A stretch of 64,000 nt of DNA from Ruminococcus sp. (GTDB lineage Bacteria; Bacillota; Clostridia; Oscillospirales; Ruminococcaceae), in assembly GCA_017470905.1 (NCBI GenBank), contig JAFUXL010000003.1, forward strand, positions 62,001 through 126,000. Reading direction: 5' to 3'. The translations under genes were made by a program, and so were the position numbers. Positions 1 through 64,000 of this stretch are shown one piece after another. The notes under the pieces were generated by a model, which did not search any database, was not told the DNA's origin, and saw only the letters and a list, made by a program, of their open reading frames with translations. The stretch's first letter is position 1; each line of letters starts with the position of its first letter.

Positions 1-935
1 GACTTTCCATAATGAATGAAACTGTCGGATATGTCGGAATTGCCGTAATGCATACGATTTTCAACGTTTTGAATACCCTCATGTTCCTGCCCTTCACCAA
101 ACAGCTTGTACAGCTTTCGCACATCGTTGTAAGGGATAAAAAATCCGATGAAACAGAGGAAACAGAGGGCTTTAAGGTTTCGGGTCTCGACCCCCGTTTC
201 CTGAAAACTCCTGCCGTTGCGGTTGAGGTTTGCAGAAATGCCACGATAGATATGGTAAACATCACAAGAGATGCAATCACCGAAGCCCTCGGACTTCTTA
301 CGGGCGAATATGACGGGAAAACCGCAGAGGACGTTATCGGAAAAGAAGATATTATTGATATGTACGAAGACCAGATTAACGGCTATCTGATTAAAATATC
401 AAAGGCGAGCGTTACGGGTGCGGACAGCAGAAAGGTCTCAAAGATGATGCACTGTGTCGGAAATTTTGAGAGAATTTCAGACCATGCGGTAAATCTCATC
501 GAGTCGGCGCAGGAAATCCACGAAAAGGGCATAAGCTTTTCGCCCGAATGTATCAACGAAATATCCGTAATCAACGAGGCTATAAGCGAAAATATCGAAA
601 AGGCATTCAATGCCTATATCACCAACGACCTTGCACTTGCGCATAAGGTCGAGCCGCTTGAAGAGGTTGTGGATAATCTCAGCACGGAACTCAAAAACAG
701 ACATATAAGCCGTTTGCAGAACGGCGAATGCACCGTTGAGCTTGGATATATCTTTCAGGATATTCTCACGAACCTCGAACGTATTTCCGACCATTGTTCC
801 AATATTGCCGGAATACTCATAGAGACGGACGAAAAGACGAATATCCACGCATATCTCCACGATGTAAAGGAGAACGATGAAACATTCCGCAGGGAATATC
901 ACGAATATTCAACGCAGTACTTCGCAAAACTTTAA
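1..935 (+). CDS. Na/Pi cotransporter family protein, C-terminal part with PhoU domain (5' end outside window)
   Basis: The reading frame is open to the first base of the window, so this is the C-terminal part of a longer protein. The first 45 or so residues (ETVGYVGIAVMHTIFNVLNT) look like the last membrane segment of an NptA-type sodium/phosphate cotransporter. The rest is a helical PhoU-like domain with two copies of an ERISDH motif (FERISDHAVNL and LERISDHCSNI), typical of PhoU metal-binding helices. NptA-PhoU fusions import phosphate or regulate phosphate-linked signalling at the membrane. A rho-independent terminator follows at 966-1003. The family call is firm; the exact substrate is inferred. 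Confidence 0.85.
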   Translation, partial: LSIMNETVGYVGIAVMHTIFNVLNTLMFLPFTKQLVQLSHIVVRDKKSDETEETEGFKVSGLDPRFLKTPAVAVEVCRNATIDMVNITRDAITEALGLLTGEYDGKTAEDVIGKEDIIDMYEDQINGYLIKISKASVTGADSRKVSKMMHCVGNFERISDHAVNLIESAQEIHEKGISFSPECINEISVINEAISENIEKAFNAYITNDLALAHKVEPLEEVVDNLSTELKNRHISRLQNGECTVELGYIFQDILTNLERISDHCSNIAGILIETDEKTNIHAYLHDVKENDETFRREYHEYSTQYFAKL

Positions 936-937
936 TA

Positions 938-957
938 TAATGCATAATTCATAATTA
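938..957. repeat. 20-bp AT-rich repeat, TAATGCATAATTCATAATTA
   Basis: This is one copy of a dispersed family; the reverse form is seen at 1023-1043, on the other side of the terminator and just downstream of the guaB stop. Further copies or near copies lie at 6723, 12226, 15138, 15726, 35891, 36092, 39696, 39847, 55135, 55388 and 59845. The sequence is nearly palindromic around GCATAATTCAT. Origin and function are unknown. Confidence 0.8.
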
Positions 958-965
958 AATAAAAT

Positions 966-1003
966 AATCCCGAAAGCGTTAAACTTTCGGGATTTATTTT
1001 TCT
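966..1003. terminator. Rho-independent terminator between converging genes
   Basis: An 11-bp stem (AATCCCGAAAG with CTTTCGGGATT, loop CGTTAAA) is followed by a T-rich run on the plus strand and preceded by an A-rich run, so it can stop transcription of the transporter gene and, from the other side, of guaB. Confidence 0.85.
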
Positions 1004-1039
1004 GTCATGCTGAAAGCATTACTAATTATGAATTATGAA

Positions 1040-2518
<1,479 letters not shown>

Positions 2519-2550
2519 TTAATCCTCCTTCTGAAAAGTTATTATCTTAT

Positions 2551-2579
2551 ATGATACTATTTTTTCGGACAAGTGTCAA
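2551..2579 (-). promoter_or_regulatory. SigA-type promoter of guaB
   Basis: On the minus strand, TTGACA (2574-2579) is separated by 17 bases from TATCAT (2551-2556), about 35 bases upstream of the guaB start. Confidence 0.8.
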
Positions 2580-2697
2580 TAGTTTGACCGCTAATTTTTA
2601 TATAGAAAAAATATGAAAAAAGCTGTTGATATTTGGCGAATTTAATAGAAACAAACGTTTTACTTTATATTTCATGCCGAAATCGTTGGGGAGTTGG

Positions 2698-3618
2698 TCA
2701 CTTGTTCCCCGTCTGACTGCGTGCATATATTTTCAGGACTTCCGATGCATCTGTGGAGCTTATCAGGAAATCATCGTCCATATCTGCGGCTATTCTCTGG
2801 AACGGCTGGAATTTTGAGGGGGATTTTGCCGATAGCCTTGAATATTCCGCAAGTATTGAAGAGGCATCGCCCGAGTCGATTATACTGTCGCCGTTTATGT
2901 CGCCCTTGATTATTTCATGGAAAGAGAGAGACTTTTCGGAGGCATAGCTTTCTGCGGCGGAATTTTTCTCTGCGTATACGGTAAAATCATCTCTGTATGC
3001 GATTGAATTTAATCTTGCATCATAGTATGCGCCGAGACAGCCGTCAGAAAGATTTGTGATATTTTTATGCAGTGCAATATCTTTCAGCGATGTACAGCCG
3101 AAAAAGGCTTTATCCCCTATATCAGTCACGGAAAATGGAATATCCGCACAGAGGAGCTTCGTGCATGAGGCAAAGCAGTTTTCGGGAATTTCTTTTATAC
3201 TGCCGTTTATTTTAATATTTTCAAGCCCCGTACAGCTCATGAAACAGCCCTTGCCTATTGAATTTACATTTTCGGGGATAACCATATCGCTTATCGCAAG
3301 ACAGCCCGAAAAGGCATAGTCCCCGATACTTTCAAGGCTTTCGGGGAGCGTTACGGATTTTATTTCGGTATTCTCAAAGAATGTGTATTTGTCAATTCCC
3401 GTTACCTTAAAGCCGTCAATTTCCGAGGGGATAACAATCTCTGTCATTTCGGATTTTATCTCCGTTATCACTGCGCCCGAATTTTCGTCAAGGTAATAAA
3501 CGGCGGAATAATCCCCCATATCCGCCGTATAGTACCTGTCCGCCGCATTTGCATTCATGGGGATAAGGAACGCAAGCGGAAAGATAAGTGCTGTGATTTT
3601 TATTATATGTTTTTTCAT
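2698..3618 (-). CDS. BspA-like leucine-rich-repeat secreted protein with C-terminal dockerin
   Basis: A signal peptide (MKKHIIKITALIFPLAFL, then a cut near NANA-AD) precedes about 200 residues of LRR_5/BspA-type repeats with the recurring pattern ITLPESLESIGDYAFSGC. The C-terminus, from about residue 240, is a type I dockerin: two Ca-binding loops, GDINGDSIIDSGDAS and ADMDDDFLISSTDAS. Dockerins bind cohesins on scaffoldins, so this protein is probably displayed on a cell-surface or cellulosome-like complex. It starts inside the end of the upstream amidohydrolase gene (ATGA overlap, 3615-3618), with AGGAGGG as ribosome binding site. No cohesin or scaffoldin gene is visible in the window. Confidence 0.9.
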   Translation of the reverse strand: MKKHIIKITALIFPLAFLIPMNANAADRYYTADMGDYSAVYYLDENSGAVITEIKSEMTEIVIPSEIDGFKVTGIDKYTFFENTEIKSVTLPESLESIGDYAFSGCLAISDMVIPENVNSIGKGCFMSCTGLENIKINGSIKEIPENCFASCTKLLCADIPFSVTDIGDKAFFGCTSLKDIALHKNITNLSDGCLGAYYDARLNSIAYRDDFTVYAEKNSAAESYASEKSLSFHEIIKGDINGDSIIDSGDASSILAEYSRLSAKSPSKFQPFQRIAADMDDDFLISSTDASEVLKIYARSQTGNK

Positions 3619-4787
3619 ATATTATCCCTCCTGCAAATACCGCCGTTTATCATTACAAGGCAAGGCTCCGACATGAGGTCAAGGGGGTCTTGTCCCTTTG
3701 GATATAACTGAATATCGGCATCCTTTCCGACTGTGAGAGAGCCGTGAATTTCTTCCGTGCCGAGGATTTCTGCGGCACTGAGCGTTATTGATTTAAGAGC
3801 CTCATAGCGGTCAAGACCGCCCTTTACAGCCGCCTGTGCCGAAAGCGGAAGATACTGTATCGGGATAACGGTATGGTCGGTGCAAATTGAGATTTTAACG
3901 CCGTTTCTGCTGCATACGGCAGCGTTTTCGAGTTCAAGCCCACGCATTTCGGGCTTGCACCTGTCGCATATCAAAGGACCGCATATTACGGGGATTTCCT
4001 CCTCTGCGATAATATCGGCTATTTTATGGGCTTCCGTGCCGTGGATTATAACCGTATCGAGCGAAAATTCTTTTGCAAGTCTCATAGCCGTGCATATGTC
4101 GTCCGCACGGTGACAGTGGAAAAATGCCTTCTGTCTGCGGTCGAGCAGCTTCATTAAAGCCTCGCATTTTATATCATATTCGGGCGGGTCGCAGTCCTCA
4201 TCGTCTGCATAGTAGCTGTTCATATCGTGGAAATATCTTCTTGCCTTATACAGTCCCTCACGGATAATTGCGGCGGTTGCCATGCGTGTAACGGGGGCTT
4301 CGGACTTGTCATTGTATACACGCTTCGGATTTTCGCCCAGGGCGAATTTTATTCCGCAGTTTTTTATCAGCATATCGTCAACACGTCTGCCGACAGTTTT
4401 AATGACACAGATTTCGCCGCCGCAGGGGTTTGCACTTCCGGGGCATACTGCGGCGGCAGAAATTCCCCTCATGCGTGCCTCCTCAAAGCACCTGTCAAAA
4501 GGATTTATGCCGTCTATTGCCCTCATCTGGGGGGTGAAAGGGTCGGTGGACTCGTTGCAGTCATCGCCCTCAAAGTCAAGACCGTCCTCGATTATGCCGA
4601 GGTGGGTGTGTGCGTCTATGAAACATGGCAGGAGCATTCCACCCTTTGCGTCAATGCTGTCATTCGTGATATTTTCGGGCATACCCTCTCCGAGGGCTTT
4701 AATTTTATTGTTATCGGTTTCGAGCCAGCCGTTTTTTATTATGCCCTTTTCGTCCATTGTATAAATTTCGGCGTTATAAATCAGCAT
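3615..4787 (-). CDS. Amidohydrolase family protein (imidazolonepropionase-like)
   Basis: A metal-dependent hydrolase of the amidohydrolase superfamily, 390 residues from the chosen ATG. The first metal-binding motif is DAHTHLG near residue 55; later histidines appear in FFHCHRADD and VIIHGTE, and the C-terminal composite domain has GSLTVGKDADI. The substrate cannot be read from sequence. The start MLIYNAEIYTM at 4787 is preferred over an upstream in-frame codon because GGAG lies five bases before it and it then follows aroK by 13 bases without overlap. It sits between aroK and the dockerin-LRR gene, apparently in one transcript. Confidence 0.85.
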   Translation of the reverse strand: MLIYNAEIYTMDEKGIIKNGWLETDNNKIKALGEGMPENITNDSIDAKGGMLLPCFIDAHTHLGIIEDGLDFEGDDCNESTDPFTPQMRAIDGINPFDRCFEEARMRGISAAAVCPGSANPCGGEICVIKTVGRRVDDMLIKNCGIKFALGENPKRVYNDKSEAPVTRMATAAIIREGLYKARRYFHDMNSYYADDEDCDPPEYDIKCEALMKLLDRRQKAFFHCHRADDICTAMRLAKEFSLDTVIIHGTEAHKIADIIAEEEIPVICGPLICDRCKPEMRGLELENAAVCSRNGVKISICTDHTVIPIQYLPLSAQAAVKGGLDRYEALKSITLSAAEILGTEEIHGSLTVGKDADIQLYPKGQDPLDLMSEPCLVMINGGICRRDNI

Positions 4788-4800
4788 ATAATCTCCAATC

Positions 4801-5301
4801 CTATTTATAATTTTTAAGCGATGATACAATCATATCCGAGACTTCAACGGGGCTTCCCGTGCTTTCGATATGAATTGTCGAATGTTTAAGGTAAATTTCT
4901 CTCCTGAGATTAAATCTTTCGAGGAGTTCTTCTCTTGACGAGGCTGCGGCGATAGGTCTGTTGCTGTCTCCGCAAATTCTCTCGTAGCAGGTATCGAAAT
5001 CCACGTCTATGAATACAACCGCACCGGCATCGGCGGCAAGGTGTGCGCTTTCGGGGTTGAGCATTGCGCCGCCGCCGCAGGCGATAACGGCAGTTTTTCC
5101 GCAGACGGATTTAATAACATCAGCCTCAGCCGCACGAAAATATGGTTCGCCCTTTTGTGCGAAAATTTCGGGTATGGTCATATTTTCCCTTTCGACGATA
5201 AGTTCATCGGTATCGAAAAAGCCGCAGCCGAGCTTTTTAGCCGCAAGCCTACCGACAGTTGATTTTCCGCAGCCCATAAAGCCGCATAAGAATACAGTCA
5301 T
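4801..5301 (-). CDS. aroK: Shikimate kinase
   Basis: Phosphorylates shikimate at O3 with ATP in the aromatic amino-acid pathway; aroE, the preceding step, is encoded 3 kb upstream on the same strand. The Walker A motif GFMGCGKST is at residues 7-15, with the DTDELI substrate-binding segment, a VIACGGGA loop and an R-N/R-P lid (GDSNRPIA). At 166 residues it is a normal single-domain enzyme. The start at 5301 is chosen because GGAG is nine bases upstream; an ATG three codons earlier touches the GGAG and is unlikely to be used. Confidence 0.93.
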   Translation of the reverse strand: MTVFLCGFMGCGKSTVGRLAAKKLGCGFFDTDELIVERENMTIPEIFAQKGEPYFRAAEADVIKSVCGKTAVIACGGGAMLNPESAHLAADAGAVVFIDVDFDTCYERICGDSNRPIAAASSREELLERFNLRREIYLKHSTIHIESTGSPVEVSDMIVSSLKNYK

Positions 5302-5318
5302 AATTAACATCTCCGGTA

Positions 5319-5827
5319 CTATATATTATTTTTATATTTGGTAAGAATATCAAAAATTTCAAGCTGTCCCTTTTCGTCTGCATATTCAATAAATTTGTCA
5401 ATGTTGCGTTTTGTTAGGAACTTTTTATTATCCGAAACTTTTTCGGCAAATTCGATATTTCCGTTGTCAACAGCGAATTTAAAAATCTTCGTGAAATTTT
5501 TTTGAAATAAGCATCAAACGCTTCACTTGAATAATCTGCACAATACATATCGCATAAAACGATGTATTTTGCGGAAAGAACTATTTTTACGGAAAAATCA
5601 TCTTTTAATATCATATCAAGAACATTGTCAATATAGACACCTGATTTTGAGATTTTTATCAATTTCCTTGCAGTTTAGTTTTGTATTTCTGAAGATTAAT
5701 GTTTTAAGGCTGCACAAATGAAAAGCCTCATGTCCAATGCTTGTAACGCTGTGGGAATAACAACATCAGTAACCCCCTGCTCCTCCGTGTATTTTTTTAG
5801 TACACCGTTTTCAATGATAAAACCCAT
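5319..5827 (-). pseudogene. Decayed BspA-like LRR protein gene
   Basis: Reading in three frames recovers one protein related to the two intact LRR proteins at 6781-7401 and 7504-8301. The N-terminus from the ATG at 5827 (GAGG five bases upstream) reads MGFIIENGVLKKYTEEQG then VVIPTALQAL. It shifts frame near AALKTLIFRN, and a middle frame gives DNVLDMILKDDFSVKIVLSA. A third frame ends KFLTKRNIDKFIEYADEKG and LEIFDILTKY, matching the EYADEK-EIFDMLTEY ending of the paralogues. At least two frameshifts and a loss of most LRR units indicate a pseudogene. The 82-residue open frame inside it (5414-5662) is a remnant, not a gene. Confidence 0.8.
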
Positions 5828-5830
5828 AAT

Positions 5831-5932
5831 TTCCTCTATTTAAAATCGTCAATTTTCGCCTTTTGATGCTTGACTATTCACTCACTTCATTACATTATGT
5901 TCGTTCATACGTCAAGAGCGAAAATTTCCTCT
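5831..5932. repeat. About 100-bp imperfect hairpin repeat, copy A
   Basis: This copy is nearly identical over about 100 bases to 6617-6719, with a more diverged relative at 6549-6623. The arms GTCAATTTTCGCC and GGCGAAAATT-like sequence, plus CTTGAC and GTCAAG, enclose a loop rich in TTCACTCACTTCATTAC. It lies directly upstream of the decayed LRR gene. Confidence 0.8.
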
Positions 5933-5949
5933 GTATATAATATTTTATT

Positions 5950-5986
5950 TTAACAAAAACACTGTCCGGAAATTTTCCGAACAGTG
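5950..5986 (-). terminator. Rho-independent terminator of the 119-residue protein gene
   Basis: On the minus strand CACTGTTCGGAA and TTCCGGACAGTG form a 12-bp stem (one G-T pair) followed by TTTTTGTT. Confidence 0.8.
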
Positions 5987-6012
5987 CATTTCGGTTATTA
6001 CAGAAAACTCAG

Positions 6013-6372
6013 TTATTTTTTAGTTACCTTGTCAACAGTTTCCTTTACCTTGTTCTTAGCATCTTCAACAACGTCTTTTTTGCCGTGTGACTGGCTCTTG
6101 AGAGCGAGAGCATTGCCGTCAACGGTCACTTTGCATTCGCTGTCGCCGAGCTTGATTTTCTGGAGGGAAGCCTTGACGGTTTCGCCCGTTGCGAGCTTGC
6201 ATTCAAGAGTGCCGAGACCCGTAACAGCCTTTACTCCCTTAGTTTCAGCCTTAACTTCGCCGTTTACCTTGAGGACGATAGAAGCCTTGAGTTCGGAATT
6301 CTCCACGGTGATTGAAGTACCGTTGTAGTCAAATTCGTAAACATCATTGGTATCGAGATTAATAGCAGACAT
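6013..6372 (-). CDS. Hypothetical protein, 119 residues
   Basis: I do not recognise the family. No signal peptide or membrane segment is visible. Residues 1-90 look like a beta-rich domain (YEFDYNGTSITVE, ASIVLKVNGEVKAET, CKVTVDGNALALK). Residues 95-119 form a lysine/glutamate-rich amphipathic tail (DVVEDAKNKVKETVDKVTKK). It is a one-gene unit with a consensus promoter at 6451-6479, AAAGGAG eight bases before the ATG, and its own terminator, which suggests good expression. The tail resembles coiled or apolipoprotein-like helices, but I infer no function from this. Confidence 0.75.
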   Translation of the reverse strand: MSAINLDTNDVYEFDYNGTSITVENSELKASIVLKVNGEVKAETKGVKAVTGLGTLECKLATGETVKASLQKIKLGDSECKVTVDGNALALKSQSHGKKDVVEDAKNKVKETVDKVTKK

Positions 6373-6450
6373 TTTTCTTACTCCTTTTGATTTAAATATT
6401 CGGCATCGGCATTTCGGAAATAAAGCACAAAAACACCAACGTCTTTTAGT

Positions 6451-6479
6451 ATTATACCATAAAATTTCACAAAAGTCAA
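6451..6479 (-). promoter_or_regulatory. SigA-type promoter of the 119-residue protein gene
   Basis: Minus strand: TTGACT (6474-6479), a 17-base spacer and TATAAT (6451-6456). Confidence 0.85.
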
Positions 6480-6548
6480 TATATATTCCGATATTTTCGG
6501 GATTTTTTATATTTTGTTATGAACGGGTAACGCCGTACTTAAAATCAA

Positions 6549-6719
6549 TTTAAAATCGTCAAATTACGCCTTTTAAACCTTGTCATTTCGTTCACTCTCA
6601 TGACAAGGGCGTAATTTTCCTCTTATTTAAAATCGTCAATTTTCGCCCTTTGGTGCTTGACTATTCACTCACTTCATTACATTACGTTCGTTCATACGTC
6701 AAGGGCGAAAATTTCCTCT
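6549..6719. repeat. Two adjacent hairpin repeats (copies B and C)
   Basis: Positions 6549-6623 hold a diverged copy (arms GTCAAATTACGCC and GGGCGTAATTTT, plus CCTTGTCAT and ATGACAAGG, with loop TTCGTTCACTC). Positions 6617-6719 hold a copy about 95% identical to 5831-5932. A 20-bp AT-rich repeat follows at 6723-6743. Together with the promoter at 6451-6479 these fill the 408-base gap 6373-6780; no gene is seen there. Confidence 0.8.
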
Positions 6720-6780
6720 TGATAATTATGAATTATGCATTGATAATAATTCTGAATTAATACGGCTCTGCCATTTTGTG

Positions 6781-7401
6781 TTACTTGTTCTTTAAATTTT
6801 CCTGATACTCTGTCAGCATATCGAAAATCTCAAAGTTTTGTTTTTCGTCCGCATAGCTTATATATCTGCCGATATTTCTTGATGTGAAGAATTTCCCTGT
6901 TTCGAGGAGCTTTCCTGTTATATTGATTTTTTCTTCGTCGCTCATGGTATATTTATCTGCATCCATGATGAACTTAAAAATTTTCATAAGATTTTTCTTG
7001 ATATAAGCCTCCGTCAAGGGGTCTTTTTCATTGAAATAAATCTGAAAGATTATGGGATATTTCACATCATGGGATAATTTTACCGAATAGTCCTTGTTTG
7101 CAATCATTTCGATAATATCACGCACATAGAAGTACGTATCACCGTATGAATTGAAAACAACACCCCTGTAAGATATTTTTGATATAGTTGCACCACGGGG
7201 GGAAACGTATTTGCTAAGAAAAGCAGACTGGTCAATTCTTTTAAGACTGTCGGGGAGGATAATTGATTTTATCCTGTAATCATAAAAGGCATGACCGCAT
7301 ATGTATTCCACGCCGTCAGGAACGGTTACTTCGGGGACATCTTCCCCGTGGTATTTGACTAAGGTTTTGTATTCTGTTATTTCAAAGTCAGGCAATTTCA
7401 T
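6781..7401 (-). CDS. BspA-like leucine-rich-repeat protein (no signal peptide)
   Basis: 206 residues from the ATG at 7401, chosen because AGGAGG lies seven bases upstream; an upstream in-frame codon has no such site. The N-terminus carries LRR_5-type units (VTVPDGVEYICGHAFYDY, SIILPDSLKRIDQSAF). The C-terminal 90 residues are a helical domain shared with the neighbouring protein and the pseudogene, ending IGRYISYADEKQNFEIFDMLTEY. The C-terminal part resembles degenerate ankyrin-like repeats. No secretion signal is seen, so it is probably cytoplasmic. Function unknown; paralogue of the 7504-8301 gene. Confidence 0.8.
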   Translation of the reverse strand: MKLPDFEITEYKTLVKYHGEDVPEVTVPDGVEYICGHAFYDYRIKSIILPDSLKRIDQSAFLSKYVSPRGATISKISYRGVVFNSYGDTYFYVRDIIEMIANKDYSVKLSHDVKYPIIFQIYFNEKDPLTEAYIKKNLMKIFKFIMDADKYTMSDEEKINITGKLLETGKFFTSRNIGRYISYADEKQNFEIFDMLTEYQENLKNK

Positions 7402-7420
7402 GTTATATCCTCCTTTTGAA

Positions 7421-7491
7421 TGGGGGAACGCCGTTGCTTTATACCTTGTGCTTTCGTTCACTTACAGCACAAGACAACGGCTTATCCCCCA
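7421..7491. repeat. Long imperfect hairpin between two LRR genes
   Basis: TGGGGGAACGCCGTTG pairs with CAACGGCTTATCCCCCA, and CTTGTGC with GCACAAG, around a TTTCGTTCACTTACA loop. The layout and loop match the hairpin inside the fab operon at 12264-12351. Confidence 0.85.
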
Positions 7492-7503
7492 AGCTCTCTT
7501 TAC

Positions 7504-8301
7504 TTAAAAATTTTCTTTGTATTCTGTCAGCATATCGAAAATCTCAAAATTTTCCCTTTCGTCCGCATAGCTGATATATTTCCCGATATTCCTTGAATTA
7601 ACAAAGCCTGAATCAATTAATGATTTAATCAGTTCCGTATCATTGTTTTCAATGAAAAACTTCATGAATTTAACAAGATTTTTCCTGATATATTCCTCTG
7701 TGTTTTTATTCAAATCATCTCTTGCGAACCATTTGCAAAGAAACATTTTGACGATTGCCTGATACTTGATATTATACGGCAGTTTCAGCGAAAAATCAGA
7801 ACAGCCTATAAGATTGTAAATATCAATGAGAAAATTATTTTTAACGAAATTGCCGTTAAATTCAAGCCTGAAATTCAGCTTTAATTTTTTATGGTTTTCG
7901 GGATTGACAAAAATAAACTCTTCCAGATTGAAGCAGAACGAAAAAGAGGCTACATTCGCCGCAGCATTCAGCGGCAGAGTGACACTTGTCCTTGTATCGG
8001 GGACTTTAACCAAATCAATCCTGTTGTATCTTGTATTTCTCTTATACAGTATCCCGTCAGCATCAAAATATATTTTATTTTTCTTATCGACCTCTATGTA
8101 TTCGAGGCACGGACAGTCCAGAAAAGAAATATTATTTATATCCTCAACGCCTGCGGGGATAAATATTTTCCTGAGATACTGACAGTTAAATACTGCACCG
8201 TAATTTATTGAAGTTATGCCGTCGGGGATTATCAATTCTTCGTTATTGTTTTCGTCATCATAGCAGGAAGTGAGGACATTGCCCTTTACATATATTTTCA
8301 T
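7504..8301 (-). CDS. BspA-like leucine-rich-repeat protein (no signal peptide)
   Basis: 265 residues. The N-terminal half has LRR_5-like units (LIIPDGITSINYGAVFNC, KIFIPAGVEDINNISFLDC) and an EVDKKNKIYFDADGILY segment typical of BspA-like proteins. The C-terminal domain ends NIGKYISYADERENFEIFDMLTEY, as in its paralogue at 6781-7401. The ATG overlaps the aroE stop (ATGA, 8298-8301) and has no clear ribosome binding site, so translation is probably coupled to aroE. No signal peptide. Function unknown. Confidence 0.8.
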   Translation of the reverse strand: MKIYVKGNVLTSCYDDENNNEELIIPDGITSINYGAVFNCQYLRKIFIPAGVEDINNISFLDCPCLEYIEVDKKNKIYFDADGILYKRNTRYNRIDLVKVPDTRTSVTLPLNAAANVASFSFCFNLEEFIFVNPENHKKLKLNFRLEFNGNFVKNNFLIDIYNLIGCSDFSLKLPYNIKYQAIVKMFLCKWFARDDLNKNTEEYIRKNLVKFMKFFIENNDTELIKSLIDSGFVNSRNIGKYISYADERENFEIFDMLTEYKENF

Positions 8302-9134
8302 GAGTTCATGCTGTCAACAGCTTTTTCGACATCTTTTATTATTTCTGAAATATCTTCGGGGTTAAATTCTCCGCCGTACCATATCTCATGAGCCTTTACA
8401 GCCTGATATACGAGCATAGCCGCACCGCCCACGGCAGTTTTTCCCATAGCCCTTGCCTTTTTCATCAGAAGTGTTTCCGTGGGGTTGTATATCACATCGA
8501 ACACGCTTGCGCAGTTGTGAATTACATCATCTGGAACGGCGCAGTTATCCGTTTTCGGGAACATTCCCACGGGGGTTGCATTTATCAGCAAATCGTAATT
8601 TCCGCTGATTTCGTTTATAAGGCATATCTTTACTGATGCATTGGAGCATTTCGAGAGGATTTCAGCCATGAGGAGCTGAGCATTCTTAATATCCTGCTCA
8701 ATTACGGCAAGCGTAATATCTGCACCGTGCAGAGCCGTTTCAATCGCAATCATTCGACCCACACCGCCGCAGCCGAGGATTAAAACATTTCCGCCTATCG
8801 GGAGATTTTCCGCAGAGCGCAGAAAGCCGTCACAGTCCGTATTATAGCCGATAAACTTCCCGTCTGAATTATGTATGCAGTTTACGGAATTATATCTCTG
8901 CGCACTTTCGGCAAGACTGTCCGTAAAAGGAATAATTGCGGTTTTGTGCGGAATGGTTATGTTGAAACCTCGAAGCTGTTTCAGGTTTTCAACATCTGTT
9001 GAAAGATTTTCGGGTGCAATGTCGATTAATTCATAGGAGCAGTCCGTCATGCCGCTTAACTCAAATAATTTTTCGTGTATAAACGGCGACATGGAATGTC
9101 CGAGGGGGTGTCCGACAAGTCCGAATTTATTCAT
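8298..9134 (-). CDS. aroE: Shikimate dehydrogenase
   Basis: Reduces 3-dehydroshikimate to shikimate with NADPH, the step before AroK. 278 residues from the ATG at 9134. The N-terminal substrate domain has GLVGHPLGHSMSPFIHEKLF, then FNITIPHK with the catalytic Lys and NCIHNSDG. The Rossmann domain has NVLILGCGGVGRMIAIE, and the C-terminus has GAAMLVYQAVKAHEIWYG. The start is chosen from AAGGAG nine bases upstream, which lies in the end of fabD (8-bp overlap). A longer in-frame extension upstream is within fabD and is rejected. Confidence 0.95.
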   Translation of the reverse strand: MNKFGLVGHPLGHSMSPFIHEKLFELSGMTDCSYELIDIAPENLSTDVENLKQLRGFNITIPHKTAIIPFTDSLAESAQRYNSVNCIHNSDGKFIGYNTDCDGFLRSAENLPIGGNVLILGCGGVGRMIAIETALHGADITLAVIEQDIKNAQLLMAEILSKCSNASVKICLINEISGNYDLLINATPVGMFPKTDNCAVPDDVIHNCASVFDVIYNPTETLLMKKARAMGKTAVGGAAMLVYQAVKAHEIWYGGEFNPEDISEIIKDVEKAVDSMNS

Positions 9135-10059
9135 ATATATCAGCTCCTTCGAGTGTTGCAAGGTTTTCGATGTTATAAGCCGAAACATCTTTGAGAGTTT
9201 TCTTGACGAGACCTGTGAGTGTTTTTCCTGCGCCAAATTCAGCGAATTTATCCGCACCGTCTTTCTGCATCTGAATTAATTCCGAGGTGAATTTCACGGG
9301 CGAAACGATATGCTTTGCAAGGAGTGAGGGCATATCCGAAAAATCCGTGAGTTCTCCGCCCGTCACGTTGGAATAGTATTTAACCTGCGGCTTTCTGAAA
9401 GTGATTGTCTTTGCAGTCTCATAGAATTTATCTGCGGCGGACTGCATTAATTTTGAATGGAATGCGCCTGCGACATTAAGCGGAACAACTCTTGCTTTCA
9501 GTTCGGCGAATTTTTCGCTTACCTCTGCGATACCTTCGGGAGTGCCTGCGATTACGGTCTGCACGGGGGAGTTATAATTCACTGCGGCGGCATAATTTTT
9601 GGCATTTGCGCAAATTTCCTCCACCTTTTCGGGTGAGATTTTCATAACGGCAGCCATTGCGCCCTTATTTTCACGGGCAGCCTCGTCCATAGCCTCCGCC
9701 CTTGCCTTTATGAGCCTGAAAATATCCTCGACCGAAACCATGCCTGCCATGGTCATTGCGGCATATTCGCCGAGGGAATGACCTGCCACTCCGCCGAATA
9801 CAAAGGGCTTTCCCTCCGTGTGACCCTTGTTTATTGCGGCTGATATGCAAACGAGAGAAGTAAGTAAAATTGCAGGCTGTGCGTTGATTGTCTGTGCAAG
9901 CTCCTCGGGAGTGCTGTCAAAGCATAAGGCTTTCATATCACGTCCGAGAATATCCGATGCGATTTCGTAGAGTTCGCCGGTGTGGGGGTATGCACCGAGA
10001 ATATCCTTTCCCATGCCGACACACTGTGAACCCTGTCCTGAAAACAATGAAATTATCAT
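9127..10059 (-). CDS. fabD: Malonyl-CoA:ACP transacylase
   Basis: Transfers malonyl groups from CoA to acyl carrier protein for fatty-acid elongation. 310 residues. The motif LFSGQGSQ is at the N-terminus, the nucleophile Ser95 lies in GHSLGEYAA, and AGAFHSKLM carries the catalytic His. The start at 10059 (MIISLFSGQG) has AAAGGA seven to eight bases upstream. It is divergent from fabH and forms a minus-strand unit with aroE and an LRR gene, so this fab gene is separated from the main operon. Confidence 0.95.
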   Translation of the reverse strand: MIISLFSGQGSQCVGMGKDILGAYPHTGELYEIASDILGRDMKALCFDSTPEELAQTINAQPAILLTSLVCISAAINKGHTEGKPFVFGGVAGHSLGEYAAMTMAGMVSVEDIFRLIKARAEAMDEAARENKGAMAAVMKISPEKVEEICANAKNYAAAVNYNSPVQTVIAGTPEGIAEVSEKFAELKARVVPLNVAGAFHSKLMQSAADKFYETAKTITFRKPQVKYYSNVTGGELTDFSDMPSLLAKHIVSPVKFTSELIQMQKDGADKFAEFGAGKTLTGLVKKTLKDVSAYNIENLATLEGADIYE

Positions 10060-10203
10060 AATAAAATTCCTTTCTGTGCGTTGTATGCAATAAGTTGTAA
10101 ATATCTCCCAAAAAATATTTAAAAATTTGTGCTTAATGACGATATTTTTCATTTAACCAGATAAAGAAATAAAATATCGTTGCAAAAAATCGGGAAATGA
10201 TTT

Positions 10204-10252
10204 ACAATATATATTGTATACGTTTTGTTTTTTCAAACGTCACACTTATACT
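10204..10252 (+). promoter_or_regulatory. Putative fabH operon promoter with two inverted repeats
   Basis: The 254-base divergent region between fabD and fabH holds a perfect palindrome ACAATATATATTGT (10204-10217) and an inverted repeat ACGTTTTG-N6-CAAACGT (10220-10240). The second overlaps a candidate -35 TTGTTT (10225-10230), which is 16 bases from TATACT (10247-10252). The arrangement suggests repressor control of the fab genes. The sites do not obviously match the FapR consensus; a FabT-like regulator is possible but unproven. Confidence 0.45.
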
Positions 10253-10313
10253 ATAACATAAATTTTCGGTTTTTACAACTGTTTTTATGGTAATTCCTCA
10301 AAGGAGATTAAAA

Positions 10314-11300
10314 ATGGGCATAAATATTCTTGCAGCAGGCTGTTATATTCCTGAACAGAAACTCAAAAACGACGACTTCAAAAAATTTATCGACACAAAC
10401 GATGAGTGGATAAGGACACGCACGGGCATTGCCGAAAGACCTATGGCAGGCTGGGAGCCTAACTGGTATATGGGCGCAAAAGCCGCAGAACAGGCTATAG
10501 AAAGAGCAGGTATATCCCGTGACGATATAGGGCTTATAATTTCATGTACCCTTACTTCGGATTTTCTCACGCCGAGTATGGCAAGCGTTATACAGCGTGA
10601 AATAAATGCCCCCAATGCTGCGGCATTTGACCTCAATGCAGCCTGTTCGGGATTTATATATGCACTCGATACGGCAAGAAGATTTCTCGAAACGGACGAT
10701 AATCTTAAATATGCCGTTGTGGTCGCAAACGAGGCACTTTCACGCTTTCTCGATTTCAGTGACCGTACTACCTGTATACTTTTCGGTGACGGTGCGGCAG
10801 CGGCAGTTATCGAAAAAAGCGATAAATTATATTCCTCACACCTTGCGTCTGATGGCACGGGCGCACATTTCCTCTGCGCAAGAAACCTCAATCCCGCAGA
10901 AGAGGTTAAAACCGACAGCGATTTTTCGGACGGTTTCCCCGAAAAGCCCATACATCAGCTCGTACAGGACGGAAAGGAAGTCTATAAATTCGCAACGAAG
11001 GCTCTCCCCAAATCCTTTGAGCTTGCCGCCGCAAAAATCGGCATAACCTCCGATGAGATAGACTGGTTCATTCCTCATCAGGCAAATATCAGAATAATCG
11101 AAACCGCCGCAAAAAAATTCGGTGTTCCTATGGAGAAATTCATCATAACCCTTGACCATTTCGGCAATACTTCGAGTGCATCAATACCGCTTGCCTTCAA
11201 CGAGGGCATAGAAAAGGGTCTTATCAAACGTGGGCAGAAGATTGCCCTCATAGGCTTCGGAGCAGGTCTGACATACGGCGGAATAATTTTAGAATATTAA
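10314..11300 (+). CDS. fabH: Beta-ketoacyl-ACP synthase III
   Basis: Starts fatty-acid synthesis by condensing acetyl- or branched acyl-CoA with malonyl-ACP. 328 residues. The catalytic triad is visible: Cys111 in NAACSGF, His in FIPHQANIR and Asn in GNTSSASIP. The start at 10314 has AAAGGAG seven bases upstream. First gene of the plus-strand operon; fabK follows after 12 bases. Confidence 0.97.
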   Translation: MGINILAAGCYIPEQKLKNDDFKKFIDTNDEWIRTRTGIAERPMAGWEPNWYMGAKAAEQAIERAGISRDDIGLIISCTLTSDFLTPSMASVIQREINAPNAAAFDLNAACSGFIYALDTARRFLETDDNLKYAVVVANEALSRFLDFSDRTTCILFGDGAAAAVIEKSDKLYSSHLASDGTGAHFLCARNLNPAEEVKTDSDFSDGFPEKPIHQLVQDGKEVYKFATKALPKSFELAAAKIGITSDEIDWFIPHQANIRIIETAAKKFGVPMEKFIITLDHFGNTSSASIPLAFNEGIEKGLIKRGQKIALIGFGAGLTYGGIILEY

Positions 11301-11312
11301 GGAGAATTTTTT

Positions 11313-12242
11313 ATGAAAACACGCATAACAGAGCTTCTCGGCTGTGAATACCCCATAATTCAGGGCGGTATGGCATGGGTTGCGGAGCATACTCTCGCCG
11401 CAGCCGTTTCCAATGCAGGAGGAATAGGACTTATCGCAGGAGGCAGCGCACCCATTGATTACCTCCGTGACCAGATAAGAAAATGCAAGGAAAAGACGGA
11501 CAAGCCTTTCGGTGTAAATATAATGCTTATGTCGTCCAATGCGGACGCCCTCGCACAGCTTGTCATTGACGAGGGCGTTAAGGTAGTCACCACAGGCGCA
11601 GGCAGTCCGGGTAAATATATCCCTGCATGGAAAGAGGCAGGCATTAAGGTTATCCCCGTAATCCCCTCGGTTGCTCTTGCAAAGAGAATGGAAAAGGCAG
11701 GTGCTGACGCAGTTGTTGCGGAGGGTACGGAGTCGGGCGGTCATATTGGCGAAATAACCACCATGTGTCTCGTTCCGCAGGTAGTCGATGCATTGGAAAT
11801 ACCCGTAATCGCCGCAGGCGGTATCGCTGACGGCAGAGGTATGGCGGCGGCTTTCATGTTCGGTGCGGAGGGTGTACAGCTCGGAACTCGTTTCCTTGCC
11901 TCGGAAGAGTGTCAGATACACCCTACATTCAAGGAACTCGTCATAAAGGCTAAGGATACCGACAGCGTTGTAACGGGCAGATATACAGGTCATCCGTGCA
12001 GAAACATAAAGACCAAATTCTCAAAGAAGCTTGCAAGCGGCGAAAGAGACGGCTCACTCACTCCCGATGAATTTGAAGAAATCACGCTCGGCTCTCTCAG
12101 AAAAGCCGTTCAGGACGGAAATCTCGATGAGGGTTCATTCCTCTGCGGAGCTATCGCAGGCATGATTGACGAGGTAAAGCCCTGCTCCGAAATCGTAAGG
12201 GAAATTGTACAGCAGGCTGAAAAATTAATGCATAATTCATAA
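11313..12242 (+). CDS. fabK: Enoyl-ACP reductase II (FMN-dependent)
   Basis: Reduces trans-2-enoyl-ACP, the last step of each elongation cycle; FabK replaces FabI in many Firmicutes. The 309-residue protein has the nitronate-monooxygenase-like barrel: YPIIQGGMAWVAE, AGGIGLIAGG, a GxESGGHIG motif (EGTESGGHIGEITT), and IPVIAAGGIADGRG with GAEGVQLGTRFLAS. The last residues MHNS and the stop are encoded by the dispersed 20-bp repeat at 12226-12245, so the original C-terminus may have been altered. Ribosome binding site AAGGAG. Confidence 0.93.
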   Translation: MKTRITELLGCEYPIIQGGMAWVAEHTLAAAVSNAGGIGLIAGGSAPIDYLRDQIRKCKEKTDKPFGVNIMLMSSNADALAQLVIDEGVKVVTTGAGSPGKYIPAWKEAGIKVIPVIPSVALAKRMEKAGADAVVAEGTESGGHIGEITTMCLVPQVVDALEIPVIAAGGIADGRGMAAAFMFGAEGVQLGTRFLASEECQIHPTFKELVIKAKDTDSVVTGRYTGHPCRNIKTKFSKKLASGERDGSLTPDEFEEITLGSLRKAVQDGNLDEGSFLCGAIAGMIDEVKPCSEIVREIVQQAEKLMHNS

Positions 12243-12245
12243 TTA
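12226..12245. repeat. 20-bp AT-rich repeat supplying the fabK stop
   Basis: TAATGCATAATTCATAATTA overlaps the 3' end of fabK and encodes its last residues and TAA. Confidence 0.85.
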
Positions 12246-12263
12246 GTGTCATGAACAGGGGGT

Positions 12264-12351
12264 TTGGGGGAAAAGCCGCCCCTTGTGCCGGGAGTGAGCG
12301 CAGCATAGCGGAGCGAACGAAAGCACAAGCCTAAAGGGGTGGCTTCCCCAA
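12264..12351. repeat. Long imperfect hairpin inside the fab operon
   Basis: The left arm 12264-12288 (TTGGGGGAAAAGCCGCCCC then TTGTGC) pairs with the right arm 12323-12351 (GCACAAG, then AGGGGTGGCTTCCCCAA) around a loop with GAGTGAGCG and CGAACGAAAGC. It belongs to the same family as 7421-7491. It lies between fabK and fabG and could act as an RNA stability or attenuation element; no T-run follows the stem. Confidence 0.85.
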
Positions 12352-12382
12352 TTTAAATTATGATTTTAAATAGGAGGATAAA

Positions 12383-13123
12383 ATGGCAGCAGTATTGGTA
12401 ACGGGCGCGTCTCAGGGAATAGGTGCGTGTATAGCAAAGAGACTTGCTAAGGACGGATTTGATGTGGCAATAAATCACTATCCGAGTGAAAGCGACAGGG
12501 AAAAGGCTCTTGCAGTAGCAGAGGAGTGCAGGGCTTTCGGTGTCAGGGCGGAAATATTCTCTGCTGATGTTTCAAAATTCGCAGAATGCGAGGATATGGT
12601 AAAGACCGTAAAGGAGACATTCGGCAGTATTGATGCTCTTGTGAACAATGCAGGCATAACTAGGGATAACCTCATGGCAAGAATGAAAGAGGAGGATTAT
12701 GACGCAGTTATCGCCGTAAATCAGAAGAGCGTGTATAATATGATGAAATTCGTATGCCCTGTCATGATGAAGCAGAAACACGGAAGTATAGTAAATGTAT
12801 CGTCCGTGGCAGGACTTTACGGAAATCCCGGACAGGTTAATTATTCCGCATCAAAGGCGGCAATAATCGGCATGACCAAAACTGTCGCAAAGGAATACGG
12901 CAGGAAAAATATTACCTGCAATGCCGTTGCCCCCGGATTTATACATACGCCTATGACAGATGTGCTGTCCGAGGATTTAAAGGCTAAAATGCTCGATGCG
13001 GTGGCACTCAGAAGATACGGCGAACCCGAAGAGATAGCCTCTGTTGTGTCGTTCCTCGTATCGGAGGACGCATCTTACGTTACGGGACAGGTGATAGAAA
13101 TTTCGGGCGGTCTTTCGATGTAG
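12383..13123 (+). CDS. fabG: 3-oxoacyl-ACP reductase
   Basis: NADPH-dependent short-chain dehydrogenase that reduces 3-ketoacyl-ACP. 246 residues. Nucleotide-binding TGASQGIG is near residues 7-14, then NNAGITRD, the catalytic YSASKAA (Tyr and Lys) and NAVAPGFIHTPM. AGGAGG lies five bases before the ATG. It is flanked by the hairpin repeat upstream and fabF 90 bases downstream. Confidence 0.96.
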   Translation: MAAVLVTGASQGIGACIAKRLAKDGFDVAINHYPSESDREKALAVAEECRAFGVRAEIFSADVSKFAECEDMVKTVKETFGSIDALVNNAGITRDNLMARMKEEDYDAVIAVNQKSVYNMMKFVCPVMMKQKHGSIVNVSSVAGLYGNPGQVNYSASKAAIIGMTKTVAKEYGRKNITCNAVAPGFIHTPMTDVLSEDLKAKMLDAVALRRYGEPEEIASVVSFLVSEDASYVTGQVIEISGGLSM

Positions 13124-13213
13124 GGCTTTACGGCTTACGGATAATCCGCAAGGCGGTTTTGTTGCAATGTTCGGGGAATAACCCCATATATCAAGAAGAA
13201 AGGTATATTTTTT

Positions 13214-14470
13214 ATGAGCAGAAGAGTAGTTATTACAGGTATGGGAGCAGTTACTCCGCTCGGTACGGGCGTTGAAAAGTTCTGGGAGGGAATAAAGGCA
13301 AATAAAAACGGTTTGTCCTTTATAGAACATTTCGACAGCGAAAGAACAGGAGTAAAAATAGCAGGTCTTGTCAGGGATTTTGACGAAACGGCTTACTACG
13401 GCATAAAGGGCTGTTTCGACAGGAAAGAGGCAAAGCGCATGGAGCTTTTCACAAAGTATGCGCTGGTCGCCGCACATGAGGCTCTCAAAGATGCAGGGAG
13501 CGATTTTTCGGATATAGACCCCTACAGGGCAGGAGTTATCGTCGGCTCGGGCATAGGCGGAATAGACCTTACACTCAGCGAATACGGAAAATTCCTCGAA
13601 AAGGGTGCAGGAAGAGTTTCTCCTTTCTACGTTCCCATGATGATAAGCAATATGGCGGCAGGTACTGTCTCGATGAAAACGGGCTTTATGGGTGCTAATT
13701 TCGATGTGACGACAGCCTGCGCAACGGGTACTCATTCAATCGGCGAGGCTTTCCGCAAAATCAAGGACGGCTATCTCGATGTCTGCATAGCAGGAGGTAC
13801 GGAAAGCGCAAGGGAAGAATTTACCTATGCCGCATTCGCAAATATGAAAGCACTTACAAAATGCGGCGACCTGGAAAAGGCTTCAATTCCTTTCGATAAG
13901 GACAGAAGCGGCTTTGTACTCGGCGAGGGCAGCGGAATACTTATTCTTGAGGAATACGAACACGCAAAGGCAAGAGGTGCGCAGATATATGCCGAAGTCG
14001 CAGGCTACGGCGCAACCTGTGACGGCTACCACATGACCTCCCCCATGCCCACGGGCGAGGCGGCAGGAAAGGGTATGGCTCTTGCAATCGAGGAGGCAGG
14101 TCTTACACCTGCGGATATAGATTATATAAACGCTCACGGCACTTCTACGGGGCTTAATGACAAGTACGAAACAGCCGCCATAAAAGTCGCCCTCGGCGAA
14201 TATGCATACAAGACGAAAATAAGCTCGACAAAATCAATGATAGGTCATCTTCTCGGTGCGGCAGGTGCGGTCGAAGCCGTTGTTACCGCAAAAACCGTGA
14301 AGGAGGGTTTTATCCATGCGACGGTCGGCACGAAAAATCCCGACCCCGAATGTGACCTCGACTATTGCATAAACGGAAATGTACAGCAGGAAGTAAGGGC
14401 AGCCATTTCAAATTCACTCGGTTTCGGCGGTCATAACGCTTCGCTCTGCTTCAGAAAAGTAACGGATTAA
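13214..14470 (+). CDS. fabF: Beta-ketoacyl-ACP synthase II
   Basis: Elongating condensing enzyme of type II fatty-acid synthesis, 418 residues. Catalytic Cys169 in TTACATGTHS, His in INAHGTST and His in MIGHLLGAAGAVE form the KAS II triad; the C-terminus has the SNSLGFGGHNA loop. The ribosome binding site AAAGGT is modest. accB follows after 12 bases. Confidence 0.97.
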   Translation: MSRRVVITGMGAVTPLGTGVEKFWEGIKANKNGLSFIEHFDSERTGVKIAGLVRDFDETAYYGIKGCFDRKEAKRMELFTKYALVAAHEALKDAGSDFSDIDPYRAGVIVGSGIGGIDLTLSEYGKFLEKGAGRVSPFYVPMMISNMAAGTVSMKTGFMGANFDVTTACATGTHSIGEAFRKIKDGYLDVCIAGGTESAREEFTYAAFANMKALTKCGDLEKASIPFDKDRSGFVLGEGSGILILEEYEHAKARGAQIYAEVAGYGATCDGYHMTSPMPTGEAAGKGMALAIEEAGLTPADIDYINAHGTSTGLNDKYETAAIKVALGEYAYKTKISSTKSMIGHLLGAAGAVEAVVTAKTVKEGFIHATVGTKNPDPECDLDYCINGNVQQEVRAAISNSLGFGGHNASLCFRKVTD

Positions 14471-14482
14471 GGAGGTGCAGGA

Positions 14483-14968
14483 ATGTCCGAAAAAATCGTA
14501 GCCTGCAATCTTACACTCGGCGATATTAAAAATCTTGCCGCATATCTCGAAGAAAGCGGTCTGGAGAAAATAAAAATCAAAAACGGAGACTCCGAAATCG
14601 TCATCGAGGCGAAAATGTGTCCGCCTCCGCCCCCGATAATCCCCCCCATGATGCCGAATGCAATGTCACACGCAAGTGCTTCCGCCGCACAGCAGGAACT
14701 CCCCAAGGCTTCCGAAAAGCCTGCGGAGCAGGGCGGAAATATCGTGAAATCCCCCATAGTGGGAACATTCTATGCCGCTCCCTCTCCCGACAAGCCGCCT
14801 TTCGTAAGGGTCGGCGACAAGGTGAGAAAGGGCGATGTCATCATGATTATAGAGTCCATGAAGCTTATGAACGAGATACAGTCGGATTTCGACGGCACTG
14901 TGGATAAAATTCTTGTAAGTGACGGTCAGGCTGTGGAGTACGACCAGCCAATCATGATAATCAAATAA
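14483..14968 (+). CDS. accB: Acetyl-CoA carboxylase biotin carboxyl carrier protein
   Basis: Carries the biotin that shuttles CO2 between AccC and AccAD. 161 residues: an N-terminal helical part, a Pro/Ala-rich linker (PPPPPIIPPMMP, about residues 48-60) and a C-terminal biotinyl domain. The biotin Lys is residue 127 in IESMKLMNE (Ser in place of the common Ala). AAGGAGGTG ribosome binding site. The ligase BirA is encoded at 55405-56382. The rest of the operon continues after an inserted Uma2 gene. Confidence 0.96.
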   Translation: MSEKIVACNLTLGDIKNLAAYLEESGLEKIKIKNGDSEIVIEAKMCPPPPPIIPPMMPNAMSHASASAAQQELPKASEKPAEQGGNIVKSPIVGTFYAAPSPDKPPFVRVGDKVRKGDVIMIIESMKLMNEIQSDFDGTVDKILVSDGQAVEYDQPIMIIK

Positions 14969-15049
14969 AATTCATAAAGCCTTATATCCACACGGACGGC
15001 GGAGATATGGGGAGATATAAAAAATTTCTATGCATTGCTTATTTAATTA

Positions 15050-15110
15050 AAAGCAATTTTCCCCCCCGCCGGCGGCGGCGGAAACAAAGACAAAAGATAA
15101 AATTTTATGC
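15050..15110. repeat. Degenerate GC-hairpin element upstream of the Uma2 gene
   Basis: TTAATTAAAAGCAATTTT, a run of C, CCGCCGGCGG and then GAAACAAAGACAAAAGATAAA resemble the core of the 120-130 bp elements (for example 33832-33957), but the inverted ends are missing. Confidence 0.6.
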
Positions 15111-15137
15111 ATTATGGGCATTGACAAATGTCAATGC

Positions 15138-15157
15138 AATTATGAATTATGCATTAA
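15138..15157. repeat. 20-bp AT-rich repeat, left of the Uma2 gene
   Basis: AATTATGAATTATGCATTAA, in the same orientation as the copy at 15726-15745. The two copies bracket the Uma2 gene as direct repeats. Confidence 0.85.
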
Positions 15158-15164
15158 TACGGGG

Positions 15165-15725
15165 GTGTCGGATTTGTCGGAAAAACAGGAGCAGAAAAAG
15201 AAATACACTGCCGATGAATTTTTCGCATTGACAGCGGAAAACAGTCTCAGATGTGAACTTTATAACGGAGAAATAATATCTCAGGCTGTGCCCTCGCTTG
15301 AACATCAGATTATACGCGCAGAGCTTTATGTAAAATTCAGGGATTTCATAAAGAGCAGAAACGGCAGGTGCAGGGCATTGCCGCCCATAGATGTAAAGCT
15401 TGACGAATATAACACAGTCGTTCCCGATTTTCTTCTTGTATGCGACCCCTCAAAGCTTGATGAAAGACGCTGTTACGGTGCGCCCGATTTTGTTGCGGAG
15501 ATACTTTCATTGAACAGCGAAAACGACCTGATAACCAAGCTTGCGCTGTATAAGCAGTACGGCGTAAGGGAATACTGGATAATTTCGCCGAGGCACAGAA
15601 AAACGCTTGTATACTTTTTTGAGGAAAGCAGCTTTCCGCAGATATTTTCTTTTGAAAAGCTGATACCCGTGAACATATATGACGGAGAGTTTGAAATAAA
15701 TGTTTCGGAATTAATCAAGGATTAA
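15165..15725 (+). CDS. Uma2 family (DUF820) endonuclease-like protein
   Basis: About 186 residues from the GTG at 15165; a TTG at 15174 with GGGGGTG upstream is an alternative, and the ATG at 15114 would read through the repeat and is unlikely. The Uma2 family has a PD-(D/E)XK nuclease fold. Seen here are YELYNGEII-like start (RCELYNGEIIS), the catalytic region VVPDFLLVCDP, a downstream acidic residue in APDFVAEILS, and KLALYKQYGVREYWII. Such genes are common as many paralogues in genomes, without a settled function. It interrupts accB and fabZ and is bracketed by direct repeats. Confidence 0.85.
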   Translation: MSDLSEKQEQKKKYTADEFFALTAENSLRCELYNGEIISQAVPSLEHQIIRAELYVKFRDFIKSRNGRCRALPPIDVKLDEYNTVVPDFLLVCDPSKLDERRCYGAPDFVAEILSLNSENDLITKLALYKQYGVREYWIISPRHRKTLVYFFEESSFPQIFSFEKLIPVNIYDGEFEINVSELIKD

Positions 15726-15745
15726 TAATTATGAATTATGCATTA
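15726..15745. repeat. 20-bp AT-rich repeat, right of the Uma2 gene
   Basis: TAATTATGAATTATGCATTA begins immediately after the Uma2 stop and ends 19 bases before the fabZ start. Confidence 0.85.
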
Positions 15746-15764
15746 GATACAAGGGAGATGCAAT

Positions 15765-16214
15765 ATGTCGGATATATTAATGAACAAAGAACAGATAATG
15801 GAAATAATTCCCCACCGTGACCCATTTCTCCTCATTGATGAGATAGTGGAAATGGAAGTCGGCGTGAGGGTTAAGGCAAGAAAATATATAAAAGAGGACG
15901 ATTTCTGGTTCAGGGGACATTTCCCCGGTTATCCCGTGACACCGGGAGTCTTAATGGTAGAAATGCTTGCGCAGGCAGGAGCGGTATGTATGCTCTCGAA
16001 GCCTGAATTTAAGGGAAAAATCGGGCTTTTCGGCGGCATGGACAAGGTTAAGTTCCGCAGACAGGTCGTCCCCGGAGATGTCCTCGACCTCGAGGTTGAA
16101 ATGATAAAGCAGAGAGGGCCAATCGGCACGGGAAAGGCTCTGGCTTCTGTCGGCGGCGAAAAGGCTGTCTCTTGCGAGATAACCTTTGTCATAACAGACG
16201 GCAAAAGAGAATAA
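15765..16214 (+). CDS. fabZ: 3-hydroxyacyl-ACP dehydratase
   Basis: Dehydrates 3-hydroxyacyl-ACP to the trans-2-enoyl form. 149 residues, hot-dog fold. Catalytic His17 is in IPHRDPFLLIDE and the catalytic Glu in PGVLMVEMLAQ, with GHFPGYPVTPG between. AGGGAG ribosome binding site. accC follows after 18 bases. Confidence 0.96.
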   Translation: MSDILMNKEQIMEIIPHRDPFLLIDEIVEMEVGVRVKARKYIKEDDFWFRGHFPGYPVTPGVLMVEMLAQAGAVCMLSKPEFKGKIGLFGGMDKVKFRRQVVPGDVLDLEVEMIKQRGPIGTGKALASVGGEKAVSCEITFVITDGKRE

Positions 16215-16232
16215 TCCGTAAGGAGATACAAA

Positions 16233-17588
16233 ATGTTCAGAAAAATACTCATTGCAAACAGGGGAGAAATAGCAGTGCGCATAATAAGAGCCTGCCGTGA
16301 GCTTGGTGTGAAAAGCATTGCAGTCTATTCGACCGCCGATAAAAATTCGCTCCACGCACAGATAGCTGATGAAGCCGTCTGCATAGGCCCTCCCGCAACC
16401 AAGGACAGCTATCTCAATATGAATGCAATAATTCAGGCGGCTGTCAATACGGGCGCAGAGGCTGTACACCCGGGTTTCGGATTTCTTTCGGAAAATGCGG
16501 AGTTTGCAAGATTATGCGAAAAAAACGGAATTGTATTCATAGGCCCTTCGTATAAATCAATCGAAATGCTCGGCGACAAGGCAGCCGCAAAGGAAACCAT
16601 GTCAGCCGCAGGAGTACCCGTTATTCCCGGGTCAAGGGGGTCGGTTTCATCTGTTGAGGAGGCAAGGGAAATTGCCGAAAAATCAGGCTATCCCATACTT
16701 GTAAAGGCATCCGCAGGCGGCGGCGGACGTGGAATACGCCGTGTTGACTCCCCGAAGGAGCTTGAAGCGCAGATGACTGCCGCACGTCAGGAGGCTAAAA
16801 ATTTCTTCGGCGATGATACGGTCTATATAGAGAAATTTTTAATCAATCCCCACCACGTCGAAATACAGATAATCGCCGACAAGAACGGCAATACAATATA
16901 TCTCGGCGAACGTGACTGCTCCATGCAGAGAAGAAACCAGAAGGTGCTTGAGGAGTGTCCAAGCCCGATAGTTGACGAAGAACTGCGCAGAAAAATGGGT
17001 CAGGCTGCCGTCACCGCCGCAAAACAGTGCGGATATTACAACGCAGGTACGATAGAATTTCTTGTCGATGAAAACAGGGATTTCTATTTCATGGAGATGA
17101 ATACGAGAATACAGGTCGAACACCCCATTACCGAGGAGGTTACGGGCTTTGATATTGTCACCGCACAGATAGAAATTGCCGCAGGACTTCCGCTGCGTGC
17201 GGCGCAGGAGGATATAAAGCTGAGGGGTCATGCGATAGAATGCCGCATAAATGCGGAAAATCCCGACCTTAATTTCAGACCCTCCCCCGGTACGATAACA
17301 GCCCTTTATGTTCCCGGAGGACCCGGCATAAGGATTGACGGCGCAGTGTATCAGGGCTATACCATAACCCCCTACTATGACTCGATGATAAGCAAATTAA
17401 TCGCTCATGCGGCGGACAGGGACGGCGCAATCAGGAAAATGCGCTGGGCATTGTCAGAGTTTATAGTCGAGGGCGTGGATACAAATATTGATTTTCAGCT
17501 TGAAATACTTAAACAGTCCGAATTTGTAAGCGGAAATTATGACATAGGATTTCTTAACAGATATATGGAAAAAACCAAAAGAAAATAA
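16233..17588 (+). CDS. accC: Acetyl-CoA carboxylase biotin carboxylase subunit
   Basis: ATP-dependent carboxylation of biotin on AccB. 451 residues, ATP-grasp fold. N-terminal KILIANRGEIAVRIIRA, glycine-rich ATP loop KASAGGGGRGIR, RDCSMQRRNQKVLEE, and FMEMNTRIQVEHPITEEVTG carrying metal- and bicarbonate-binding residues. AAGGAG ribosome binding site. Confidence 0.97.
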   Translation: MFRKILIANRGEIAVRIIRACRELGVKSIAVYSTADKNSLHAQIADEAVCIGPPATKDSYLNMNAIIQAAVNTGAEAVHPGFGFLSENAEFARLCEKNGIVFIGPSYKSIEMLGDKAAAKETMSAAGVPVIPGSRGSVSSVEEAREIAEKSGYPILVKASAGGGGRGIRRVDSPKELEAQMTAARQEAKNFFGDDTVYIEKFLINPHHVEIQIIADKNGNTIYLGERDCSMQRRNQKVLEECPSPIVDEELRRKMGQAAVTAAKQCGYYNAGTIEFLVDENRDFYFMEMNTRIQVEHPITEEVTGFDIVTAQIEIAAGLPLRAAQEDIKLRGHAIECRINAENPDLNFRPSPGTITALYVPGGPGIRIDGAVYQGYTITPYYDSMISKLIAHAADRDGAIRKMRWALSEFIVEGVDTNIDFQLEILKQSEFVSGNYDIGFLNRYMEKTKRK

Positions 17589-17600
17589 GGCGGTGATATA

Positions 17601-18452
17601 ATGGGAGAAAATATGTTCGACAGCTTTTTCAGCGTTGTCAAAAAGCGGTTCAACGGAAATAATGATGACGACAGCCGTGAAACGGTGAAGTGTCCCAGAT
17701 GTCAGAGCCCTGTGCTTCTGCAAAAATATGAGGAGCTGCACAGAGTATGCCCCGACTGCAACTATCACGGCAGACTTTCTTCGTCCGAGAGAATTGAAAT
17801 AACCTTTGATGAGGGCAGCTTTGCGGAGCTTGACGGAAATTTAATCAGCCGCAACCCGATAGATTTCCCCGAATATCCCGAAAAACAGGAGGAGCTGCGC
17901 AAAAATACGGGGCTTAACGATGCGGTTGTTACGGGTACGGCGATGATAAAGGGCATAAAGACCGTTGCAGGAATAATGGACTCACGCTATATGATGGGCA
18001 GTATGGGCAGTGTCGTGGGGGAGAAGATAACGAGGGCTTTTGAATATGCCGTGGAAAACCAACTCCCTGTGATACTCTTCACGGCATCGGGCGGAGCAAG
18101 AATGCAGGAGGGCATTGTCTCTCTTATGCAGATGGCTAAGACGGCAGGTGCGGTAAAGCGTCACAGCGATGCAGGAGGACTTTATATAACCGTCCTCACA
18201 GACCCCACCACGGGCGGAGTTACCGCAAGCTTTGCCTCGCTGGGCGATATTATAATCGCAGAACCGAAGGTACTCATAGGCTTTGCCGGCAGACGTGTTA
18301 TCGAAAGCACCATAAGGCAGAGACTTCCCGAGGATTTCCAGCTTGCGGAATTTATGCAGGAACACGGCTTTGTAGATATAATAGTAGAGAGAAAGAAAAT
18401 GCGCAGCACCCTTTCGCATCTTCTTAAAATTCACGGATACGGGGAGGCTTGA
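17601..18452 (+). CDS. accD: Acetyl-CoA carboxylase carboxyltransferase subunit beta
   Basis: Half of the carboxyltransferase that moves the carboxyl group from biotin to acetyl-CoA. 283 residues. An N-terminal four-Cys zinc ribbon (CPRCQSP and CPDCNYHG) is followed by the crotonase-like core with [12 protein letters not shown] and [12 protein letters not shown]. The ribosome binding site AAGGCGGTGA fixes the start at 17601. accA begins three bases after the stop. Confidence 0.97.
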
Positions 18453-18454
18453 AA

Positions 18455-19276
18455 ATGGACGAGAAAAAAACCGCATGGGAAAGACTTCAGCTTGTCCATG
18501 CAAAGGGCAGACCTACAATAAGGAATTATATTCCGCTTATATTCAGCGAATTTTACGAAATGCACGGAGACCGCCTCTACGGTGACGACAGGGCTGTTGT
18601 CGGAGGGCTTGCAAGAATTGACGGTATCCCCGTAACGGTCATAGCGCAGGTAAAGGGCAGGGATATAAACGAGAACAAGAACTGCAATTTCGCCATGCCC
18701 CACCCGGAGGGCTACAGAAAGGCTTTAAGGCTTGTAAAACAGGCTGAAAAATTTCACCGCCCCGTCATATGCTTCATAGATACCCCCGGAGCATTCTGCG
18801 GAATTGCCGCAGAGGAGAGAGGTCAGGGCGAGGCTATCGCAAGGAATATAGCGGAATTTATGACACTCAGAACCCCGATAATATCCATAGTACTCGGCGA
18901 GGCAGGCAGCGGCGGCGCACTTGCCCTCGGTGTATGCGATGAGCTTGCAATGCTCGAAAATGCGGAGTATTCCGTTGTATCGCCGAGAGGCTTTGCGAGC
19001 ATACTCTGGAAAGACGCATCCCGTGAGGAGGAAGCCTGCAATATTATGAAGATAACCGCCGAGGATATGCTCCGTCTCGGAGTTGCCGAAACGGTCATAA
19101 AAGAACCGCTCGGCGGCGCACATAACGATTTAGACAAAATTTCAGAAAATATCAAGGAATATTTGTCACTCAAAATTCGGGAAAAATTGCAAAAAGATAT
19201 TGACGAATTGCTTAAAGAACGTTATACTAAGTTTAGAAAAATCGGAGAGTTCACAGAACAAGCCGGTTTTGAATAA
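18455..19276 (+). CDS. accA: Acetyl-CoA carboxylase carboxyltransferase subunit alpha
   Basis: Partner of AccD. 273 residues from the ATG at 18455 (GGAGG seven bases upstream); a TTG two codons earlier overlaps accD and is not favoured. The crotonase-like core shows ICFIDTPGAFCGIAAEERGQGEAIA and GEAGSGGALALGV. The stop is four bases before a complete 119-bp repeat element, which separates accA from acpP. Confidence 0.96.
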   Translation: MDEKKTAWERLQLVHAKGRPTIRNYIPLIFSEFYEMHGDRLYGDDRAVVGGLARIDGIPVTVIAQVKGRDINENKNCNFAMPHPEGYRKALRLVKQAEKFHRPVICFIDTPGAFCGIAAEERGQGEAIARNIAEFMTLRTPIISIVLGEAGSGGALALGVCDELAMLENAEYSVVSPRGFASILWKDASREEEACNIMKITAEDMLRLGVAETVIKEPLGGAHNDLDKISENIKEYLSLKIREKLQKDIDELLKERYTKFRKIGEFTEQAGFE

Positions 19277-19279
19277 AAG

Positions 19280-19398
19280 CTATGATTGAGCAGATTTAAA
19301 ATTGTTCGGAATAATATACAAAAAAGTATAATAAAAAGCGATGTTTCCTCCGCCGCAGGCGGAGGAAACAGGGACAAATTCAAAATGCTCATTTATAG
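19280..19398. repeat. Complete inverted-end repeat element upstream of acpP
   Basis: The distal end CTATGATTGAGCAGATTT and the proximal end AAAATGCTCATTTATAG are imperfect inverted repeats. Between them lies an AT-rich part with TATAAT-like sequence and a perfect 12-bp hairpin, GTTTCCTCCGCC-GCA-GGCGGAGGAAAC (19343-19369). The proximal end is 29 bases from the acpP start. Sister copies: 30015-30143, 33832-33957, 37221-37346. Confidence 0.85.
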
Positions 19399-19427
19399 TA
19401 AAAAAATATATAATGGAGGAAAAAGAA

Positions 19428-19673
19428 ATGGTTTTTGAAACACTCAAGGACATTATCGTTGACCAGCTCGGAGTTGATGAGGACGCAGTTACATTGGAGG
19501 CAGACATTCAGGACGACCTCGGCGCAGACTCTCTCGACATTGTTGACCTTATACAGACAATCGAGGAAGAATATGAGGAGCAGAAGCTTTCTATTCCCGA
19601 TGAGGCTGTTGAGGGCATAAAGACGGTAGGCGATATTGTAAGCTATATCGAGAGCCACATAGACGTTGAATAA
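19428..19673 (+). CDS. acpP: Acyl carrier protein
   Basis: 81-residue acidic carrier that holds the growing acyl chain on phosphopantetheine. The attachment Ser35 is in [10 protein letters not shown]. The start MVFETLKD is set by GGAGG eight bases upstream; an in-frame extension would run into the repeat element. Last gene of the fatty-acid cluster, with a strong terminator after it. Because a repeat element separates it from accA, acpP may have its own promoter or leader. Confidence 0.97.
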
Positions 19674-19688
19674 TTGAACATAAAGAGA

Positions 19689-19719
19689 AAAGCCGTCCGG
19701 TATTTCCGGGCGGCTTTTT
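19689..19719 (+). terminator. Rho-independent terminator after acpP
   Basis: The stem AAAGCCGTCCGG with CCGGGCGGCTTT is followed by TT. Confidence 0.9.
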
Positions 19720-19723
19720 GCAT

Positions 19724-19757
19724 AAAAAATCCCTCCCGTGCGGAAGGGATTTTTTTT
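19724..19757. terminator. Bidirectional rho-independent terminator
   Basis: AAAAAATCCCT and AGGGATTTTTT flank a short loop; with A and T runs on both sides it can also terminate the minus-strand gene that ends at 19765. Confidence 0.85.
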
Positions 19758-19764
19758 ATCGTTA

Positions 19765-21024
19765 TCAGAGCTTTTTCTTTTCCTCGTCTATCATTCTTAT
19801 GAGGTCGTCAACGGACATGGCATCGACCTTTTTCTTGTTCCTGATTTTCTCGGCTCTCCTGATAATATCGGATATATCGGGGGAGGAGTCTGTGTTTATG
19901 GCAGGAGCAGTTTCGGTTTCCGCAGAAACGGGAGCCTGTGTCCTTACATTTACGGCTTTCTGGCTGTTTACGCCCTGAATGTCGCTGTTTGATTTGTAGA
20001 TAACGCCCGTATCGTCATTTGCGGTCTTTTCATAAACGGGAGAGGGCTTCTGCGAATTGACAACAGATGAGGGAGCAGGAGCTTCAAATCTTTCAAGCTC
20101 AAGGGGCTTTGCGGACTGTTTGGAAAGGGTTTCGTTTTCTTCGGGAACAGCCTCATGAGAGGGATAGGAGGGCTTGTTTGATTTCTGGGCGGCAAATCTT
20201 GCGGTTTCGGCTTTCTGCGCCTTGAACTGCATGGTTCGCTCCTTTTCTTTCTGATAGGGGGAGTCGTGATTTACCTCTTTCTGGCTGAAATTTTCGGCTA
20301 TGGACATCTTTTTTCTTTCAAGCTCGTCATTGACTGCGGGCTGAATTTCGGGTTCAAAGAGGGGATTGCCGTTCTTTGTGCGTGATTTCTTTTCGTCGGA
20401 TTTTTTATCCTCGTCCTCGTCATAGCTGTAGAAGCCGTATTCTTCATCGTCGTCCTCATCGTCATAATCGTCCTCGTATTCGTCATCGCTGTTCTTTGAA
20501 GATGCGATTTTTACTATGAGGAGTATGAGCAGGATTACGCAGGGAACAATAAGCTCGGCAATAATTCCCTTTATATCGAGTGTGAACGCAATGAATTTTC
20601 CGAGTTCGAGACTTTCGGGGTAGCCCGTGCATACTGCGAGTATTCTGTCCTTGGTTATGGAGTCGGTGTTGTCCTCGTGAACGGAGTCACGGGTATAGTA
20701 TCTTTCCGTGCCGTATTCCGACTCAACGACAGCGTTGATACTTCTGATGGTTGCCTGAGAGGGGTCGTCTGCCGGATAGCATATGACTATATCGCCTGCG
20801 GCAATGCTTATATGCTTTGCCTCCTTTGCGATGAGAGCCGCACCTGTCGAGACATCACCTTCGAGGGGGTTGGGGTCATCAACTATGTAGATATACCTGT
20901 CGCTTATGTGGGGGATTTTGCTCTGGGTAAAGAGTACGTTGATGCCTACAGAAATAATCACCGAGAATATGCATATAATTACTATGAACATTCTTAATAC
21001 GGAGAAGCCTTTGTTTTTCTTCAT
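19765..21024 (-). CDS. SipW-like (signal peptidase I-fold) membrane protein with long disordered tail
   Basis: 419 residues from the ATG at 21024 (AAGGA nine bases upstream). A membrane helix at about 12-35 is followed by an external domain of about 120 residues that follows the layout of SipW-type signal peptidases: AAGDIVICYPAD, then SITKDRILAVCTGYPESL near a second membrane helix (about 157-177). The catalytic Ser of the usual S-G-S-M motif is not seen (the matching stretch reads DVSTGAALIA), and the catalytic Lys/His position is not obvious. The cytoplasmic tail is acidic (EYEDDYDDEDDDEEYGF), then Lys/Ser/Pro-rich and probably disordered. It may be an inactive relative or a scaffold. Confidence 0.55.
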   Translation of the reverse strand: MKKNKGFSVLRMFIVIICIFSVIISVGINVLFTQSKIPHISDRYIYIVDDPNPLEGDVSTGAALIAKEAKHISIAAGDIVICYPADDPSQATIRSINAVVESEYGTERYYTRDSVHEDNTDSITKDRILAVCTGYPESLELGKFIAFTLDIKGIIAELIVPCVILLILLIVKIASSKNSDDEYEDDYDDEDDDEEYGFYSYDEDEDKKSDEKKSRTKNGNPLFEPEIQPAVNDELERKKMSIAENFSQKEVNHDSPYQKEKERTMQFKAQKAETARFAAQKSNKPSYPSHEAVPEENETLSKQSAKPLELERFEAPAPSSVVNSQKPSPVYEKTANDDTGVIYKSNSDIQGVNSQKAVNVRTQAPVSAETETAPAINTDSSPDISDIIRRAEKIRNKKKVDAMSVDDLIRMIDEEKKKL

Positions 21025-21094
21025 GTATACCATTCCTTTTCTTTATTTTTGCCTGCGGCAGAGAGAGAACCGCCCGTCAAAAGTCATCTGATAT

Positions 21095-21123
21095 ATTATA
21101 ACACATAATAAATAAAATTTCAA
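21095..21123 (-). promoter_or_regulatory. Promoter of the SipW-like gene
   Basis: Minus strand TTGAAA (21118-21123), 17-base spacer, TATAAT (21095-21100). Apart from this and the glgP promoter I see nothing in the 437-base divergent gap. Confidence 0.75.
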
Positions 21124-21323
21124 TAAATAATACAAAATTTTTTCTGATTTTTTTTGTGATAATTGCAGAATGTCGTATTTTTTACAAAAAGCGGCATATT
21201 AATACCTGTTTTTGGATAATCTATACAGAAATAATATTCAATATATATGCATAAAATAGATTTTGCCGTTTGTGTTTCGGTAATATGTTGATTCCGTTGA
21301 TAAATATTTGTTGAAATATACAA

Positions 21324-21352
21324 TTGAAAAAATTCTTGAAATATGATAAAAT
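21324..21352 (+). promoter_or_regulatory. Promoter of glgP
   Basis: TTGAAA (21324-21329), 17-base spacer, TAAAAT (21347-21352), giving a leader of about 100 bases before glgP. Confidence 0.65.
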
Positions 21353-21461
21353 AGAAATGTACAGACTGCGGATTTATTTCCCGTCCGGATATTTTTCCGT
21401 TCGGAGCAGATGAATGTATGACCAAAAGAACGCCGCCCCTGCGGCAGAAGGAGATTTATGT

Positions 21462-23879
21462 ATGGCAAACAATCAGACGGATATGATTATGGAGAAAATC
21501 AGGAATAATTTTTCAAAGAAGCTTCAGGTTCTCTTCAGCGTTACCCCCGAAGAGGCATCGGATAAACAGGTATATCAGGTGCTTTCTTCGATAATCGTTG
21601 ACGTTCTCAGAACCAAAAGAAATGAATTTATCAACCATACCCATTCGGTAGGCGGAAAGCAGGTTTACTACCTCTCGATGGAATTTCTCATGGGACGTTC
21701 CCTCAAAACCAGCCTCTATAACCTCGGCATTGCGGACAGTGTTTCAAAAATGCTCAAGGGTCACAATATAAACCTCGACAAGATTTTTGAACAGGAACCC
21801 GACGCAGGTCTTGGAAACGGCGGTCTCGGCAGACTTGCTGCCTGCTATCTCGATGCCCTCGCAACAACGGGCTTCCCTGCTATGGGCTATTCGATATGCT
21901 ACGAATTTGGTATCTTTCAGCAGAAATTGCAGGACGGTATGCAGATAGAGCTTGCGGATGACTGGCTTCCCGGCGGCAGTGTATGGCTCGTCCCAAGACC
22001 CGAGCTTGCAATCGAGGTTCATTTTGACGGCGAAATTCAGGAAACATGGGATAACCAGCACTACCATGCTACCCACGTAAACTATAAAACAGTAATAGCT
22101 ACTCCCTATGATATGTATGTTTCGGGCTACGATACGGAGGCAGTTTCAACACTCCGTCTCTGGGGCGCAAAGGCTCCCGGCTTCAGCCCCGAGGCTATGG
22201 AGAAATTCGCAGAGGGTCACTTCGCCGAGGCTTACTCGATGAATGCTATCGACAACTGCATTTCAAAGGTTCTCTATCCCAACGACAACCATCAGGAGGG
22301 CAAGAACCTCCGTCTCCGCCAGCAGTATCTCCTCTGTGCGGCATCTGTCGGCGATATAGTAAACCATCACATGAACGTTTACGGCACTCTCGAAAACCTC
22401 CCCGACAAGGTTGCCATTCATATAAACGACACACACCCCACACTCGCTATCCCCGAGCTTATGAGAATACTCCTCGATGACTGCGGCTATCAGTGGGATA
22501 AGGCATGGGATATTGTCACAAGAACATTTGCCTATACCAACCATACCGTTATGGCTGAGGCTCTCGAAAAATGGGATATTGACCTCATCAAGCACGTTGT
22601 TCCGAGAATACACAATATCATCATGGAAATCAACAGAAGATACTGTCAGCAGCTTATGGAGTTCAACAACAACGACAGCGCAAAGACAACACGTATGTCA
22701 ATCGTCAAGGACGGAAAAATCCATATGGCTACTCTCTGCGTTGCGGCATCGCACAGCGTAAACGGCGTTTCAAAGCTTCATTCGCAGATAATCAAGGACT
22801 CCGTATTCCATGACGAATATGAATATACCCCCAATAAATTCAAGAACGTTACCAACGGTATCGCTTACAGAAGATGGCTCTATCAGTCCAACCCCAGACT
22901 TACACAGCTCCTCACGGAGAAAATCGGCAGCAAGTTCATAAAGGACGCATCGGAGCTTATCAAGTTCAGAGACTTCCAGAACGATGAAGAGGTACTCAAG
23001 AGCCTCCTCGATGTAAAGCAGGCTAATAAAGAGGCTTTCGCAAAGCGCCTCAAGAAAAAGAGCGGCATAATCGTAAATCCCGACAGCATTTTCGATGTTC
23101 AGGTAAAGCGTCTCCACGAATACAAGAGACAGCACCTCAATGCGCTCAATATACTTGCCGACTATGCTTACCTCCTCAGCAACCCCGATGCGGACTTCAC
23201 TCCAAAGACCTATATGTTCGCTGCAAAGGCTGCTCCCGGATATTACCTCGCAAAGCAGATTATAAAGCTTATATGGGCTATCTCCGAGGAGATAAGAAAG
23301 AACCCCAAGATAAGCGAAAAGCTTCAGGTTGTATTCCTCGAAAACTACTGCGTTACCCTTTCGGAACACCTCATGCCCGCCGCAGACATATCCGAACAGA
23401 TTTCAACGGCAGGTACGGAGGCATCAGGTACGGGCTGTATGAAGCTCATGCTCAACGGCGCAGTTACACTTGGTACTCTTGACGGAGCAAACATCGAGAT
23501 AAAGGATGCCTGCGGAGAAGAGAACATCGTTATATTCGGCATGACGACCCCCGAAGTAAACGACCTCAAGGCAAGAGGCTACAACCCCGATGACTATTTC
23601 AAGGGCGACAGCAGAATTAACGAGGCAATCGAGCGTATGTACCACGGTATCAACGGCTGTACATTCGTTGATGTTGCAGACTCTCTCAGGCTCAGAGACC
23701 CCTACATGGTGCTTGCGGATTTCGACAGCTACAGAAAGGCACAGGCTTATATTACAGAGTGCTACAATGACAGAATGAAGTGGGCTAAGATGTCCCTCAA
23801 CAATATCGCAGGAGCAGGAATTTTCTCTGCAGACCGTGCAGTTACGGAGTATGCGGACAATATCTGGCATTTAAGATAA
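21462..23879 (+). CDS. glgP: Glycogen/maltodextrin phosphorylase
   Basis: Releases glucose-1-phosphate from alpha-1,4-glucans using phosphate and PLP. 805 residues from the ATG at 21462 (AAGGAG eight bases upstream). Key segments: VYYLSMEFLMGRSL, GNGGLGRLAACYLDA, HINDTHPTLAIPELMR, VKRLHEYKRQ and the PLP-Lys motif EASGTGCMKLMLNG (Cys where many relatives have Asn). The next gene encodes a GH13 alpha-glycosidase, consistent with intracellular glucan breakdown. Codon use is highly biased, suggesting strong expression. Own promoter and terminator. Confidence 0.96.
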   Translation: MANNQTDMIMEKIRNNFSKKLQVLFSVTPEEASDKQVYQVLSSIIVDVLRTKRNEFINHTHSVGGKQVYYLSMEFLMGRSLKTSLYNLGIADSVSKMLKGHNINLDKIFEQEPDAGLGNGGLGRLAACYLDALATTGFPAMGYSICYEFGIFQQKLQDGMQIELADDWLPGGSVWLVPRPELAIEVHFDGEIQETWDNQHYHATHVNYKTVIATPYDMYVSGYDTEAVSTLRLWGAKAPGFSPEAMEKFAEGHFAEAYSMNAIDNCISKVLYPNDNHQEGKNLRLRQQYLLCAASVGDIVNHHMNVYGTLENLPDKVAIHINDTHPTLAIPELMRILLDDCGYQWDKAWDIVTRTFAYTNHTVMAEALEKWDIDLIKHVVPRIHNIIMEINRRYCQQLMEFNNNDSAKTTRMSIVKDGKIHMATLCVAASHSVNGVSKLHSQIIKDSVFHDEYEYTPNKFKNVTNGIAYRRWLYQSNPRLTQLLTEKIGSKFIKDASELIKFRDFQNDEEVLKSLLDVKQANKEAFAKRLKKKSGIIVNPDSIFDVQVKRLHEYKRQHLNALNILADYAYLLSNPDADFTPKTYMFAAKAAPGYYLAKQIIKLIWAISEEIRKNPKISEKLQVVFLENYCVTLSEHLMPAADISEQISTAGTEASGTGCMKLMLNGAVTLGTLDGANIEIKDACGEENIVIFGMTTPEVNDLKARGYNPDDYFKGDSRINEAIERMYHGINGCTFVDVADSLRLRDPYMVLADFDSYRKAQAYITECYNDRMKWAKMSLNNIAGAGIFSADRAVTEYADNIWHLR

Positions 23880-23888
23880 TTACACCCG

Positions 23889-23919
23889 AAAAGGGGACGA
23901 ATATCCGTCCCCTTTTTTT
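23889..23919 (+). terminator. Rho-independent terminator after glgP
   Basis: AAAAGGGGACG and CGTCCCCTTTT stem followed by T residues. Confidence 0.9.
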
Positions 23920-23998
23920 GTCAGGGAATATCACTTACAAAAAAATACGGATATTGCCGAAAAATATGTGCAGTATGCTTATGGATTTCAGGCTTGCC

Positions 23999-24017
23999 CC
24001 TCCGCCGCCGGCGGAGG
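23999..24017. repeat. Minimal GC-hairpin repeat
   Basis: CCTCCGCCGCCGGCGGAGG is a perfect palindrome matching the central hairpin of the larger elements, in the glgP-glycosidase gap. Confidence 0.7.
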
Positions 24018-24128
24018 GCAGAGAAGAAATATAGATTTATCCCCGTTACAGGCATGGGGAAAGAAAAATAATATCATCTGCTCCCTGTACCGGGGAGTAT
24101 AAAAATTCTGAATAACAGGAGGTTTTTT

Positions 24129-26018
24129 ATGAAACCGATTTACGATACATGGCATATGAACTACAAATCCATTTTCGGTGCGCTGAGACAGTACGAAAAA
24201 TGCCGCTTTTCAATAAGACTTTCAAAGGATATAAGACCCGATTTTCCGCCCGTTCTTGTGCTTTTCAGAACAGGCTTCAAGGAGAGGTTCATACCTATGA
24301 ACGTTTCGGGCGAGGAGGAGGACTGCTTTGTCTATTCCTGCGACTTTACCGCAAGGTACAGCGATGTGCATTATTATTATTTCTCCTATACAAGCGGAGG
24401 AATACGTCACTATATAAAGAAAGTAAGCTCCCACGAGGGCGCAGAGCGTGAGGGCGACCTCTTTCAGCTTACCGTCTATGAGAGCGACTACGAAACTCCA
24501 GATTTTCTCAAAGGCGGAGTAATGTACCAGATATTCCCCGACCGTTTCTGCAAAAGCGGAAAGGTTCACGAGAATATCCCCGAAGGAAGAGTACTGCGTG
24601 AGGACTGGGGCGGCACTCCCTACTACAGACCCGACCACAACGGTCATGTGTGGAATAATGACTATTTCGGCGGAGATTTCGCAGGAATACAGTCAAAGCT
24701 TGAATATCTGCACGACCTCGGAGTTACCTGCATATATCTCAACCCGATATTCGAGTCGCACGAAAACCACAGATATAATACAGCAGACTATATGAAAGCC
24801 GACCCCCTCCTCGGAACCAACGAGGAATTTGAGGAGCTTTGCCGTGAGGCTGAAAAATACGGCATATCCATAATCCTTGATGGTGTGTTCTCCCACACGG
24901 GTGCGGACAGCGTTTATTTCAACAAGAACGGCAGATACCCCGAAGCAGGTGCTTATCAGTCGAGAGAAAGCAAATACTATGACTGGTACACGTTCATAAA
25001 TTACCCCAATGTCTATGAGGCATGGTGGGGAATTGACACGCTCCCCAATGTCTGTGAAAACAATGAGGACTACACGGAATTTATCTGCGGAGACGAGGGA
25101 GTACTGCATTACTGGCTCTCAAAGGGTGCGGCAGGTTTCCGTCTCGATGTTGCTGACGAACTGCCCGACCAGTTTTTGAATAATTTAAGAAAATCCGTGA
25201 AGAATTTCGGAAACGACAAGATAGTCATAGGCGAGGTATGGGAGGACGCATCAAACAAGGAAAGCTACGGCATAAAACGCCGCTATCTCCTCGGCGACCA
25301 GCTTGACTCGGTTATGAATTATCCTTTCAGAGAGGCGATAATAAATTTCGTAAAGGGCGGAAGTCCGAGGAATTTAATAGACTCCGTTATGACAATCCTT
25401 GAACATTATCCCAAGCCGACAATAGACGTTCTTATGAATTTTGTGTCCACGCACGATATTGAAAGGGCTATAAACCGTCTCGGCGGCGAATACTGTGACG
25501 ACAAATCAAAGGACTGGATGGCTGAACGCTGGCTTAATGACCAACAGTACGCACACGGAAAAAATCTCCTTAAAGCGGCTATGGCTCTGCAATTTTTCCT
25601 CCCCGGAGTGCCGAGCATATACTACGGAGATGAGGCAGGCTTGCAGGGATATAAAGACCCGTTCAACCGCCGCTGCTATCCGTGGGGTCACGAGGATAAG
25701 GAGCTTATCGCCTATGTTTCGGAACTCAGCCGTGTGAGAAAGGCTATTCCGAATATGAAAGGCGGAAGAACTTATTTCGTGATAAATGACGAGCGCATAA
25801 ATGACGACCGCCTCATTGCTTTCACGAGAGAGGGCGCAGAAAGGGATCATATAGTATTCGTCAACAGGAGCGGAGACAATGTATGCTTCGGCAGTCTTGC
25901 CGAAAATCTGCCCCGTTTCAACGATTTCAAGCCCGAATACGGCGGCTCGTGCGAAAATGACAGCGTAACTGTCGCACCCTACGGATATACCATAATTTCC
26001 GCAAAATTCCTCGGATAA
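24129..26018 (+). CDS. GH13 alpha-glycosidase (cyclomaltodextrinase/neopullulanase-like)
   Basis: Hydrolyses alpha-1,4/1,6 glucans or cyclodextrins. 629 residues, no signal peptide, so cytoplasmic. The N-terminal 120 residues resemble a CBM34-like beta domain. The catalytic barrel starts GGVMYQIFPDRFCKSG. The conserved regions are visible: DGVFSHTG, GFRLDVADE with nucleophile Asp340, IGEVWED with acid/base Glu369, and VSTHDIER with the third carboxylate Asp443. AGGAGG ribosome binding site. Together with GlgP it would degrade intracellular glycogen or imported maltodextrins. The precise substrate is not readable. Confidence 0.9.
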   Translation: MKPIYDTWHMNYKSIFGALRQYEKCRFSIRLSKDIRPDFPPVLVLFRTGFKERFIPMNVSGEEEDCFVYSCDFTARYSDVHYYYFSYTSGGIRHYIKKVSSHEGAEREGDLFQLTVYESDYETPDFLKGGVMYQIFPDRFCKSGKVHENIPEGRVLREDWGGTPYYRPDHNGHVWNNDYFGGDFAGIQSKLEYLHDLGVTCIYLNPIFESHENHRYNTADYMKADPLLGTNEEFEELCREAEKYGISIILDGVFSHTGADSVYFNKNGRYPEAGAYQSRESKYYDWYTFINYPNVYEAWWGIDTLPNVCENNEDYTEFICGDEGVLHYWLSKGAAGFRLDVADELPDQFLNNLRKSVKNFGNDKIVIGEVWEDASNKESYGIKRRYLLGDQLDSVMNYPFREAIINFVKGGSPRNLIDSVMTILEHYPKPTIDVLMNFVSTHDIERAINRLGGEYCDDKSKDWMAERWLNDQQYAHGKNLLKAAMALQFFLPGVPSIYYGDEAGLQGYKDPFNRRCYPWGHEDKELIAYVSELSRVRKAIPNMKGGRTYFVINDERINDDRLIAFTREGAERDHIVFVNRSGDNVCFGSLAENLPRFNDFKPEYGGSCENDSVTVAPYGYTIISAKFLG

Positions 26019-26124
26019 GGGATTTTCTGCATATTTTATCCGCATTTATATATTTTCGTAGGAAAATCGTAATATTTATCATATTTATCTTCAAAAGTTG
26101 TAATAATTTTTAATGTTTCTGATA

Positions 26125-26153
26125 TTTACATTTTGCCTTTTAAGTGATATAAT
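26125..26153 (+). promoter_or_regulatory. Promoter of lipoprotein gene 1
   Basis: TTTACA (26125-26130), 17-base spacer, TATAAT (26148-26153). The flanks GATATTTACATT and GTGATATAATA-AGCTGTAA are shared with the promoter at 27062-27090. Confidence 0.85.
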
Positions 26154-26185
26154 ATAGCTGTAATAAAAATTAAGGAGAGATAAAT

Positions 26186-26950
26186 ATGAGAAAATTTTTC
26201 AGTATCGCACTTGCATCGCTTCTTATCGTAAGTAGCCTTGCATCATGCGGAAGCACGGAGACAGAGACATCTTCAGGCAGCTCCGGGTCGGAGGCTGCGG
26301 AGGCTAAGAGAGCAGCTGAAACCACAGAGGCAGAGACAGAGGAAGAAACCACCGAAGAGGAAACCACAGAGGCAGAGACGGAGGAAGAAACCACCGAAGC
26401 AGATACCGATGATGACGACGAAATCAGCGATGACGAATTGGAAATTACTACAATCGCAATGCCCGAACTCGTTCCCGATGATGCTGCCGAGGGTGATTTT
26501 ATCGGCAAATGGGAAGCTTCAAAGATGATTGCTGACGGAATTTACATGGAGGACTTCATGGGCATTCCCCTTGGTGTCATGATGCAGCTTGAAATCAAGG
26601 ACGACTACACGGCAGTTGTTGCATCAACTCTTGAAGATACAGATGTTGAGTCAATGACATGGGAATACACCGACAACGGCATTTCAATCCTCGATGAAAA
26701 CGGAGAGGCTACTTCATGTATCATCATGAACGGCGAGCTTGTACTCTACGGTGAAGAGGACGGCGCAGAGGAGCAGGTATATTTCACAAAGGTTGACGAA
26801 TTTACACAGATGTCGGAAGAAGAACTTCAGGCTCTCATGGAGGAGGCTTTCGGTTCGCTTGCCGAGGATATAGACGTACCTGATACCGATACAGAAGTTG
26901 AAGACGATGATACGGACGTTGAGGAAGAAATCACCGATACGGCAGAATAA
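26186..26950 (+). CDS. Putative lipoprotein with Glu/Thr-rich linker (paralogue 1)
   Basis: 254 residues. A lipoprotein signal (MRKFFSIALASLLIVSSLASC) ends in a lipobox with the lipidated Cys at 21. Residues 25-85 are a low-complexity acidic linker (repeats of EEETTEAET type). A globular domain at about 95-215 opens DDAAEGDFIGKWEASKM and contains beta-rich segments such as VMMQLEIKDDYTAVVAS, resembling small lipocalin-like lipoprotein domains of Clostridia. The C-terminus is again acidic. It is anchored on the outside of the membrane. Function unknown. Its paralogue is the next gene. Confidence 0.8.
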   Translation: MRKFFSIALASLLIVSSLASCGSTETETSSGSSGSEAAEAKRAAETTEAETEEETTEEETTEAETEEETTEADTDDDDEISDDELEITTIAMPELVPDDAAEGDFIGKWEASKMIADGIYMEDFMGIPLGVMMQLEIKDDYTAVVASTLEDTDVESMTWEYTDNGISILDENGEATSCIIMNGELVLYGEEDGAEEQVYFTKVDEFTQMSEEELQALMEEAFGSLAEDIDVPDTDTEVEDDDTDVEEEITDTAE

Positions 26951-26958
26951 TTCATAAC

Positions 26959-26994
26959 AAAAAGGACAGATGACGGTTCATCTGTCTTTTTTTT
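26959..26994 (+). terminator. Rho-independent terminator after lipoprotein gene 1
   Basis: AAGGACAGATGA and TCATCTGTC stem followed by eight T. Confidence 0.9.
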
Positions 26995-27061
26995 GCCGCA
27001 AAATGGTAATAATTATTATATTTTTTGTCTCAAACTGTCGTAAATTTTCGTATTTTTGATA

Positions 27062-27090
27062 TTTACATTATCTGTCCGTTGTGATATAAT
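27062..27090 (+). promoter_or_regulatory. Promoter of lipoprotein gene 2
   Basis: TTTACA (27062-27067), 17-base spacer, TATAAT (27085-27090), with the same flanking words as the promoter of paralogue 1. Confidence 0.85.
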
Positions 27091-27124
27091 AAAGCTGTAA
27101 CCAATCATCAAAAGGAGTTTTAGT

Positions 27125-27889
27125 ATGAAAAAATTAATAAGCTTATTGGCAGTGTCTGTTATTATAGCAAGCTGCTTTGCAGGCTGCGGCGATACGGGAA
27201 CAAGTGAAACGGAGCTTTCGTCATCGTCCTCGTCACAGACCGATGAAGAAACCGCCGAAGAGGAAACCACGGAGGAAGAAACCACCGAGGAAGTTACCGA
27301 GGAGGAAACCACCGCAGAAGTTACCGAAGAGGAATTGTCCGATGAAGAAGAGGAAATCCCCGAAATCGAAACCGTACCCATGCCCGAATATAATCCCGAT
27401 GATGCCGCAGAGGATGATTTTGTCGGCAACTGGGAATGTACAAAAATGCTCTCCGCAGGACAGTTTGGGCATATTATTGAGGGCGACCTCTACGGTATTC
27501 CCCTTAATGTCGTTGCACAGATAATCATAAATGACGATAATACGGGCGTTTTAAGCTCAGGTCTTGAGGGCAGCGAAGATGCGGCAACAAAATTCACATG
27601 GGAATTTGCGGACAAGAGACTTAACCTCACGATAGATGACGAGGATGAAGAAATCGAAAATATGTTTCTCTACATGCAGGACGGGGATTTGATAATGTCC
27701 TCTGATGCGGACGAGGAGCTGGTTTATTTCCAGAAGGTTGACCAGCTCACCTACTTCACGGAGGAAGATTTATACAAGGCTATGGGAATTGACCCCGCCG
27801 ATATAGTTGCGGATGTAGAGGGAGAAGATACCGAAGATACGGAAGATACCGTGGAAAGCGAAGAACCCGAAACCGCCGCCGAAGAATAA
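27125..27889 (+). CDS. Putative lipoprotein with Glu/Thr-rich linker (paralogue 2)
   Basis: 254 residues, the same length and plan as the preceding gene. The signal MKKLISLLAVSVIIASCFAGC puts the lipidated Cys at 21. An acidic linker (EEETTEEETTEEVTEEE) follows. The globular domain opens DDAAEDDFVGNWECTKM and continues YGIPLNVVAQIIINDDNTG, matching paralogue 1 segment by segment. AAAGGAG ribosome binding site. It arose by tandem duplication that kept the promoter. Function unknown. Confidence 0.8.
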   Translation: MKKLISLLAVSVIIASCFAGCGDTGTSETELSSSSSSQTDEETAEEETTEEETTEEVTEEETTAEVTEEELSDEEEEIPEIETVPMPEYNPDDAAEDDFVGNWECTKMLSAGQFGHIIEGDLYGIPLNVVAQIIINDDNTGVLSSGLEGSEDAATKFTWEFADKRLNLTIDDEDEEIENMFLYMQDGDLIMSSDADEELVYFQKVDQLTYFTEEDLYKAMGIDPADIVADVEGEDTEDTEDTVESEEPETAAEE

Positions 27890-27897
27890 TATAATAA

Positions 27898-27930
27898 ATA
27901 AAACGCAGGTTTTTCGCCTGCGTTTTTTAT
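27898..27930 (+). terminator. Rho-independent terminator after lipoprotein gene 2
   Basis: AAAACGCAGG and CCTGCGTTTT stem with a T-run. A GC hairpin TATCCCCCG-N7-CGGGGGATA follows at 27930-27954 and may serve the opposing fakA gene. Confidence 0.85.
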
Positions 27931-27957
27931 ATCCCCCGACATCGGCGGGGGATAATA

Positions 27958-29610
27958 TTATTCAACGGAAATGATGTAGTAATATACGGGCTGTCCGCCG
28001 TTTACGAGCATGACTTCAATTTTGTCGCTTAATTTCGACTGCAAGAGCTGATGTACACGCTCGGCATTTTCCTCCGTCACGTCTGCACCGTATATCAGGG
28101 TTACATAGCTTGCGTCGCCCTTTGCAAGCTTTTTCACGAGTTTAAGGGCAGCCTTGTTTATATCCCTTTCCGTGAATGAGAGCTTGCCGTTGTCAAGGGC
28201 AAGAATTTCGCCCTCCTTGATAGTATGTCCCTCAAATTCGGAATTTCTTGCGGCAAATGTTATAAGACCCGTTGAGACTTTTTCAAATGCCTTGGTCATA
28301 TTTATGCGGTTTTCGGCAAGACCGAGACTTTCGTCAAATGCGAGCATGGCGGATATTCCCTGCGGAATTGTCCTTGTCTGCAATACGCATACGCTTTTAT
28401 CCGTAAGCCTTACAGCCTGCTCCGCCGCCATGATTATATTTTTATTGTTGGGCAGTACGAAAACGGTCTTTGCAGGGGTTGCAAGAATTGCCCTTAAAAT
28501 ATCATCGGTCGAGGGGTTCATGGTCTGACCGCCCTTGACTATAATATCAACACCGAGGTCGCCGAACATTGCTTCAAGTCCGTGACCTGCACATACCGCC
28601 ACAAATCCGAACTGTTTTTCGGGAACTGCGGGGGCGAAGCCCTCTTCAAGCTGTTTGGTCTCTTTCAGGCGGTTTTCGTGCTGTATGCGCATATTCTCAA
28701 TCTTGGGCTTGGGGTCGTTTATGAAATATCCGAATTCAAGGGCTTTTTGCAGTGCGTTTCCGGGGTTGTCCGTGTGGACGTGGACTTTTATGATTTTATC
28801 ATCATCGACAAGCACAACGCAGTCGCCTATGGTTTCAAGATATGCCCTGAGCATAAAGGGGTCGGGGCAGTTTTCCTTTTTTTGCAGCATAAATTCCGTG
28901 CAGTATGTGAAGGTTATATCATCATCATACTGACTTGCGGCGGCTCTGAATGAGTCCTGTTTTTCGTCGGAATTTGTATTTTCGTTCGGCTCTGCGATTT
29001 TTCTGCCCTTGAAAACATCGTACATCGCACGGAATATTATACTGAGTCCCATGCCGCCTGCATCGACAACACCTGCCTTTTTAAGCTGGGGGAGCATATC
29101 GGTAGTCTTTGCGAGTACGGCTTCGGCTTCCTCACAGACATCGTGCCAGAAAACGAGGGTATCATTTGTAGAAAGGGAAATTTCCTTTGCCTTTTCCGCA
29201 GATGCCCTTGCAACGGTAAGTATAGTACCCTCGACAGGCTTCATGACAGCCTTGTATGCGGCATCCACGCCGAGGGCAAGAGCCTTTGCGAAATCCTCAC
29301 AGCCTGCCTCCTCAAGACCGTCAAGACCCTTTGAAATGCCTCTGAATATGAGAGAGAGTATAACTCCCGAATTTCCCCTTGCGCCCCTGAGAAATGCAGA
29401 TGCGGCTGCGGAGGAAACCTCCGATATGGGGGCATTGTCGGGCAGTCGTTTAAGCTCGTTTATTGAATTGCCTATAGTCATAGACATATTTGTACCCGTA
29501 TCTCCGTCGGGAACGGGGTAGACATTGAGTTCGTCAACTTCTCTTTTCCTGTTATTAATAGTTATTGCAGCGGAAATAACAGCGTCTCTGAATAAAGCAC
29601 CGTTTATCAC
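27958..29610 (-). CDS. fakA: Fatty acid kinase catalytic subunit (DAK1/DegV-associated, YloV family)
   Basis: FakA phosphorylates fatty acids bound to FakB proteins so that exogenous fatty acids enter phospholipid synthesis. 550 residues from the GTG at 29610, chosen because GGAGG lies eight bases before it; an upstream TTG touches the site. The N-terminal DhaL-like domain has NVYPVPDGDTGTNMSMT (metal-binding Asp) and GARGNSGVILSLIFRG. The middle and C-terminal parts contain FGFVAVCAGHGLEAMF and FVLPNNKNIIMAAEQA. It follows an Asp23-type gene by 15 bases, the usual arrangement in Firmicutes. Confidence 0.93.
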   Translation of the reverse strand: MINGALFRDAVISAAITINNRKREVDELNVYPVPDGDTGTNMSMTIGNSINELKRLPDNAPISEVSSAAASAFLRGARGNSGVILSLIFRGISKGLDGLEEAGCEDFAKALALGVDAAYKAVMKPVEGTILTVARASAEKAKEISLSTNDTLVFWHDVCEEAEAVLAKTTDMLPQLKKAGVVDAGGMGLSIIFRAMYDVFKGRKIAEPNENTNSDEKQDSFRAAASQYDDDITFTYCTEFMLQKKENCPDPFMLRAYLETIGDCVVLVDDDKIIKVHVHTDNPGNALQKALEFGYFINDPKPKIENMRIQHENRLKETKQLEEGFAPAVPEKQFGFVAVCAGHGLEAMFGDLGVDIIVKGGQTMNPSTDDILRAILATPAKTVFVLPNNKNIIMAAEQAVRLTDKSVCVLQTRTIPQGISAMLAFDESLGLAENRINMTKAFEKVSTGLITFAARNSEFEGHTIKEGEILALDNGKLSFTERDINKAALKLVKKLAKGDASYVTLIYGADVTEENAERVHQLLQSKLSDKIEVMLVNGGQPVYYYIISVE

Positions 29611-29625
29611 TATCAAATCCTCCAA

Positions 29626-29982
29626 TCAGTAATTCATATCGTCAACATATACGGTTATCTTGTTGACATCAATTCCGGCAGCCTGTTCAACGGTAAAGCC
29701 TACCTTATGGATAATACTGCTGACGGCTGCGGAGATATTTGTGCCGTAGGAAACTTTTATATGGAGGTCGATAACAAGACCGCCGTCCTTATCGGTACGT
29801 ATAACAACTCCCCTGCGTCTGAAAAGTCTGCCCTTTGTTATGGCAGATACAGCGGAACGGAACGTATTTACATTACACACATCAGCAACGCCGAAGCAGT
29901 CGCATACGGCATGGCGGACAAGCTCTGTTATATAATTTTCAGTAACCGAAATCTGACCGATGTGGTTTTCAACCGTGACCAT
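29626..29982 (-). CDS. Asp23/Gls24 family envelope stress-like protein (YloU type)
   Basis: 118 residues from the ATG at 29982 (AAGGGG upstream). The Asp23 fold is seen in GQISVTENYITELVRHAVCDCFGVADV and in GLVIDLHIKVSYGTNISAAVSSI. The family is paired with fakA in many Firmicutes; its role is linked to membrane or lipid homeostasis but not settled. A complete repeat element ends 32 bases upstream of the start, so transcription probably passes through or begins in it. Confidence 0.88.
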   Translation of the reverse strand: MVTVENHIGQISVTENYITELVRHAVCDCFGVADVCNVNTFRSAVSAITKGRLFRRRGVVIRTDKDGGLVIDLHIKVSYGTNISAAVSSIIHKVGFTVEQAAGIDVNKITVYVDDMNY

Positions 29983-30014
29983 AAAGCACACCCCTTTTTC
30001 TGTTATATGCGGAA

Positions 30015-30143
30015 CTACAAATGAGCATTTTGAAATAATGTACAAAAATCTTTATATTTTTTCTTATTCCCCCTGCCTGCGGCAGGGGGAATATGGTTTT
30101 TTTGTATATTACCCCGAACAATTTTAAATTTGCTCAATCACAG
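30015..30143. repeat. Complete inverted-end repeat element upstream of asp23-fakA
   Basis: The proximal end CTACAAATGAGCATTTT (30015) faces the asp23 start and the distal end AAATTTGCTCAATCACAG finishes at 30143. The central 13-bp perfect hairpin TATTCCCCCTGCC-TGC-GGCAGGGGGAATA is at 30065-30093. The stem sequence differs from the other copies but pairing is kept. Confidence 0.85.
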
Positions 30144-30260
30144 TGCGGAAAACATTCCGCAAAGATATTATATCATATTTCTTTATAATTTGCAACAGCA
30201 AACTGAAAAAAATTGCAGATATTGATTTTATAATATTTTTCTGCGGTTTATAACAGATAA

Positions 30261-30291
30261 TTAAAAAAATATTCCCCCGAACGAACGGGGG
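30261..30291 (-). terminator. Rho-independent terminator of the XRE regulator gene
   Basis: CCCCCG and CGGGGG stem (30274-30291) followed on the minus strand by AATATTTTTTTAA. Besides this and the element at 30015-30143 I see nothing in the 30046-30370 gap. Confidence 0.75.
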
Positions 30292-30370
30292 ACAGGAAAA
30301 TATTATGAAAATTATTTTTCGTTTCGGGGGCTTTTCTTTTCGGAAAAAATATGCTATAATAATATCTGTA

Positions 30371-31102
30371 TCAATAACCCCTGTTATTGTTGTCGGAGCC
30401 TCGGTATTTTGCACGGGTTCTTGCTATGCTCTCCTCGCTGCGCTTTATCAGGTTAAGCAGTGACGAGGAATACTGCGCATAATCCTTTTGCAGTGTTGAG
30501 GTGGTTATATACAGAGTATCAAAATTCCCAACGCAGTCGTTTCCGTCAAGGGGTATTCCGCTCGATGCGGCTTTTATATCGGCTTCACTCATGGAAATTA
30601 TTGCGTTTGCGCTGTCGTTTGCGATTACCTTTGGAATGCGGAAAAGCTTCTGGTCGTTGTGGGGGTTTGCGTTGTATACTATGCGGAAAAGCTTATAGAC
30701 GGAAAGCATGAGATAGGACGAGACTTCTTTTATGAGGGTAATGCTTCCTGCTTTCTGCGCAAGGCTGAAGAGCAGGCTTATTGAATTGTTTATAATTCTT
30801 CTGTTGAAGTTGATTATTTCGGGAGAGGGCATTTTGAGGGTGTTGTTGCCGTCATCGTCGGGAATATCCTCGATGGTTATGGTTTTTCCCTCCGGTTCGG
30901 GGGTTCTGCCGAGGAGATAGTCGCAGGAAACGTTGTAATAGTCCGCAATCTTCACGAGAAAATTAAGACCGCATTCACGTATGCCCTTTTCGTAGTGTGA
31001 GAGCAGAGCCTGAGAGATACCGAGGTCGGCGGCAGCCTGTTTCTGTGAGATATGACGTTCTTTTCTCTGTAGGGTGATAATTCTTGCAAAATCGGAATTC
31101 AT
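30371..31102 (-). CDS. XRE family transcriptional regulator
   Basis: 243 residues from the ATG at 31102 (AGGAGG eight bases upstream). The N-terminal HTH_3 domain is clear: ISQKQAAADLGISQALLSHYEKGIRECGLNFLVKIADYYNVSCDYLLGR. The remaining 170 residues are mostly helical and unrecognised. A 21-bp palindrome lies between its promoter elements, which suggests autoregulation. Its other targets cannot be seen. It stands alone between fakA and the phosphatase gene. Confidence 0.9.
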   Translation of the reverse strand: MNSDFARIITLQRKERHISQKQAAADLGISQALLSHYEKGIRECGLNFLVKIADYYNVSCDYLLGRTPEPEGKTITIEDIPDDDGNNTLKMPSPEIINFNRRIINNSISLLFSLAQKAGSITLIKEVSSYLMLSVYKLFRIVYNANPHNDQKLFRIPKVIANDSANAIISMSEADIKAASSGIPLDGNDCVGNFDTLYITTSTLQKDYAQYSSSLLNLIKRSEESIARTRAKYRGSDNNNRGY

Positions 31103-31154
31103 ATAATTTTCCTCCTGTAATATGAAATGTAAACGCACGAGATAAACCAATACT

Positions 31155-31183
31155 ATTATAATACAAAATGTATAATAAGTAAA
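31155..31183 (-). promoter_or_regulatory. Promoter and palindromic operator of the XRE gene
   Basis: Minus strand TTTACT (31178-31183), 17-base spacer, TATAAT (31155-31160). The spacer and -10 carry a near-perfect palindrome around ATACAAAATGTAT (31157-31177, one mismatch in the arms), well placed for repression by the encoded HTH protein. Confidence 0.7.
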
Positions 31184-31290
31184 TATGCGTAAATATGAAA
31201 TAAATTTGAATTTTTTTGTGGATTTTTGTTAATATTATTAAAACGTCAAAAACGGGCTGTGATTTTTGTACATAATGCTGTAATATTTAT

Positions 31291-31316
31291 ATCTCTCCGT
31301 ATGCGGCGGAGGAGAT
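31291..31316. repeat. Minimal GC-hairpin repeat upstream of the phosphatase gene
   Basis: ATCTCTCCG and CGGAGGAGAT arms with a GC-rich loop; it resembles the core of the larger elements. Confidence 0.6.
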
Positions 31317-31370
31317 AAAAAATCCGCCGCATTGTGAATATCAGAATTAAAAATATAAAGAGGTGTTTTT

Positions 31371-32009
31371 ATGAAAGGCTACAGAATAAGCGTTATCCGC
31401 CACGGATTAACCGAGGCTAATGAAAATGGTATATATATCGGAAAAACCGATTTGCCCCTCTCTCCAAAGGGTGCAGGCGAACTTGCCGCAAAAATGGACG
31501 AATATGACTACCCCACGGTTTACAGGGTATATTCCTCTCCGCTGAAAAGATGCACCGAAACCGCAGAAATACTCTTCCCCGAAACCGAGCTTGTAAGGGT
31601 TGACGGTCTGCGTGAACTGGATTTGGGAGTATTCGAGAACAAAAGCTTTAAGGAGCTTCTGAACCGTGACGATTATAAGCAATGGCTGAGCGGCAAAAAT
31701 AACGAGCGTCCGCCGCAGGGCGAAAGCCTTGAAGAAATGACCGCAAGGACTTTTTCCGCACTGCACAATATAATAATGGATATGATGCAGAGCGGAGTGA
31801 CAAAAGCCGCCATTATAACCCATTCGGGAATTATATCGAATATGCTCTCATGCTTCGGACTTCCGAAATATGACCCGAGATATTTGACCGCCAAAGCCGG
31901 AGAGGGCTTTGACATAATGATAAATACTCAGATGTGGCTCAATTCACAGGCGTTCGAGATACTGGGCTACTGTCCGTATGAACGCATTCCAAACGAGGAA
32001 TATGTATAA
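31371..32009 (+). CDS. Histidine phosphatase family protein
   Basis: 212 residues of the phosphoglycerate-mutase-like family. The catalytic RHG motif is VIRHGLTEANENG at about residue 10, then SSPLKRCTETAEIL, the acidic ELDLGVFENK and the second His in IITHSGI. The family includes broad-specificity phosphatases and CobC; no cobalamin genes are nearby, so the substrate is unknown. It may be transcribed together with the membrane protein gene 53 bases downstream. Confidence 0.88.
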   Translation: MKGYRISVIRHGLTEANENGIYIGKTDLPLSPKGAGELAAKMDEYDYPTVYRVYSSPLKRCTETAEILFPETELVRVDGLRELDLGVFENKSFKELLNRDDYKQWLSGKNNERPPQGESLEEMTARTFSALHNIIMDMMQSGVTKAAIITHSGIISNMLSCFGLPKYDPRYLTAKAGEGFDIMINTQMWLNSQAFEILGYCPYERIPNEEYV

Positions 32010-32062
32010 TCTCCCTGTATTTTCACATAATATATGCAGAATTTTTACAGAGGTGTATTATT

Positions 32063-32911
32063 ATGAAGGTCAGGGAGCTTATGCGGTTTTCAAGAAAATA
32101 TCTCAGCGGCAGAAGAACGGCTGTACTCATGATATGTATGCTTCCGCTCGGTGCGGAGCTTATTTTCAGGCTTGCGGAGGCTGTCATATACAGTATGCTC
32201 CTGTATTACGGCTATATGCAGCCTATGGATATTCTGACGGGTTCTGTCGGGATACAGCTTGCGGCATGGAGTTTATTTACGCTTATACGCTGGCTTGTAT
32301 GCGCACCTCTGTACTATGCGGCGGCTGTGAGACTTAGCGAAATATGCCGTGAAAGAAAAAATTTCACTCCGCTTTCTTCAATAATACTCGGCAGGCGGTC
32401 ATTCCGCAGATGTGCAGGAGCAGTGCTTCTGACAAAACTAATCGGGATAATATTTTCGCTCCCTGTGATAATATCGGCGGTGTGGGCATACAGGCTCATC
32501 GAAAGGGACAGGCTTTTCCTGGCACTTCATGCTCTTGCGGCTGCGGTATTTTCGTTGTATATATACCTGTGTGTCAGGATGAATTTGTCGGCTGTGCCGT
32601 TTATAATGGCTGAATACAGGGATAAAGGCATATTCAGGATAGTTTTCGGCTCGTTCGGTCTTTTGAAAAAAAGAAAGCGGATTTTGCTTAAACTGATATT
32701 TGCCTACGGAGCTGTTATGCTCACCGTCATAGCCGTGCCGTATATATTGCCCGAATTTATGACGGCATTTTCGCTCAGTATATCAATATTCATAAGAGAG
32801 GACGAATATTTTGAAGGAAATAGTATTCTCAGCCGAGACGGAAAAGCCCGTGAGGCTCGAAAAATTCCTCATGAAAAAAGGCGTTTCAAGGCGGCTGCTG
32901 ACAAGGCTTAA
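32063..32911 (+). CDS. Integral membrane protein of unknown function
   Basis: 282 residues with about five to six hydrophobic segments (for example TAVLMICMLPLGAELIFRLAEAV, IIFSLPVIISAVWAY, ALAAAVFSLYIYLCV, LTVIAVPYILPEF). The layout resembles DUF975-like or polytopic envelope proteins, but I do not recognise it. The last 34 residues (from about REDEYFEG) overlap the next gene by 101 bases and are basic and not membrane-like. Either the overlap is genuine or a frameshift has replaced the original end. AGAGGTG ribosome binding site. Confidence 0.65.
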   Translation: MKVRELMRFSRKYLSGRRTAVLMICMLPLGAELIFRLAEAVIYSMLLYYGYMQPMDILTGSVGIQLAAWSLFTLIRWLVCAPLYYAAAVRLSEICRERKNFTPLSSIILGRRSFRRCAGAVLLTKLIGIIFSLPVIISAVWAYRLIERDRLFLALHALAAAVFSLYIYLCVRMNLSAVPFIMAEYRDKGIFRIVFGSFGLLKKRKRILLKLIFAYGAVMLTVIAVPYILPEFMTAFSLSISIFIREDEYFEGNSILSRDGKAREARKIPHEKRRFKAAADKA

Positions 32912-33653
32912 ACACCATGAAAACGGCATAACACGAAACGGTCTTGTGATACGCTCGACAGATGATGTTCATAACGGCGATATTATCGTCCTGAAAATCG
33001 ATGATGATAAATTCCTCGAACCGAACGGCAGTCTTGATATTAAAACAGCCTATGAGGACGAGAATGTAATAATATTTGACAAGCCGTCGGGAGTACCCGT
33101 TCATCCGTCACTTAAACATCATGATGATACATTGGGGAATTATTTCGCATATCTTTTCCCGGATTTCACATTCAGACCCGTCCACCGCCTCGATAATTAC
33201 ACATCAGGACTGTGCCTTATTGCAAAGGACGCACTTTCCGCAAATATTCTTCAGGGAAATTTCAGAAAACTATACTATGCCGCCGTTCACGGCATAACCG
33301 ATGAATGCGGAATGATAGATGCTCCCGTTGCAAGGCAGGATAACAGCATAATTCTGCGCTGTGTGCGCAGTGACGGTCAGAGAGCCGTAACGCATTACAA
33401 AAGACTGTGTTATAATGATAAATATTCACTGCTGGAGATAAACCTCGAAACGGGGAGAACACATCAGATAAGGGTACATTTTGCGCATATCGGACACCCA
33501 CTCGCAGGCGATGAGCTTTACGGGGGGGAATGTGAGGACATAAAAAGACAGGCTCTCCACTGCGGACGGATTGAATTTAACCAGCCTGTCACGGGGGAAT
33601 TAATATCCGTAAAATCGGATTTTCCCGATGATATGAAAAAGTTATTTAAATAA
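32811..33653 (+). CDS. RluA family 23S rRNA-type pseudouridine synthase
   Basis: Isomerises uridine to pseudouridine in RNA. 280 residues from a TTG start with GAGG about nine bases upstream. An S4-like N-terminal domain (VRLEKFLMKKGVSRRLLTRLK) is followed by the catalytic domain with DKPSGVPVHPS and the active-site Asp in PVHRLDNYTSGL, then LLEINLETGRTHQIRVHFAHIGHPLAGDELYGG. The S4 domain needs the early start, which explains the overlap with the membrane protein gene. The target site is not readable. Confidence 0.9.
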   Translation: MKEIVFSAETEKPVRLEKFLMKKGVSRRLLTRLKHHENGITRNGLVIRSTDDVHNGDIIVLKIDDDKFLEPNGSLDIKTAYEDENVIIFDKPSGVPVHPSLKHHDDTLGNYFAYLFPDFTFRPVHRLDNYTSGLCLIAKDALSANILQGNFRKLYYAAVHGITDECGMIDAPVARQDNSIILRCVRSDGQRAVTHYKRLCYNDKYSLLEINLETGRTHQIRVHFAHIGHPLAGDELYGGECEDIKRQALHCGRIEFNQPVTGELISVKSDFPDDMKKLFK

Positions 33654-33831
33654 CAGGGGATTGGGCGTCTCCCCCATTCTAAATCATGTTTGGGAGAAGT
33701 AAAGAAGAAAAAATGAAGAAGAAAGAATAAAGCATAAATAATAAAATTTTGTGCAGACATACGAAATATTAAAAAATACTGCATTTGTTGTTGTAATTTT
33801 TTCTGAAAATGATATAATTATTAAGTACGGT

Positions 33832-33957
33832 CTGTAATTAAGCAGATTTAAAATTATTCTTGATAATATAATAAAAAACAGCGTTCCTCCGCCAACGGCG
33901 GAGGAACAGAGACAAAATATAAAAATTTTTGCATTATCTTAAAATGCTAATTTATAG
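33832..33957. repeat. Complete inverted-end repeat element upstream of the M23 peptidase gene
   Basis: Distal end CTGTAATTAAGCAGATTT, proximal end AAAATGCTAATTTATAG, and a perfect 11-bp hairpin GTTCCTCCGCC-AAC-GGCGGAGGAAC at 33883-33907. The proximal end is 35 bases from the TTG start of the next gene. Apart from it I see no other feature in the 33654-33992 gap. Confidence 0.85.
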
Positions 33958-33992
33958 CAAAAAAAAGAAATATAACGAAAGGAGTGCTGCCG

Positions 33993-35888
33993 TTGAAATT
34001 TATAATCAGCCTTTTTGAATGGATAGGACACTGTGTAACGGATTTGTTTGTTCTCATAATCCGTGCCGTGATAAAGGCTTTTATATTCATGTTTTCGGGA
34101 ATATGGCGTTTCATGCGGAATATGGCAGGGAGATTTTCGGATTTTCTGGATAAATCAAAAAAATCTTTCCGTGAGCGTGTCGAGCTTTCGCAGGAGCTTT
34201 CAAAGGACGTAAGAAAGGCTAAGAAAAAGGGCGTTGATGAATACCGCCGTGCAGTACTGAAATTCATAGGTTATTTTCTCTTCGGAGAAGCCGGAATTTT
34301 GCGCACGACATTCAATTACATAATGCCTGTTCTTTCAATAGCCGTCCTCCTCGCAGTGATAAGCAGGGGAGTAAATCTCGAATACGGCATAGCCGTGGAA
34401 TACAACGGCAGAGAAATAGGAATTATAACCGCAGAGGCTGATTTTGAAGAGGCACAGAAAGAGGTCAGAAAACGTCTTGCCTATAACGATGACGGCGAAG
34501 ATACGGATTTTGACTCAATGGCAAGACTTCATGTTAAAATATTATCCGACAGCGATAAGTATGTATCTTCATTGCAGCTTGCAAATGCCATGCTTTCGGC
34601 ATCCGAACAGGAACTCGCCGAAGCCTGCGGAATTTACATAGACGGAGAATTTACGGGTGCGGTAAAGGATAACAAAGCCGTAAAGGACGCTCTTGACGAC
34701 AGGCTCGACAATTTTTCGGCGGACGGCATTGTAAAGAATATCTCCTATGTTAATAAAATCGAATACGTTGACGGAATATACCTCACAAGCAGTATAATGG
34801 ACGAAAACGAAATGATAGCCCTGCTCACCTCGACAAAGGAAAACGATGCGACCTATGTCGTTCAGGATAAGGATACCCCCGTCGGCATATCCCAGAAATA
34901 TAACATGGATTTCGATAAATTCGAGGAGCTTAACCCCATTATAAGAAACAGATGTCTCCCCGGTCAGGTAGTCAATGTCATAGAGCATGAGAGCTTTCTC
35001 CCGATACAGTATACGAGGGAAATGGAAACGCTCTCGTATCTCGATTTTGAAACCATCGAGGTGCAGACAAGCTCCCTCGACTACGGCACTAAAAAACTTC
35101 TTGTCAAGGGCGAAAAGGGCGAGAAGAGAAGCAAGGTCGAAGTTACCTATATTGACGGCAAGGAAGCCTCACGCAGAACTGTCAGCAGCGAAATAACCAA
35201 AGAACCTGTCGTTCAGCAAATGGGCGTGGGAATGTCCGCCGCAAGACCCGATTATCCCGATACGGTTTATAACGGAGGCCCTCTCACGGGTACGGGACAG
35301 TTTGCATGGCCTGTTGACGGCGGCTGGATAAGCGATGTATTCATAAGCGACAGAAACCATATGGGTCTTGATATTGCCGCAGACTCAGGCACGAATATAT
35401 ATGCCGCAGATGACGGATATATCGTAACGGCAGGCTGGAATGCAGGCGGCTACGGAAATGTCGTGATGATGGACCACCTCAACGGCTATCAGACAGTATA
35501 CGGTCATATGAGCTATGTAGTGGCGGTGGAGGGACAGTATGTGACAAAAGGTCAGTTAATAGGACTGGTAGGCTCTACGGGAGACTCAACGGGTCCGCAC
35601 TGTCATTTCGAGGTGCGCTATCTCGGTGTACATGATGACCCTGCAAATTATCTCAACACATCGGGAGTTATCTACAATCCCGAACAGCAGGACAGCAATG
35701 CGGAGGAAAATAATCAGGATAATCCCGATACGGATAACAATTCCGTTCCCTATGCGGATAATCCGCAGAATGATGAGCCGAACGGATATATTGACCCGAA
35801 TTACGACCCCAACGCGTATGCTGAACCATATTATGACCCGAATGCATATGTTGAGCCGTACTATGACCCGAATTATTACGGCTACTGA
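33993..35888 (+). CDS. Membrane-anchored M23 peptidase with LysM and G5 domains
   Basis: 631 residues from a TTG start (AAAGGAG eight bases upstream). Hydrophobic segments lie near residues 1-45 and 105-125 (YIMPVLSIAVLLAVISRGV). Outside the cell follow a helical region, a LysM-like module (TYVVQDKDTPVGISQKYNM, GQVVNVIE), a G5-like domain (ETIEVQTSSLDYG, GEKRSKVEVTYIDGKEASR) and an M23 zinc endopeptidase domain. The M23 domain has zinc ligands in HMGLDIAADSG and PHCHFEVRY, with VYGHMS between. The tail has tyrosine-rich repeats of the form YYDPNAY. It should cut peptidoglycan cross-links. One gene, with a repeat element 35 bases upstream. Confidence 0.93.
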   Translation: MKFIISLFEWIGHCVTDLFVLIIRAVIKAFIFMFSGIWRFMRNMAGRFSDFLDKSKKSFRERVELSQELSKDVRKAKKKGVDEYRRAVLKFIGYFLFGEAGILRTTFNYIMPVLSIAVLLAVISRGVNLEYGIAVEYNGREIGIITAEADFEEAQKEVRKRLAYNDDGEDTDFDSMARLHVKILSDSDKYVSSLQLANAMLSASEQELAEACGIYIDGEFTGAVKDNKAVKDALDDRLDNFSADGIVKNISYVNKIEYVDGIYLTSSIMDENEMIALLTSTKENDATYVVQDKDTPVGISQKYNMDFDKFEELNPIIRNRCLPGQVVNVIEHESFLPIQYTREMETLSYLDFETIEVQTSSLDYGTKKLLVKGEKGEKRSKVEVTYIDGKEASRRTVSSEITKEPVVQQMGVGMSAARPDYPDTVYNGGPLTGTGQFAWPVDGGWISDVFISDRNHMGLDIAADSGTNIYAADDGYIVTAGWNAGGYGNVVMMDHLNGYQTVYGHMSYVVAVEGQYVTKGQLIGLVGSTGDSTGPHCHFEVRYLGVHDDPANYLNTSGVIYNPEQQDSNAEENNQDNPDTDNNSVPYADNPQNDEPNGYIDPNYDPNAYAEPYYDPNAYVEPYYDPNYYGY

Positions 35889-35890
35889 AT

Positions 35891-36125
35891 TAATGCATAA
35901 TTCATAATTAAATTAATCCATAATGCGTTGGGGTAAAAGGCAAAATATAATAAAAGACTATATATCCCCTTGCTAACGATGGAGGGAAAAACATAATAAA
36001 AGCCACATATCCCTTGCTGACGGCGGAGGGAGAATATAATATAAAAAATTCTGCCTGTATTGTTAAACCATATTCATTTGCAGCAAAATAATAATTATGC
36101 ATTATGTATTATGAATTATGAATTA
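35891..36125. repeat. Repeat-filled intergenic stretch
   Basis: TAATGCATAATTCATAATTA at 35891-35910, two degenerate tandem hairpin cores (around 35965-35985 and 36007-36030, each reading TATCCCnTTGCTnACGnnGGAGGGA), and several joined copies of the AT-rich repeat at 36092-36125. The last of these encodes the end of the YkgJ-like protein. No gene is seen. Confidence 0.7.
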
Positions 36126-36588
36126 ACAAAATCGGGTAGTTTTCGTTGTAGGGGCGCACCTCTTCGGGGTGAATATCCGCATAGGAGAATATCCTGTCAG
36201 CAAGTCCGTTTTTCAGAAATCCGACAAGCTCCGACAGCGGACGGTTGTAAAATTCACTGCACACAACAGCGGCGGTTATTGCCCTTGCGCCGTTTATTTC
36301 CATTACCATGTAGGGGAATATCCTGCAAATGAAAGGCTTGTCATCGCCGAGCATACAGCCATTTTCCGTGAGTGCAGGGCATTTGAATGTCCCGTCGGGG
36401 CTGAAATCGGCGGCTTTGAATATATATCCGCCGTCTTTCGGGATAAATTCGGCATCGGGCTTGCGTGAGACTATATATTCTTTCATCTTCCGTGAAAAGA
36501 CGGGCGTTTCCCATATATCATAAATATCAAAGACACAGCACATTCTGCACTGCGCACATACTGCCGGACTGATTAATTCTTTTATCAT
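36109..36588 (-). CDS. YkgJ family cysteine cluster (CxxCxxCC) protein
   Basis: 159 residues. The N-terminal CAQCRMCC cluster, CPALTENGC and FICRIFPY form the metal-binding pattern of the YkgJ/UPF0153 family, thought to bind zinc or iron-sulfur. Function is not established. Its last residues IHNS and the stop come from the dispersed AT-rich repeat. AGGTG ribosome binding site; it begins just after the khpA terminator. Confidence 0.85.
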   Translation of the reverse strand: MIKELISPAVCAQCRMCCVFDIYDIWETPVFSRKMKEYIVSRKPDAEFIPKDGGYIFKAADFSPDGTFKCPALTENGCMLGDDKPFICRIFPYMVMEINGARAITAAVVCSEFYNRPLSELVGFLKNGLADRIFSYADIHPEEVRPYNENYPILLIHNS

Positions 36589-36598
36589 AAATCACCTA

Positions 36599-36627
36599 TG
36601 AAAAAACCGCTGATAAACAGCGGCTTT
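36599..36627 (-). terminator. Rho-independent terminator after rpsP-khpA
   Basis: On the minus strand AAGCCGCTG-TTTAT-CAGCGGTTTTTTC; a 7-bp GC-rich stem with T-run. Confidence 0.85.
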
Positions 36628-36633
36628 TCTGCA

Positions 36634-36870
36634 TTATTCTTCGATAGTGACAGAAACTTTAAGGTCTCTCTTGGCAGCACCTGCTCTCATGATTGTTCTG
36701 AGTGCCTTGGCAATTCTGCCCTGCTTTCCGATAACTCTGCCCATATCATCGGGAGCAACGGAAAGGTGGAAAACGATAACGCCCTCTGCATCGGGTTCGT
36801 CCTCGACGATTTTGATAGCAGATTTGTCCTCTACGAGTCCTGCTGCGATAGCATAAAGTAAATCTTTCAT
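36634..36870 (-). CDS. khpA: KH domain RNA-binding protein KhpA
   Basis: 78 residues from the ATG at 36870 (GGAGG seven bases upstream). The single KH domain has the GxxG loop in MGRVIGKQGRIAKALRTIM. KhpA binds RNA, usually with KhpB, and affects cell-wall and division gene expression in Firmicutes. It follows rpsP, as in many genomes. Confidence 0.94.
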   Translation of the reverse strand: MKDLLYAIAAGLVEDKSAIKIVEDEPDAEGVIVFHLSVAPDDMGRVIGKQGRIAKALRTIMRAGAAKRDLKVSVTIEE

Positions 36871-36945
36871 GATAAATCCTCCATAGTTCCGCAAACGAGA
36901 GGGCTTGGACACTTGTCCTCCCTCCGTTTTGCAGTTTTTTAACGA

Positions 36946-37188
36946 TTAAAGTATGCCTTCCTTTTTGAGAAGGACTTTTACTGTATCTGTAGGCTGTGCG
37001 CCCTTAGAAATCCAGTCCTTTGCCTTATCAGCATCAATTTTAATTACGGACGGTTCCTTTGTGGGGTCATAGTAGCCTATTTCCTCGACAAATCTTCCGT
37101 CTCTGGGGTATCTTGCATCAGCAACAACCACACGGTAGAAAGGAGCTTTTTTAGCACCCATTCTTCTGAGTCTTATTTTAACTGCCAT
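36946..37188 (-). CDS. rpsP: 30S ribosomal protein S16
   Basis: 80 residues. [31 protein letters not shown] is the classic S16 start, here split by my choice of ATG at 37188 with GGAGGTGA upstream; an ATG six codons earlier overlaps the site. A complete repeat element ends 32 bases upstream of the start and separates rpsP from ffh and its small neighbours, where other Firmicutes often have ffh directly before rpsP. Confidence 0.97.
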
Positions 37189-37220
37189 TTTAATATTCAC
37201 CTCCAAAAATTACTTGTATC

Positions 37221-37346
37221 CTATGAATGAGCATTTTAAATTTTTACATTTTTTCTTTGTCTCCCTCGCCTGCGGCGATGGAGACATTACTTTTTATTAT
37301 ATTTTTGTATATTATAATAAGCAATTTTAAATTTGCCCAATCATAG
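37221..37346. repeat. Complete inverted-end repeat element upstream of rpsP
   Basis: Proximal end CTATGAATGAGCATTTT (37221) and distal end AAATTTGCCCAATCATAG (37346) are inverted repeats. Central hairpin GTCTCCCTCGCC-TGC-GGCGATGGAGAC at 37259-37285, one mismatch. Confidence 0.85.
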
Positions 37347-37379
37347 TTGTATATCAAGCGGCGAGAGACCGCATGAAAG

Positions 37380-37616
37380 CTATTTATCAATAATATCATC
37401 GACTATATACGACAGTATGACTGCCGCAGAGCCGAAAGTATATCCGACAACACGCAGTATAATGCATATTTTCCTGTTATCGGTTATCAGGACGAGTATT
37501 CCCTTTCTGCTCACGGCTAATATCATCACCATGCCAGCCATGCACATCAGAAAGCCGATTAAGGTTTTATGACCCTTTACATTGCGTCTGAGAAGAAATG
37601 TATCTGTAATTTCCAT
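37380..37616 (-). CDS. Small membrane protein, 78 residues
   Basis: Two hydrophobic segments (about residues 19-35, LIGFLMCMAGMVMILAV, and 52-72, IILRVVGYTFGSAAVILSYIV) flank a basic loop. Family not recognised. It follows the Imm17-like gene by 16 bases and sits between ffh and the rpsP element. Confidence 0.6.
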   Translation of the reverse strand: MEITDTFLLRRNVKGHKTLIGFLMCMAGMVMILAVSRKGILVLITDNRKICIILRVVGYTFGSAAVILSYIVDDIIDK

Positions 37617-37632
37617 AGCACAAGCCCCGACT

Positions 37633-37818
37633 TTATATCAGAAGTCCGAGAACCATAAGAATAATTCCGAGTACCGTATAAAAAGTTCTTGCTCCGTCTC
37701 TGCCGAATAACCTGACAAAGGGCTGTGCTTTCATATTTTCAAAGAACCAGTCCCAGTCGTAATAAGAGGCACATATGCAGAATACTCCGCCGAGTACGGC
37801 AAATATTTTCTCGAACAT
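37633..37818 (-). CDS. Imm17-like small membrane protein
   Basis: 61 residues with two membrane segments and a central YDWDWFFENMKAQPFVRLFGRDGARTFY-type stretch (written here in parts: YDWDWFFENMKA, PFVRLFGRDGARTFY). This resembles the Imm17 family annotated from polymorphic-toxin immunity loci, although such proteins often occur alone. No toxin gene is nearby. It begins two bases after ffh ends, so it is probably co-transcribed with ffh. Family call moderate. Confidence 0.6.
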   Translation of the reverse strand: MFEKIFAVLGGVFCICASYYDWDWFFENMKAQPFVRLFGRDGARTFYTVLGIILMVLGLLI

Positions 37819-37820
37819 AA

Positions 37821-39203
37821 TCAGAACGGGAGATTTCCGCCGCCCTTACCTGCCATTTTATCGAAATTCATACCTGCAATTGCTTTTCTCGCCTTGCGCA
37901 TATTCATCTTGCTGCCCTTGCCAGTGAACTGCTTCATGAGCTTCTGCATCTGGTCGAACTGTTTCAATAGCCTGTTTACGTCCTCTACTTTAGTACCCGA
38001 ACCTGCGGCAATTCTTTTCTTGCGTGAGGGATTTATGATAGAGGGCTTTGCTCTTTCGGCTTTGGTCATCGAAGTGATTATAGCCTCAATTCTTCCGAGC
38101 TGACTTTCGTCTATATCGGCATCCTTGAGTTTATCGCCGACACCGGGGAGCATACCTATAATGGACTTCATAGAACCCATTCTTCTTATCTGTTTCATCT
38201 GGTCGAGGAGGTCGTCCATATCGAAGGTATTTTCCTTGAATTTCTTGGAAAGCTTTTCGGCATCTTTCTGGGACATGACATTTTCAGCCTTTTCGATGAG
38301 GGTTAAAACGTCGCCCATGCCGAGTATTCTTGATGCCATTCTTTCGGGGTGGAATTGCTCAAAGTCGTCAAGCTTTTCGCCCATGCCGACAAATTTTATC
38401 GGCTTGCCCGTAACGGACAGCACGGACAATGCCGCACCGCCCCTTGTATCGGAGTCAAGCTTTGACATGAGTATGCTTGTTATGCCGACAGCCTCGTCAA
38501 AGGTGCTTGCAACATTTACAGCGTCCTGACCCGTCATGGCATCGACAACGAGCATAATCTCCGTGGGATTTGTAAGCTCCTTTATGTCCTTAAGCTCCTG
38601 CATGAGAGCCTCGTCAATGTGAAGTCGTCCTGCGGTATCTATGATAAGAATATCATAGCCGTAGTCTTTGGCATATTTAAGAGCCTCAGATGCGATTGTG
38701 AGGGGGCTTATCTGACCCATCTCGAAAACCTTGACATCTGCTTTCTGACCGACAACCTGAAGCTGATTTATAGCGGCCGGGCGGTAAATATCGCAGGCGG
38801 CAAGGAGGGGTCTGTGACCCTCTTTTTTGAGAAGCTTTGCAAGCTTTGCGGAATGGGTTGTCTTACCCGAACCCTGCAAGCCGCACATCATGATGACCGT
38901 GGGGGGCTTTGATGCGAAATTAATTCTTGCGTTGCTGTTTCCCATGAGGGCACACAGCTCTTCGTTTACGATTTTAATAACCTGCTGGGCGGGTGTAAGG
39001 CTTGCGAGAACGTCCTCGCCGACGGCTCTTTCGGAGACTTTTTTAACAAAGTCCTTTACAACCTTATAGCTTACATCAGCCTCAAGGAGAGCGAGTTTTA
39101 CCTCACGCATAGCCTCTTTTACATCACTTTCCGTGAGTTTTCCTCTTGATTTCAGTTTTTTGAATACGTTGTTTAATTTCTCGGAAAGTCCTTCAAACGC
39201 CAT
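37821..39203 (-). CDS. ffh: Signal recognition particle protein
   Basis: SRP54 GTPase that with 4.5S RNA targets membrane and secreted proteins. 460 residues. N domain, then G domain with GLQGSGKTTHSAKLA, ACDIYRPAAINQL, IIDTAGRLH and LDSDTRGGAALS, then the Met-rich M domain ending in QKLMKQFTGKGSKMNMRKA. The downstream part of the operon is unusual in carrying two small membrane proteins and a repeat element before rpsP. Confidence 0.97.
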   Translation of the reverse strand: MAFEGLSEKLNNVFKKLKSRGKLTESDVKEAMREVKLALLEADVSYKVVKDFVKKVSERAVGEDVLASLTPAQQVIKIVNEELCALMGNSNARINFASKPPTVIMMCGLQGSGKTTHSAKLAKLLKKEGHRPLLAACDIYRPAAINQLQVVGQKADVKVFEMGQISPLTIASEALKYAKDYGYDILIIDTAGRLHIDEALMQELKDIKELTNPTEIMLVVDAMTGQDAVNVASTFDEAVGITSILMSKLDSDTRGGAALSVLSVTGKPIKFVGMGEKLDDFEQFHPERMASRILGMGDVLTLIEKAENVMSQKDAEKLSKKFKENTFDMDDLLDQMKQIRRMGSMKSIIGMLPGVGDKLKDADIDESQLGRIEAIITSMTKAERAKPSIINPSRKKRIAAGSGTKVEDVNRLLKQFDQMQKLMKQFTGKGSKMNMRKARKAIAGMNFDKMAGKGGGNLPF

Positions 39204-39223
39204 GCAAATCTTCCTTTCATATA

Positions 39224-39559
39224 TCAGAGTAATTTCAGCCCCTCGGAAACTTTTTTTTCAAGGGCATTTTTCAAATCAGCATCGTTTATATTTTCGGCAA
39301 TTTTTGATATAGAGCCGAAACAGCTGCGAAGCTGAACGAGTTTTTCCGCAAAGCGGAGTTTTTCCTCATAATTGAGGAGGAGTTCCTCGGTGCGTTTTAT
39401 TGTGCATCTTACAGCCTGACGGGTGATACCCATAGGCTGACCGATTTCCGCAAGGGAGAGGTCATCGCAGTAGTAGAGTTCCATTATATTTCTCTGGTGC
39501 CTGGTGAGCAAATCGCCGTAGCAGTCGAGGAGCATAACGAATTTGAGTTCTTTAGCCAT
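39224..39559 (-). CDS. ylxM: YlxM family DNA-binding regulator
   Basis: 111 residues from the ATG at 39559 (AGGAG upstream). A sigma-70 region 4-like HTH is seen in LTRHQRNIMELYYCDDLSLAEIGQPMGITRQAVRCTIKRTEELL. YlxM precedes ffh in many Gram-positives and modulates the SRP operon. Own consensus promoter at 39603-39631. Confidence 0.9.
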   Translation of the reverse strand: MAKELKFVMLLDCYGDLLTRHQRNIMELYYCDDLSLAEIGQPMGITRQAVRCTIKRTEELLLNYEEKLRFAEKLVQLRSCFGSISKIAENINDADLKNALEKKVSEGLKLL

Positions 39560-39602
39560 TGAAAAAGCTCCTGTTCGGGTGTAATCCAAAATTACTTTAC
39601 AC

Positions 39603-39631
39603 ATTATACAACAAAAAATTCAATTTGTCAA
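39603..39631 (-). promoter_or_regulatory. Promoter of ylxM-ffh
   Basis: Minus strand TTGACA (39626-39631), 17-base spacer, TATAAT (39603-39608). Confidence 0.9.
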
Positions 39632-39668
39632 GAGGAAATTTGATATTTTAAAAAATCCATAAAAATTA

Positions 39669-39697
39669 TAGACAAACTCAAAAAAATATGGTATAAT
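39669..39697 (+). promoter_or_regulatory. Promoter of the beta-CASP nuclease gene
   Basis: TAGACA (39669-39674), 17-base spacer, TATAAT (39692-39697). The 190-base leader that follows is filled with repeats. Confidence 0.7.
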
Positions 39698-39873
39698 TAA
39701 TTCATAATTCATAATGCATAATTCATAATTGGTAATGCCTGCGGCATTACAGAAATTAAAGAAAAAATATAATAAAAACATTGTTTCCTTCGTCCCTGAA
39801 GGGATTTCCGTTGGTCACCTGCGGCGGAGTGGACAAAGAAAAAATATAATTATGAATTATGCATTATGCATTA
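39696..39873. repeat. Composite repeat leader of the nuclease gene
   Basis: AT-rich 20-bp repeats at 39696-39730 and 39847-39873 flank a degenerate hairpin element (39737-39846). Its stem is interrupted by a 27-bp segment (39792-39818, GTCCCTGAAGGGATTTCCGT then TGGTCAC), which recurs inverted at 59753-59779. Confidence 0.75.
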
Positions 39874-39890
39874 AATAAGGAGGCTTTTTT

Positions 39891-41483
39891 ATGAAAATGA
39901 CGTTTATCGGTGCTGCACATGAGGTCACGGGAAGCTGTACGTATATCGAGGCTTGCGGAAAAAAATTCCTCGTGGATTTCGGAATGGAACAGGGCGAGGA
40001 TAATTTTGAAAATGCCAAAATCCCCGTACCGCCTGCGGATATAGACTTTGTACTCCTTACCCATGCGCATATCGACCATTCGGGTATGCTGCCGCTTTTG
40101 TATGCCGGGGGATTTTCGGGGGCGATACACGCAACAAAAGCTACTTCAAATCTCTGCTCGGTAATGCTCCTCGACAGCGCACATATTCAGGAATTTGAAG
40201 CAGAATGGCGCAGCCGCAAGGCTAAAAGACGTGGCGAGGAAGATTATCAGCCGCTTTACACTATGGAGGACGCTATCGGTGCGGTATCGCTTTTTGTGCC
40301 GCATGAATACGAAACGGAATGCGAAATATGCGAGGGCATAAAAATATTCTTCCGTGATGCAGGACATCTCCTCGGCTCGTCAAGCATTATCATAACCATG
40401 ACGGAGGACGGACAGACGAGAAAAATCGTCTTTTCGGGCGATATAGGCAATACAAACCAGCCTCTTATCCGTGACCCGCAATATATAGAAAATGCCGACT
40501 ATGCCGTAATGGAGTCTACCTACGGAAACAGACTGCATAACCGCCCAACGGATTATGTGACCTCTCTTGCCGATGTTTTGCAGACAACATTCGACAGGGG
40601 CGGAAGTGTCATAATTCCCTCGTTCGCTGTCGGAAGAACTCAGGAAATGCTCTATTTCATAAGGAAAATCAAGGAGCAGAACCTCGTTGCCGGTCATGAT
40701 GATTTCCCCGTATACGTTGACAGTCCTCTTGCAATCGAGGCTACGGATATATTCATCAATAACCGTGAAAGCTGTTATGACGACGAGGCATTGTCCTATG
40801 TGCGCAGGGGTATCAATCCCATAAGCTTTCCGAATTTAATCAGGACGGTCAGCAGTGACGAGTCGAGGGCTATAAACAACGATACAAGACCAAAGGTAAT
40901 AATCTCCGCAAGCGGTATGTGTGAGGCAGGACGAATAAAGCACCACCTTAAGCACAATCTCTGGATACCCGAAAATACAATACTTTTTGTCGGCTATCAG
41001 GCTGTGAATACCATAGGCAGAAGTATCGTCGAGGGCGCATCGAAGGTAAAATTATTCGGCGAAACCGTCTATGTAGCCGCCGAAATAAAACAGCTCCCCG
41101 GCATAAGCGGTCATGCCGATATGAACGGCTTGCTGAAATGGGCAGCTTCAATTCAGGGCGTAAAGAAATATTTTATCAATCACGGAGAGGCAAGTGCCGC
41201 CGACAGCTTTGCCGAAAAACTCAGAAATGAATGCGGCTTTGATGCATATGCACCCTACAGCGGCACGGAATTTGACTTAATCAGCGGAGAGATAACCTAT
41301 GAGGCAAAGCCCGTTCCGATAATCAGGCACAAAGCCGCAAATAATAATCCTACCTATGACCAGCTTCTTGCCGCCTCCGAAAGGCTTTACAAGCTTATCA
41401 AGGCATCTTCGGGCAGGGCTAATGCCGATATGCGCCGCATGGCGGAAAAAATAAATAAACTTTGTGACAAGTGGGAAATCTAA
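39891..41483 (+). CDS. MBL-fold beta-CASP ribonuclease-like protein
   Basis: 530 residues. Metallo-beta-lactamase motif THAHIDHSGMLP gives the zinc ligands, with AGHLLGSSSIII and FSGDIGN further on. The beta-CASP part has TYGNRLH, PSFAVGRTQEMLYFI and ISASGMCEAGRI, and the last His in LPGISGHADMNGLL. Such proteins process RNA (CPSF73/RNase J relatives). AAGGAGG ribosome binding site. Single gene with a repeat-filled leader. Confidence 0.92.
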   Translation: MKMTFIGAAHEVTGSCTYIEACGKKFLVDFGMEQGEDNFENAKIPVPPADIDFVLLTHAHIDHSGMLPLLYAGGFSGAIHATKATSNLCSVMLLDSAHIQEFEAEWRSRKAKRRGEEDYQPLYTMEDAIGAVSLFVPHEYETECEICEGIKIFFRDAGHLLGSSSIIITMTEDGQTRKIVFSGDIGNTNQPLIRDPQYIENADYAVMESTYGNRLHNRPTDYVTSLADVLQTTFDRGGSVIIPSFAVGRTQEMLYFIRKIKEQNLVAGHDDFPVYVDSPLAIEATDIFINNRESCYDDEALSYVRRGINPISFPNLIRTVSSDESRAINNDTRPKVIISASGMCEAGRIKHHLKHNLWIPENTILFVGYQAVNTIGRSIVEGASKVKLFGETVYVAAEIKQLPGISGHADMNGLLKWAASIQGVKKYFINHGEASAADSFAEKLRNECGFDAYAPYSGTEFDLISGEITYEAKPVPIIRHKAANNNPTYDQLLAASERLYKLIKASSGRANADMRRMAEKINKLCDKWEI

Positions 41484-41497
41484 GACTAAAATACACA

Positions 41498-41590
41498 AAA
41501 ATCTTTATATTTTGTCCTTGTTCCCCCGCCGGAGGCGGGGGAACATTGTTTTATTATGATTTGTTGTATATTATCACGAAAAATTTTGTA
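41498..41590. repeat. Repeat element lacking inverted ends, between convergent genes
   Basis: The core matches the complete elements (CAAAAATCTTTATATTTTGT, a perfect 11-bp hairpin GTTCCCCCGCC-GGA-GGCGGGGGAAC at 41520-41544, then TTGTATATTATCACG). The ends are missing. The hairpin may double as a terminator for the nuclease gene. Confidence 0.75.
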
Positions 41591-41694
41591 TTAAGATTTA
41601 AGATTATTTTAAGATTTATAAAATATAATAATAATCGGATTAAGTAATCCCCCAATTCCCCTTCTATATTTATTTTGTCTGTGCTGTTTTGCAG

Positions 41695-41719
41695 TAAAAA
41701 ACCCCCTTTTTCAAGGGGG
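41695..41719 (-). terminator. Rho-independent terminator of the five-gene MoxR-VWA operon
   Basis: Minus strand CCCCCTT-GAAA-AAGGGGG followed by TTTTTTA, eight bases after the DUF4132 stop. Confidence 0.9.
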
Positions 41720-41726
41720 AATTTTT

Positions 41727-44700
41727 TTATTCTTCCGGAAGTCCTACGGTCTGCGTTAGCTGTAAGACCACTTCGCTGAAATAGCGTTCGTTTACCTCGT
41801 GCATTTCAATGAGTTTGTTTAAATCCGATGCTTTGAAGAAACGCAGCTTCTGCACTTCGACTTCTTCCTGATCCATGTCATAAGCGGCGATATACATTCC
41901 CGAAAAGCTTATCTCGGCATAATATCCCTTGTATACGGTCTTGCCGTTTTCGTCCTTTTCGGCTGACGATACATCATTCCTGTAAAATTCATAGAAACAA
42001 CCGGCATCCTGTGCATCGCCCTTGTACCAGCCGAATTTCGTCAGCTTGCTGAGGAGAGTATAATTTATTATATCCGCACCGTCAAAGCGCATACACTCGG
42101 TCTGATTTTTTTCTTTTTCCGTCATTCTGAAAACCTGTCTCGAAAGCTGCGGAAAAGGCTGTGTTATCTCATAGTCCGACAGCTGTTCCTTCCATGCTTC
42201 AAGCACATCGTTTTCAAGCTCAATCGGGTGGACAAGTCCTATCACTGCGTTTTCGGGTATCTCAAATTCGTCCTCATCGGAGGTTGTAAAGCTGCCGTCA
42301 TCGAGATAGCGGAAGCTCGAAACCAGCTTTCCGTCCTCGTAGATACCCCAGATAAGACCTATCGCAAAGCAATGCATTATGGGATTTTTTACGAAAAGCT
42401 TTTCCCAGTTTGCGGAAGTCCATTTTCTGTCGCACATGAGAACATATTCAAGCCTTGCTTTCTGATTTGTGACAACGTTTTTCATCTGCTTTTTCATATC
42501 CTTAAATTCGGCATATGATTTCTCTGCGATTTCGCTGTCGTCATTGACACCGGGCTTGGGCATGGTTTTCACTTTCTTTTCGCCGTTGAATATCTCGATT
42601 TCGAGGTCGGGTGTCAGGTATACTTTGAACTGACGTTTTCCGTAGTCGAATGTACGGCACATTCTGTCGTCAAATCCCATATCGGGGACTATTCTGTCGG
42701 CAAGCTCCTCGGAGGTAATTCCAAGCTGTTCGGCGGCATGGTTAAGGGCATATTCTGCGGTGCTTTTTACCTGTCTGTTCTTGAATTTCCTTGCCATTGC
42801 ATCAACGTTCATGAGTGCGGCGGAGCTGCCGTTGAGGGCGAGGGCTTTAACAGCGTCCGATGCTATAGCACCACGCATATTTTCAGACCATTCCTTTATA
42901 TAATGCATGAGGGTGCTTATCATGCCGCTGCCGCCGTGGAGCGATGCAAAATACAAAATCCATTTATCCTTAGCGGCTGCACCGCTTGCAATCCACCTGC
43001 CGAAAACCTCTGCGGCGAATTTTTCCACATCATCGGAATTGAGCATGGCGGATACGGTTTTTGCGGCAGGATTTACAACTCCTGCATCAGCCGAATAACA
43101 GAGGAGCAGTGCCTGCAAATGCTTGTCGTCTGCATTTTCTCCGTTTGCAAGGCGGACGGGTTTGTAGGGGTCTTTGAAAAGCCATGCGACTTTCTTGTTT
43201 TTGTTGTTTTTCGTCAGTTCCGTTATTATATCCGCCGACGGTTCGTCTTTCGCAGCTTTGCCCTCATAGTCGGCATTGATAAGAGCGGCGATACGTACTT
43301 TAAGCTTGTCGGATTTTTCGGCATTGAAAGCCGCTTCAAGTTCGGATTTGTAATTGTCCGCCCCCTGCTTTACTATTACGGAAACGGCAGTATCACGCAG
43401 GGAGGCTTTTTTGGATTTGAGGAGGTTTATTATATCATTTTGCCAGTCCGTCTGTTTTGCGAGAATATCTATGATGATATTCTTTATTATCTTGCTTGAG
43501 TCGTTGGTGTATTCGAGGATTTTTTCCTTGTATTTTTCGGGGTGTTCGCCCAATGTGAGCAGATAGACTTGACGGACGATAACGCTGCCCTTGCTTACGT
43601 CAAGAGGCTCAATCACCTCTGCGTGTTTTTTAAGGGATTTGACGAGATTTGGAATTGAAGTCTCTTTATAGTAAGAGCCGTCAACCATTTTGCAGCATAC
43701 TTCGAGGATATAAGCTGCGGGGGCTTTTTCTTCAAAGAGCATTTCGGCGAATTGCTCCTCGTTGTTCCTGAAGGTGAAGCCCAATTCTCTTTCAAGTGCG
43801 TAGCAGACATTCAGACAGGGGGAAAGTGCCGTTATGCACCTGCCGACAAAATCATCTGCGCCGTATGTGTCGCAGTATGAATTTCTTCCGCCCCACTGGG
43901 CATATCTGGGGCTTTCCTTCACTATATCCGCAAAAATGCTTTCGAAGTCTGTCGCTCCCATGAGATAGGCTTTTACCTTCATGCGCTCGGTGTAGAGCGA
44001 TGCAATGTTTTCGGCAATTCTGCGCCTTGCAATTTCCCTTATTTCGTCCTTGTCAGGGGCGGCACCGGGATTTGTATCGCTGATAATTTTGTACAGCATA
44101 TCGGCAATTCCCGACTCCTCTTCTGTTTTCATTGCGCCGATGTATGCGGCGGTATATCTTCCGGCAAGCTCTGCAAGGTGTTCCCTTGCGCTCTTGGAAT
44201 ACCATGCGTTCGGATAAGCCCATTTCGCCACGGATTTTACATACTGCGTTGAGGAAGTGACTATTTCTGGGAAATCTGCAATCAAATCAAGTATTCTCTT
44301 GTGATTTACCGGGAGTGTGAAAAGCCTGTTTATAACCTCGGTGTATGTGGATGTCATCTCTTTTTTGAAGATTTTCTTGAATTCATCGGAGAAACAAGCC
44401 GCCTCGCCTATGGCTATTATCTTTGTGGCATTTCTGACATATACTCCGTTGTTTGTCTCTTTCCTGATAATCTCGGTTGCCTTTGTGACAATATCGGAAT
44501 TTTTATCGGTTTCGAGGGGAGTTTTGTCGAGTGCGATAAGTGCCGCCGTCACAGCCGCCTCGGTGCTTGATTTTCTTGCATATTCTGCGGCTTTGAGGAA
44601 TGTTTCTGCGGAGCTGTCAGTCAAATCCTTGAGTCTGCCGTTGTAATTCACATCTTTTACGAATATCGACAGACACACTGCCTCGGCATCATCGCCGAAT

Positions 44701-45077
44701 TTTTCGGTGAGAGCATCCGTTATCTTTTTCTTGAAATCCTCATTGCCGTTGAAATAAGCTGCGTAGAATATAAGGTCTTTCAGATAACAGCCTGTGAGGG
44801 CGTACATGAAAAGAATAAACCTCTTGTTCAGTTCATCGTCTCTTTTCCTGGTTATCTCTTTCTTTATGGCAGAGATGAAGTTTGAGCGGAGCTGATAATT
44901 CTGATTGAATGCTGTGGGTATGCCCTGCACTTTAATATTTTCGAGGAGGGTATCGTCTCTTTCGTTTTCGGGATTGAGATAGGCAATGCCGTTTTTTACG
45001 GACTCGGTATAAAATCCGAGGTCAAGGAGAGACTTTTCGAGTTCGTCAAAGTTCATCGCACCAACGTTGTAAAGCAT
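41727..45077 (-). CDS. DUF4132 domain protein with HEAT-like repeats
   Basis: 1116 residues, the largest protein of the window and the last gene of the MoxR operon. No signal peptide. The N-terminal 800 residues are helical and include HEAT-like units (NIIIDILAKQTDWQNDIINL, LRDTAVSVIVKQGADNYKSE). The C-terminal 300 residues match the DUF4132 layout: LADRIVPDMGFDDRM, MCDRKWTSANWEKLFVKNPIM, GLIWGIYEDGKLVSSFRYL and FPQLSRQVFRMTEKE. No catalytic motif is seen. AAAGG ribosome binding site, 16 bases after the SWIM gene. A scaffold or substrate-recognition role is inference. Confidence 0.85.
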   Translation of the reverse strand: MLYNVGAMNFDELEKSLLDLGFYTESVKNGIAYLNPENERDDTLLENIKVQGIPTAFNQNYQLRSNFISAIKKEITRKRDDELNKRFILFMYALTGCYLKDLIFYAAYFNGNEDFKKKITDALTEKFGDDAEAVCLSIFVKDVNYNGRLKDLTDSSAETFLKAAEYARKSSTEAAVTAALIALDKTPLETDKNSDIVTKATEIIRKETNNGVYVRNATKIIAIGEAACFSDEFKKIFKKEMTSTYTEVINRLFTLPVNHKRILDLIADFPEIVTSSTQYVKSVAKWAYPNAWYSKSAREHLAELAGRYTAAYIGAMKTEEESGIADMLYKIISDTNPGAAPDKDEIREIARRRIAENIASLYTERMKVKAYLMGATDFESIFADIVKESPRYAQWGGRNSYCDTYGADDFVGRCITALSPCLNVCYALERELGFTFRNNEEQFAEMLFEEKAPAAYILEVCCKMVDGSYYKETSIPNLVKSLKKHAEVIEPLDVSKGSVIVRQVYLLTLGEHPEKYKEKILEYTNDSSKIIKNIIIDILAKQTDWQNDIINLLKSKKASLRDTAVSVIVKQGADNYKSELEAAFNAEKSDKLKVRIAALINADYEGKAAKDEPSADIITELTKNNKNKKVAWLFKDPYKPVRLANGENADDKHLQALLLCYSADAGVVNPAAKTVSAMLNSDDVEKFAAEVFGRWIASGAAAKDKWILYFASLHGGSGMISTLMHYIKEWSENMRGAIASDAVKALALNGSSAALMNVDAMARKFKNRQVKSTAEYALNHAAEQLGITSEELADRIVPDMGFDDRMCRTFDYGKRQFKVYLTPDLEIEIFNGEKKVKTMPKPGVNDDSEIAEKSYAEFKDMKKQMKNVVTNQKARLEYVLMCDRKWTSANWEKLFVKNPIMHCFAIGLIWGIYEDGKLVSSFRYLDDGSFTTSDEDEFEIPENAVIGLVHPIELENDVLEAWKEQLSDYEITQPFPQLSRQVFRMTEKEKNQTECMRFDGADIINYTLLSKLTKFGWYKGDAQDAGCFYEFYRNDVSSAEKDENGKTVYKGYYAEISFSGMYIAAYDMDQEEVEVQKLRFFKASDLNKLIEMHEVNERYFSEVVLQLTQTVGLPEE

Positions 45078-45093
45078 AGGATTTTCCTTTCCG

Positions 45094-46866
45094 TCAGCAG
45101 GTAAATAATGCCGACATTATTTTGAGTTTTTTTCTTGTGAGTTTGATATATTCGTCAAGACTGCACATATCACGGAGTATGTCTTCGGTTACATTGTCCA
45201 TGCCGTGGCGGTAGACCTCCGCCGAGGACATGAAGCCTGCCGTAAGTATGCTCAGTCCTTTGAGACCGTAATTGAACGCAAGGCTTTCAAGCTTATGATT
45301 GTTTTTCAGGTCGGACTGCAAACCGCATTGCAGAGTTATTTCGAGCCTGTCCTGTATCTCATCGAGGAGATTTAATATAACCGAGCAGTAGGGGATATTT
45401 TTTTCAAGCTCTGCGTATTCATCGGGGAGGTTATATTCCTGCGGAGCGTAGACATCTATGAAATCGTAAATATCTATCGGGAAAAGCTTTAAACTGCCGT
45501 TATCGATGTATGCGGAGGCAAGTATGACATAATCTCTGTCGGATTTTTCCGTCATGGATTTCCCCGTTTTTTCGAGAATTTCTATGAATTTTTTGGTTTC
45601 GGCACGGTATTTTGCGGATACGGCAGCACGTCTGCCGCCGAAATCCTCTATTATCATATTATATGTCTGGGAATACCTGTCGAAATCCGCCGAAATACAT
45701 TTTGCAGGCTGTACGAAAAACAAGGAGTCCGTTTCGTTCTGCGGGTCTTTTTCGGCTATGTCGATTATTATTTTCCTGAAATCCGTGCAGATTATATTCT
45801 TAACCTCGTCGCAGTCCATATTTGCCTTTGTATGCATTAAAAGCTGTGTTTCCTGCGAGGTTGAAATATTGCCGCCGCTTATCTTAGCGTTTCCGAGTAC
45901 CATTTTCGAGTGCATCATGCTGCTCAGGGTATTGCCCATGCCCCATGGGAGTATTTTCGGGGTGAACCTGCTGAAATATTTGTTGGCATTTTCATAGAAT
46001 ACGGGTCTTAAATCCGATACGGAGAGAAATCTCTTTTCGGCGTTCTCGTCCGTATTGAGGAAATAATATATCTCCCCCTCGTATTCTCCGCCTGCTACAG
46101 ACCTCTGTCCTATGGGGAGTATGGTAAGGTTTCCCTTGTATGTCTCGTATTTTCGGCGGAATGTTCCGAGTTCGCCGGAGGTTATGTCATCACGGCAGAG
46201 ATTTGTGAGCATTTTCACGCATTTGCAGAATTTTTCGGAGAATAATTTTATGCTGAATGACGCACGTCTTTCAATGCAGTCGCTCAGTCGTCCGCCGAGT
46301 TCACGCAAGGCACGCTCCGCATCTGCCATTCTGAGCGAATGGCACTGTACGGCGGCAATTTCGAGATTTTCGGGGGCGGTTTCGGGGATACGCACAAGCC
46401 CTCTCTTAATTATATCGCCGAGTGTGTTAAGGCACTGACGGGCGCAGGCATTTATTTTGGCAATATCCTTTTCGGAAAGCTCATCATCTTTCTTCTTTTC
46501 GGATTTTTTATTATCCTCCTTTGCTTTGTGGGCTTCGGGTGCTTTAATTTCTTCGGGATTTTCGGGGGAATTTTTATCTTCTTCGGGGGGCTTTTCGTCC
46601 CTGAATGCGTCTTTCAGCAGGAGTATAGCCCCTATGATATGGCGGCATACGGTTCTCGAAACGCATGAGCATTTGCATTCCGTGAGCGGAGCTTTTACCT
46701 CAACCGTCTCACCGCCGAGCGATACGGAGATATTATCCGCATTTTCGGTAAATTCGGGCTTTACTCCGTCAATATCCTTGCAGGCACGCTTATATATTCC
46801 CTTGTTTGCAAGTTCAATGATTGAATTTTCATCGGCTACCGCCAGAGCTTTTTTAATTTCGTTCAA
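45094..46866 (-). CDS. SWIM zinc-finger protein
   Basis: 590 residues from a TTG start with AGGAGG seven bases upstream. The SWIM motif is at residues 64-76: TECKCSCVSRTVCRHIIGA, with the CxC and CxH ligands. A Lys/Glu-rich linker (about 93-130) and an unrecognised helical region follow. SWIM domains bind DNA or proteins. It lies between the VWA and DUF4132 genes with gaps of 15-16 bases, so it is co-transcribed. Confidence 0.85.
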   Translation of the reverse strand: MNEIKKALAVADENSIIELANKGIYKRACKDIDGVKPEFTENADNISVSLGGETVEVKAPLTECKCSCVSRTVCRHIIGAILLLKDAFRDEKPPEEDKNSPENPEEIKAPEAHKAKEDNKKSEKKKDDELSEKDIAKINACARQCLNTLGDIIKRGLVRIPETAPENLEIAAVQCHSLRMADAERALRELGGRLSDCIERRASFSIKLFSEKFCKCVKMLTNLCRDDITSGELGTFRRKYETYKGNLTILPIGQRSVAGGEYEGEIYYFLNTDENAEKRFLSVSDLRPVFYENANKYFSRFTPKILPWGMGNTLSSMMHSKMVLGNAKISGGNISTSQETQLLMHTKANMDCDEVKNIICTDFRKIIIDIAEKDPQNETDSLFFVQPAKCISADFDRYSQTYNMIIEDFGGRRAAVSAKYRAETKKFIEILEKTGKSMTEKSDRDYVILASAYIDNGSLKLFPIDIYDFIDVYAPQEYNLPDEYAELEKNIPYCSVILNLLDEIQDRLEITLQCGLQSDLKNNHKLESLAFNYGLKGLSILTAGFMSSAEVYRHGMDNVTEDILRDMCSLDEYIKLTRKKLKIMSALFTC

Positions 46867-46881
46867 ATTATCGCCTCCTGC

Positions 46882-48024
46882 CTATGAGAATATTTTTCCG
46901 ATATAATCGCCGAGCTGTTCGGGAGTAAGTGCGCCCACAAATGCGCCCATATCGGCAAGCTTCTGTCCGAGATGGCGGTCGAATGAGGCATTTGCCTCCT
47001 CGTCGAGCGCAGTAAGATAGCTGAGTTTTGCGCCGCCTTCGATTATATTTTTGCTTGTGTTGAGCAGATATTTTTCGGGTGCGCCCTCATACAAATCCGT
47101 TACCACAAGCACGCAGGTATGTGCAGGGGTCTGGATAAGCTGTTCGCAGTAGGCAAGAGCCTTTCCGATATTAGTACCTCCGCCGAGCTGTACGCTCATG
47201 AGTATCTGTGCCGGGTCGTCAGCCTGCTCCGACAAATCCACTATGCTTGTATCGAAAATAATCAGTTTTATCTCCGCGAAGGGGAGATTTGAAATTATCT
47301 GCGCCATTACCGCACTGTATATAATGGAACTCGTCATAGAGCCGCTTTCGTCTATCGCTATGATGATACGCTTGTTGTTGTATTTTTTCACACGGTTGCT
47401 GAAATATATATCCTGCAATATTATCTTATCCATTTCGGCATTGTAGTTTTTGAGATTTCTGCGGATGGTTTTGGTTATGTCGAGGTTTCTTGCGGAATGT
47501 ACGGGGCTTGAGCTGCTGCGGTCTATTCGTCCGAGAATGGAGCGTCTTATATCGTTTTCAAGCTTTTGTCTCAGTTCATCGGCGACTTTTTTTGCAATCA
47601 TTCTTGCGGTATTGAGTACTTCGCCTTTCATGAGGTGTTTAAGCTGTAAGACTGTTTTGAGCAAATCCATATCGGGCTTCATCTGTTCGAGGACTTTTTT
47701 GTCCGTGAGCAGTTCGGTCATATTAAATTCTTCGAGGGCGTGTTTTTCGAGGACTTCGGCGGTCTGTTTAGGGAAGAGGACACGCACCTTGTTAATCCAT
47801 TTTGCGGCTGTCAGCTGTGTTTTGTCGAGACTGCCGTGTCTGTCCTCGCTTCTTACATCATCGCCCTGCGCTCTGCTGTAGAGGTAGTCGAGAAGCTGTT
47901 CCATATCCTGAAAACTCTGAACCTCTCTTTCGCTGCCCGTAAATTCAAGCTGTCTGTCGGTAAGACCGCCGAGAATGAGTCTCCAGCGGTTCACCATATT
48001 CTGTGATGCGTTATTTTCGCTCAT
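46882..48024 (-). CDS. VWA domain protein (CoxE/ViaA-like)
   Basis: 380 residues. The N-terminal half is helical. The C-terminal von Willebrand A domain has a complete MIDAS: IIAIDESGSMTSS with Asp225, Ser227 and Ser229, then LGGGTNIGKAL and VVTDLYEG. VWA proteins of this type act with MoxR AAA+ ATPases (RavA-ViaA, NorQ-NorD, CbbQ-CbbO), usually to remodel or activate a client. Its ATG overlaps the stop of the DUF5682 gene (48021-48024), which implies coupled translation. Confidence 0.92.
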   Translation of the reverse strand: MSENNASQNMVNRWRLILGGLTDRQLEFTGSEREVQSFQDMEQLLDYLYSRAQGDDVRSEDRHGSLDKTQLTAAKWINKVRVLFPKQTAEVLEKHALEEFNMTELLTDKKVLEQMKPDMDLLKTVLQLKHLMKGEVLNTARMIAKKVADELRQKLENDIRRSILGRIDRSSSSPVHSARNLDITKTIRRNLKNYNAEMDKIILQDIYFSNRVKKYNNKRIIIAIDESGSMTSSIIYSAVMAQIISNLPFAEIKLIIFDTSIVDLSEQADDPAQILMSVQLGGGTNIGKALAYCEQLIQTPAHTCVLVVTDLYEGAPEKYLLNTSKNIIEGGAKLSYLTALDEEANASFDRHLGQKLADMGAFVGALTPEQLGDYIGKIFS

Positions 48025-50423
48025 TCAAGCATATCCTCCTTTCCCATTAAGGCAAATATCTCCCTGTCAAGCTTTTCGCCGAAGAAGAAAAGCCTTTCAT
48101 CGACTGCCGGCATATCCGTTATATCTCCGCCGTCCGAATTGTACATACCTGCGATAATTTCCGCTGTGGACTGTATCTCGTTCGGGGTGAAACAGCTGAA
48201 CGAAAGCCTTAAAGAGGGGAGTATTTCGAGGAAATCCTCATAATCCATGCTCTGCACAAGCTCGTCCGTCATTCTGAGAAATCTGTCGTCAATCAGGACA
48301 ATATCCCTTGCCGTACCGAAAAGACCTTTGAGATATTCCGCACCCTGTTTCTTAATTTCGGGAGAGCCTCTGAGATAGCCCTTCATTGCGTTTTCTGCAT
48401 CGTCACGTCTTTCCGGTTCGATTGAATAGAGAATGCCCATAGCCGCACCGAAAACAGACGGTTCTTTTGCCGGGGCTTCGGACATGGTTATAAGAGCCTG
48501 TCTGAAGTCATCAAGTCTTTCGGAGAGGATATTTCCCACAATTCCGTACATATATTTCATAACGGTTATGCATTCCTCCCCACGTTCGGGAGGAGTATTC
48601 GCCATTGACGGGAGGGAGGATACCAGTTTATCAAAACAGCGTGTGAGATGTGCAAGAGAGGATTTATCCTCAAAGCCGTACAGATTTTGCAGGCTGTACA
48701 GAATTTCAAAGCTGTGCATACCTCTTCCGACCGAAAAGAAATCTCCGTCATTGATTAATATATCCTCTATCTGTGCAAGCTCCGCCTGCTGCATGGGTAT
48801 TCCCATGAGGAAACAGTCAACTGAAATCTGTGCGGCGGTTTCGCAGCGTCTTTCGGACATTAATTTCCTTGCGGCAACAGACGAACAAGCCTCCTCGATT
48901 GTAAATCCGTCCGTTGTATGGTCAATCAGACAGGCATCAACATTGGGGGTTCTTCTGTATTTCCATTCCTCACGCACACGGCTTCTGTCCTTGTTTTTAT
49001 GCAGGTCGGGGCCTTTGAGCATTTTTGCGAAGCCCGTGCCGAGGAAATCCATTCTGTGTAGGAAACGGCTTGTCTCCATGCCCTTTGCGGAGGTAAACAG
49101 TGCGTTTTCTATATTCTTCGGGACGGCGGTTTCGTATTTTATATTCAGCTTCTTGCAGTTTTTTTCAAAATCCGTGATAAGGGGCGGAACATGGGATTTA
49201 TCGCCGATTGCTCCAATCTTGTCGCCCGTTGCAAGCTTTGACAGAATATCAAGGGGGATTGACGTGGAAACAGTCCTTTCGCCCTTTATGAAGGTACTTA
49301 TAACTCCGTCAAATAATTCGGATATGCCGCATTCCTTCGCATTTCTGAGAGCCGCAAGACCGTTCATGAGCGTATGTGCGGAGGTTATATCCGCAATTGA
49401 AACGGCGATGTCCTTTTTTACTGCCTCTTTCTGCGTTCTTACGAGGAAATCGAGGGTTATGCCGTTGTATACTCCTTCGGGAGAATTGCTTTCGAGGAGC
49501 TTTTTCATTGCGCAGTCGTAGAAATACGGAAAGCTCATTCCCGATGAATAGCCGTGCAAGGCATCGGCGGCTTCATACGAATAAGCCATGGGGAAACAGC
49601 CGTGGTGGGTTTCGGGCATTTTGTGCAGACGGGGGGATTTTATCTTTTTTCCGCTGTTTACGAGGTTATATAATCCTATACAGTGAAAGCCTCCCGTTAC
49701 AACGAGTACACGCCTGTATTCCTGCATAGCCTCGATAATTCTCACAGCCATATGGTTTTCACGGGCGGAAGTGCCGTCCGCAATCATTTCTTCCTGCGAT
49801 ACATCGTCTCTTGTGAACCTGCAATAGGTATGCATTTGTTTTATGAACTGCTGCGGAGTGAGGAAAATCCCTGCCGTTTCAAAATACTTTTCCCAAAATT
49901 CCTCAAAGCTGCGCAAGCCTGTTTTTTCGCATATTTTCTCATAGAAACGGTTCTGGACAAGATACGAGTCGTCCGCATAGCTGTGTTTGTCGGAATTTTT
50001 GCGCAGACCGTTGTTTTCAGCCGTTGCTATGAGTATCTCACAGTACGGCAAATCAATGAATTTTGCAGGGATATTCAGTTTTTTTGCGGAGACAAGCGCA
50101 TTGTATTCGGGGGAGGAATATACAAAAGGATAGTAGCATTTATAGTCCTTTGCATCATCGCTTACAAGTTTCTTTGTGTCTTTGTAGAAATAATAAAATG
50201 CCGCAGGGAGCGTGGTGTTTTCATCGGTAAGAACGGGGATAAGCCCGTTTGCGTTTTCGGGACCTTCTATCAGGACTATGTCGGGCTTGTATTCCTCTAT
50301 CGTCCTGACAAGCTGAAAGGAGCAGACGGGGCTGTGGTGTCTTATCGGATAAAATAAAAGCGGCGAAGAAAAATCACAGGGGATTATTTCAGGAGCTTCG
50401 CTGTTTCGGAGTATTCTTTCCAT
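48021..50423 (-). CDS. DUF5682 family protein
   Basis: 800 residues, no signal peptide. The N-terminal 260 residues show a pattern resembling the EreA/ChaN/TraB class of hydrolase-like folds: YPIRHHSPV (residues 25-33), VLIEGPENA (50-58), RENHMAVRII (221-230) and VLVVTGGFHCIGL (239-251). The remaining 540 residues are helical and unrecognised. It overlaps the 3' end of the MoxR gene by 40 bases and is joined to the VWA gene by an ATGA overlap. The fold comparison is my inference; no activity is known to me for DUF5682. Confidence 0.85.
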   Translation of the reverse strand: MERILRNSEAPEIIPCDFSSPLLFYPIRHHSPVCSFQLVRTIEEYKPDIVLIEGPENANGLIPVLTDENTTLPAAFYYFYKDTKKLVSDDAKDYKCYYPFVYSSPEYNALVSAKKLNIPAKFIDLPYCEILIATAENNGLRKNSDKHSYADDSYLVQNRFYEKICEKTGLRSFEEFWEKYFETAGIFLTPQQFIKQMHTYCRFTRDDVSQEEMIADGTSARENHMAVRIIEAMQEYRRVLVVTGGFHCIGLYNLVNSGKKIKSPRLHKMPETHHGCFPMAYSYEAADALHGYSSGMSFPYFYDCAMKKLLESNSPEGVYNGITLDFLVRTQKEAVKKDIAVSIADITSAHTLMNGLAALRNAKECGISELFDGVISTFIKGERTVSTSIPLDILSKLATGDKIGAIGDKSHVPPLITDFEKNCKKLNIKYETAVPKNIENALFTSAKGMETSRFLHRMDFLGTGFAKMLKGPDLHKNKDRSRVREEWKYRRTPNVDACLIDHTTDGFTIEEACSSVAARKLMSERRCETAAQISVDCFLMGIPMQQAELAQIEDILINDGDFFSVGRGMHSFEILYSLQNLYGFEDKSSLAHLTRCFDKLVSSLPSMANTPPERGEECITVMKYMYGIVGNILSERLDDFRQALITMSEAPAKEPSVFGAAMGILYSIEPERRDDAENAMKGYLRGSPEIKKQGAEYLKGLFGTARDIVLIDDRFLRMTDELVQSMDYEDFLEILPSLRLSFSCFTPNEIQSTAEIIAGMYNSDGGDITDMPAVDERLFFFGEKLDREIFALMGKEDMLE

Positions 50424-51490
50424 GTTCCACCAACCTTGCTGCTTTTTTCCTTTACTGCGGTTCTGAAATAGGCTTTTAGTTTTTCGAGGTCGTCTTTATT
50501 CTCCTTGCAGACTGCGCCGAGGAGGTTTTCAGTGAGTATTTTCAAATCCGTCTTTCCGTCGCCGTAATACCATGCATGGCTTATGGTCTGATAGAATACG
50601 GATACTGCCTCTGCGGTACTCATAACGGCTGAGGGCTTTTCTACGATAGTACCCTCCGATGTAACGCCCTCTCTGAGTTCATGGTATGTAACGGCAAGGA
50701 GTTCGGCTGCGTCCGTATCAATGGGCATATCAATATGACCTGCGGCGGCGAGGTTCTGTGCCTCTCTTATGATAATTTCCTTTTCGAGACGAACATCTTT
50801 GACGGGTTCAACGGTTTCAAAGTTGAAACGTCTCTTCAACGCTCCCGACATTTCGTTTACTCCCTTGTCACGGGTATTCGCAGTGCCGATTATATTAAAT
50901 CCGGGACGTGCAAGCACAAGACCCTCATCGCCCAGTTCGGGGATATTTAAAATCTGGTCGCTCATTACGGAGATGAGGCTGTCCTGAATTTCGGCAGGGG
51001 TACGGGTTATTTCCTCAAATCTTGCGAATATGCCCTTTTCCATTCCGATTAAAAGCGGAGAGGGAACAAGAGCCTCCCTGCATGGTCCTTTCGAGAGGAG
51101 CAGGGCATAATTCCAGCTGTATTTTATCATATCCTCGGTAGTGCCTGCCGTACCTTGCACGGTATTGGTGCTTGTACCGCAGCAGGCGGCGGAGAGAAGC
51201 TCCGAAAGCATAGTCTTTGCGGTACCGGGTTCGCCTACGAGCATGAGACCTCTGCTGCCTGCAAGGGTAATTATGCAGCGTTCGACAAGGGCATCGTTTC
51301 CGTAGAATTTTCTGGAAATATCAATATTTCCTTCGGGGGTTTTGATTTTTCCGCCGATGATGAATGTCCTTACGGCTTTGGGCGAAAGTATCCAGTTTTC
51401 GGGTTTTTTACCCGTATCTGCGGCTTTGAGTGCGGCGAGTTCGTCTGCATAGCGTACTTCAACGGGCGGTTTGATAGATTTCTGTTCCAT
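50384..51490 (-). CDS. MoxR family AAA+ ATPase
   Basis: 368 residues from the ATG at 51490 (AAAGGAG six bases upstream). Walker A GEPGTAKT at 86-93; an acidic Walker B region IFARFEEITRTP; a sensor segment IIGTANTRDKGVNEMSGALKRRF. MoxR ATPases are chaperone-like hexamers that work with VWA proteins. First gene of the five-gene operon, with a strong promoter at 51525-51553. Confidence 0.95.
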   Translation of the reverse strand: MEQKSIKPPVEVRYADELAALKAADTGKKPENWILSPKAVRTFIIGGKIKTPEGNIDISRKFYGNDALVERCIITLAGSRGLMLVGEPGTAKTMLSELLSAACCGTSTNTVQGTAGTTEDMIKYSWNYALLLSKGPCREALVPSPLLIGMEKGIFARFEEITRTPAEIQDSLISVMSDQILNIPELGDEGLVLARPGFNIIGTANTRDKGVNEMSGALKRRFNFETVEPVKDVRLEKEIIIREAQNLAAAGHIDMPIDTDAAELLAVTYHELREGVTSEGTIVEKPSAVMSTAEAVSVFYQTISHAWYYGDGKTDLKILTENLLGAVCKENKDDLEKLKAYFRTAVKEKSSKVGGTWKEYSETAKLLK

Positions 51491-51524
51491 AAAATGCTCC
51501 TTTAAGAAAAAATGTTTCTTATTC

Positions 51525-51553
51525 ATTATAGCATAAATATTTCGCAAATACAA
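51525..51553 (-). promoter_or_regulatory. Promoter of the MoxR-DUF5682-VWA-SWIM-DUF4132 operon
   Basis: Minus strand TTGTAT (51548-51553), 17-base spacer, TATAAT (51525-51530). Confidence 0.8.
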
Positions 51554-51697
51554 GAATTTTTTGAAAAAATATGAAAGTTTTTTTAATTTTTTGATATTTT
51601 TTCGGAATTTGCAATATCTCTCCGCCGCAGGAGGAACAAGAAAGAAAAATATAAATAAAAAAACTACATATTACATAAATTATGCATTTCAAAATAC

Positions 51698-51726
51698 TTG
51701 CATTTGTCTGAAAGATGTGTTATAAT
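51698..51726 (+). promoter_or_regulatory. Promoter of the ATPase-oxidoreductase operon
   Basis: TTGCAT (51698-51703), 17-base spacer, TATAAT (51721-51726), 38 bases before the first start codon. A degenerate GC hairpin (ATCTCTCCGCCGCAGGAGG, near 51615) lies upstream. Confidence 0.8.
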
Positions 51727-51764
51727 ATGTTTCGGAAACTTTTTTTGAAAGCTGAAAGGATATT

Positions 51765-52424
51765 ATGAAAAGAATTACTGTCATTACAGGGCATTACGGT
51801 TCGGGAAAAACCAACCTCTCCGTAAATCTTGCCCTTAAAGCATCACGGGAGGGAAAATCCGCCGCAGTAGTTGACCTCGATTTGGTAAACCCATATTTCC
51901 GTACCACGGATTTCCGTGAGTTGTTTGCGGAAAACGGCGTTAAATTAATCGCCCCCGATTTTGCCAACACAAACCTCGATGTGCCGTCAATACAGTTCGA
52001 TGTCGAACAGCTCGCCGCAAGTGAGGACTGCCTGATTATTGACGTTGGCGGCGATGATGCGGGTGCGGCTGCCCTCGGAAGATATTCGGGCGCATTGCTG
52101 AATATGCAGAATGATTTGGATATGCTATATGTCATAAATCAGCGCAGATACCTTACGGATAACGCAGATGCGGCTGTCGCCCTCATGTATGAAATAGAAG
52201 CCGCTTCACGAATGAAGCATACCGCAATAGTGAACAATACCAACCTCGGCGCAGAAACAGATGCGGATATAATCGACAGCTCCGCCGCCTTTGCCGGGGA
52301 AATTGCAGAAAGAACGGGTCTGCCGCTTATATTTACAGCCTGTCCCGAAAATATCGCAGACAAGGTTAAAACCAAGAATATTTTCCCCGTGAGAGTTTAT
52401 GTAAAGCCCTTGTGGGAAAGATAG
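51765..52424 (+). CDS. P-loop ATPase (MinD/ParA/CooC-like SIMIBI class)
   Basis: 219 residues. An N-terminal P-loop ITGHYGSGKTNLSVNLALKA, DLDLVNPYFRTTDFRE as switch I-like region, and LIIDVGGDDAGAAALGRY as Walker B. The P-loop differs from the deviant KGGxGK of ParA but keeps the fold order. It leads the operon of the ferredoxin-linked oxidoreductase; a role in cofactor or cluster assembly of that enzyme is inference. Confidence 0.8.
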   Translation: MKRITVITGHYGSGKTNLSVNLALKASREGKSAAVVDLDLVNPYFRTTDFRELFAENGVKLIAPDFANTNLDVPSIQFDVEQLAASEDCLIIDVGGDDAGAAALGRYSGALLNMQNDLDMLYVINQRRYLTDNADAAVALMYEIEAASRMKHTAIVNNTNLGAETDADIIDSSAAFAGEIAERTGLPLIFTACPENIADKVKTKNIFPVRVYVKPLWER

Positions 52425-52460
52425 ATATAATCCCGATTTATGCCGAAAGGAAGTGTGAAA

Positions 52461-52667
52461 ATGGCTAAGATGACGGTTATTACCGAACGCTGCAAGGGCT
52501 GCGCCCTCTGTACTACAGCCTGTCCGAAAAATATAGTATCTCTCCAGAAAGAGAAACGCAACAAAAAAGGATATTTCTACGCTGTATGTACAGATGACGA
52601 AAAATGCATCGGCTGCGCTATGTGCGCCATGATGTGTCCCGACTGCGCCATTACTGTTGAAAAATAA
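52461..52667 (+). CDS. korD: 4Fe-4S ferredoxin-type subunit (delta) of 2-oxoacid:ferredoxin oxidoreductase
   Basis: 68 residues from the ATG at 52461 (AAAGGAA upstream). Two cluster motifs CKGCALCTTACPKN and CIGCAMCAMMCPDC bind two 4Fe-4S clusters and pass electrons to ferredoxin. It precedes the alpha subunit by 22 bases. Confidence 0.93.
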   Translation: MAKMTVITERCKGCALCTTACPKNIVSLQKEKRNKKGYFYAVCTDDEKCIGCAMCAMMCPDCAITVEK

Positions 52668-52689
52668 ATTTTGAAAGGATTGTTAAGCT

Positions 52690-53748
52690 TTGGAAAGAAA
52701 TCTCATGAAGGGTAACGAAGCCCTCGCAGAAGCTGCCATAAGAGCAGGCTGCAAATGTTTCTTCGGTTATCCCATTACCCCCCAGACCGAGCTTGCCGCT
52801 TATATGGCAAAGCGTATGCATAAGGCAGGCGGTGTATTTTTACAGGCAGAGTCCGAAATCGCCGCTATAAATATGGTTCTCGGTGCAGCCTCCACAGGCG
52901 TTAGAGCCATGACATCATCTTCTTCCCCCGGAGTGTCGCTCAAAAGCGAGGGCGTTTCATATATCGCAGGCTCAGACCTCCCCGCAGTAATCATCAACGT
53001 ACAGAGAGGCGGCCCCGGTCTCGGAGGAATACAGCCCTCGCAGGCTGATTACTGGCAGGCTACCAAGGCTCTCGGTCACGGTGACTTCCAGCTCCTCGTA
53101 TATGCGCCTGCATCTGTTCAGGAAATGGTGGACTATGTTGTAAAGGCATTCGACCGTGCAGATAAATATCGTATGCCTGCAATGATACTTGCGGACGGAC
53201 TTCTCGGTCAGATGATGGAACCCGTATCCTTCCCCGAAATAAATCCCGATGCCTACGACAAGAGCGGCTGGGCTGCAAACGGTCATAAAAATCAGAGAGA
53301 ACACCATATTATAAATTCCCTCTATCTCAAGCCCGATGAGCTTGAAAAATCTATCGTTGACAGATACAAGAGATACGAAATCATAAAGGAAACCGAAACA
53401 GAGGCTGAACTCTATCTCACGGAGGACTGCGATATACTCCTCTGCGCTTTCGGCGCAACCGCAAGAGTTGTAAAATCCGCCGTAAATTCCGCAAGGGAAC
53501 TCGGCATAAAGGCAGGACTTTTTCGACCAAAGACATTGTGGCCTTTCCCCGTAAAGGAGATAAATCAGGCTGCAAAATCCGCCAAAAAGCTCCTCAGTGT
53601 CGAAATGTCAATGGGTCAGATGGTTGACGACATAAGGCTTGCCATAGAATGTTCAAAGCCCGTTGAATTTTACGGAAGAACAGGCGGCGTTATCCCGACA
53701 CCTGTCGAGGTTCTTGAACAAATCAAGAGGATAGGAGGTACACTTTAA
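52690..53748 (+). CDS. korA: 2-oxoacid:ferredoxin oxidoreductase alpha subunit (VorB/KorA type)
   Basis: 352 residues. The N-terminus reads LMKGNEALAEAAIRAGCKCFFGYPITP in parts, typical of VorB/KorA proteins; the TTG start at 52690 fits the usual short leader before LMKGNE and has AAAGG upstream. It catalyses CoA-dependent oxidative decarboxylation of a 2-oxoacid (2-oxoisovalerate or 2-oxoglutarate) with the beta subunit. The acid used cannot be told from sequence. The stop overlaps the korB start (TAATG). Confidence 0.92.
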   Translation: MERNLMKGNEALAEAAIRAGCKCFFGYPITPQTELAAYMAKRMHKAGGVFLQAESEIAAINMVLGAASTGVRAMTSSSSPGVSLKSEGVSYIAGSDLPAVIINVQRGGPGLGGIQPSQADYWQATKALGHGDFQLLVYAPASVQEMVDYVVKAFDRADKYRMPAMILADGLLGQMMEPVSFPEINPDAYDKSGWAANGHKNQREHHIINSLYLKPDELEKSIVDRYKRYEIIKETETEAELYLTEDCDILLCAFGATARVVKSAVNSARELGIKAGLFRPKTLWPFPVKEINQAAKSAKKLLSVEMSMGQMVDDIRLAIECSKPVEFYGRTGGVIPTPVEVLEQIKRIGGTL

Positions 53749-54566
53749 TGGCTGTTGTATTTGAAAGACCAAAGTCTCTTATAGATATTCCCACGCATTA
53801 CTGCCCCGGCTGTACTCACGGCATTGTACACCGCATACTCTGCGAGGTAATTGACGAAATGGGCATAGAGGGCGATACTGTCGGAGTATGTCCCGTAGGC
53901 TGTTCGGTTATGGCTTATGATTATTTCAACTGCGATATGATTGAGGCTGCCCACGGACGTGCACCAGCTGTCGCAACGGGTGTAAAGAGAACCAATCCCG
54001 ATAAGTTTGTATTTACATATCAGGGTGACGGCGACCTTGCCGCCATCGGTACTGCCGAAACGGTTCACGTTGCCACAAGAGGCGAAAATATCGTTGTTAT
54101 ATTCATCAACAACACTATCTACGGCATGACGGGCGGTCAGATGGCTCCCACAACGCTCCCCGGACAGGTAACGCAGACCACTCCTTTCGGAAGAAGTCCC
54201 GAGCTTGCAGGTTATCCCGTTAAAGTCTGTGAAATGCTCTCACAGCTCACGGGTACTGCTTATGCAGAAAGAGTTGCCGTTGACAGCGTACCCCATATAA
54301 GAAACGCTAAAAAGGCTATACGCAAGGCTTTTGAAAATCAGAAAGCAGGAAAGGGCTTCTCGATAGTTGAAGTTCTCTCGACCTGTCCCACAAACTGGGG
54401 TCTTACTCCCATTGAGGCTATAAAGAGACTTCAGGACGAAATGATACCTTACTATCCTCTCGGCGTTTACAAGGACGTTGAAGAGGGAGTATTTCCGAGT
54501 GAAGTGAACGAACAGGCAAGCATCAAGGAGCAAAAATCGACGACTACAGATAAGGAGGGAGAATAA
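53748..54566 (+). CDS. korB: 2-oxoacid:ferredoxin oxidoreductase beta subunit (TPP-binding)
   Basis: 272 residues. Thiamine diphosphate binding is shown by YQGDGDLAAIGTAETVHVA and FINNTIYGMTGGQMAPTT; HYCPGCTHGIVHR is at the N-terminus. Start and stop overlap the alpha and gamma genes by one to four bases (TAATG), so translation is coupled. AGGAGG ribosome binding site. Confidence 0.95.
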   Translation: MAVVFERPKSLIDIPTHYCPGCTHGIVHRILCEVIDEMGIEGDTVGVCPVGCSVMAYDYFNCDMIEAAHGRAPAVATGVKRTNPDKFVFTYQGDGDLAAIGTAETVHVATRGENIVVIFINNTIYGMTGGQMAPTTLPGQVTQTTPFGRSPELAGYPVKVCEMLSQLTGTAYAERVAVDSVPHIRNAKKAIRKAFENQKAGKGFSIVEVLSTCPTNWGLTPIEAIKRLQDEMIPYYPLGVYKDVEEGVFPSEVNEQASIKEQKSTTTDKEGE

Positions 54567-55099
54567 TGGCTGCTACTGAAATACTTCTTGCAGGCTTCGG
54601 CGGACAGGGTATCCTTTTCGCAGGAAAAATTCTTGCATACTGCGGACTTATGGACGATAAGGAGCTTTCGTGGCTTCCCTCATACGGCCCTGAAATGCGT
54701 GGCGGTACGTGTAACTGCTCGGTATGTATTTCCGATGAACCGATAGGCTCTCCGCTTGTACTCACTCCCGATATACTTGTTGCCATGAACCAGCCGTCAT
54801 TCGATAAATTCGTACCGGAGGTACGTGCAGGCGGAAAGGTATTCTTCGACAGCACTCTCATTGAGGCAGGAACGGACAGAACCGATATACAGCTTTTCGG
54901 CATACCCTCTCAGCAGCTTGCGGATGATAATGCCTTAAAGGGCGGCTCTAATATTATCCTCCTCGGAAAGCTTCTTAAGGAGACACAGATATGTTCTCTT
55001 GATACAATGAAAAAGGCTATCGAGAAAGTAGTTCCCCCGAAAAAGGCTGCACTTATCCCCAATAATTTCAAGGCTATCGAACTCGGCATGAACAGCTGA
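54566..55099 (+). CDS. korC: 2-oxoacid:ferredoxin oxidoreductase gamma subunit
   Basis: 177 residues. LAGFGGQGILFAGKILAYCG at the N-terminus and SYGPEMRGGTCNCSVCIS are hallmarks of the gamma subunit. Last gene of the operon; terminator at 55101-55133. Confidence 0.95.
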   Translation: MAATEILLAGFGGQGILFAGKILAYCGLMDDKELSWLPSYGPEMRGGTCNCSVCISDEPIGSPLVLTPDILVAMNQPSFDKFVPEVRAGGKVFFDSTLIEAGTDRTDIQLFGIPSQQLADDNALKGGSNIILLGKLLKETQICSLDTMKKAIEKVVPPKKAALIPNNFKAIELGMNS

Positions 55100-55100
55100 T

Positions 55101-55133
55101 AAAAAAAGCTCCCGTCAAAGGGAGCTTTTTTTT
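55101..55133 (+). terminator. Rho-independent terminator after korC
   Basis: AAAAAAGCTCCC and GGGAGCTTTTTTTT around GTCAAA. Confidence 0.95.
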
Positions 55134-55134
55134 A

Positions 55135-55416
55135 TTCATAGTGCATAATGCATAATTCATAATTTATTCTTCAGGCTCGCAGATACACATATTAAAATAA
55201 ATATGTTTTGCACCTGATATTTTATTGCAGTGTTCCCACGCCGTTGGCGGAGGGAATATTATTTTTATTATGATTTTTTGTACCTGACATTTTATTGCAT
55301 TGTTGCCACGCCGTTGGCGTGGGAACATGGTTTTTATTATAATTTCTTGTACCTGATATTTTAAAGCCTCAAATAATCCTTAATTCTTAATTATGAATTA
55401 TGAATTATGAATTATT
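55135..55416. repeat. Repeat-filled gap with an 82-bp tandem duplication
   Basis: AT-rich repeats lie at 55135-55165 and 55388-55416. Between them two near-identical units of about 80 bases follow each other (from TGCACCTGATATTTTATTGC near 55209 and from TGTACCTGACATTTTATTGC near 55289), each with a hairpin core CACGCCGTTGGCG. A partial third unit (TGTACCTGATATTTT) starts near 55349. No gene is seen in this 305-base gap. Confidence 0.8.
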
Positions 55417-56382
55417 AACGGGTCGGCAGAGGGTTGCTTCGCCCGAACCGAGATGAATTTTACTTCCGTCCGCAAGCCTTACTATAAGGTTGGCATTGTC
55501 GTCTATTCCCTCGGCAATTCCCCTTATTGAAGTGCCGCCCGTCTGTGCGGTTATTTCATGACCCGTGAGAATTTCCCTTTTGCGGTATTCTTCAAGATAT
55601 TCACGGCTTTCGGGATTTTCGAGGTAAATGTCAATCAGCCTTAATATTTCGGCGCAAAGGCGGTTTCTGTCGATTTTCTTTCCCGTACATTCTTCAATTG
55701 AAGATGCCCTACGGCGGAGTTCGCTGTCAAATTCATCATTTTTTCCGACATTTATGCCTATTCCTATTACGGCATAGTCGAGGGAGCGCATTTCAAGCCC
55801 CATAGATGCCTCGGTAAGTATGCCGCAGATTTTTTTATCATTCATGTATAAATCGTTTACCCATTTTATGCCGACATTCTCTTTGCACAGCATTTCTATT
55901 GCGTTCGCAGCTGCACAAGCCGCCGCAGAGGTAATAAGCGGAGAGGTTTCTATGCCGAATTTTGGTCTTATGATTATGCTTATGTAAACTCCGCAGCCGG
56001 GCGGCGACACGAAATTCCTGCCCATTCTGCCTTTTCCTGCGGTCTGCCTGTCGGCTATTACAGCGGTGCCGTTTTTCGCACCCCTGGCGGCGAGTTTTTT
56101 TGCATAGTCGTTTGTTGAGTCAACTTCATCGAGGACGATAATATCCCTGTCAGATTTTTCGACAGCTTTTATTATATCTTCGCTGAGCTTGTTGTTATCC
56201 TCCGAAATGCGATAACCCTTTGAAGTGACTGCCTCTATGGAAAATCCCTCTTTTTCGAGGCTTTTAACGACTTTCCACACTGCATTTCTGCTTATGTTCA
56301 TATTTCTTGCGAGAGCAGCACCCGATATATATTCGCCCTCCGAGGCGGCAAGCTGTTTCAGAACAGTTTCTTTAACATTCAT
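55405..56382 (-). CDS. birA: Biotin-[acetyl-CoA-carboxylase] ligase / biotin repressor
   Basis: Attaches biotin to AccB and, through its N-terminal winged helix (ISGAALARNMNISRNAVWKVVKSLE), may repress biotin genes. 325 residues from the ATG at 56382 (GGGAGG five bases upstream). Catalytic segments: DEVDSTNDYAK, ADRQTAGKGRMGRNF, IKWVNDLYMNDKKICGIL and GIGINVG. A longer in-frame extension would run through the tRNA terminator and is rejected. The last residues (NNS) and stop lie in the AT-rich repeat. Confidence 0.95.
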   Translation of the reverse strand: MNVKETVLKQLAASEGEYISGAALARNMNISRNAVWKVVKSLEKEGFSIEAVTSKGYRISEDNNKLSEDIIKAVEKSDRDIIVLDEVDSTNDYAKKLAARGAKNGTAVIADRQTAGKGRMGRNFVSPPGCGVYISIIIRPKFGIETSPLITSAAACAAANAIEMLCKENVGIKWVNDLYMNDKKICGILTEASMGLEMRSLDYAVIGIGINVGKNDEFDSELRRRASSIEECTGKKIDRNRLCAEILRLIDIYLENPESREYLEEYRKREILTGHEITAQTGGTSIRGIAEGIDDNANLIVRLADGSKIHLGSGEATLCRPVNNS

Positions 56383-56414
56383 AAAATCCTCCCGAAAACC
56401 AGATGGGTAAAAAT

Positions 56415-56441
56415 ACAAAAAACGCCCGATAATTCGGGCGG
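56415..56441 (-). terminator. Rho-independent terminator of tRNA-Thr
   Basis: CGCCCGA-ATTA-TCGGGCG followed by TTTTTTG on the minus strand, between the tRNA and birA. birA therefore depends on read-through or a promoter I could not see. Confidence 0.85.
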
Positions 56442-56450
56442 TTGTGCAAG

Positions 56451-56523
56451 AGCTTGTGACGGGACTCGAACCTGCGACCTGCGCATTACGAATGCGCTGC
56501 TCTACCAACTGAGCTACACAAGC
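56451..56523 (-). tRNA. tRNA-Thr (anticodon CGU)
   Basis: A full cloverleaf is readable: acceptor GCTTGTG/CACAAGC, D arm GCTCAGTTGGTAGAGC, anticodon arm GCGCA-TTCGTAA-TGCGC (anticodon CGT in DNA), T arm GCAGG-TTCGAGT-CCCGT. The T stem has one A-C mismatch. No CCA is encoded. Reads ACG codons. Confidence 0.95.
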
Positions 56524-56538
56524 ATGACTACGAATAAT

Positions 56539-56567
56539 ATTATAACATCCTATTATGAAAAAGTCAA
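56539..56567 (-). promoter_or_regulatory. Promoter of tRNA-Thr
   Basis: Minus strand TTGACT (56562-56567), 17-base spacer, TATAAT (56539-56544). Confidence 0.9.
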
Positions 56568-56652
56568 GGGTTTTTTTAAAATAAATTTTTATATTTTTAT
56601 ATTCTGCTCCGCAGGTGTTTATATATTTCCATGCGTGAATATTAAAATATTA

Positions 56653-56693
56653 TTGACATGAGAGGATTTTGGATATATACTATTATATAGTAT
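56653..56693 (+). promoter_or_regulatory. Promoter and palindrome of the glycerophosphodiesterase gene
   Basis: TTGACA (56653-56658), 17-base spacer, TATACT (56676-56681). The -10 overlaps a perfect inverted repeat ATACTAT-TAT-ATAGTAT (56677-56693), a possible operator. Confidence 0.75.
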
Positions 56694-56762
56694 ACATTGC
56701 TTTGTATCCGCAGCACGGCGTAATAACGGGAACTGCGGAAAATATTAATCATGGAGACGGAT

Positions 56763-58574
56763 ATGAAAAAATTTTTCGGTTCGTTAAGTAATTTTATCAG
56801 GGCTTTTCCGCATTTTATGGCATTTGAGCTTATATACAGACTTCTCCTAACGGCAGTGGGAACACCTGTTCTTGCTCTGCTGATAAAGCTTGCCATGAAA
56901 ATATCGGGAATAAAATATCTTTCCGATGAACGCATGAGTGTATATCTTAAACACCCCGTAACGATAGCATTTATATTTATACTGTTTTTCTGCATAGGCT
57001 TTTTCTCGTTTGTGGAGCTTTCCGCACTGGCAGGCTGTTTTTCGTCATTCAGGAAAAAGGAAAGGCTGACGGCGGACGGTATGATACGGACGGGCCTCAG
57101 TGCGTTCAAAAAGGCTTTCAGAGGTACGGGGATATTCAAATTCTTTCTGTTTATGATATATATGCCCGTGGCACAGTTCACGGTTTCATCGGGAGTATTC
57201 ATATCTCCGCTGATGCCTGCGCTGAAAAGACTTCTGCGCTCATGGGGCAGCGGCTTTGCCGTGGGGGTATATATAGCAATAGAAATCCTGTTCGCCGCAT
57301 TGATAGTAAGCCGCTGCTACAGCCTGCATTTTCTTGTGCTGACGGACAGGAGCTTCATAGCCTGCACAAGGGAAAGCAAAAAGCTTGTTTCAAAAAAGAA
57401 ATTCAAGACCGCCGTTTCGATAATATTCTGGGGTATTGTCATGTTTGCGGCGGCGGCGGTTATCACATTCGTCATAAGCTTTGCAATATTCCTTATGATA
57501 AAAGGATTTTCAAAGCCACATAAAGCCTTTATATCATCGCTGAAAGTATTGCAGTATGAGGGAAGAATATTCTCGTCGGTTTCGGCATTTATTTCCGCAC
57601 CCGTGATAATGTTCAGGATAACGGAGGGATTTTTTGAGGACGTTTCGCCCTTTGAGAAAATCATACTCCCCGACAGGGAGCATAAAAAATGGAGCAGGCG
57701 CAGGAAAATTGCCTTTGCAGCGATTGTCACCGCTCTTGCGGTCGGCATGAATACCTCATATTTTTCGGCACTCTACGAGGGGAGTATAAATCTCAATTCG
57801 GGCATACTCACGAAAACCAGGATAACCGCCCACAGAGGATTTTCTAAAGCCGCCCCCGAAAATACCATGTATGCCTTTGAAGCCGCCCTCGACAGCGGAG
57901 CGGATTATATCGAACTCGATGTGCAGCTCACAAAGGACGCACAGCTTGTCGTATTCCATGACAAGACCATAGAGCGGACAACAGACGGACACGGAAAAAT
58001 AAGCGACTATACATACGATGAATTGCAGGAATTTTCCGCAGGGTGTCATTTCGGAACGGACGGAGAGTTTGATGACGCTAAAATACCTCTGCTTTCCGAG
58101 GTGCTTGAAAGCTTCGGCGATGATATAAATTTCAACATAGAGATAAAGGACATAGGGAACTTAAAGCTTGCCGCAGAAAAAACCGCCGAACTGATAGATG
58201 AATACGGCATAACCGGTTCATGCTACGTCACATCATTTTCGTATAATGCCCTTAAATATGTAAAAAAGGCAAACCCGAAAATAAAAACGGGCATAATCGC
58301 AAACGTTGCCACCACCATAGCATTTACGAAACTGAGATATATAGATGCATTGAGCATGAATTATCTTTTTGTAAATCATACTGTGGTCAACAATGCTCAT
58401 CAGAACGGAAAGAGAATTTTTGTCTGGACTGTGGACACAAAATCGGATATTGAAAAAATGATTGCCCTCGGCGTTGACAATATAATAACCAACCGCCCCG
58501 ATAAAACTGCGGAGATAGTCTATTCCGACAGTGTGAGCGAAAAAATAATAACCATACTGAAAACCATATTTTGA
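56763..58574 (+). CDS. Glycerophosphodiester phosphodiesterase with N-terminal membrane domain
   Basis: 603 residues from the ATG at 56763 (GGAG six bases upstream; an ATG four codons earlier has none). The first 350 residues hold about eight hydrophobic segments of the GDPD membrane-domain type. The catalytic GDPD domain starts at about 358: ITAHRGFSKAAPENTMYAF, YIELDVQLTKDAQLVVFHD (Glu, Asp and His ligands), INFNIEIKD, and ends GVDNIITNRPDK. It hydrolyses glycerophosphodiesters to glycerol-3-phosphate, here at the membrane. Confidence 0.93.
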   Translation: MKKFFGSLSNFIRAFPHFMAFELIYRLLLTAVGTPVLALLIKLAMKISGIKYLSDERMSVYLKHPVTIAFIFILFFCIGFFSFVELSALAGCFSSFRKKERLTADGMIRTGLSAFKKAFRGTGIFKFFLFMIYMPVAQFTVSSGVFISPLMPALKRLLRSWGSGFAVGVYIAIEILFAALIVSRCYSLHFLVLTDRSFIACTRESKKLVSKKKFKTAVSIIFWGIVMFAAAAVITFVISFAIFLMIKGFSKPHKAFISSLKVLQYEGRIFSSVSAFISAPVIMFRITEGFFEDVSPFEKIILPDREHKKWSRRRKIAFAAIVTALAVGMNTSYFSALYEGSINLNSGILTKTRITAHRGFSKAAPENTMYAFEAALDSGADYIELDVQLTKDAQLVVFHDKTIERTTDGHGKISDYTYDELQEFSAGCHFGTDGEFDDAKIPLLSEVLESFGDDINFNIEIKDIGNLKLAAEKTAELIDEYGITGSCYVTSFSYNALKYVKKANPKIKTGIIANVATTIAFTKLRYIDALSMNYLFVNHTVVNNAHQNGKRIFVWTVDTKSDIEKMIALGVDNIITNRPDKTAEIVYSDSVSEKIITILKTIF

Positions 58575-58584
58575 TTATAATAAA

Positions 58585-58654
58585 TATACCTCCGCCTCAG
58601 GCGGAGGTATATTGCTTTTAATTAAATATCCTTTCCGCCACGGGCGGAGGTATA
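58585..58654. repeat. Two minimal GC-hairpin repeats in tandem
   Basis: TATACCTCCGCC-TCA-GGCGGAGGTATA (58585-58611) and a diverged copy TTTCCGCCACGGGCGGAGGT (within 58628-58654), each followed by ATTGCTTT. They may serve as a terminator for the phosphodiesterase gene. Confidence 0.75.
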
Positions 58655-58679
58655 TTGCTTTAAGGTATATTTTTTGAAA

Positions 58680-59489
58680 TCATGCATTGAAGTCAATATT
58701 TCTGCTTTCGGATTTTCTTCGGTACTGTGTCGGTGTGCAGCCCTTGTGTCTGCGGAATTGCTGCATGAAATACGAGTCGCTTTCATAGCCGCATTTTTCG
58801 GCTATTTCACTGACGGATAAATCTGTCGAGACAAGCAAATCCGATGCCATCAGCAGTCTGCTCTCGATTACGTCCTGACGGAATGTAACTCCGAATGCCG
58901 CAGAATACAGTCTGTGAAAATAGGTTCTGCTTATGCAGAGCCTTTCGCATATTATCTCAATATCCCATGGAATTACGGGATTTTCGTAGACCTGCTCACG
59001 GAGGGATTTTAGCTTTGAATATTTCGGAATATCCGTCCTGACGGATATATCTTCATTCTGTACAGGGGCAGACTCGCTCAGGCATATTAATATCATACGC
59101 ATGGAGAGTTCGAGAAATTCGTTTGAATATTTGCTGTTTTTCGTGGACTCTGTTTTCATATTCTTGAATACGGACGATATGACAAAATCATCGTTCAGAA
59201 TAATGGGTGTGTCGAAACTTATATTTTTAGATGCCGCATAATGTCTCTCCGCAGCCGTCATCTCAAAGCGAACATAATCGAATTTCATATTTGTACCGTT
59301 GAGGGAACGTATATGGATTTTGGTTTCTGGGGAGCAGATTACTGCGGATATGCTCTCGGATTTGGTTTCTTTTCCGTTGATTGTATATGTGACGGGCGTT
59401 TTGAAGAAATACAGGAGCATATCCTCCTTTGCACCGCCTGACAGGGAAAAGCTTCTTCGGCAGTTTATTTCTATTTCTGATATTTTCAT
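58680..59489 (-). CDS. AraC family transcriptional regulator
   Basis: 269 residues from the ATG at 59489 (GAGGTG seven bases upstream). The N-terminal ligand-binding half is a cupin-like domain (PVTYTINGKETKSESISAVI). The C-terminal double HTH is clear: ICERLCISRTYFHRLYSAAFGVTFRQDV, then LSVSEIAEKCGYESDSYFMQQFRRHKGCTPTQYR. Such regulators often control sugar use; no sugar operon is next to it. Confidence 0.9.
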   Translation of the reverse strand: MKISEIEINCRRSFSLSGGAKEDMLLYFFKTPVTYTINGKETKSESISAVICSPETKIHIRSLNGTNMKFDYVRFEMTAAERHYAASKNISFDTPIILNDDFVISSVFKNMKTESTKNSKYSNEFLELSMRMILICLSESAPVQNEDISVRTDIPKYSKLKSLREQVYENPVIPWDIEIICERLCISRTYFHRLYSAAFGVTFRQDVIESRLLMASDLLVSTDLSVSEIAEKCGYESDSYFMQQFRRHKGCTPTQYRRKSESRNIDFNA

Positions 59490-59540
59490 ATAATTCACCT
59501 CATAACGATTATACCATAAACATAACAGTTAATCAAGCGG

Positions 59541-59825
59541 CTGTTATTGAGCAGATTTAAAATTTTCACGACAGGCAAAAAAAGAAACCTGCACAAAAAT
59601 GCAGGTTAGAGAGGGATATATAAAATATAAGAGGGGAATTGGGGGATTGTTTAAATCCTGTATATATAATAATCCCTTTCCCTTAAAATAATCTTAAAAT
59701 AAATCAAAAATCTGAAAAATATTTTTATATTTTTTCTGTTTTCCCCCTGCCTGTGACCAACAGAAATCCCTTTAGGGACGGCAGGGGGAAATATTGCTTT
59801 TAATTTTAAATCTGCTCAATCATAG
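59541..59825. repeat. Composite repeat with two distal-type ends, downstream of htpG
   Basis: CTGTTATTGAGCAGATTT at 59541 and AAATCTGCTCAATCATAG ending 59825 are both of the distal type and face each other, so two elements may have fused or one has been rearranged. The inner hairpin core (CCCCCTGCC and GGCAGGGGG) carries the 27-bp insertion at 59753-59779, inverted relative to 39792-39818. It fills most of the 59490-59873 gap; no gene is seen. Confidence 0.75.
59577..59607 (-). terminator. Rho-independent terminator for htpG
   Basis: Minus strand AACCTGCA and TGCAGGTT stem followed by TCTTTTTTT; it is 267 bases after the htpG stop, inside the composite repeat. Confidence 0.75.
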
Positions 59826-59873
59826 TATTATCGTCCGCAAAATCATAATTATGCATTATGAATTATGCATTGT

Positions 59874-61778
59874 TTACATGAGTTCGCAGATGAGATTTGA
59901 AAATTCAACGGGGTCGTCTATGGCTATTCCCTCAATGAGAAGTGCCTGCGTGTAGAGGAGCTTTGCATATTTTGCAAGCTTTTCCTTGTCTCCGTTGTCG
60001 CTTACGGCTCTGAGCTTTGCGAAAATTTCGTGTTCGGGATTAATTTCGAGTACTCTCTTTGCATGGACTTTCTGGTCAGTGGGCATGGAGTTGAGAACCT
60101 TTTCCATTTCGAGGGTAATTTCTCCCTCGCTGGTGAGGCATACGGGGTGGGATTTAAGTCTCTGCGAAAGGATAACCTTTTCAACCTTTCCGTCAAGTGC
60201 ATCGGCAAGATTTTTGAGCATATCAGAATTTTCCTCTTCCTTTGCCCTGATTTCCTCTTTCTTGTCCGTATCTTCAATTCCGAGGTCGTCTGCGGAAACG
60301 TTCCTGAACTCCTTGTCCTTGTATTGGTTTATGGATTTTATTGCAAATTCATCAACGTTGTCGGTGAGACAGAGTATCTCGTAGCCCTTATCCTTTAAAA
60401 GCTCCGTCTGGGGGAGGTGTTCAATTCTTGCGACACTCTCGCCGGTAGCGTAATAGATATACTTCTGTTCCTCTTTCATGGCTGTAACGTATTCGTCAAG
60501 AGTAACCAGCTTGCTGTCGTTTGAAGATGTGAACATGAGCAAGTCCTGAAGCTTGTCCTTATTCATGCCGAAATCGCTGTAAACACCGAATTTAATCTGC
60601 AAGCCGAAGGCTTTCCAGAACTCCTCGTATTTTTCACGGTCGTTTTTGAGCATTTTTTTAAGCTCTGCGGTTATGGTCTTTTCTATGCTCTTTGCGATAG
60701 CTTTAAGCTGTCTGTCGTGCTGGAGCAGTTCACGGGAGATGTTAAGCGACAAATCCTCGGAATCAACAAGACCCTTTACAAAGCTGAAATAATCGGGGAG
60801 CAGGTCTGCGCATTTTTCCATTATGAGTACGCCGTTTGAATAAAGCTGCAAGCCCTTTTCAAATTCCTTCGTGTAGTAATCATAGGGGGCTTTTGAGGGG
60901 ATATAGAGGAGGGCGTTGTATGAGGGCATACCCTCGTTCTTTACATGGGCATATCTTATGGGCTCGTTGTAGTCGTAGAACTTTTCTGTATAGAAATGTT
61001 TGTAGTCCTCGTCTTTAAGCTCGTTTTTATTCTTTTTCCAGAGGGGAACCATGCTGTTGAGGGTTTCAATCTCGATATAGTCCTCGTATTCAAGGGGCTT
61101 GTTTTCAGCCTTTTCCTCCTCTGTCTGCTCCTTGGGACGGCTGTGAGTTACCTCCATTTTAATGGGGAAACGGATATAGTCGGAATATTTTCTGACAAGC
61201 GACTGCAATCTGTACTGGTCGAGAAATTCTCCGTATTTTTCATCGTCCGTATCGTCAAGAAGCTCAAGGATAATCTCTGTGCCGACGGATTTCTTGTCGT
61301 CCTCGGTTATCGTGTATCCGTCAACCCCCTCGGACTCCCAGCGGTAAGCCTTGTCGCTGCCGAAAGCCTTTGAAATTACGGTGACTTTTTTAGATACCAT
61401 AAATGCCGAATAGAAGCCGACACCGAACTGTCCGATTATCTGGCTGTCCTCGTCAAGCTTGTTTTCGCTCTTGAACTTGAAAGAACCGCTGTTTGCGATA
61501 GTGCCGAGGTTATTTTCAAGCTCCTCCTCGGTCATGCCTATGCCGTTGTCGGTTATTCTGAGGGTGCGGCTGTCCTTGTCGGCGGAGAGCCATATTGCAA
61601 AATCGTCCTTGTTCATGCCAACGCTGTCGTCCGTGAGGGACTTGAAATAAAGCTTGTCTATGGCATCGCTTGCGTTTGATATAAGCTCCCTGAGAAAAAT
61701 TTCCTTGTGGGTATAGATTGAATGAATCATCATTTCGAGAAGTCTTTTGGACTCTGCCTTGAACTGTTTCGTTTCCAT
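59874..61778 (-). CDS. htpG: Molecular chaperone HtpG (Hsp90)
   Basis: 634 residues from the ATG at 61778 (GGAGA about ten bases upstream). The GHKL ATPase domain has [28 protein letters not shown] and [15 protein letters not shown]. The middle domain follows with [18 protein letters not shown], and the C-terminal dimerisation part ends [11 protein letters not shown]. It assists protein folding under stress. A perfect CIRCE operator lies in its leader, so it is probably repressed by HrcA at normal temperature. An upstream in-frame extension passes through CIRCE and is rejected. Confidence 0.97.
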
Positions 61779-61801
61779 AAAAATACATCTCCGTTCATGA
61801 A

Positions 61802-61828
61802 TTAGCACTCTCATGCTTTGAGTGCTAA
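61802..61828. promoter_or_regulatory. CIRCE operator of htpG (HrcA binding site)
   Basis: TTAGCACTC-N9-GAGTGCTAA, a perfect match to the CIRCE inverted repeat, between the promoter and the ribosome binding site of htpG. Confidence 0.97.
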
Positions 61829-61832
61829 AATA

Positions 61833-61862
61833 AGTATATAACTTTTCTGCATGAAATGTCAA
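61833..61862 (-). promoter_or_regulatory. Promoter of htpG
   Basis: Minus strand TTGACA (61857-61862) with TATACT (61833-61838, 18-base spacer) or TATATA (61835-61840, 16-base spacer). Confidence 0.85.
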
Positions 61863-61989
61863 TAGCAGAATGAAATGTTTACAATTTGTTCATATTTGAC
61901 CTGCAAATAATATCTCATGCCGTCTGCGGAGGATATATATAATATATATCAGTCCGCACAAATCAGAGATATAAAAAACTCCGCCGTGA

Positions 61990-62086
61990 TTTTTCTTTGT
62001 GTTCCCCCCATGCAGGCGGCGGACAATGTTTTTTATTATGATTTTTTGTATCTTATCAGGAAAAATTTCAGATTTGCTCATCATAG
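61990..62086. repeat. Degenerate repeat element upstream of htpG
   Basis: The distal end GATTTGCTCATCATAG finishes at 62086; the hairpin core is decayed (GTTCCCCCCATGCAGGCGGC) and the proximal end is not recognisable. With the two promoters below it accounts for the 755-base gap between htpG and pilC. Confidence 0.6.
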
Positions 62087-62244
62087 CTCCGAAATTAATA
62101 AGCATTAAGCAGAATAAATTGTTTATACTGCTGAAATTCCACCGCACAATATTGTAACAGGGGGTAAAAATCGACAAAAGGGAGTTAAATTTTTTGCCGT
62201 AATTTACAATTATATAAAATTTTCTTAAAATATTCATTCCTGTA

Positions 62245-62400
62245 TTGCAATTTTAAAGTTTTTGTGCTATAATATTTGTATAAGTTCAACAATGCACGGC
62301 TTGCGGGGAACGCTGTGCGCTGTTCTGCCTTGAAAATCGCTTTTTGTAATATAAAGCTGCTTTTTCGGAGTTAATTTTACAATGTGTATAAAAGTTGGTG
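62245..62400 (+). ncRNA. Candidate untranslated transcript or long leader before pilC
   Basis: A consensus promoter, TTGCAA (62245-62250), 17-base spacer, TATAAT (62268-62273), is followed by about 100 bases with no gene but with a GC-rich hairpin (GCACGGC-N11-GCTGTGC, 62294-62318) and several T-runs (CTTTTTG, CTTTTTC). It may be a small RNA or the 5' leader of the pilus operon. I do not recognise a known RNA family. Confidence 0.35.
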
Positions 62401-62443
62401 AATATTAATAAAAAATAACCCTTTATTTATGTCAAAAAAACGA

Positions 62444-62472
62444 TTGAAAAGTAACTTTTAATATGTTATAAT
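62444..62472 (+). promoter_or_regulatory. Promoter of the pilC-pilM operon
   Basis: TTGAAA (62444-62449), 17-base spacer, TATAAT (62467-62472), 61 bases before pilC. Confidence 0.75.
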
Positions 62473-62533
62473 TGTTATTATTAAGGCAGTGTGAATTGTT
62501 ACGGCTTTATTAATAATCACGGAGGTGGTCTCA

Positions 62534-63733
62534 ATGAAAAGTTATTCCTACATCGCAAGAGATGCAAAGGGCAAGGAGGTCAAAGGCAAGGCCAATGCCG
62601 AAACCGAGCAGGAATTTCTTCAGAAAATGAAGGAAAGAGGTTTGTATCTTAAGGACTATAAGGAAGACGATTCAGACAATTCAAAATCTATCTACAAATT
62701 TGAGATGACGGAACTCGCTTTCTGCTGCCGTCAGCTCAGCGCAATGCTTACGTCAGGTCTTACGCTCGTAAAAGCCATAGACATCCTGACAAAAGAGCAG
62801 GAAAACGAAAAGGCAAAAGCCATATGGCAGGACGTTTATGAAAACGTTCAGAAGGGTGAATCCTTCTCCTCGGCTATGGAGCTTCACGCAGGTTCTTTCC
62901 CCGACTTCCTTATCTCGATGATAAGCGCAGGCGAATCAAGCGGTTCTCTCGATGTCATAATGGTTCGTATGGCGGATTACTACGCTAAACAGAACAAACT
63001 CAAAAATACGGTAAAAAGTGCCATGACATACCCTATGATACTCGCCGTACTCTGCGTTGTCATCGTTATCTTCCTCTTTACCTTCATCATGCCGACATTT
63101 ATCGGAATGTATGAGGACCCCAGCACCATGCCCGCACTCACAAAGATGCTCGCTGCTATCAGTGACTTCCTCAAGACAAAATGGTATATCCTCGTTGTTA
63201 TTGTTGTCGGTCTTTTCTTCGGATTCAGATACGCCATGAAAGTCCCCGATTTCCGGCTGAAAATTGACCGCCTTATCATCAAGGGACCCGGCTTCGGCCC
63301 TCTCGTTACAAAAATATATACGGGTCGTTTTTCAAGAACTCTCTCCTCTCTCTATTCAAGCGGTATTCCCATGGTTGAATGTCTCGAAAAGGCTTCGTCG
63401 GTTCTCGGAAATTCCTACGTTGACCAGAAGTTCGAGGAGGTTATTGACGAGGTAAAGCAGGGTTCTACTCTTTCGGACGCTATCACAAGAACTGAAATAT
63501 TTGAGGGTATGTTCTGCTCAATCATCTACGTAGGAGAGGAGTCGGGTGCGCTTGACTCTATCCTTGAAAAAACTTCCGATTACTATGAGGAAGAATCGGA
63601 CTCAGCCGTACAGCGTCTTGTCGGAATGGTTGAGCCTATCATGCTTATCTTTATGGGTCTTATCATTGGTCTTGTAGTTGTAGGTATCTATCCCGCACTC
63701 TACGGTTCAATGGAAAGCATCGAAAGCGAATAA
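62534..63733 (+). CDS. pilC: Type IV pilus / type II secretion inner-membrane protein (PilC/GspF family)
   Basis: 399 residues from the ATG at 62534 (GGAGGTGG eight bases upstream). N-terminal KSYSYIARDAKGKEVKGKANAE is typical. Two GspF domains follow: LAFCCRQLSAMLTSGLTLVKAIDIL and RFSRTLSSLYSSGIPMVECLEKAS, each with FSSAMELH- or LSDAITRT-type continuations, plus three membrane segments (for example YPMILAVLCVVIVIFLFTFIMP). It is the platform protein of pilus assembly. In ruminococci such pili are linked to fibre adhesion (family knowledge). Confidence 0.93.
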   Translation: MKSYSYIARDAKGKEVKGKANAETEQEFLQKMKERGLYLKDYKEDDSDNSKSIYKFEMTELAFCCRQLSAMLTSGLTLVKAIDILTKEQENEKAKAIWQDVYENVQKGESFSSAMELHAGSFPDFLISMISAGESSGSLDVIMVRMADYYAKQNKLKNTVKSAMTYPMILAVLCVVIVIFLFTFIMPTFIGMYEDPSTMPALTKMLAAISDFLKTKWYILVVIVVGLFFGFRYAMKVPDFRLKIDRLIIKGPGFGPLVTKIYTGRFSRTLSSLYSSGIPMVECLEKASSVLGNSYVDQKFEEVIDEVKQGSTLSDAITRTEIFEGMFCSIIYVGEESGALDSILEKTSDYYEEESDSAVQRLVGMVEPIMLIFMGLIIGLVVVGIYPALYGSMESIESE

Positions 63734-63753
63734 TACGAAAGGTGGAAAAATAA

Positions 63754-64000
63754 ATGCTTTCATTTGATATAACCGACAGAAATATACGTGTTGTAAAGGG
63801 TATCGAAAGCAACGGAAAGATAAAAATCAGCTCCGCTGCTACCCTTAACCTCGAAGAGGAGCTTATCGTGAACGGCCACGTAAAGGACGTTCCCAACGTT
63901 GCCACACTCATCAACGGTGTTCTCAAAAAGAACAAGATGCCCGACAAAGAGGCAATTGTCAGCATCTCCTCAAACCTCACGATTTTCAAGGAGCTGAATG
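63754..64000 (+). CDS. pilM: Type IV pilus assembly protein PilM-like (3' end outside window)
   Basis: Starts 20 bases after pilC (AAAGGTGG upstream) and runs off the window. The visible 82 residues begin MLSFDITDRNIRVVKGIES and continue KIKISSAATLNLEEELIVNG, the start of an actin-like ATPase fold as in PilM/GspL-type proteins. Called from this pattern and the position behind pilC. Confidence 0.75.
   Translation, partial: MLSFDITDRNIRVVKGIESNGKIKISSAATLNLEEELIVNGHVKDVPNVATLINGVLKKNKMPDKEAIVSISSNLTIFKELN

Follow-up and report, generated by a model that had tools for sequence, protein, structure and literature searches.

The repeat that precedes acpP, an asp23-family gene, an M23 peptidase gene and rpsP in this Ruminococcus genome is a non-autonomous, MITE-like DNA transposon. 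It leaves a 7-bp target duplication (TSD), carries a hairpin that is followed by a U-tract in one reading direction only, and shows a strong polarity relative to neighbouring genes. We consider it probable that this polarity was left by selection against copies whose terminator faces a gene, sense copies being tolerated in leaders.

Copies in the window

Within the window, that is, the whole 64-kb stretch of DNA analysed, four copies score 121-132 bits (E 3e-19 to 3e-21) with a covariance model whose 21 training copies include all four. They are given below, each followed by its gene; gene calls come from a simple purpose-written gene finder, and the name accA at the acpP locus was taken from relatives.

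19280..19398, + strand: element copy in the spacer separating accA from acpP, running from A-end to B-end and stopping 29 nt short of acpP (covariance model); empty site in the congener G095
19428..19673, + strand: acpP; Pfam PF00550 (PP-binding/ACP)
30015..30143, - strand: element copy within the asp23 leader, ending 32 nt ahead of the start (covariance model); perfect 7-bp TSD, TTCCGCA
29626..29982, - strand: asp23-family gene; Pfam PF03780 (Asp23)
33832..33957, + strand: element copy 35 nt ahead of the TTG start of the M23 peptidase gene, in its leader (covariance model); TSD decayed, 1 of 7
33993..35888, + strand: M23 peptidase with G5 domain; Pfam PF01551 and PF07501
37221..37346, - strand: element copy ending 32 nt ahead of the start, with the conserved rpsP leader on one side and the rpsP ribosome-binding site on the other (covariance model); TSD 6 of 7
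36946..37188, - strand: rpsP; Pfam PF00886 (ribosomal S16)

These coordinates, and the distances of 29, 32, 35 and 32 nt from the B-end to the called starts (19428, 29982, 33993 and 37188), reproduce those of a first-pass annotation, and the Pfam matches agree with the gene identities proposed there; were the alternative GTG at 33984 the start of the M23 gene, its distance would be 26 instead of 35 nt. The inverted ends seen by the same annotation also stand above chance: TIR-like matches with at most two mismatches number 15 in the window against a shuffle mean of 6.7, and none of 100 shuffles reaches 15. Its statement that orientation and placement are always the same holds for the four copies and not for all, since the window contains five more matching ones.

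41476..41606, - strand: additional copy, its ends decayed, at the 3' end of the gene 39891-41483 (covariance model, 92 bits)
61956..62086, - strand: further decayed copy (covariance model, 64 bits)
59697..59825, - strand: weak copy whose hairpin contains a second, nested repeat (covariance model, 44 bits)
15003..15133, + strand: weak copy, followed after 31 nt by the start at 15165 (covariance model, 42 bits)
55177..55311: weak match (covariance model, 41 bits)

An additional A-type end lies at 59541, near the weak copy at 59697..59825.

Structure and mobility

The element is about 142 bp long, and many copies are shortened (104-185 nt among the best 60). It ends in imperfect terminal inverted repeats, CTATGATTGAGCA at the A-end and CTATAAATGAGCA at the B-end; these 13-nt ends differ from each other at two positions, the similarity extends to about 22 bp, and both ends are nearly intact in 48 of the best 90 copies. 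The genome, which is 73.75% complete, has 147 model matches, about 60 of them strong; 150 of 2728 first-look candidates were scored, so that weak ranks may include false copies and the total copy number is uncertain. Statistics refer either to the best 60 copies, a cut chosen after the list had been seen, or to 145 of the 147 matches (two fragments were dropped), of which 136 are usable once eight overlapping called genes and one without a flanking gene are set aside.

Several features together identify the repeat as MITE-like and bear out the earlier suggestion that it is mobile. It is short, non-coding and multicopy, too short for a transposase, and it combines terminal inverted repeats with target duplications of constant length and with empty sites. 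The duplication signal, measured on the MITE copies, is strongest at a length of 7 bp: 10 of the best 60 copies have a perfect TSD and 14 match at no fewer than six of seven positions, compared with 0.2% and 0.9% for exchanged flanks, and a shift-tolerant score finds a TSD in 16 of 48 copies with nearly intact ends, compared with 2.9%. In the syntenic congener G095, empty sites are found at acpP, asp23 and rpsP, and the M23 site aligns less cleanly; acpP upstream regions were compared in 19 of 29 relatives.

A related IS701-like transposon

The same kind of ends is found on transposons of related genomes. G071, a member of the same genus, carries three transposase genes (L296, L299 and L302) with 51, 49 and 43% identity to the transposase of G027; L296 has two stops and L299 extends past its contig end. 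In gapped alignments with the B-end, the G071 IS ends agree at 30, 31 and 34 of 34 positions, the maximum for 2000 random 46-mers being 28. The G027 transposase, which is associated with these ends, reaches 158 bits with the NCBIfam IS701 model NF033540 (cut-off 150), identifying it as an IS701-type DDE transposase and linking the system to the IS701/IS4 superfamily; for a contig-truncated G071 protein the same model is the best match, at 61 bits, below the cut-off. Transposase genes adjoin such ends in G071, G027 and G326, none being complete and intact, and the two-ended IS of G027, the only one with a whole-length end pair, lacks a clear TSD. G071 also has a MITE copy whose middle hairpin is of the same kind; this copy directly follows the stop codon of a same-strand ORF. 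Elsewhere, related elements, the family in G395 among them, have common ends and different middles. The element shares its ends with an IS701-like DDE transposon, from which it very probably derives by internal deletion, and we infer that an IS701-like enzyme moved it. The partner is called IS701-like and not a member of IS701 because, in the part of PMC2266710 consulted, IS701 has a 4-bp TSD, compared with 7 bp on the MITE copies, and a different end consensus. The ISPepr1 subgroup of IS4 (TSD of 7-8 bp, ends YT-AA-YTT) fits in TSD length; the ends CTATAAATG do not.

Model matches at E<=0.01 are absent from 123 of 124 other genomes of the genus, a search whose filters lose weak matches; a loose threshold adds one weak match in G071 (E 0.03) and one each in G133 (E 0.24) and G095 (E 0.86). 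A pattern search of the genome collection gave four stray matches, and the model gave no strong score either for these or for single pattern matches from six congeners (best 24.6 bits, in G133); a candidate in G216 (L262) was a mere hairpin match. In its own genome, at 73.75% completeness, one transposase query from one genome gave no match, and none of 11 regions around unpaired TIR matches contained an autonomous copy. Two exact element patterns gave no hit in viral contigs, one pattern of related ends gave a single match (L294, inspected for ORFs and end), and a plasmid search returned only short Borrelia-group matches; carriage by phage or plasmid was accordingly dropped. Literature searches combining Ruminococcus and MITEs with the chosen word sets found nothing.

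A one-way terminator-like hairpin and upstream promoter-like sequences

A clear stem is present in 45 of the best 60 copies, and in these the 15 nt after the stem contain on average 9.2 U when read from B to A and 1.9 when read from A to B. Since the GC hairpin is followed by a U-tract only in the B-to-A reading, the element should terminate transcription in one direction, and we expect that this termination works. Terminators are predicted in three of the four reference copies, on the strand leaving the gene; the rpsP copy, whose stem has a mismatch, was not called.

19342..19370, - strand: terminator-like hairpin then T-tract, away from acpP (terminator prediction)
30065..30093, + strand: terminator-like hairpin then T-tract, away from asp23 (terminator prediction)
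33882..33908, - strand: terminator-like hairpin then T-tract, away from the M23 gene (terminator prediction)

Model positions 55-58, within the U-tract of this antisense terminator, are invariant in the best 60 copies, an invariance that homopolymer alignment may inflate. The central stem has 21 G.U and 23 A.C pairs, with no RNA-strand bias in either direction, and so lends no support to a regulatory RNA selected on the sense strand; the TIR stem without pair 5-138 shows a weak excess (G.U 52, A.C 32).

Promoter-like sequences were scored with a matrix of approximate frequencies. Of 34 non-operonic leader copies, 19 have a strong one in the 100 nt upstream, compared with 1.0 in shuffles, and in 14 of these 19 the -10 ends 9-30 nt before the A-end; in the operon-type subset, 1 of 16 copies has one. 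Two belong to reference copies.

30167..30195, - strand: promoter-like sequence TTGCAA-17-TATAAT ahead of the asp23 copy; it can be aligned to G095
33791..33818, + strand: promoter-like sequence TTGTAA-16-TATAAT ahead of the M23 copy; it can be aligned to G095

Such native upstream promoters are presumably the ones used. Inside the copies, scores are not clearly above shuffles, either from A to B (4 of 50; shuffle mean 1.7, maximum 4) or from B to A (1 of 50; mean 1.3, maximum 3).

Placement and polarity across the genome

Polarity is strong throughout the genome. In codirectional spacers, 31 of the best-60 copies lie along the genes and 3 against them (p 8e-7), and within 60 nt of a start there are 30 B-ends and no A-end; when the 21 training copies are removed from the best 86, the ratios are 28:4 and 24:2. 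The first-pass annotation had judged placement and polarity too regular for random insertion, a view that came through this genome-wide covariance-model search intact. Its spacing of 29-35 nt survives as a mode and not as a constant: 52 of the best 60 copies have a B-end facing a start, at distances between 4 and 525 nt, and of these 23 fall at 10-40 nt and 30 at 60 nt or less. Within 150 nt of a start, all 136 usable matches together contribute 24 A-ends and 83 B-ends; among the 10 reversed codirectional copies no A-end falls in the 100 nt before the next start, and the 21 of 136 copies in tight operon-like spacers are all forward.

The best 60 copies use the spacer classes much as their length predicts, 34/21/5 against an expected 32.8/19.3/7.9 (p 0.52, with a null derived from the 64-kb window alone). 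In divergent spacers, the B-end lies within 35 nt of the start in 10 of 21 copies, where several purge models expect 2.2-8.3 (p ranging between <0.001 and 0.21 with the choice of excluded zone); taking all 136 usable matches leaves a weak divergent bias, the B-end being nearer in 31 of 52 (p 0.21). The downstream genes sampled are mixed and have no common function, essential-type genes such as acpP, rpsP, metG and pheT among them; they lend no support to the special link to ribosome, lipid and wall genes proposed earlier.

Origin of the polarity

The probable course of events would have begun with internal deletion of an IS701-like transposon, followed by spread of the resulting element in this species, with insertions landing in spacers of all kinds. 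Copies whose terminator would stop a gene, with the A-end near a start or reversed inside an operon, would have been purged by selection. Copies along the gene would be read through as a self-folding insert, often between the native transcription start and the ribosome-binding site, and copies after stop codons may act as terminators. Selection would in this way have made the polarity, and the lack of near-start A-ends among the reversed codirectional copies and the 21:0 ratio in tight operon-like spacers are what purging predicts. Several purge models predict less crowding near starts than the divergent spacers show; purging may therefore not be enough by itself, and the crowding may leave room for targeting or co-option. 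Targeted insertion, by a transposase that prefers the DNA immediately following a transcription start and inserts with a fixed orientation relative to transcription, draws on this crowding and on the promoter-like sequences upstream of 19 of 34 leader copies, with the -10 close to the A-end in 14. We nevertheless think it unlikely: spacer classes are used in proportion to length, tight operon-like spacers, where promoters are rare, hold 21 of 136 copies, distances are limited by leader length itself, and the G071 copy follows a stop codon, not a promoter. A bolder version, which we hold to be quite unlikely, makes the element a portable one-way valve for 5' leaders that lets sense transcription pass, stops antisense transcription and gives dozens of unrelated genes the same folded leader, its polarity coming from orientation-specific insertion downstream of active starts by an IS701-like transposase with an unusual 7-bp TSD, and not from purging alone.

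Could the leader copies instead have been co-opted, their fold near the mRNA 5' end stabilising the message, insulating the ribosome-binding site or blocking antisense transcription? The predicted fold is mostly self-contained, leaving SD/AUG regions unpaired at a mean of 0.43 with and 0.47 without the element (19 leaders, predicted start sites), and the invariant positions 55-58 would fit, subject to the same alignment caveat. A neutral insert would likewise leave SD/AUG pairing unchanged, however, and the central stem lacks a sense-strand G.U excess, the downstream genes share no function and the leaders of syntenic G095 do without the element, which makes co-option distinctly unlikely. The mobile promoter raised by the first-pass annotation, in which an A-side TTGAGC-18-GATAAT plus a TATAATAAAAA block would drive the downstream gene, is very unlikely. 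Its consensus scores 7.4 with the approximate matrix, the TATAATAAAAA block is conserved where present, and known MITEs such as Correia carry promoters (PMC10969869, as far as consulted); yet the threshold that detects upstream promoters is reached inside few copies in either direction, and the asp23 and M23 copies still have promoter-like sequences ahead of them. A Correia-like element with an outward sigma-70 promoter was rejected on these internal scores. Position and conserved fold might also recall an old, non-mobile, riboswitch-like leader common to unrelated genes; given the TSDs, empty sites and IS ends, the near-absence of matches from congeners (within the limits of the search filters) and an Rfam search of the window that found no family above threshold except a tRNA, its probability is negligible.

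Comparison with known repeats and significance

Compared by description and not by sequence, the element resembles the Correia/NEMIS MITEs of Neisseria, which are small, present in high copy and often upstream of genes; Correia measures 204 bp, and one copy lies just downstream of the mtrCDE promoter. In the sections consulted, Correia has active promoters and an IHF site, whereas the element described here has no clear promoter enrichment and a one-way terminator-like hairpin (PMC10969869). The pneumococcal BOX, RUP and SPRITE are likewise small interspersed repeats thought to be parasitic, and SPRITE resembles a Rho-independent terminator. These repeats are reported where they are least harmful, over-represented between convergent genes; our element has 5 of 60 copies there (7.9 expected), many leader copies and strong polarity (PMC3049150, as far as consulted). 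MITEAba12 of Acinetobacter, a MITE of 111-114 bp, shares AT-rich targets and TSDs, but the consulted sections of its description give no orientation preference and no predicted terminator (PMC6382973).

Here one family sits inside the leaders of many genes, essential-type genes included, and a one-way terminator can explain its strong polarity. Because related elements have their ends in common and not their middles, terminator-bearing middles can be set against others with respect to orientation bias, which offers a natural test of how selection or targeting shapes the placement of transposons.

Copies and structure of the element

The first-pass annotation had described four copies of a possibly MITE-like repeat, all placed in the same orientation before start codons. 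Their coordinates were reproduced, as were the distances once starts had been called, and in all four it is the B-end that is directed towards the gene. Additional, weaker copies are also present within the window:

19280-19398, +, element, 29 nt before acpP
30015-30143, -, element, 32 nt before asp23
33832-33957, +, element, 35 nt before the M23 peptidase gene
37221-37346, -, element, 32 nt before rpsP
41476-41606, weaker element copy, 3' end of a gene

An alignment of 21 full copies yields a consensus of about 142 positions, running from the CTATGATTGAGCA end (A) through an AT-rich block, a GC hairpin of variable sequence and a second AT-rich block to the TGCTCATTTATAG end (B). Compensatory changes occur in 10 of the 21 predicted pairs of the fold. 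In the central stem, G.U and A.C intermediates are equally frequent (21 vs 23), and therefore there is no sign of one RNA strand being selected. The leaders are predicted to fold around the element, with mean SD/AUG pairing unchanged in these models. A second short repeat, GTCCCTAAAGGGATTTCYGTTGGTCA, lies within or beside the hairpins of some copies, as if nested (59754-59779 and 39792-39817; loci L008, L009, L075, L082, L098 and L102). The window holds further features of its own:

61802-61828, perfect inverted repeat TTAGCACTC-N9-GAGTGCTAA upstream of gene 59874-61778, which we take to be CIRCE-like
near 1017, 6710, 15138, 36086, 39697, 55131, 55382 and 59840, a separate dispersed AT repeat, AATTATGAATTATGCATTA-like
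5837-5937 and 6624-6724, a 101-nt repeat present twice, the copies being 94% identical
26186-26950 and 27125-27889, adjacent similar genes, both with E/T-rich repeats and each preceded by an identical promoter-like TTTACA-17-TATAAT

Genome-wide placement

With the 21 copies as its training set, a covariance model gave 147 matches in the genome of origin (2.04 Mb, 73.75% complete); the surroundings of 145 were taken, those of the window copies being read from the window, and genes were called by a small hexamer-based finder. The regularity of placement and orientation proposed from the window holds across this genome. In codirectional spacers, 31 of the best 60 copies are oriented with the genes and 3 against (p = 8e-7), the corresponding numbers for all 136 usable copies being 60 and 10 (p = 8e-10). 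Counting ends up to 60 nt before a start, we found 30 B-ends and no A-end among the best 60 (56 and 3 among the 136); up to 150 nt, the counts are 43 and 5 (83 and 24). With the training copies left out, the best 86 (n = 64) give 28:4 in codirectional spacers and 24:2 for ends within 60 nt of a start. Of the 21 copies in divergent spacers among the best 60, 17 have the B-end closer to its start than the A-end (p = 0.007), against just 31 of 52 when all usable copies are counted (p = 0.21).

Of 33 listed downstream proteins, 29 were scanned, six being without any match and some matches lying under the library cut-off; the short gene names are our reading of the matched domains. The genes include thiC, germination protease, GH43, TetR, LytR-type, Asp23, metG, rsfS, prs-like, acpP, M23, rpsP, Rex-like, MotA/ExbB-type, pheT, EPS transferase, alr, P-type ATPase, panC and a spore-V-B-like protein. 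No shared function is visible among the 29 scanned proteins.

Mobility and a probable partner transposon

The MITE-like nature of the element is upheld by both its flanks and its empty sites. A perfect 7-bp direct repeat flanks 10 of 60 copies, vs 0.2% with exchanged flanks, and the signal peaks at 7. In a syntenic congener (G095), in which 45 of the 56 called genes of the window are matched within 65.8 kb of one contig, inserts are absent at acpP, asp23 and rpsP, and also at M23, where the alignment is less clean; at the asp23 site, TTCCGCA is single in G095 and double in the window genome. Of 29 other congener loci inspected upstream of rpsP, 28 were readable and, by eye, none carries an insert. 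The model search, whose filters drop weak matches, detected the family in two of the 125 genomes of the genus, our own and G071. In G071, the middle of the copy is a similar hairpin, and by eye TTCTTAA flanks the copy on either side; a same-strand ORF ends, with its stop codon, immediately before it. This ORF (L225, 1-1500) contains the P-loop motif GNAGTGKST and looks NACHT/STAND-like.

In G395 and G172, genomes from other families of the order, there are short elements that share these ends but differ in the middle, and the shared-end pattern is found in 10 of 394 genomes of the order, our own counted. Nine distinct insertions were read: seven have a perfect 7-bp repeat, and 8 bp fits better in two (L280, perfect; L288, 7/8). 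At a locus in G027, the ends stand 1315 bp apart and enclose a DDE transposase ORF scoring above the NCBIfam IS701 cut-off. For IS701 the target duplication is given as 4 bp (PMC2266710); because the 7-bp duplication conflicts with this value, we call the partner 'IS701-like'. With this transposase as the query, four of nine genomes searched match (G027 itself, G071, G172 and G326), and our own genome, 73.75% complete, gave no match. When aligned to the B-end with gaps, three G071 ends agree at 30-34 of 34 positions. A decayed G326 copy is asymmetric in the same way as our element, combining one CTATAAATGAGCA with one CTATGACTGAGCA end. The sister MITE family of G395, its ends identical in kind and its hairpin middle another, accounts for loci L277, L280, L286, L288, L292 and L293, with 30 end matches in that genome. 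In G402, four contigs (L268, L278, L281 and L284) break about 139 nt inside the shared end sequence, in a stretch resembling the 3' end of a transposase gene present in multiple copies.

Leaders, predicted terminator and polarity

From the best 86 we took the 50 copies whose B-end lies within 100 nt of a start. A strong sigma-A-like promoter is present within 100 nt upstream of the A-end in 20 of them, vs 1.4 in shuffles. The 34 copies not closely behind a codirectional gene contribute 19 (1.0 in shuffles), in which 9-62 nt separate the end of the -10 from the A-end (9-30 nt in 14 of the 19), and the 16 closely behind such a gene contribute one. Inside the element, promoter-like sequences were scored in 4 of 50 copies in the A->B direction (shuffles: mean 1.7, maximum 4) and 1 of 50 in B->A (mean 1.3, maximum 3). 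Given this excess of upstream promoter-like sequences over shuffles, many copies appear to sit in transcribed leaders downstream of native promoters, in the window those of asp23 and M23; the acpP and rpsP copies lie within close codirectional spacers. The rpsP leader region (37188-37400) has no Rfam match. In many of the congener loci L185-L213, the rpsP ribosome-binding site is, by eye, preceded by a GCTTTCAATGCGGTCTCCCGCCGCTTGATATACAA-like motif, and this leader seems conserved.

Read B->A, the 15 nt after the stem contain on average 9.2 U, vs 1.9 read A->B (45 clear-stem copies of the best 60). A consensus scan called terminators at three of the four window copies, each directed away from the gene, and none at the rpsP copy. 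If copies whose terminator faces a gene were purged by selection, A-ends should keep their distance from starts and B-ends could approach stop codons. Both match what is seen: in all 10 reversed codirectional copies, 102 nt or more separate the A-end from the next start, and of the 24 copies with the B-end towards a gene's 3' end, 16 are no more than 60 nt away from its stop codon. Purging may, however, not fully account for the crowding close to starts in divergent spacers. A predicted one-way terminator would explain the strong leader polarity most simply. The element is a new MITE-like family, whose leader polarity is unusual and strong.
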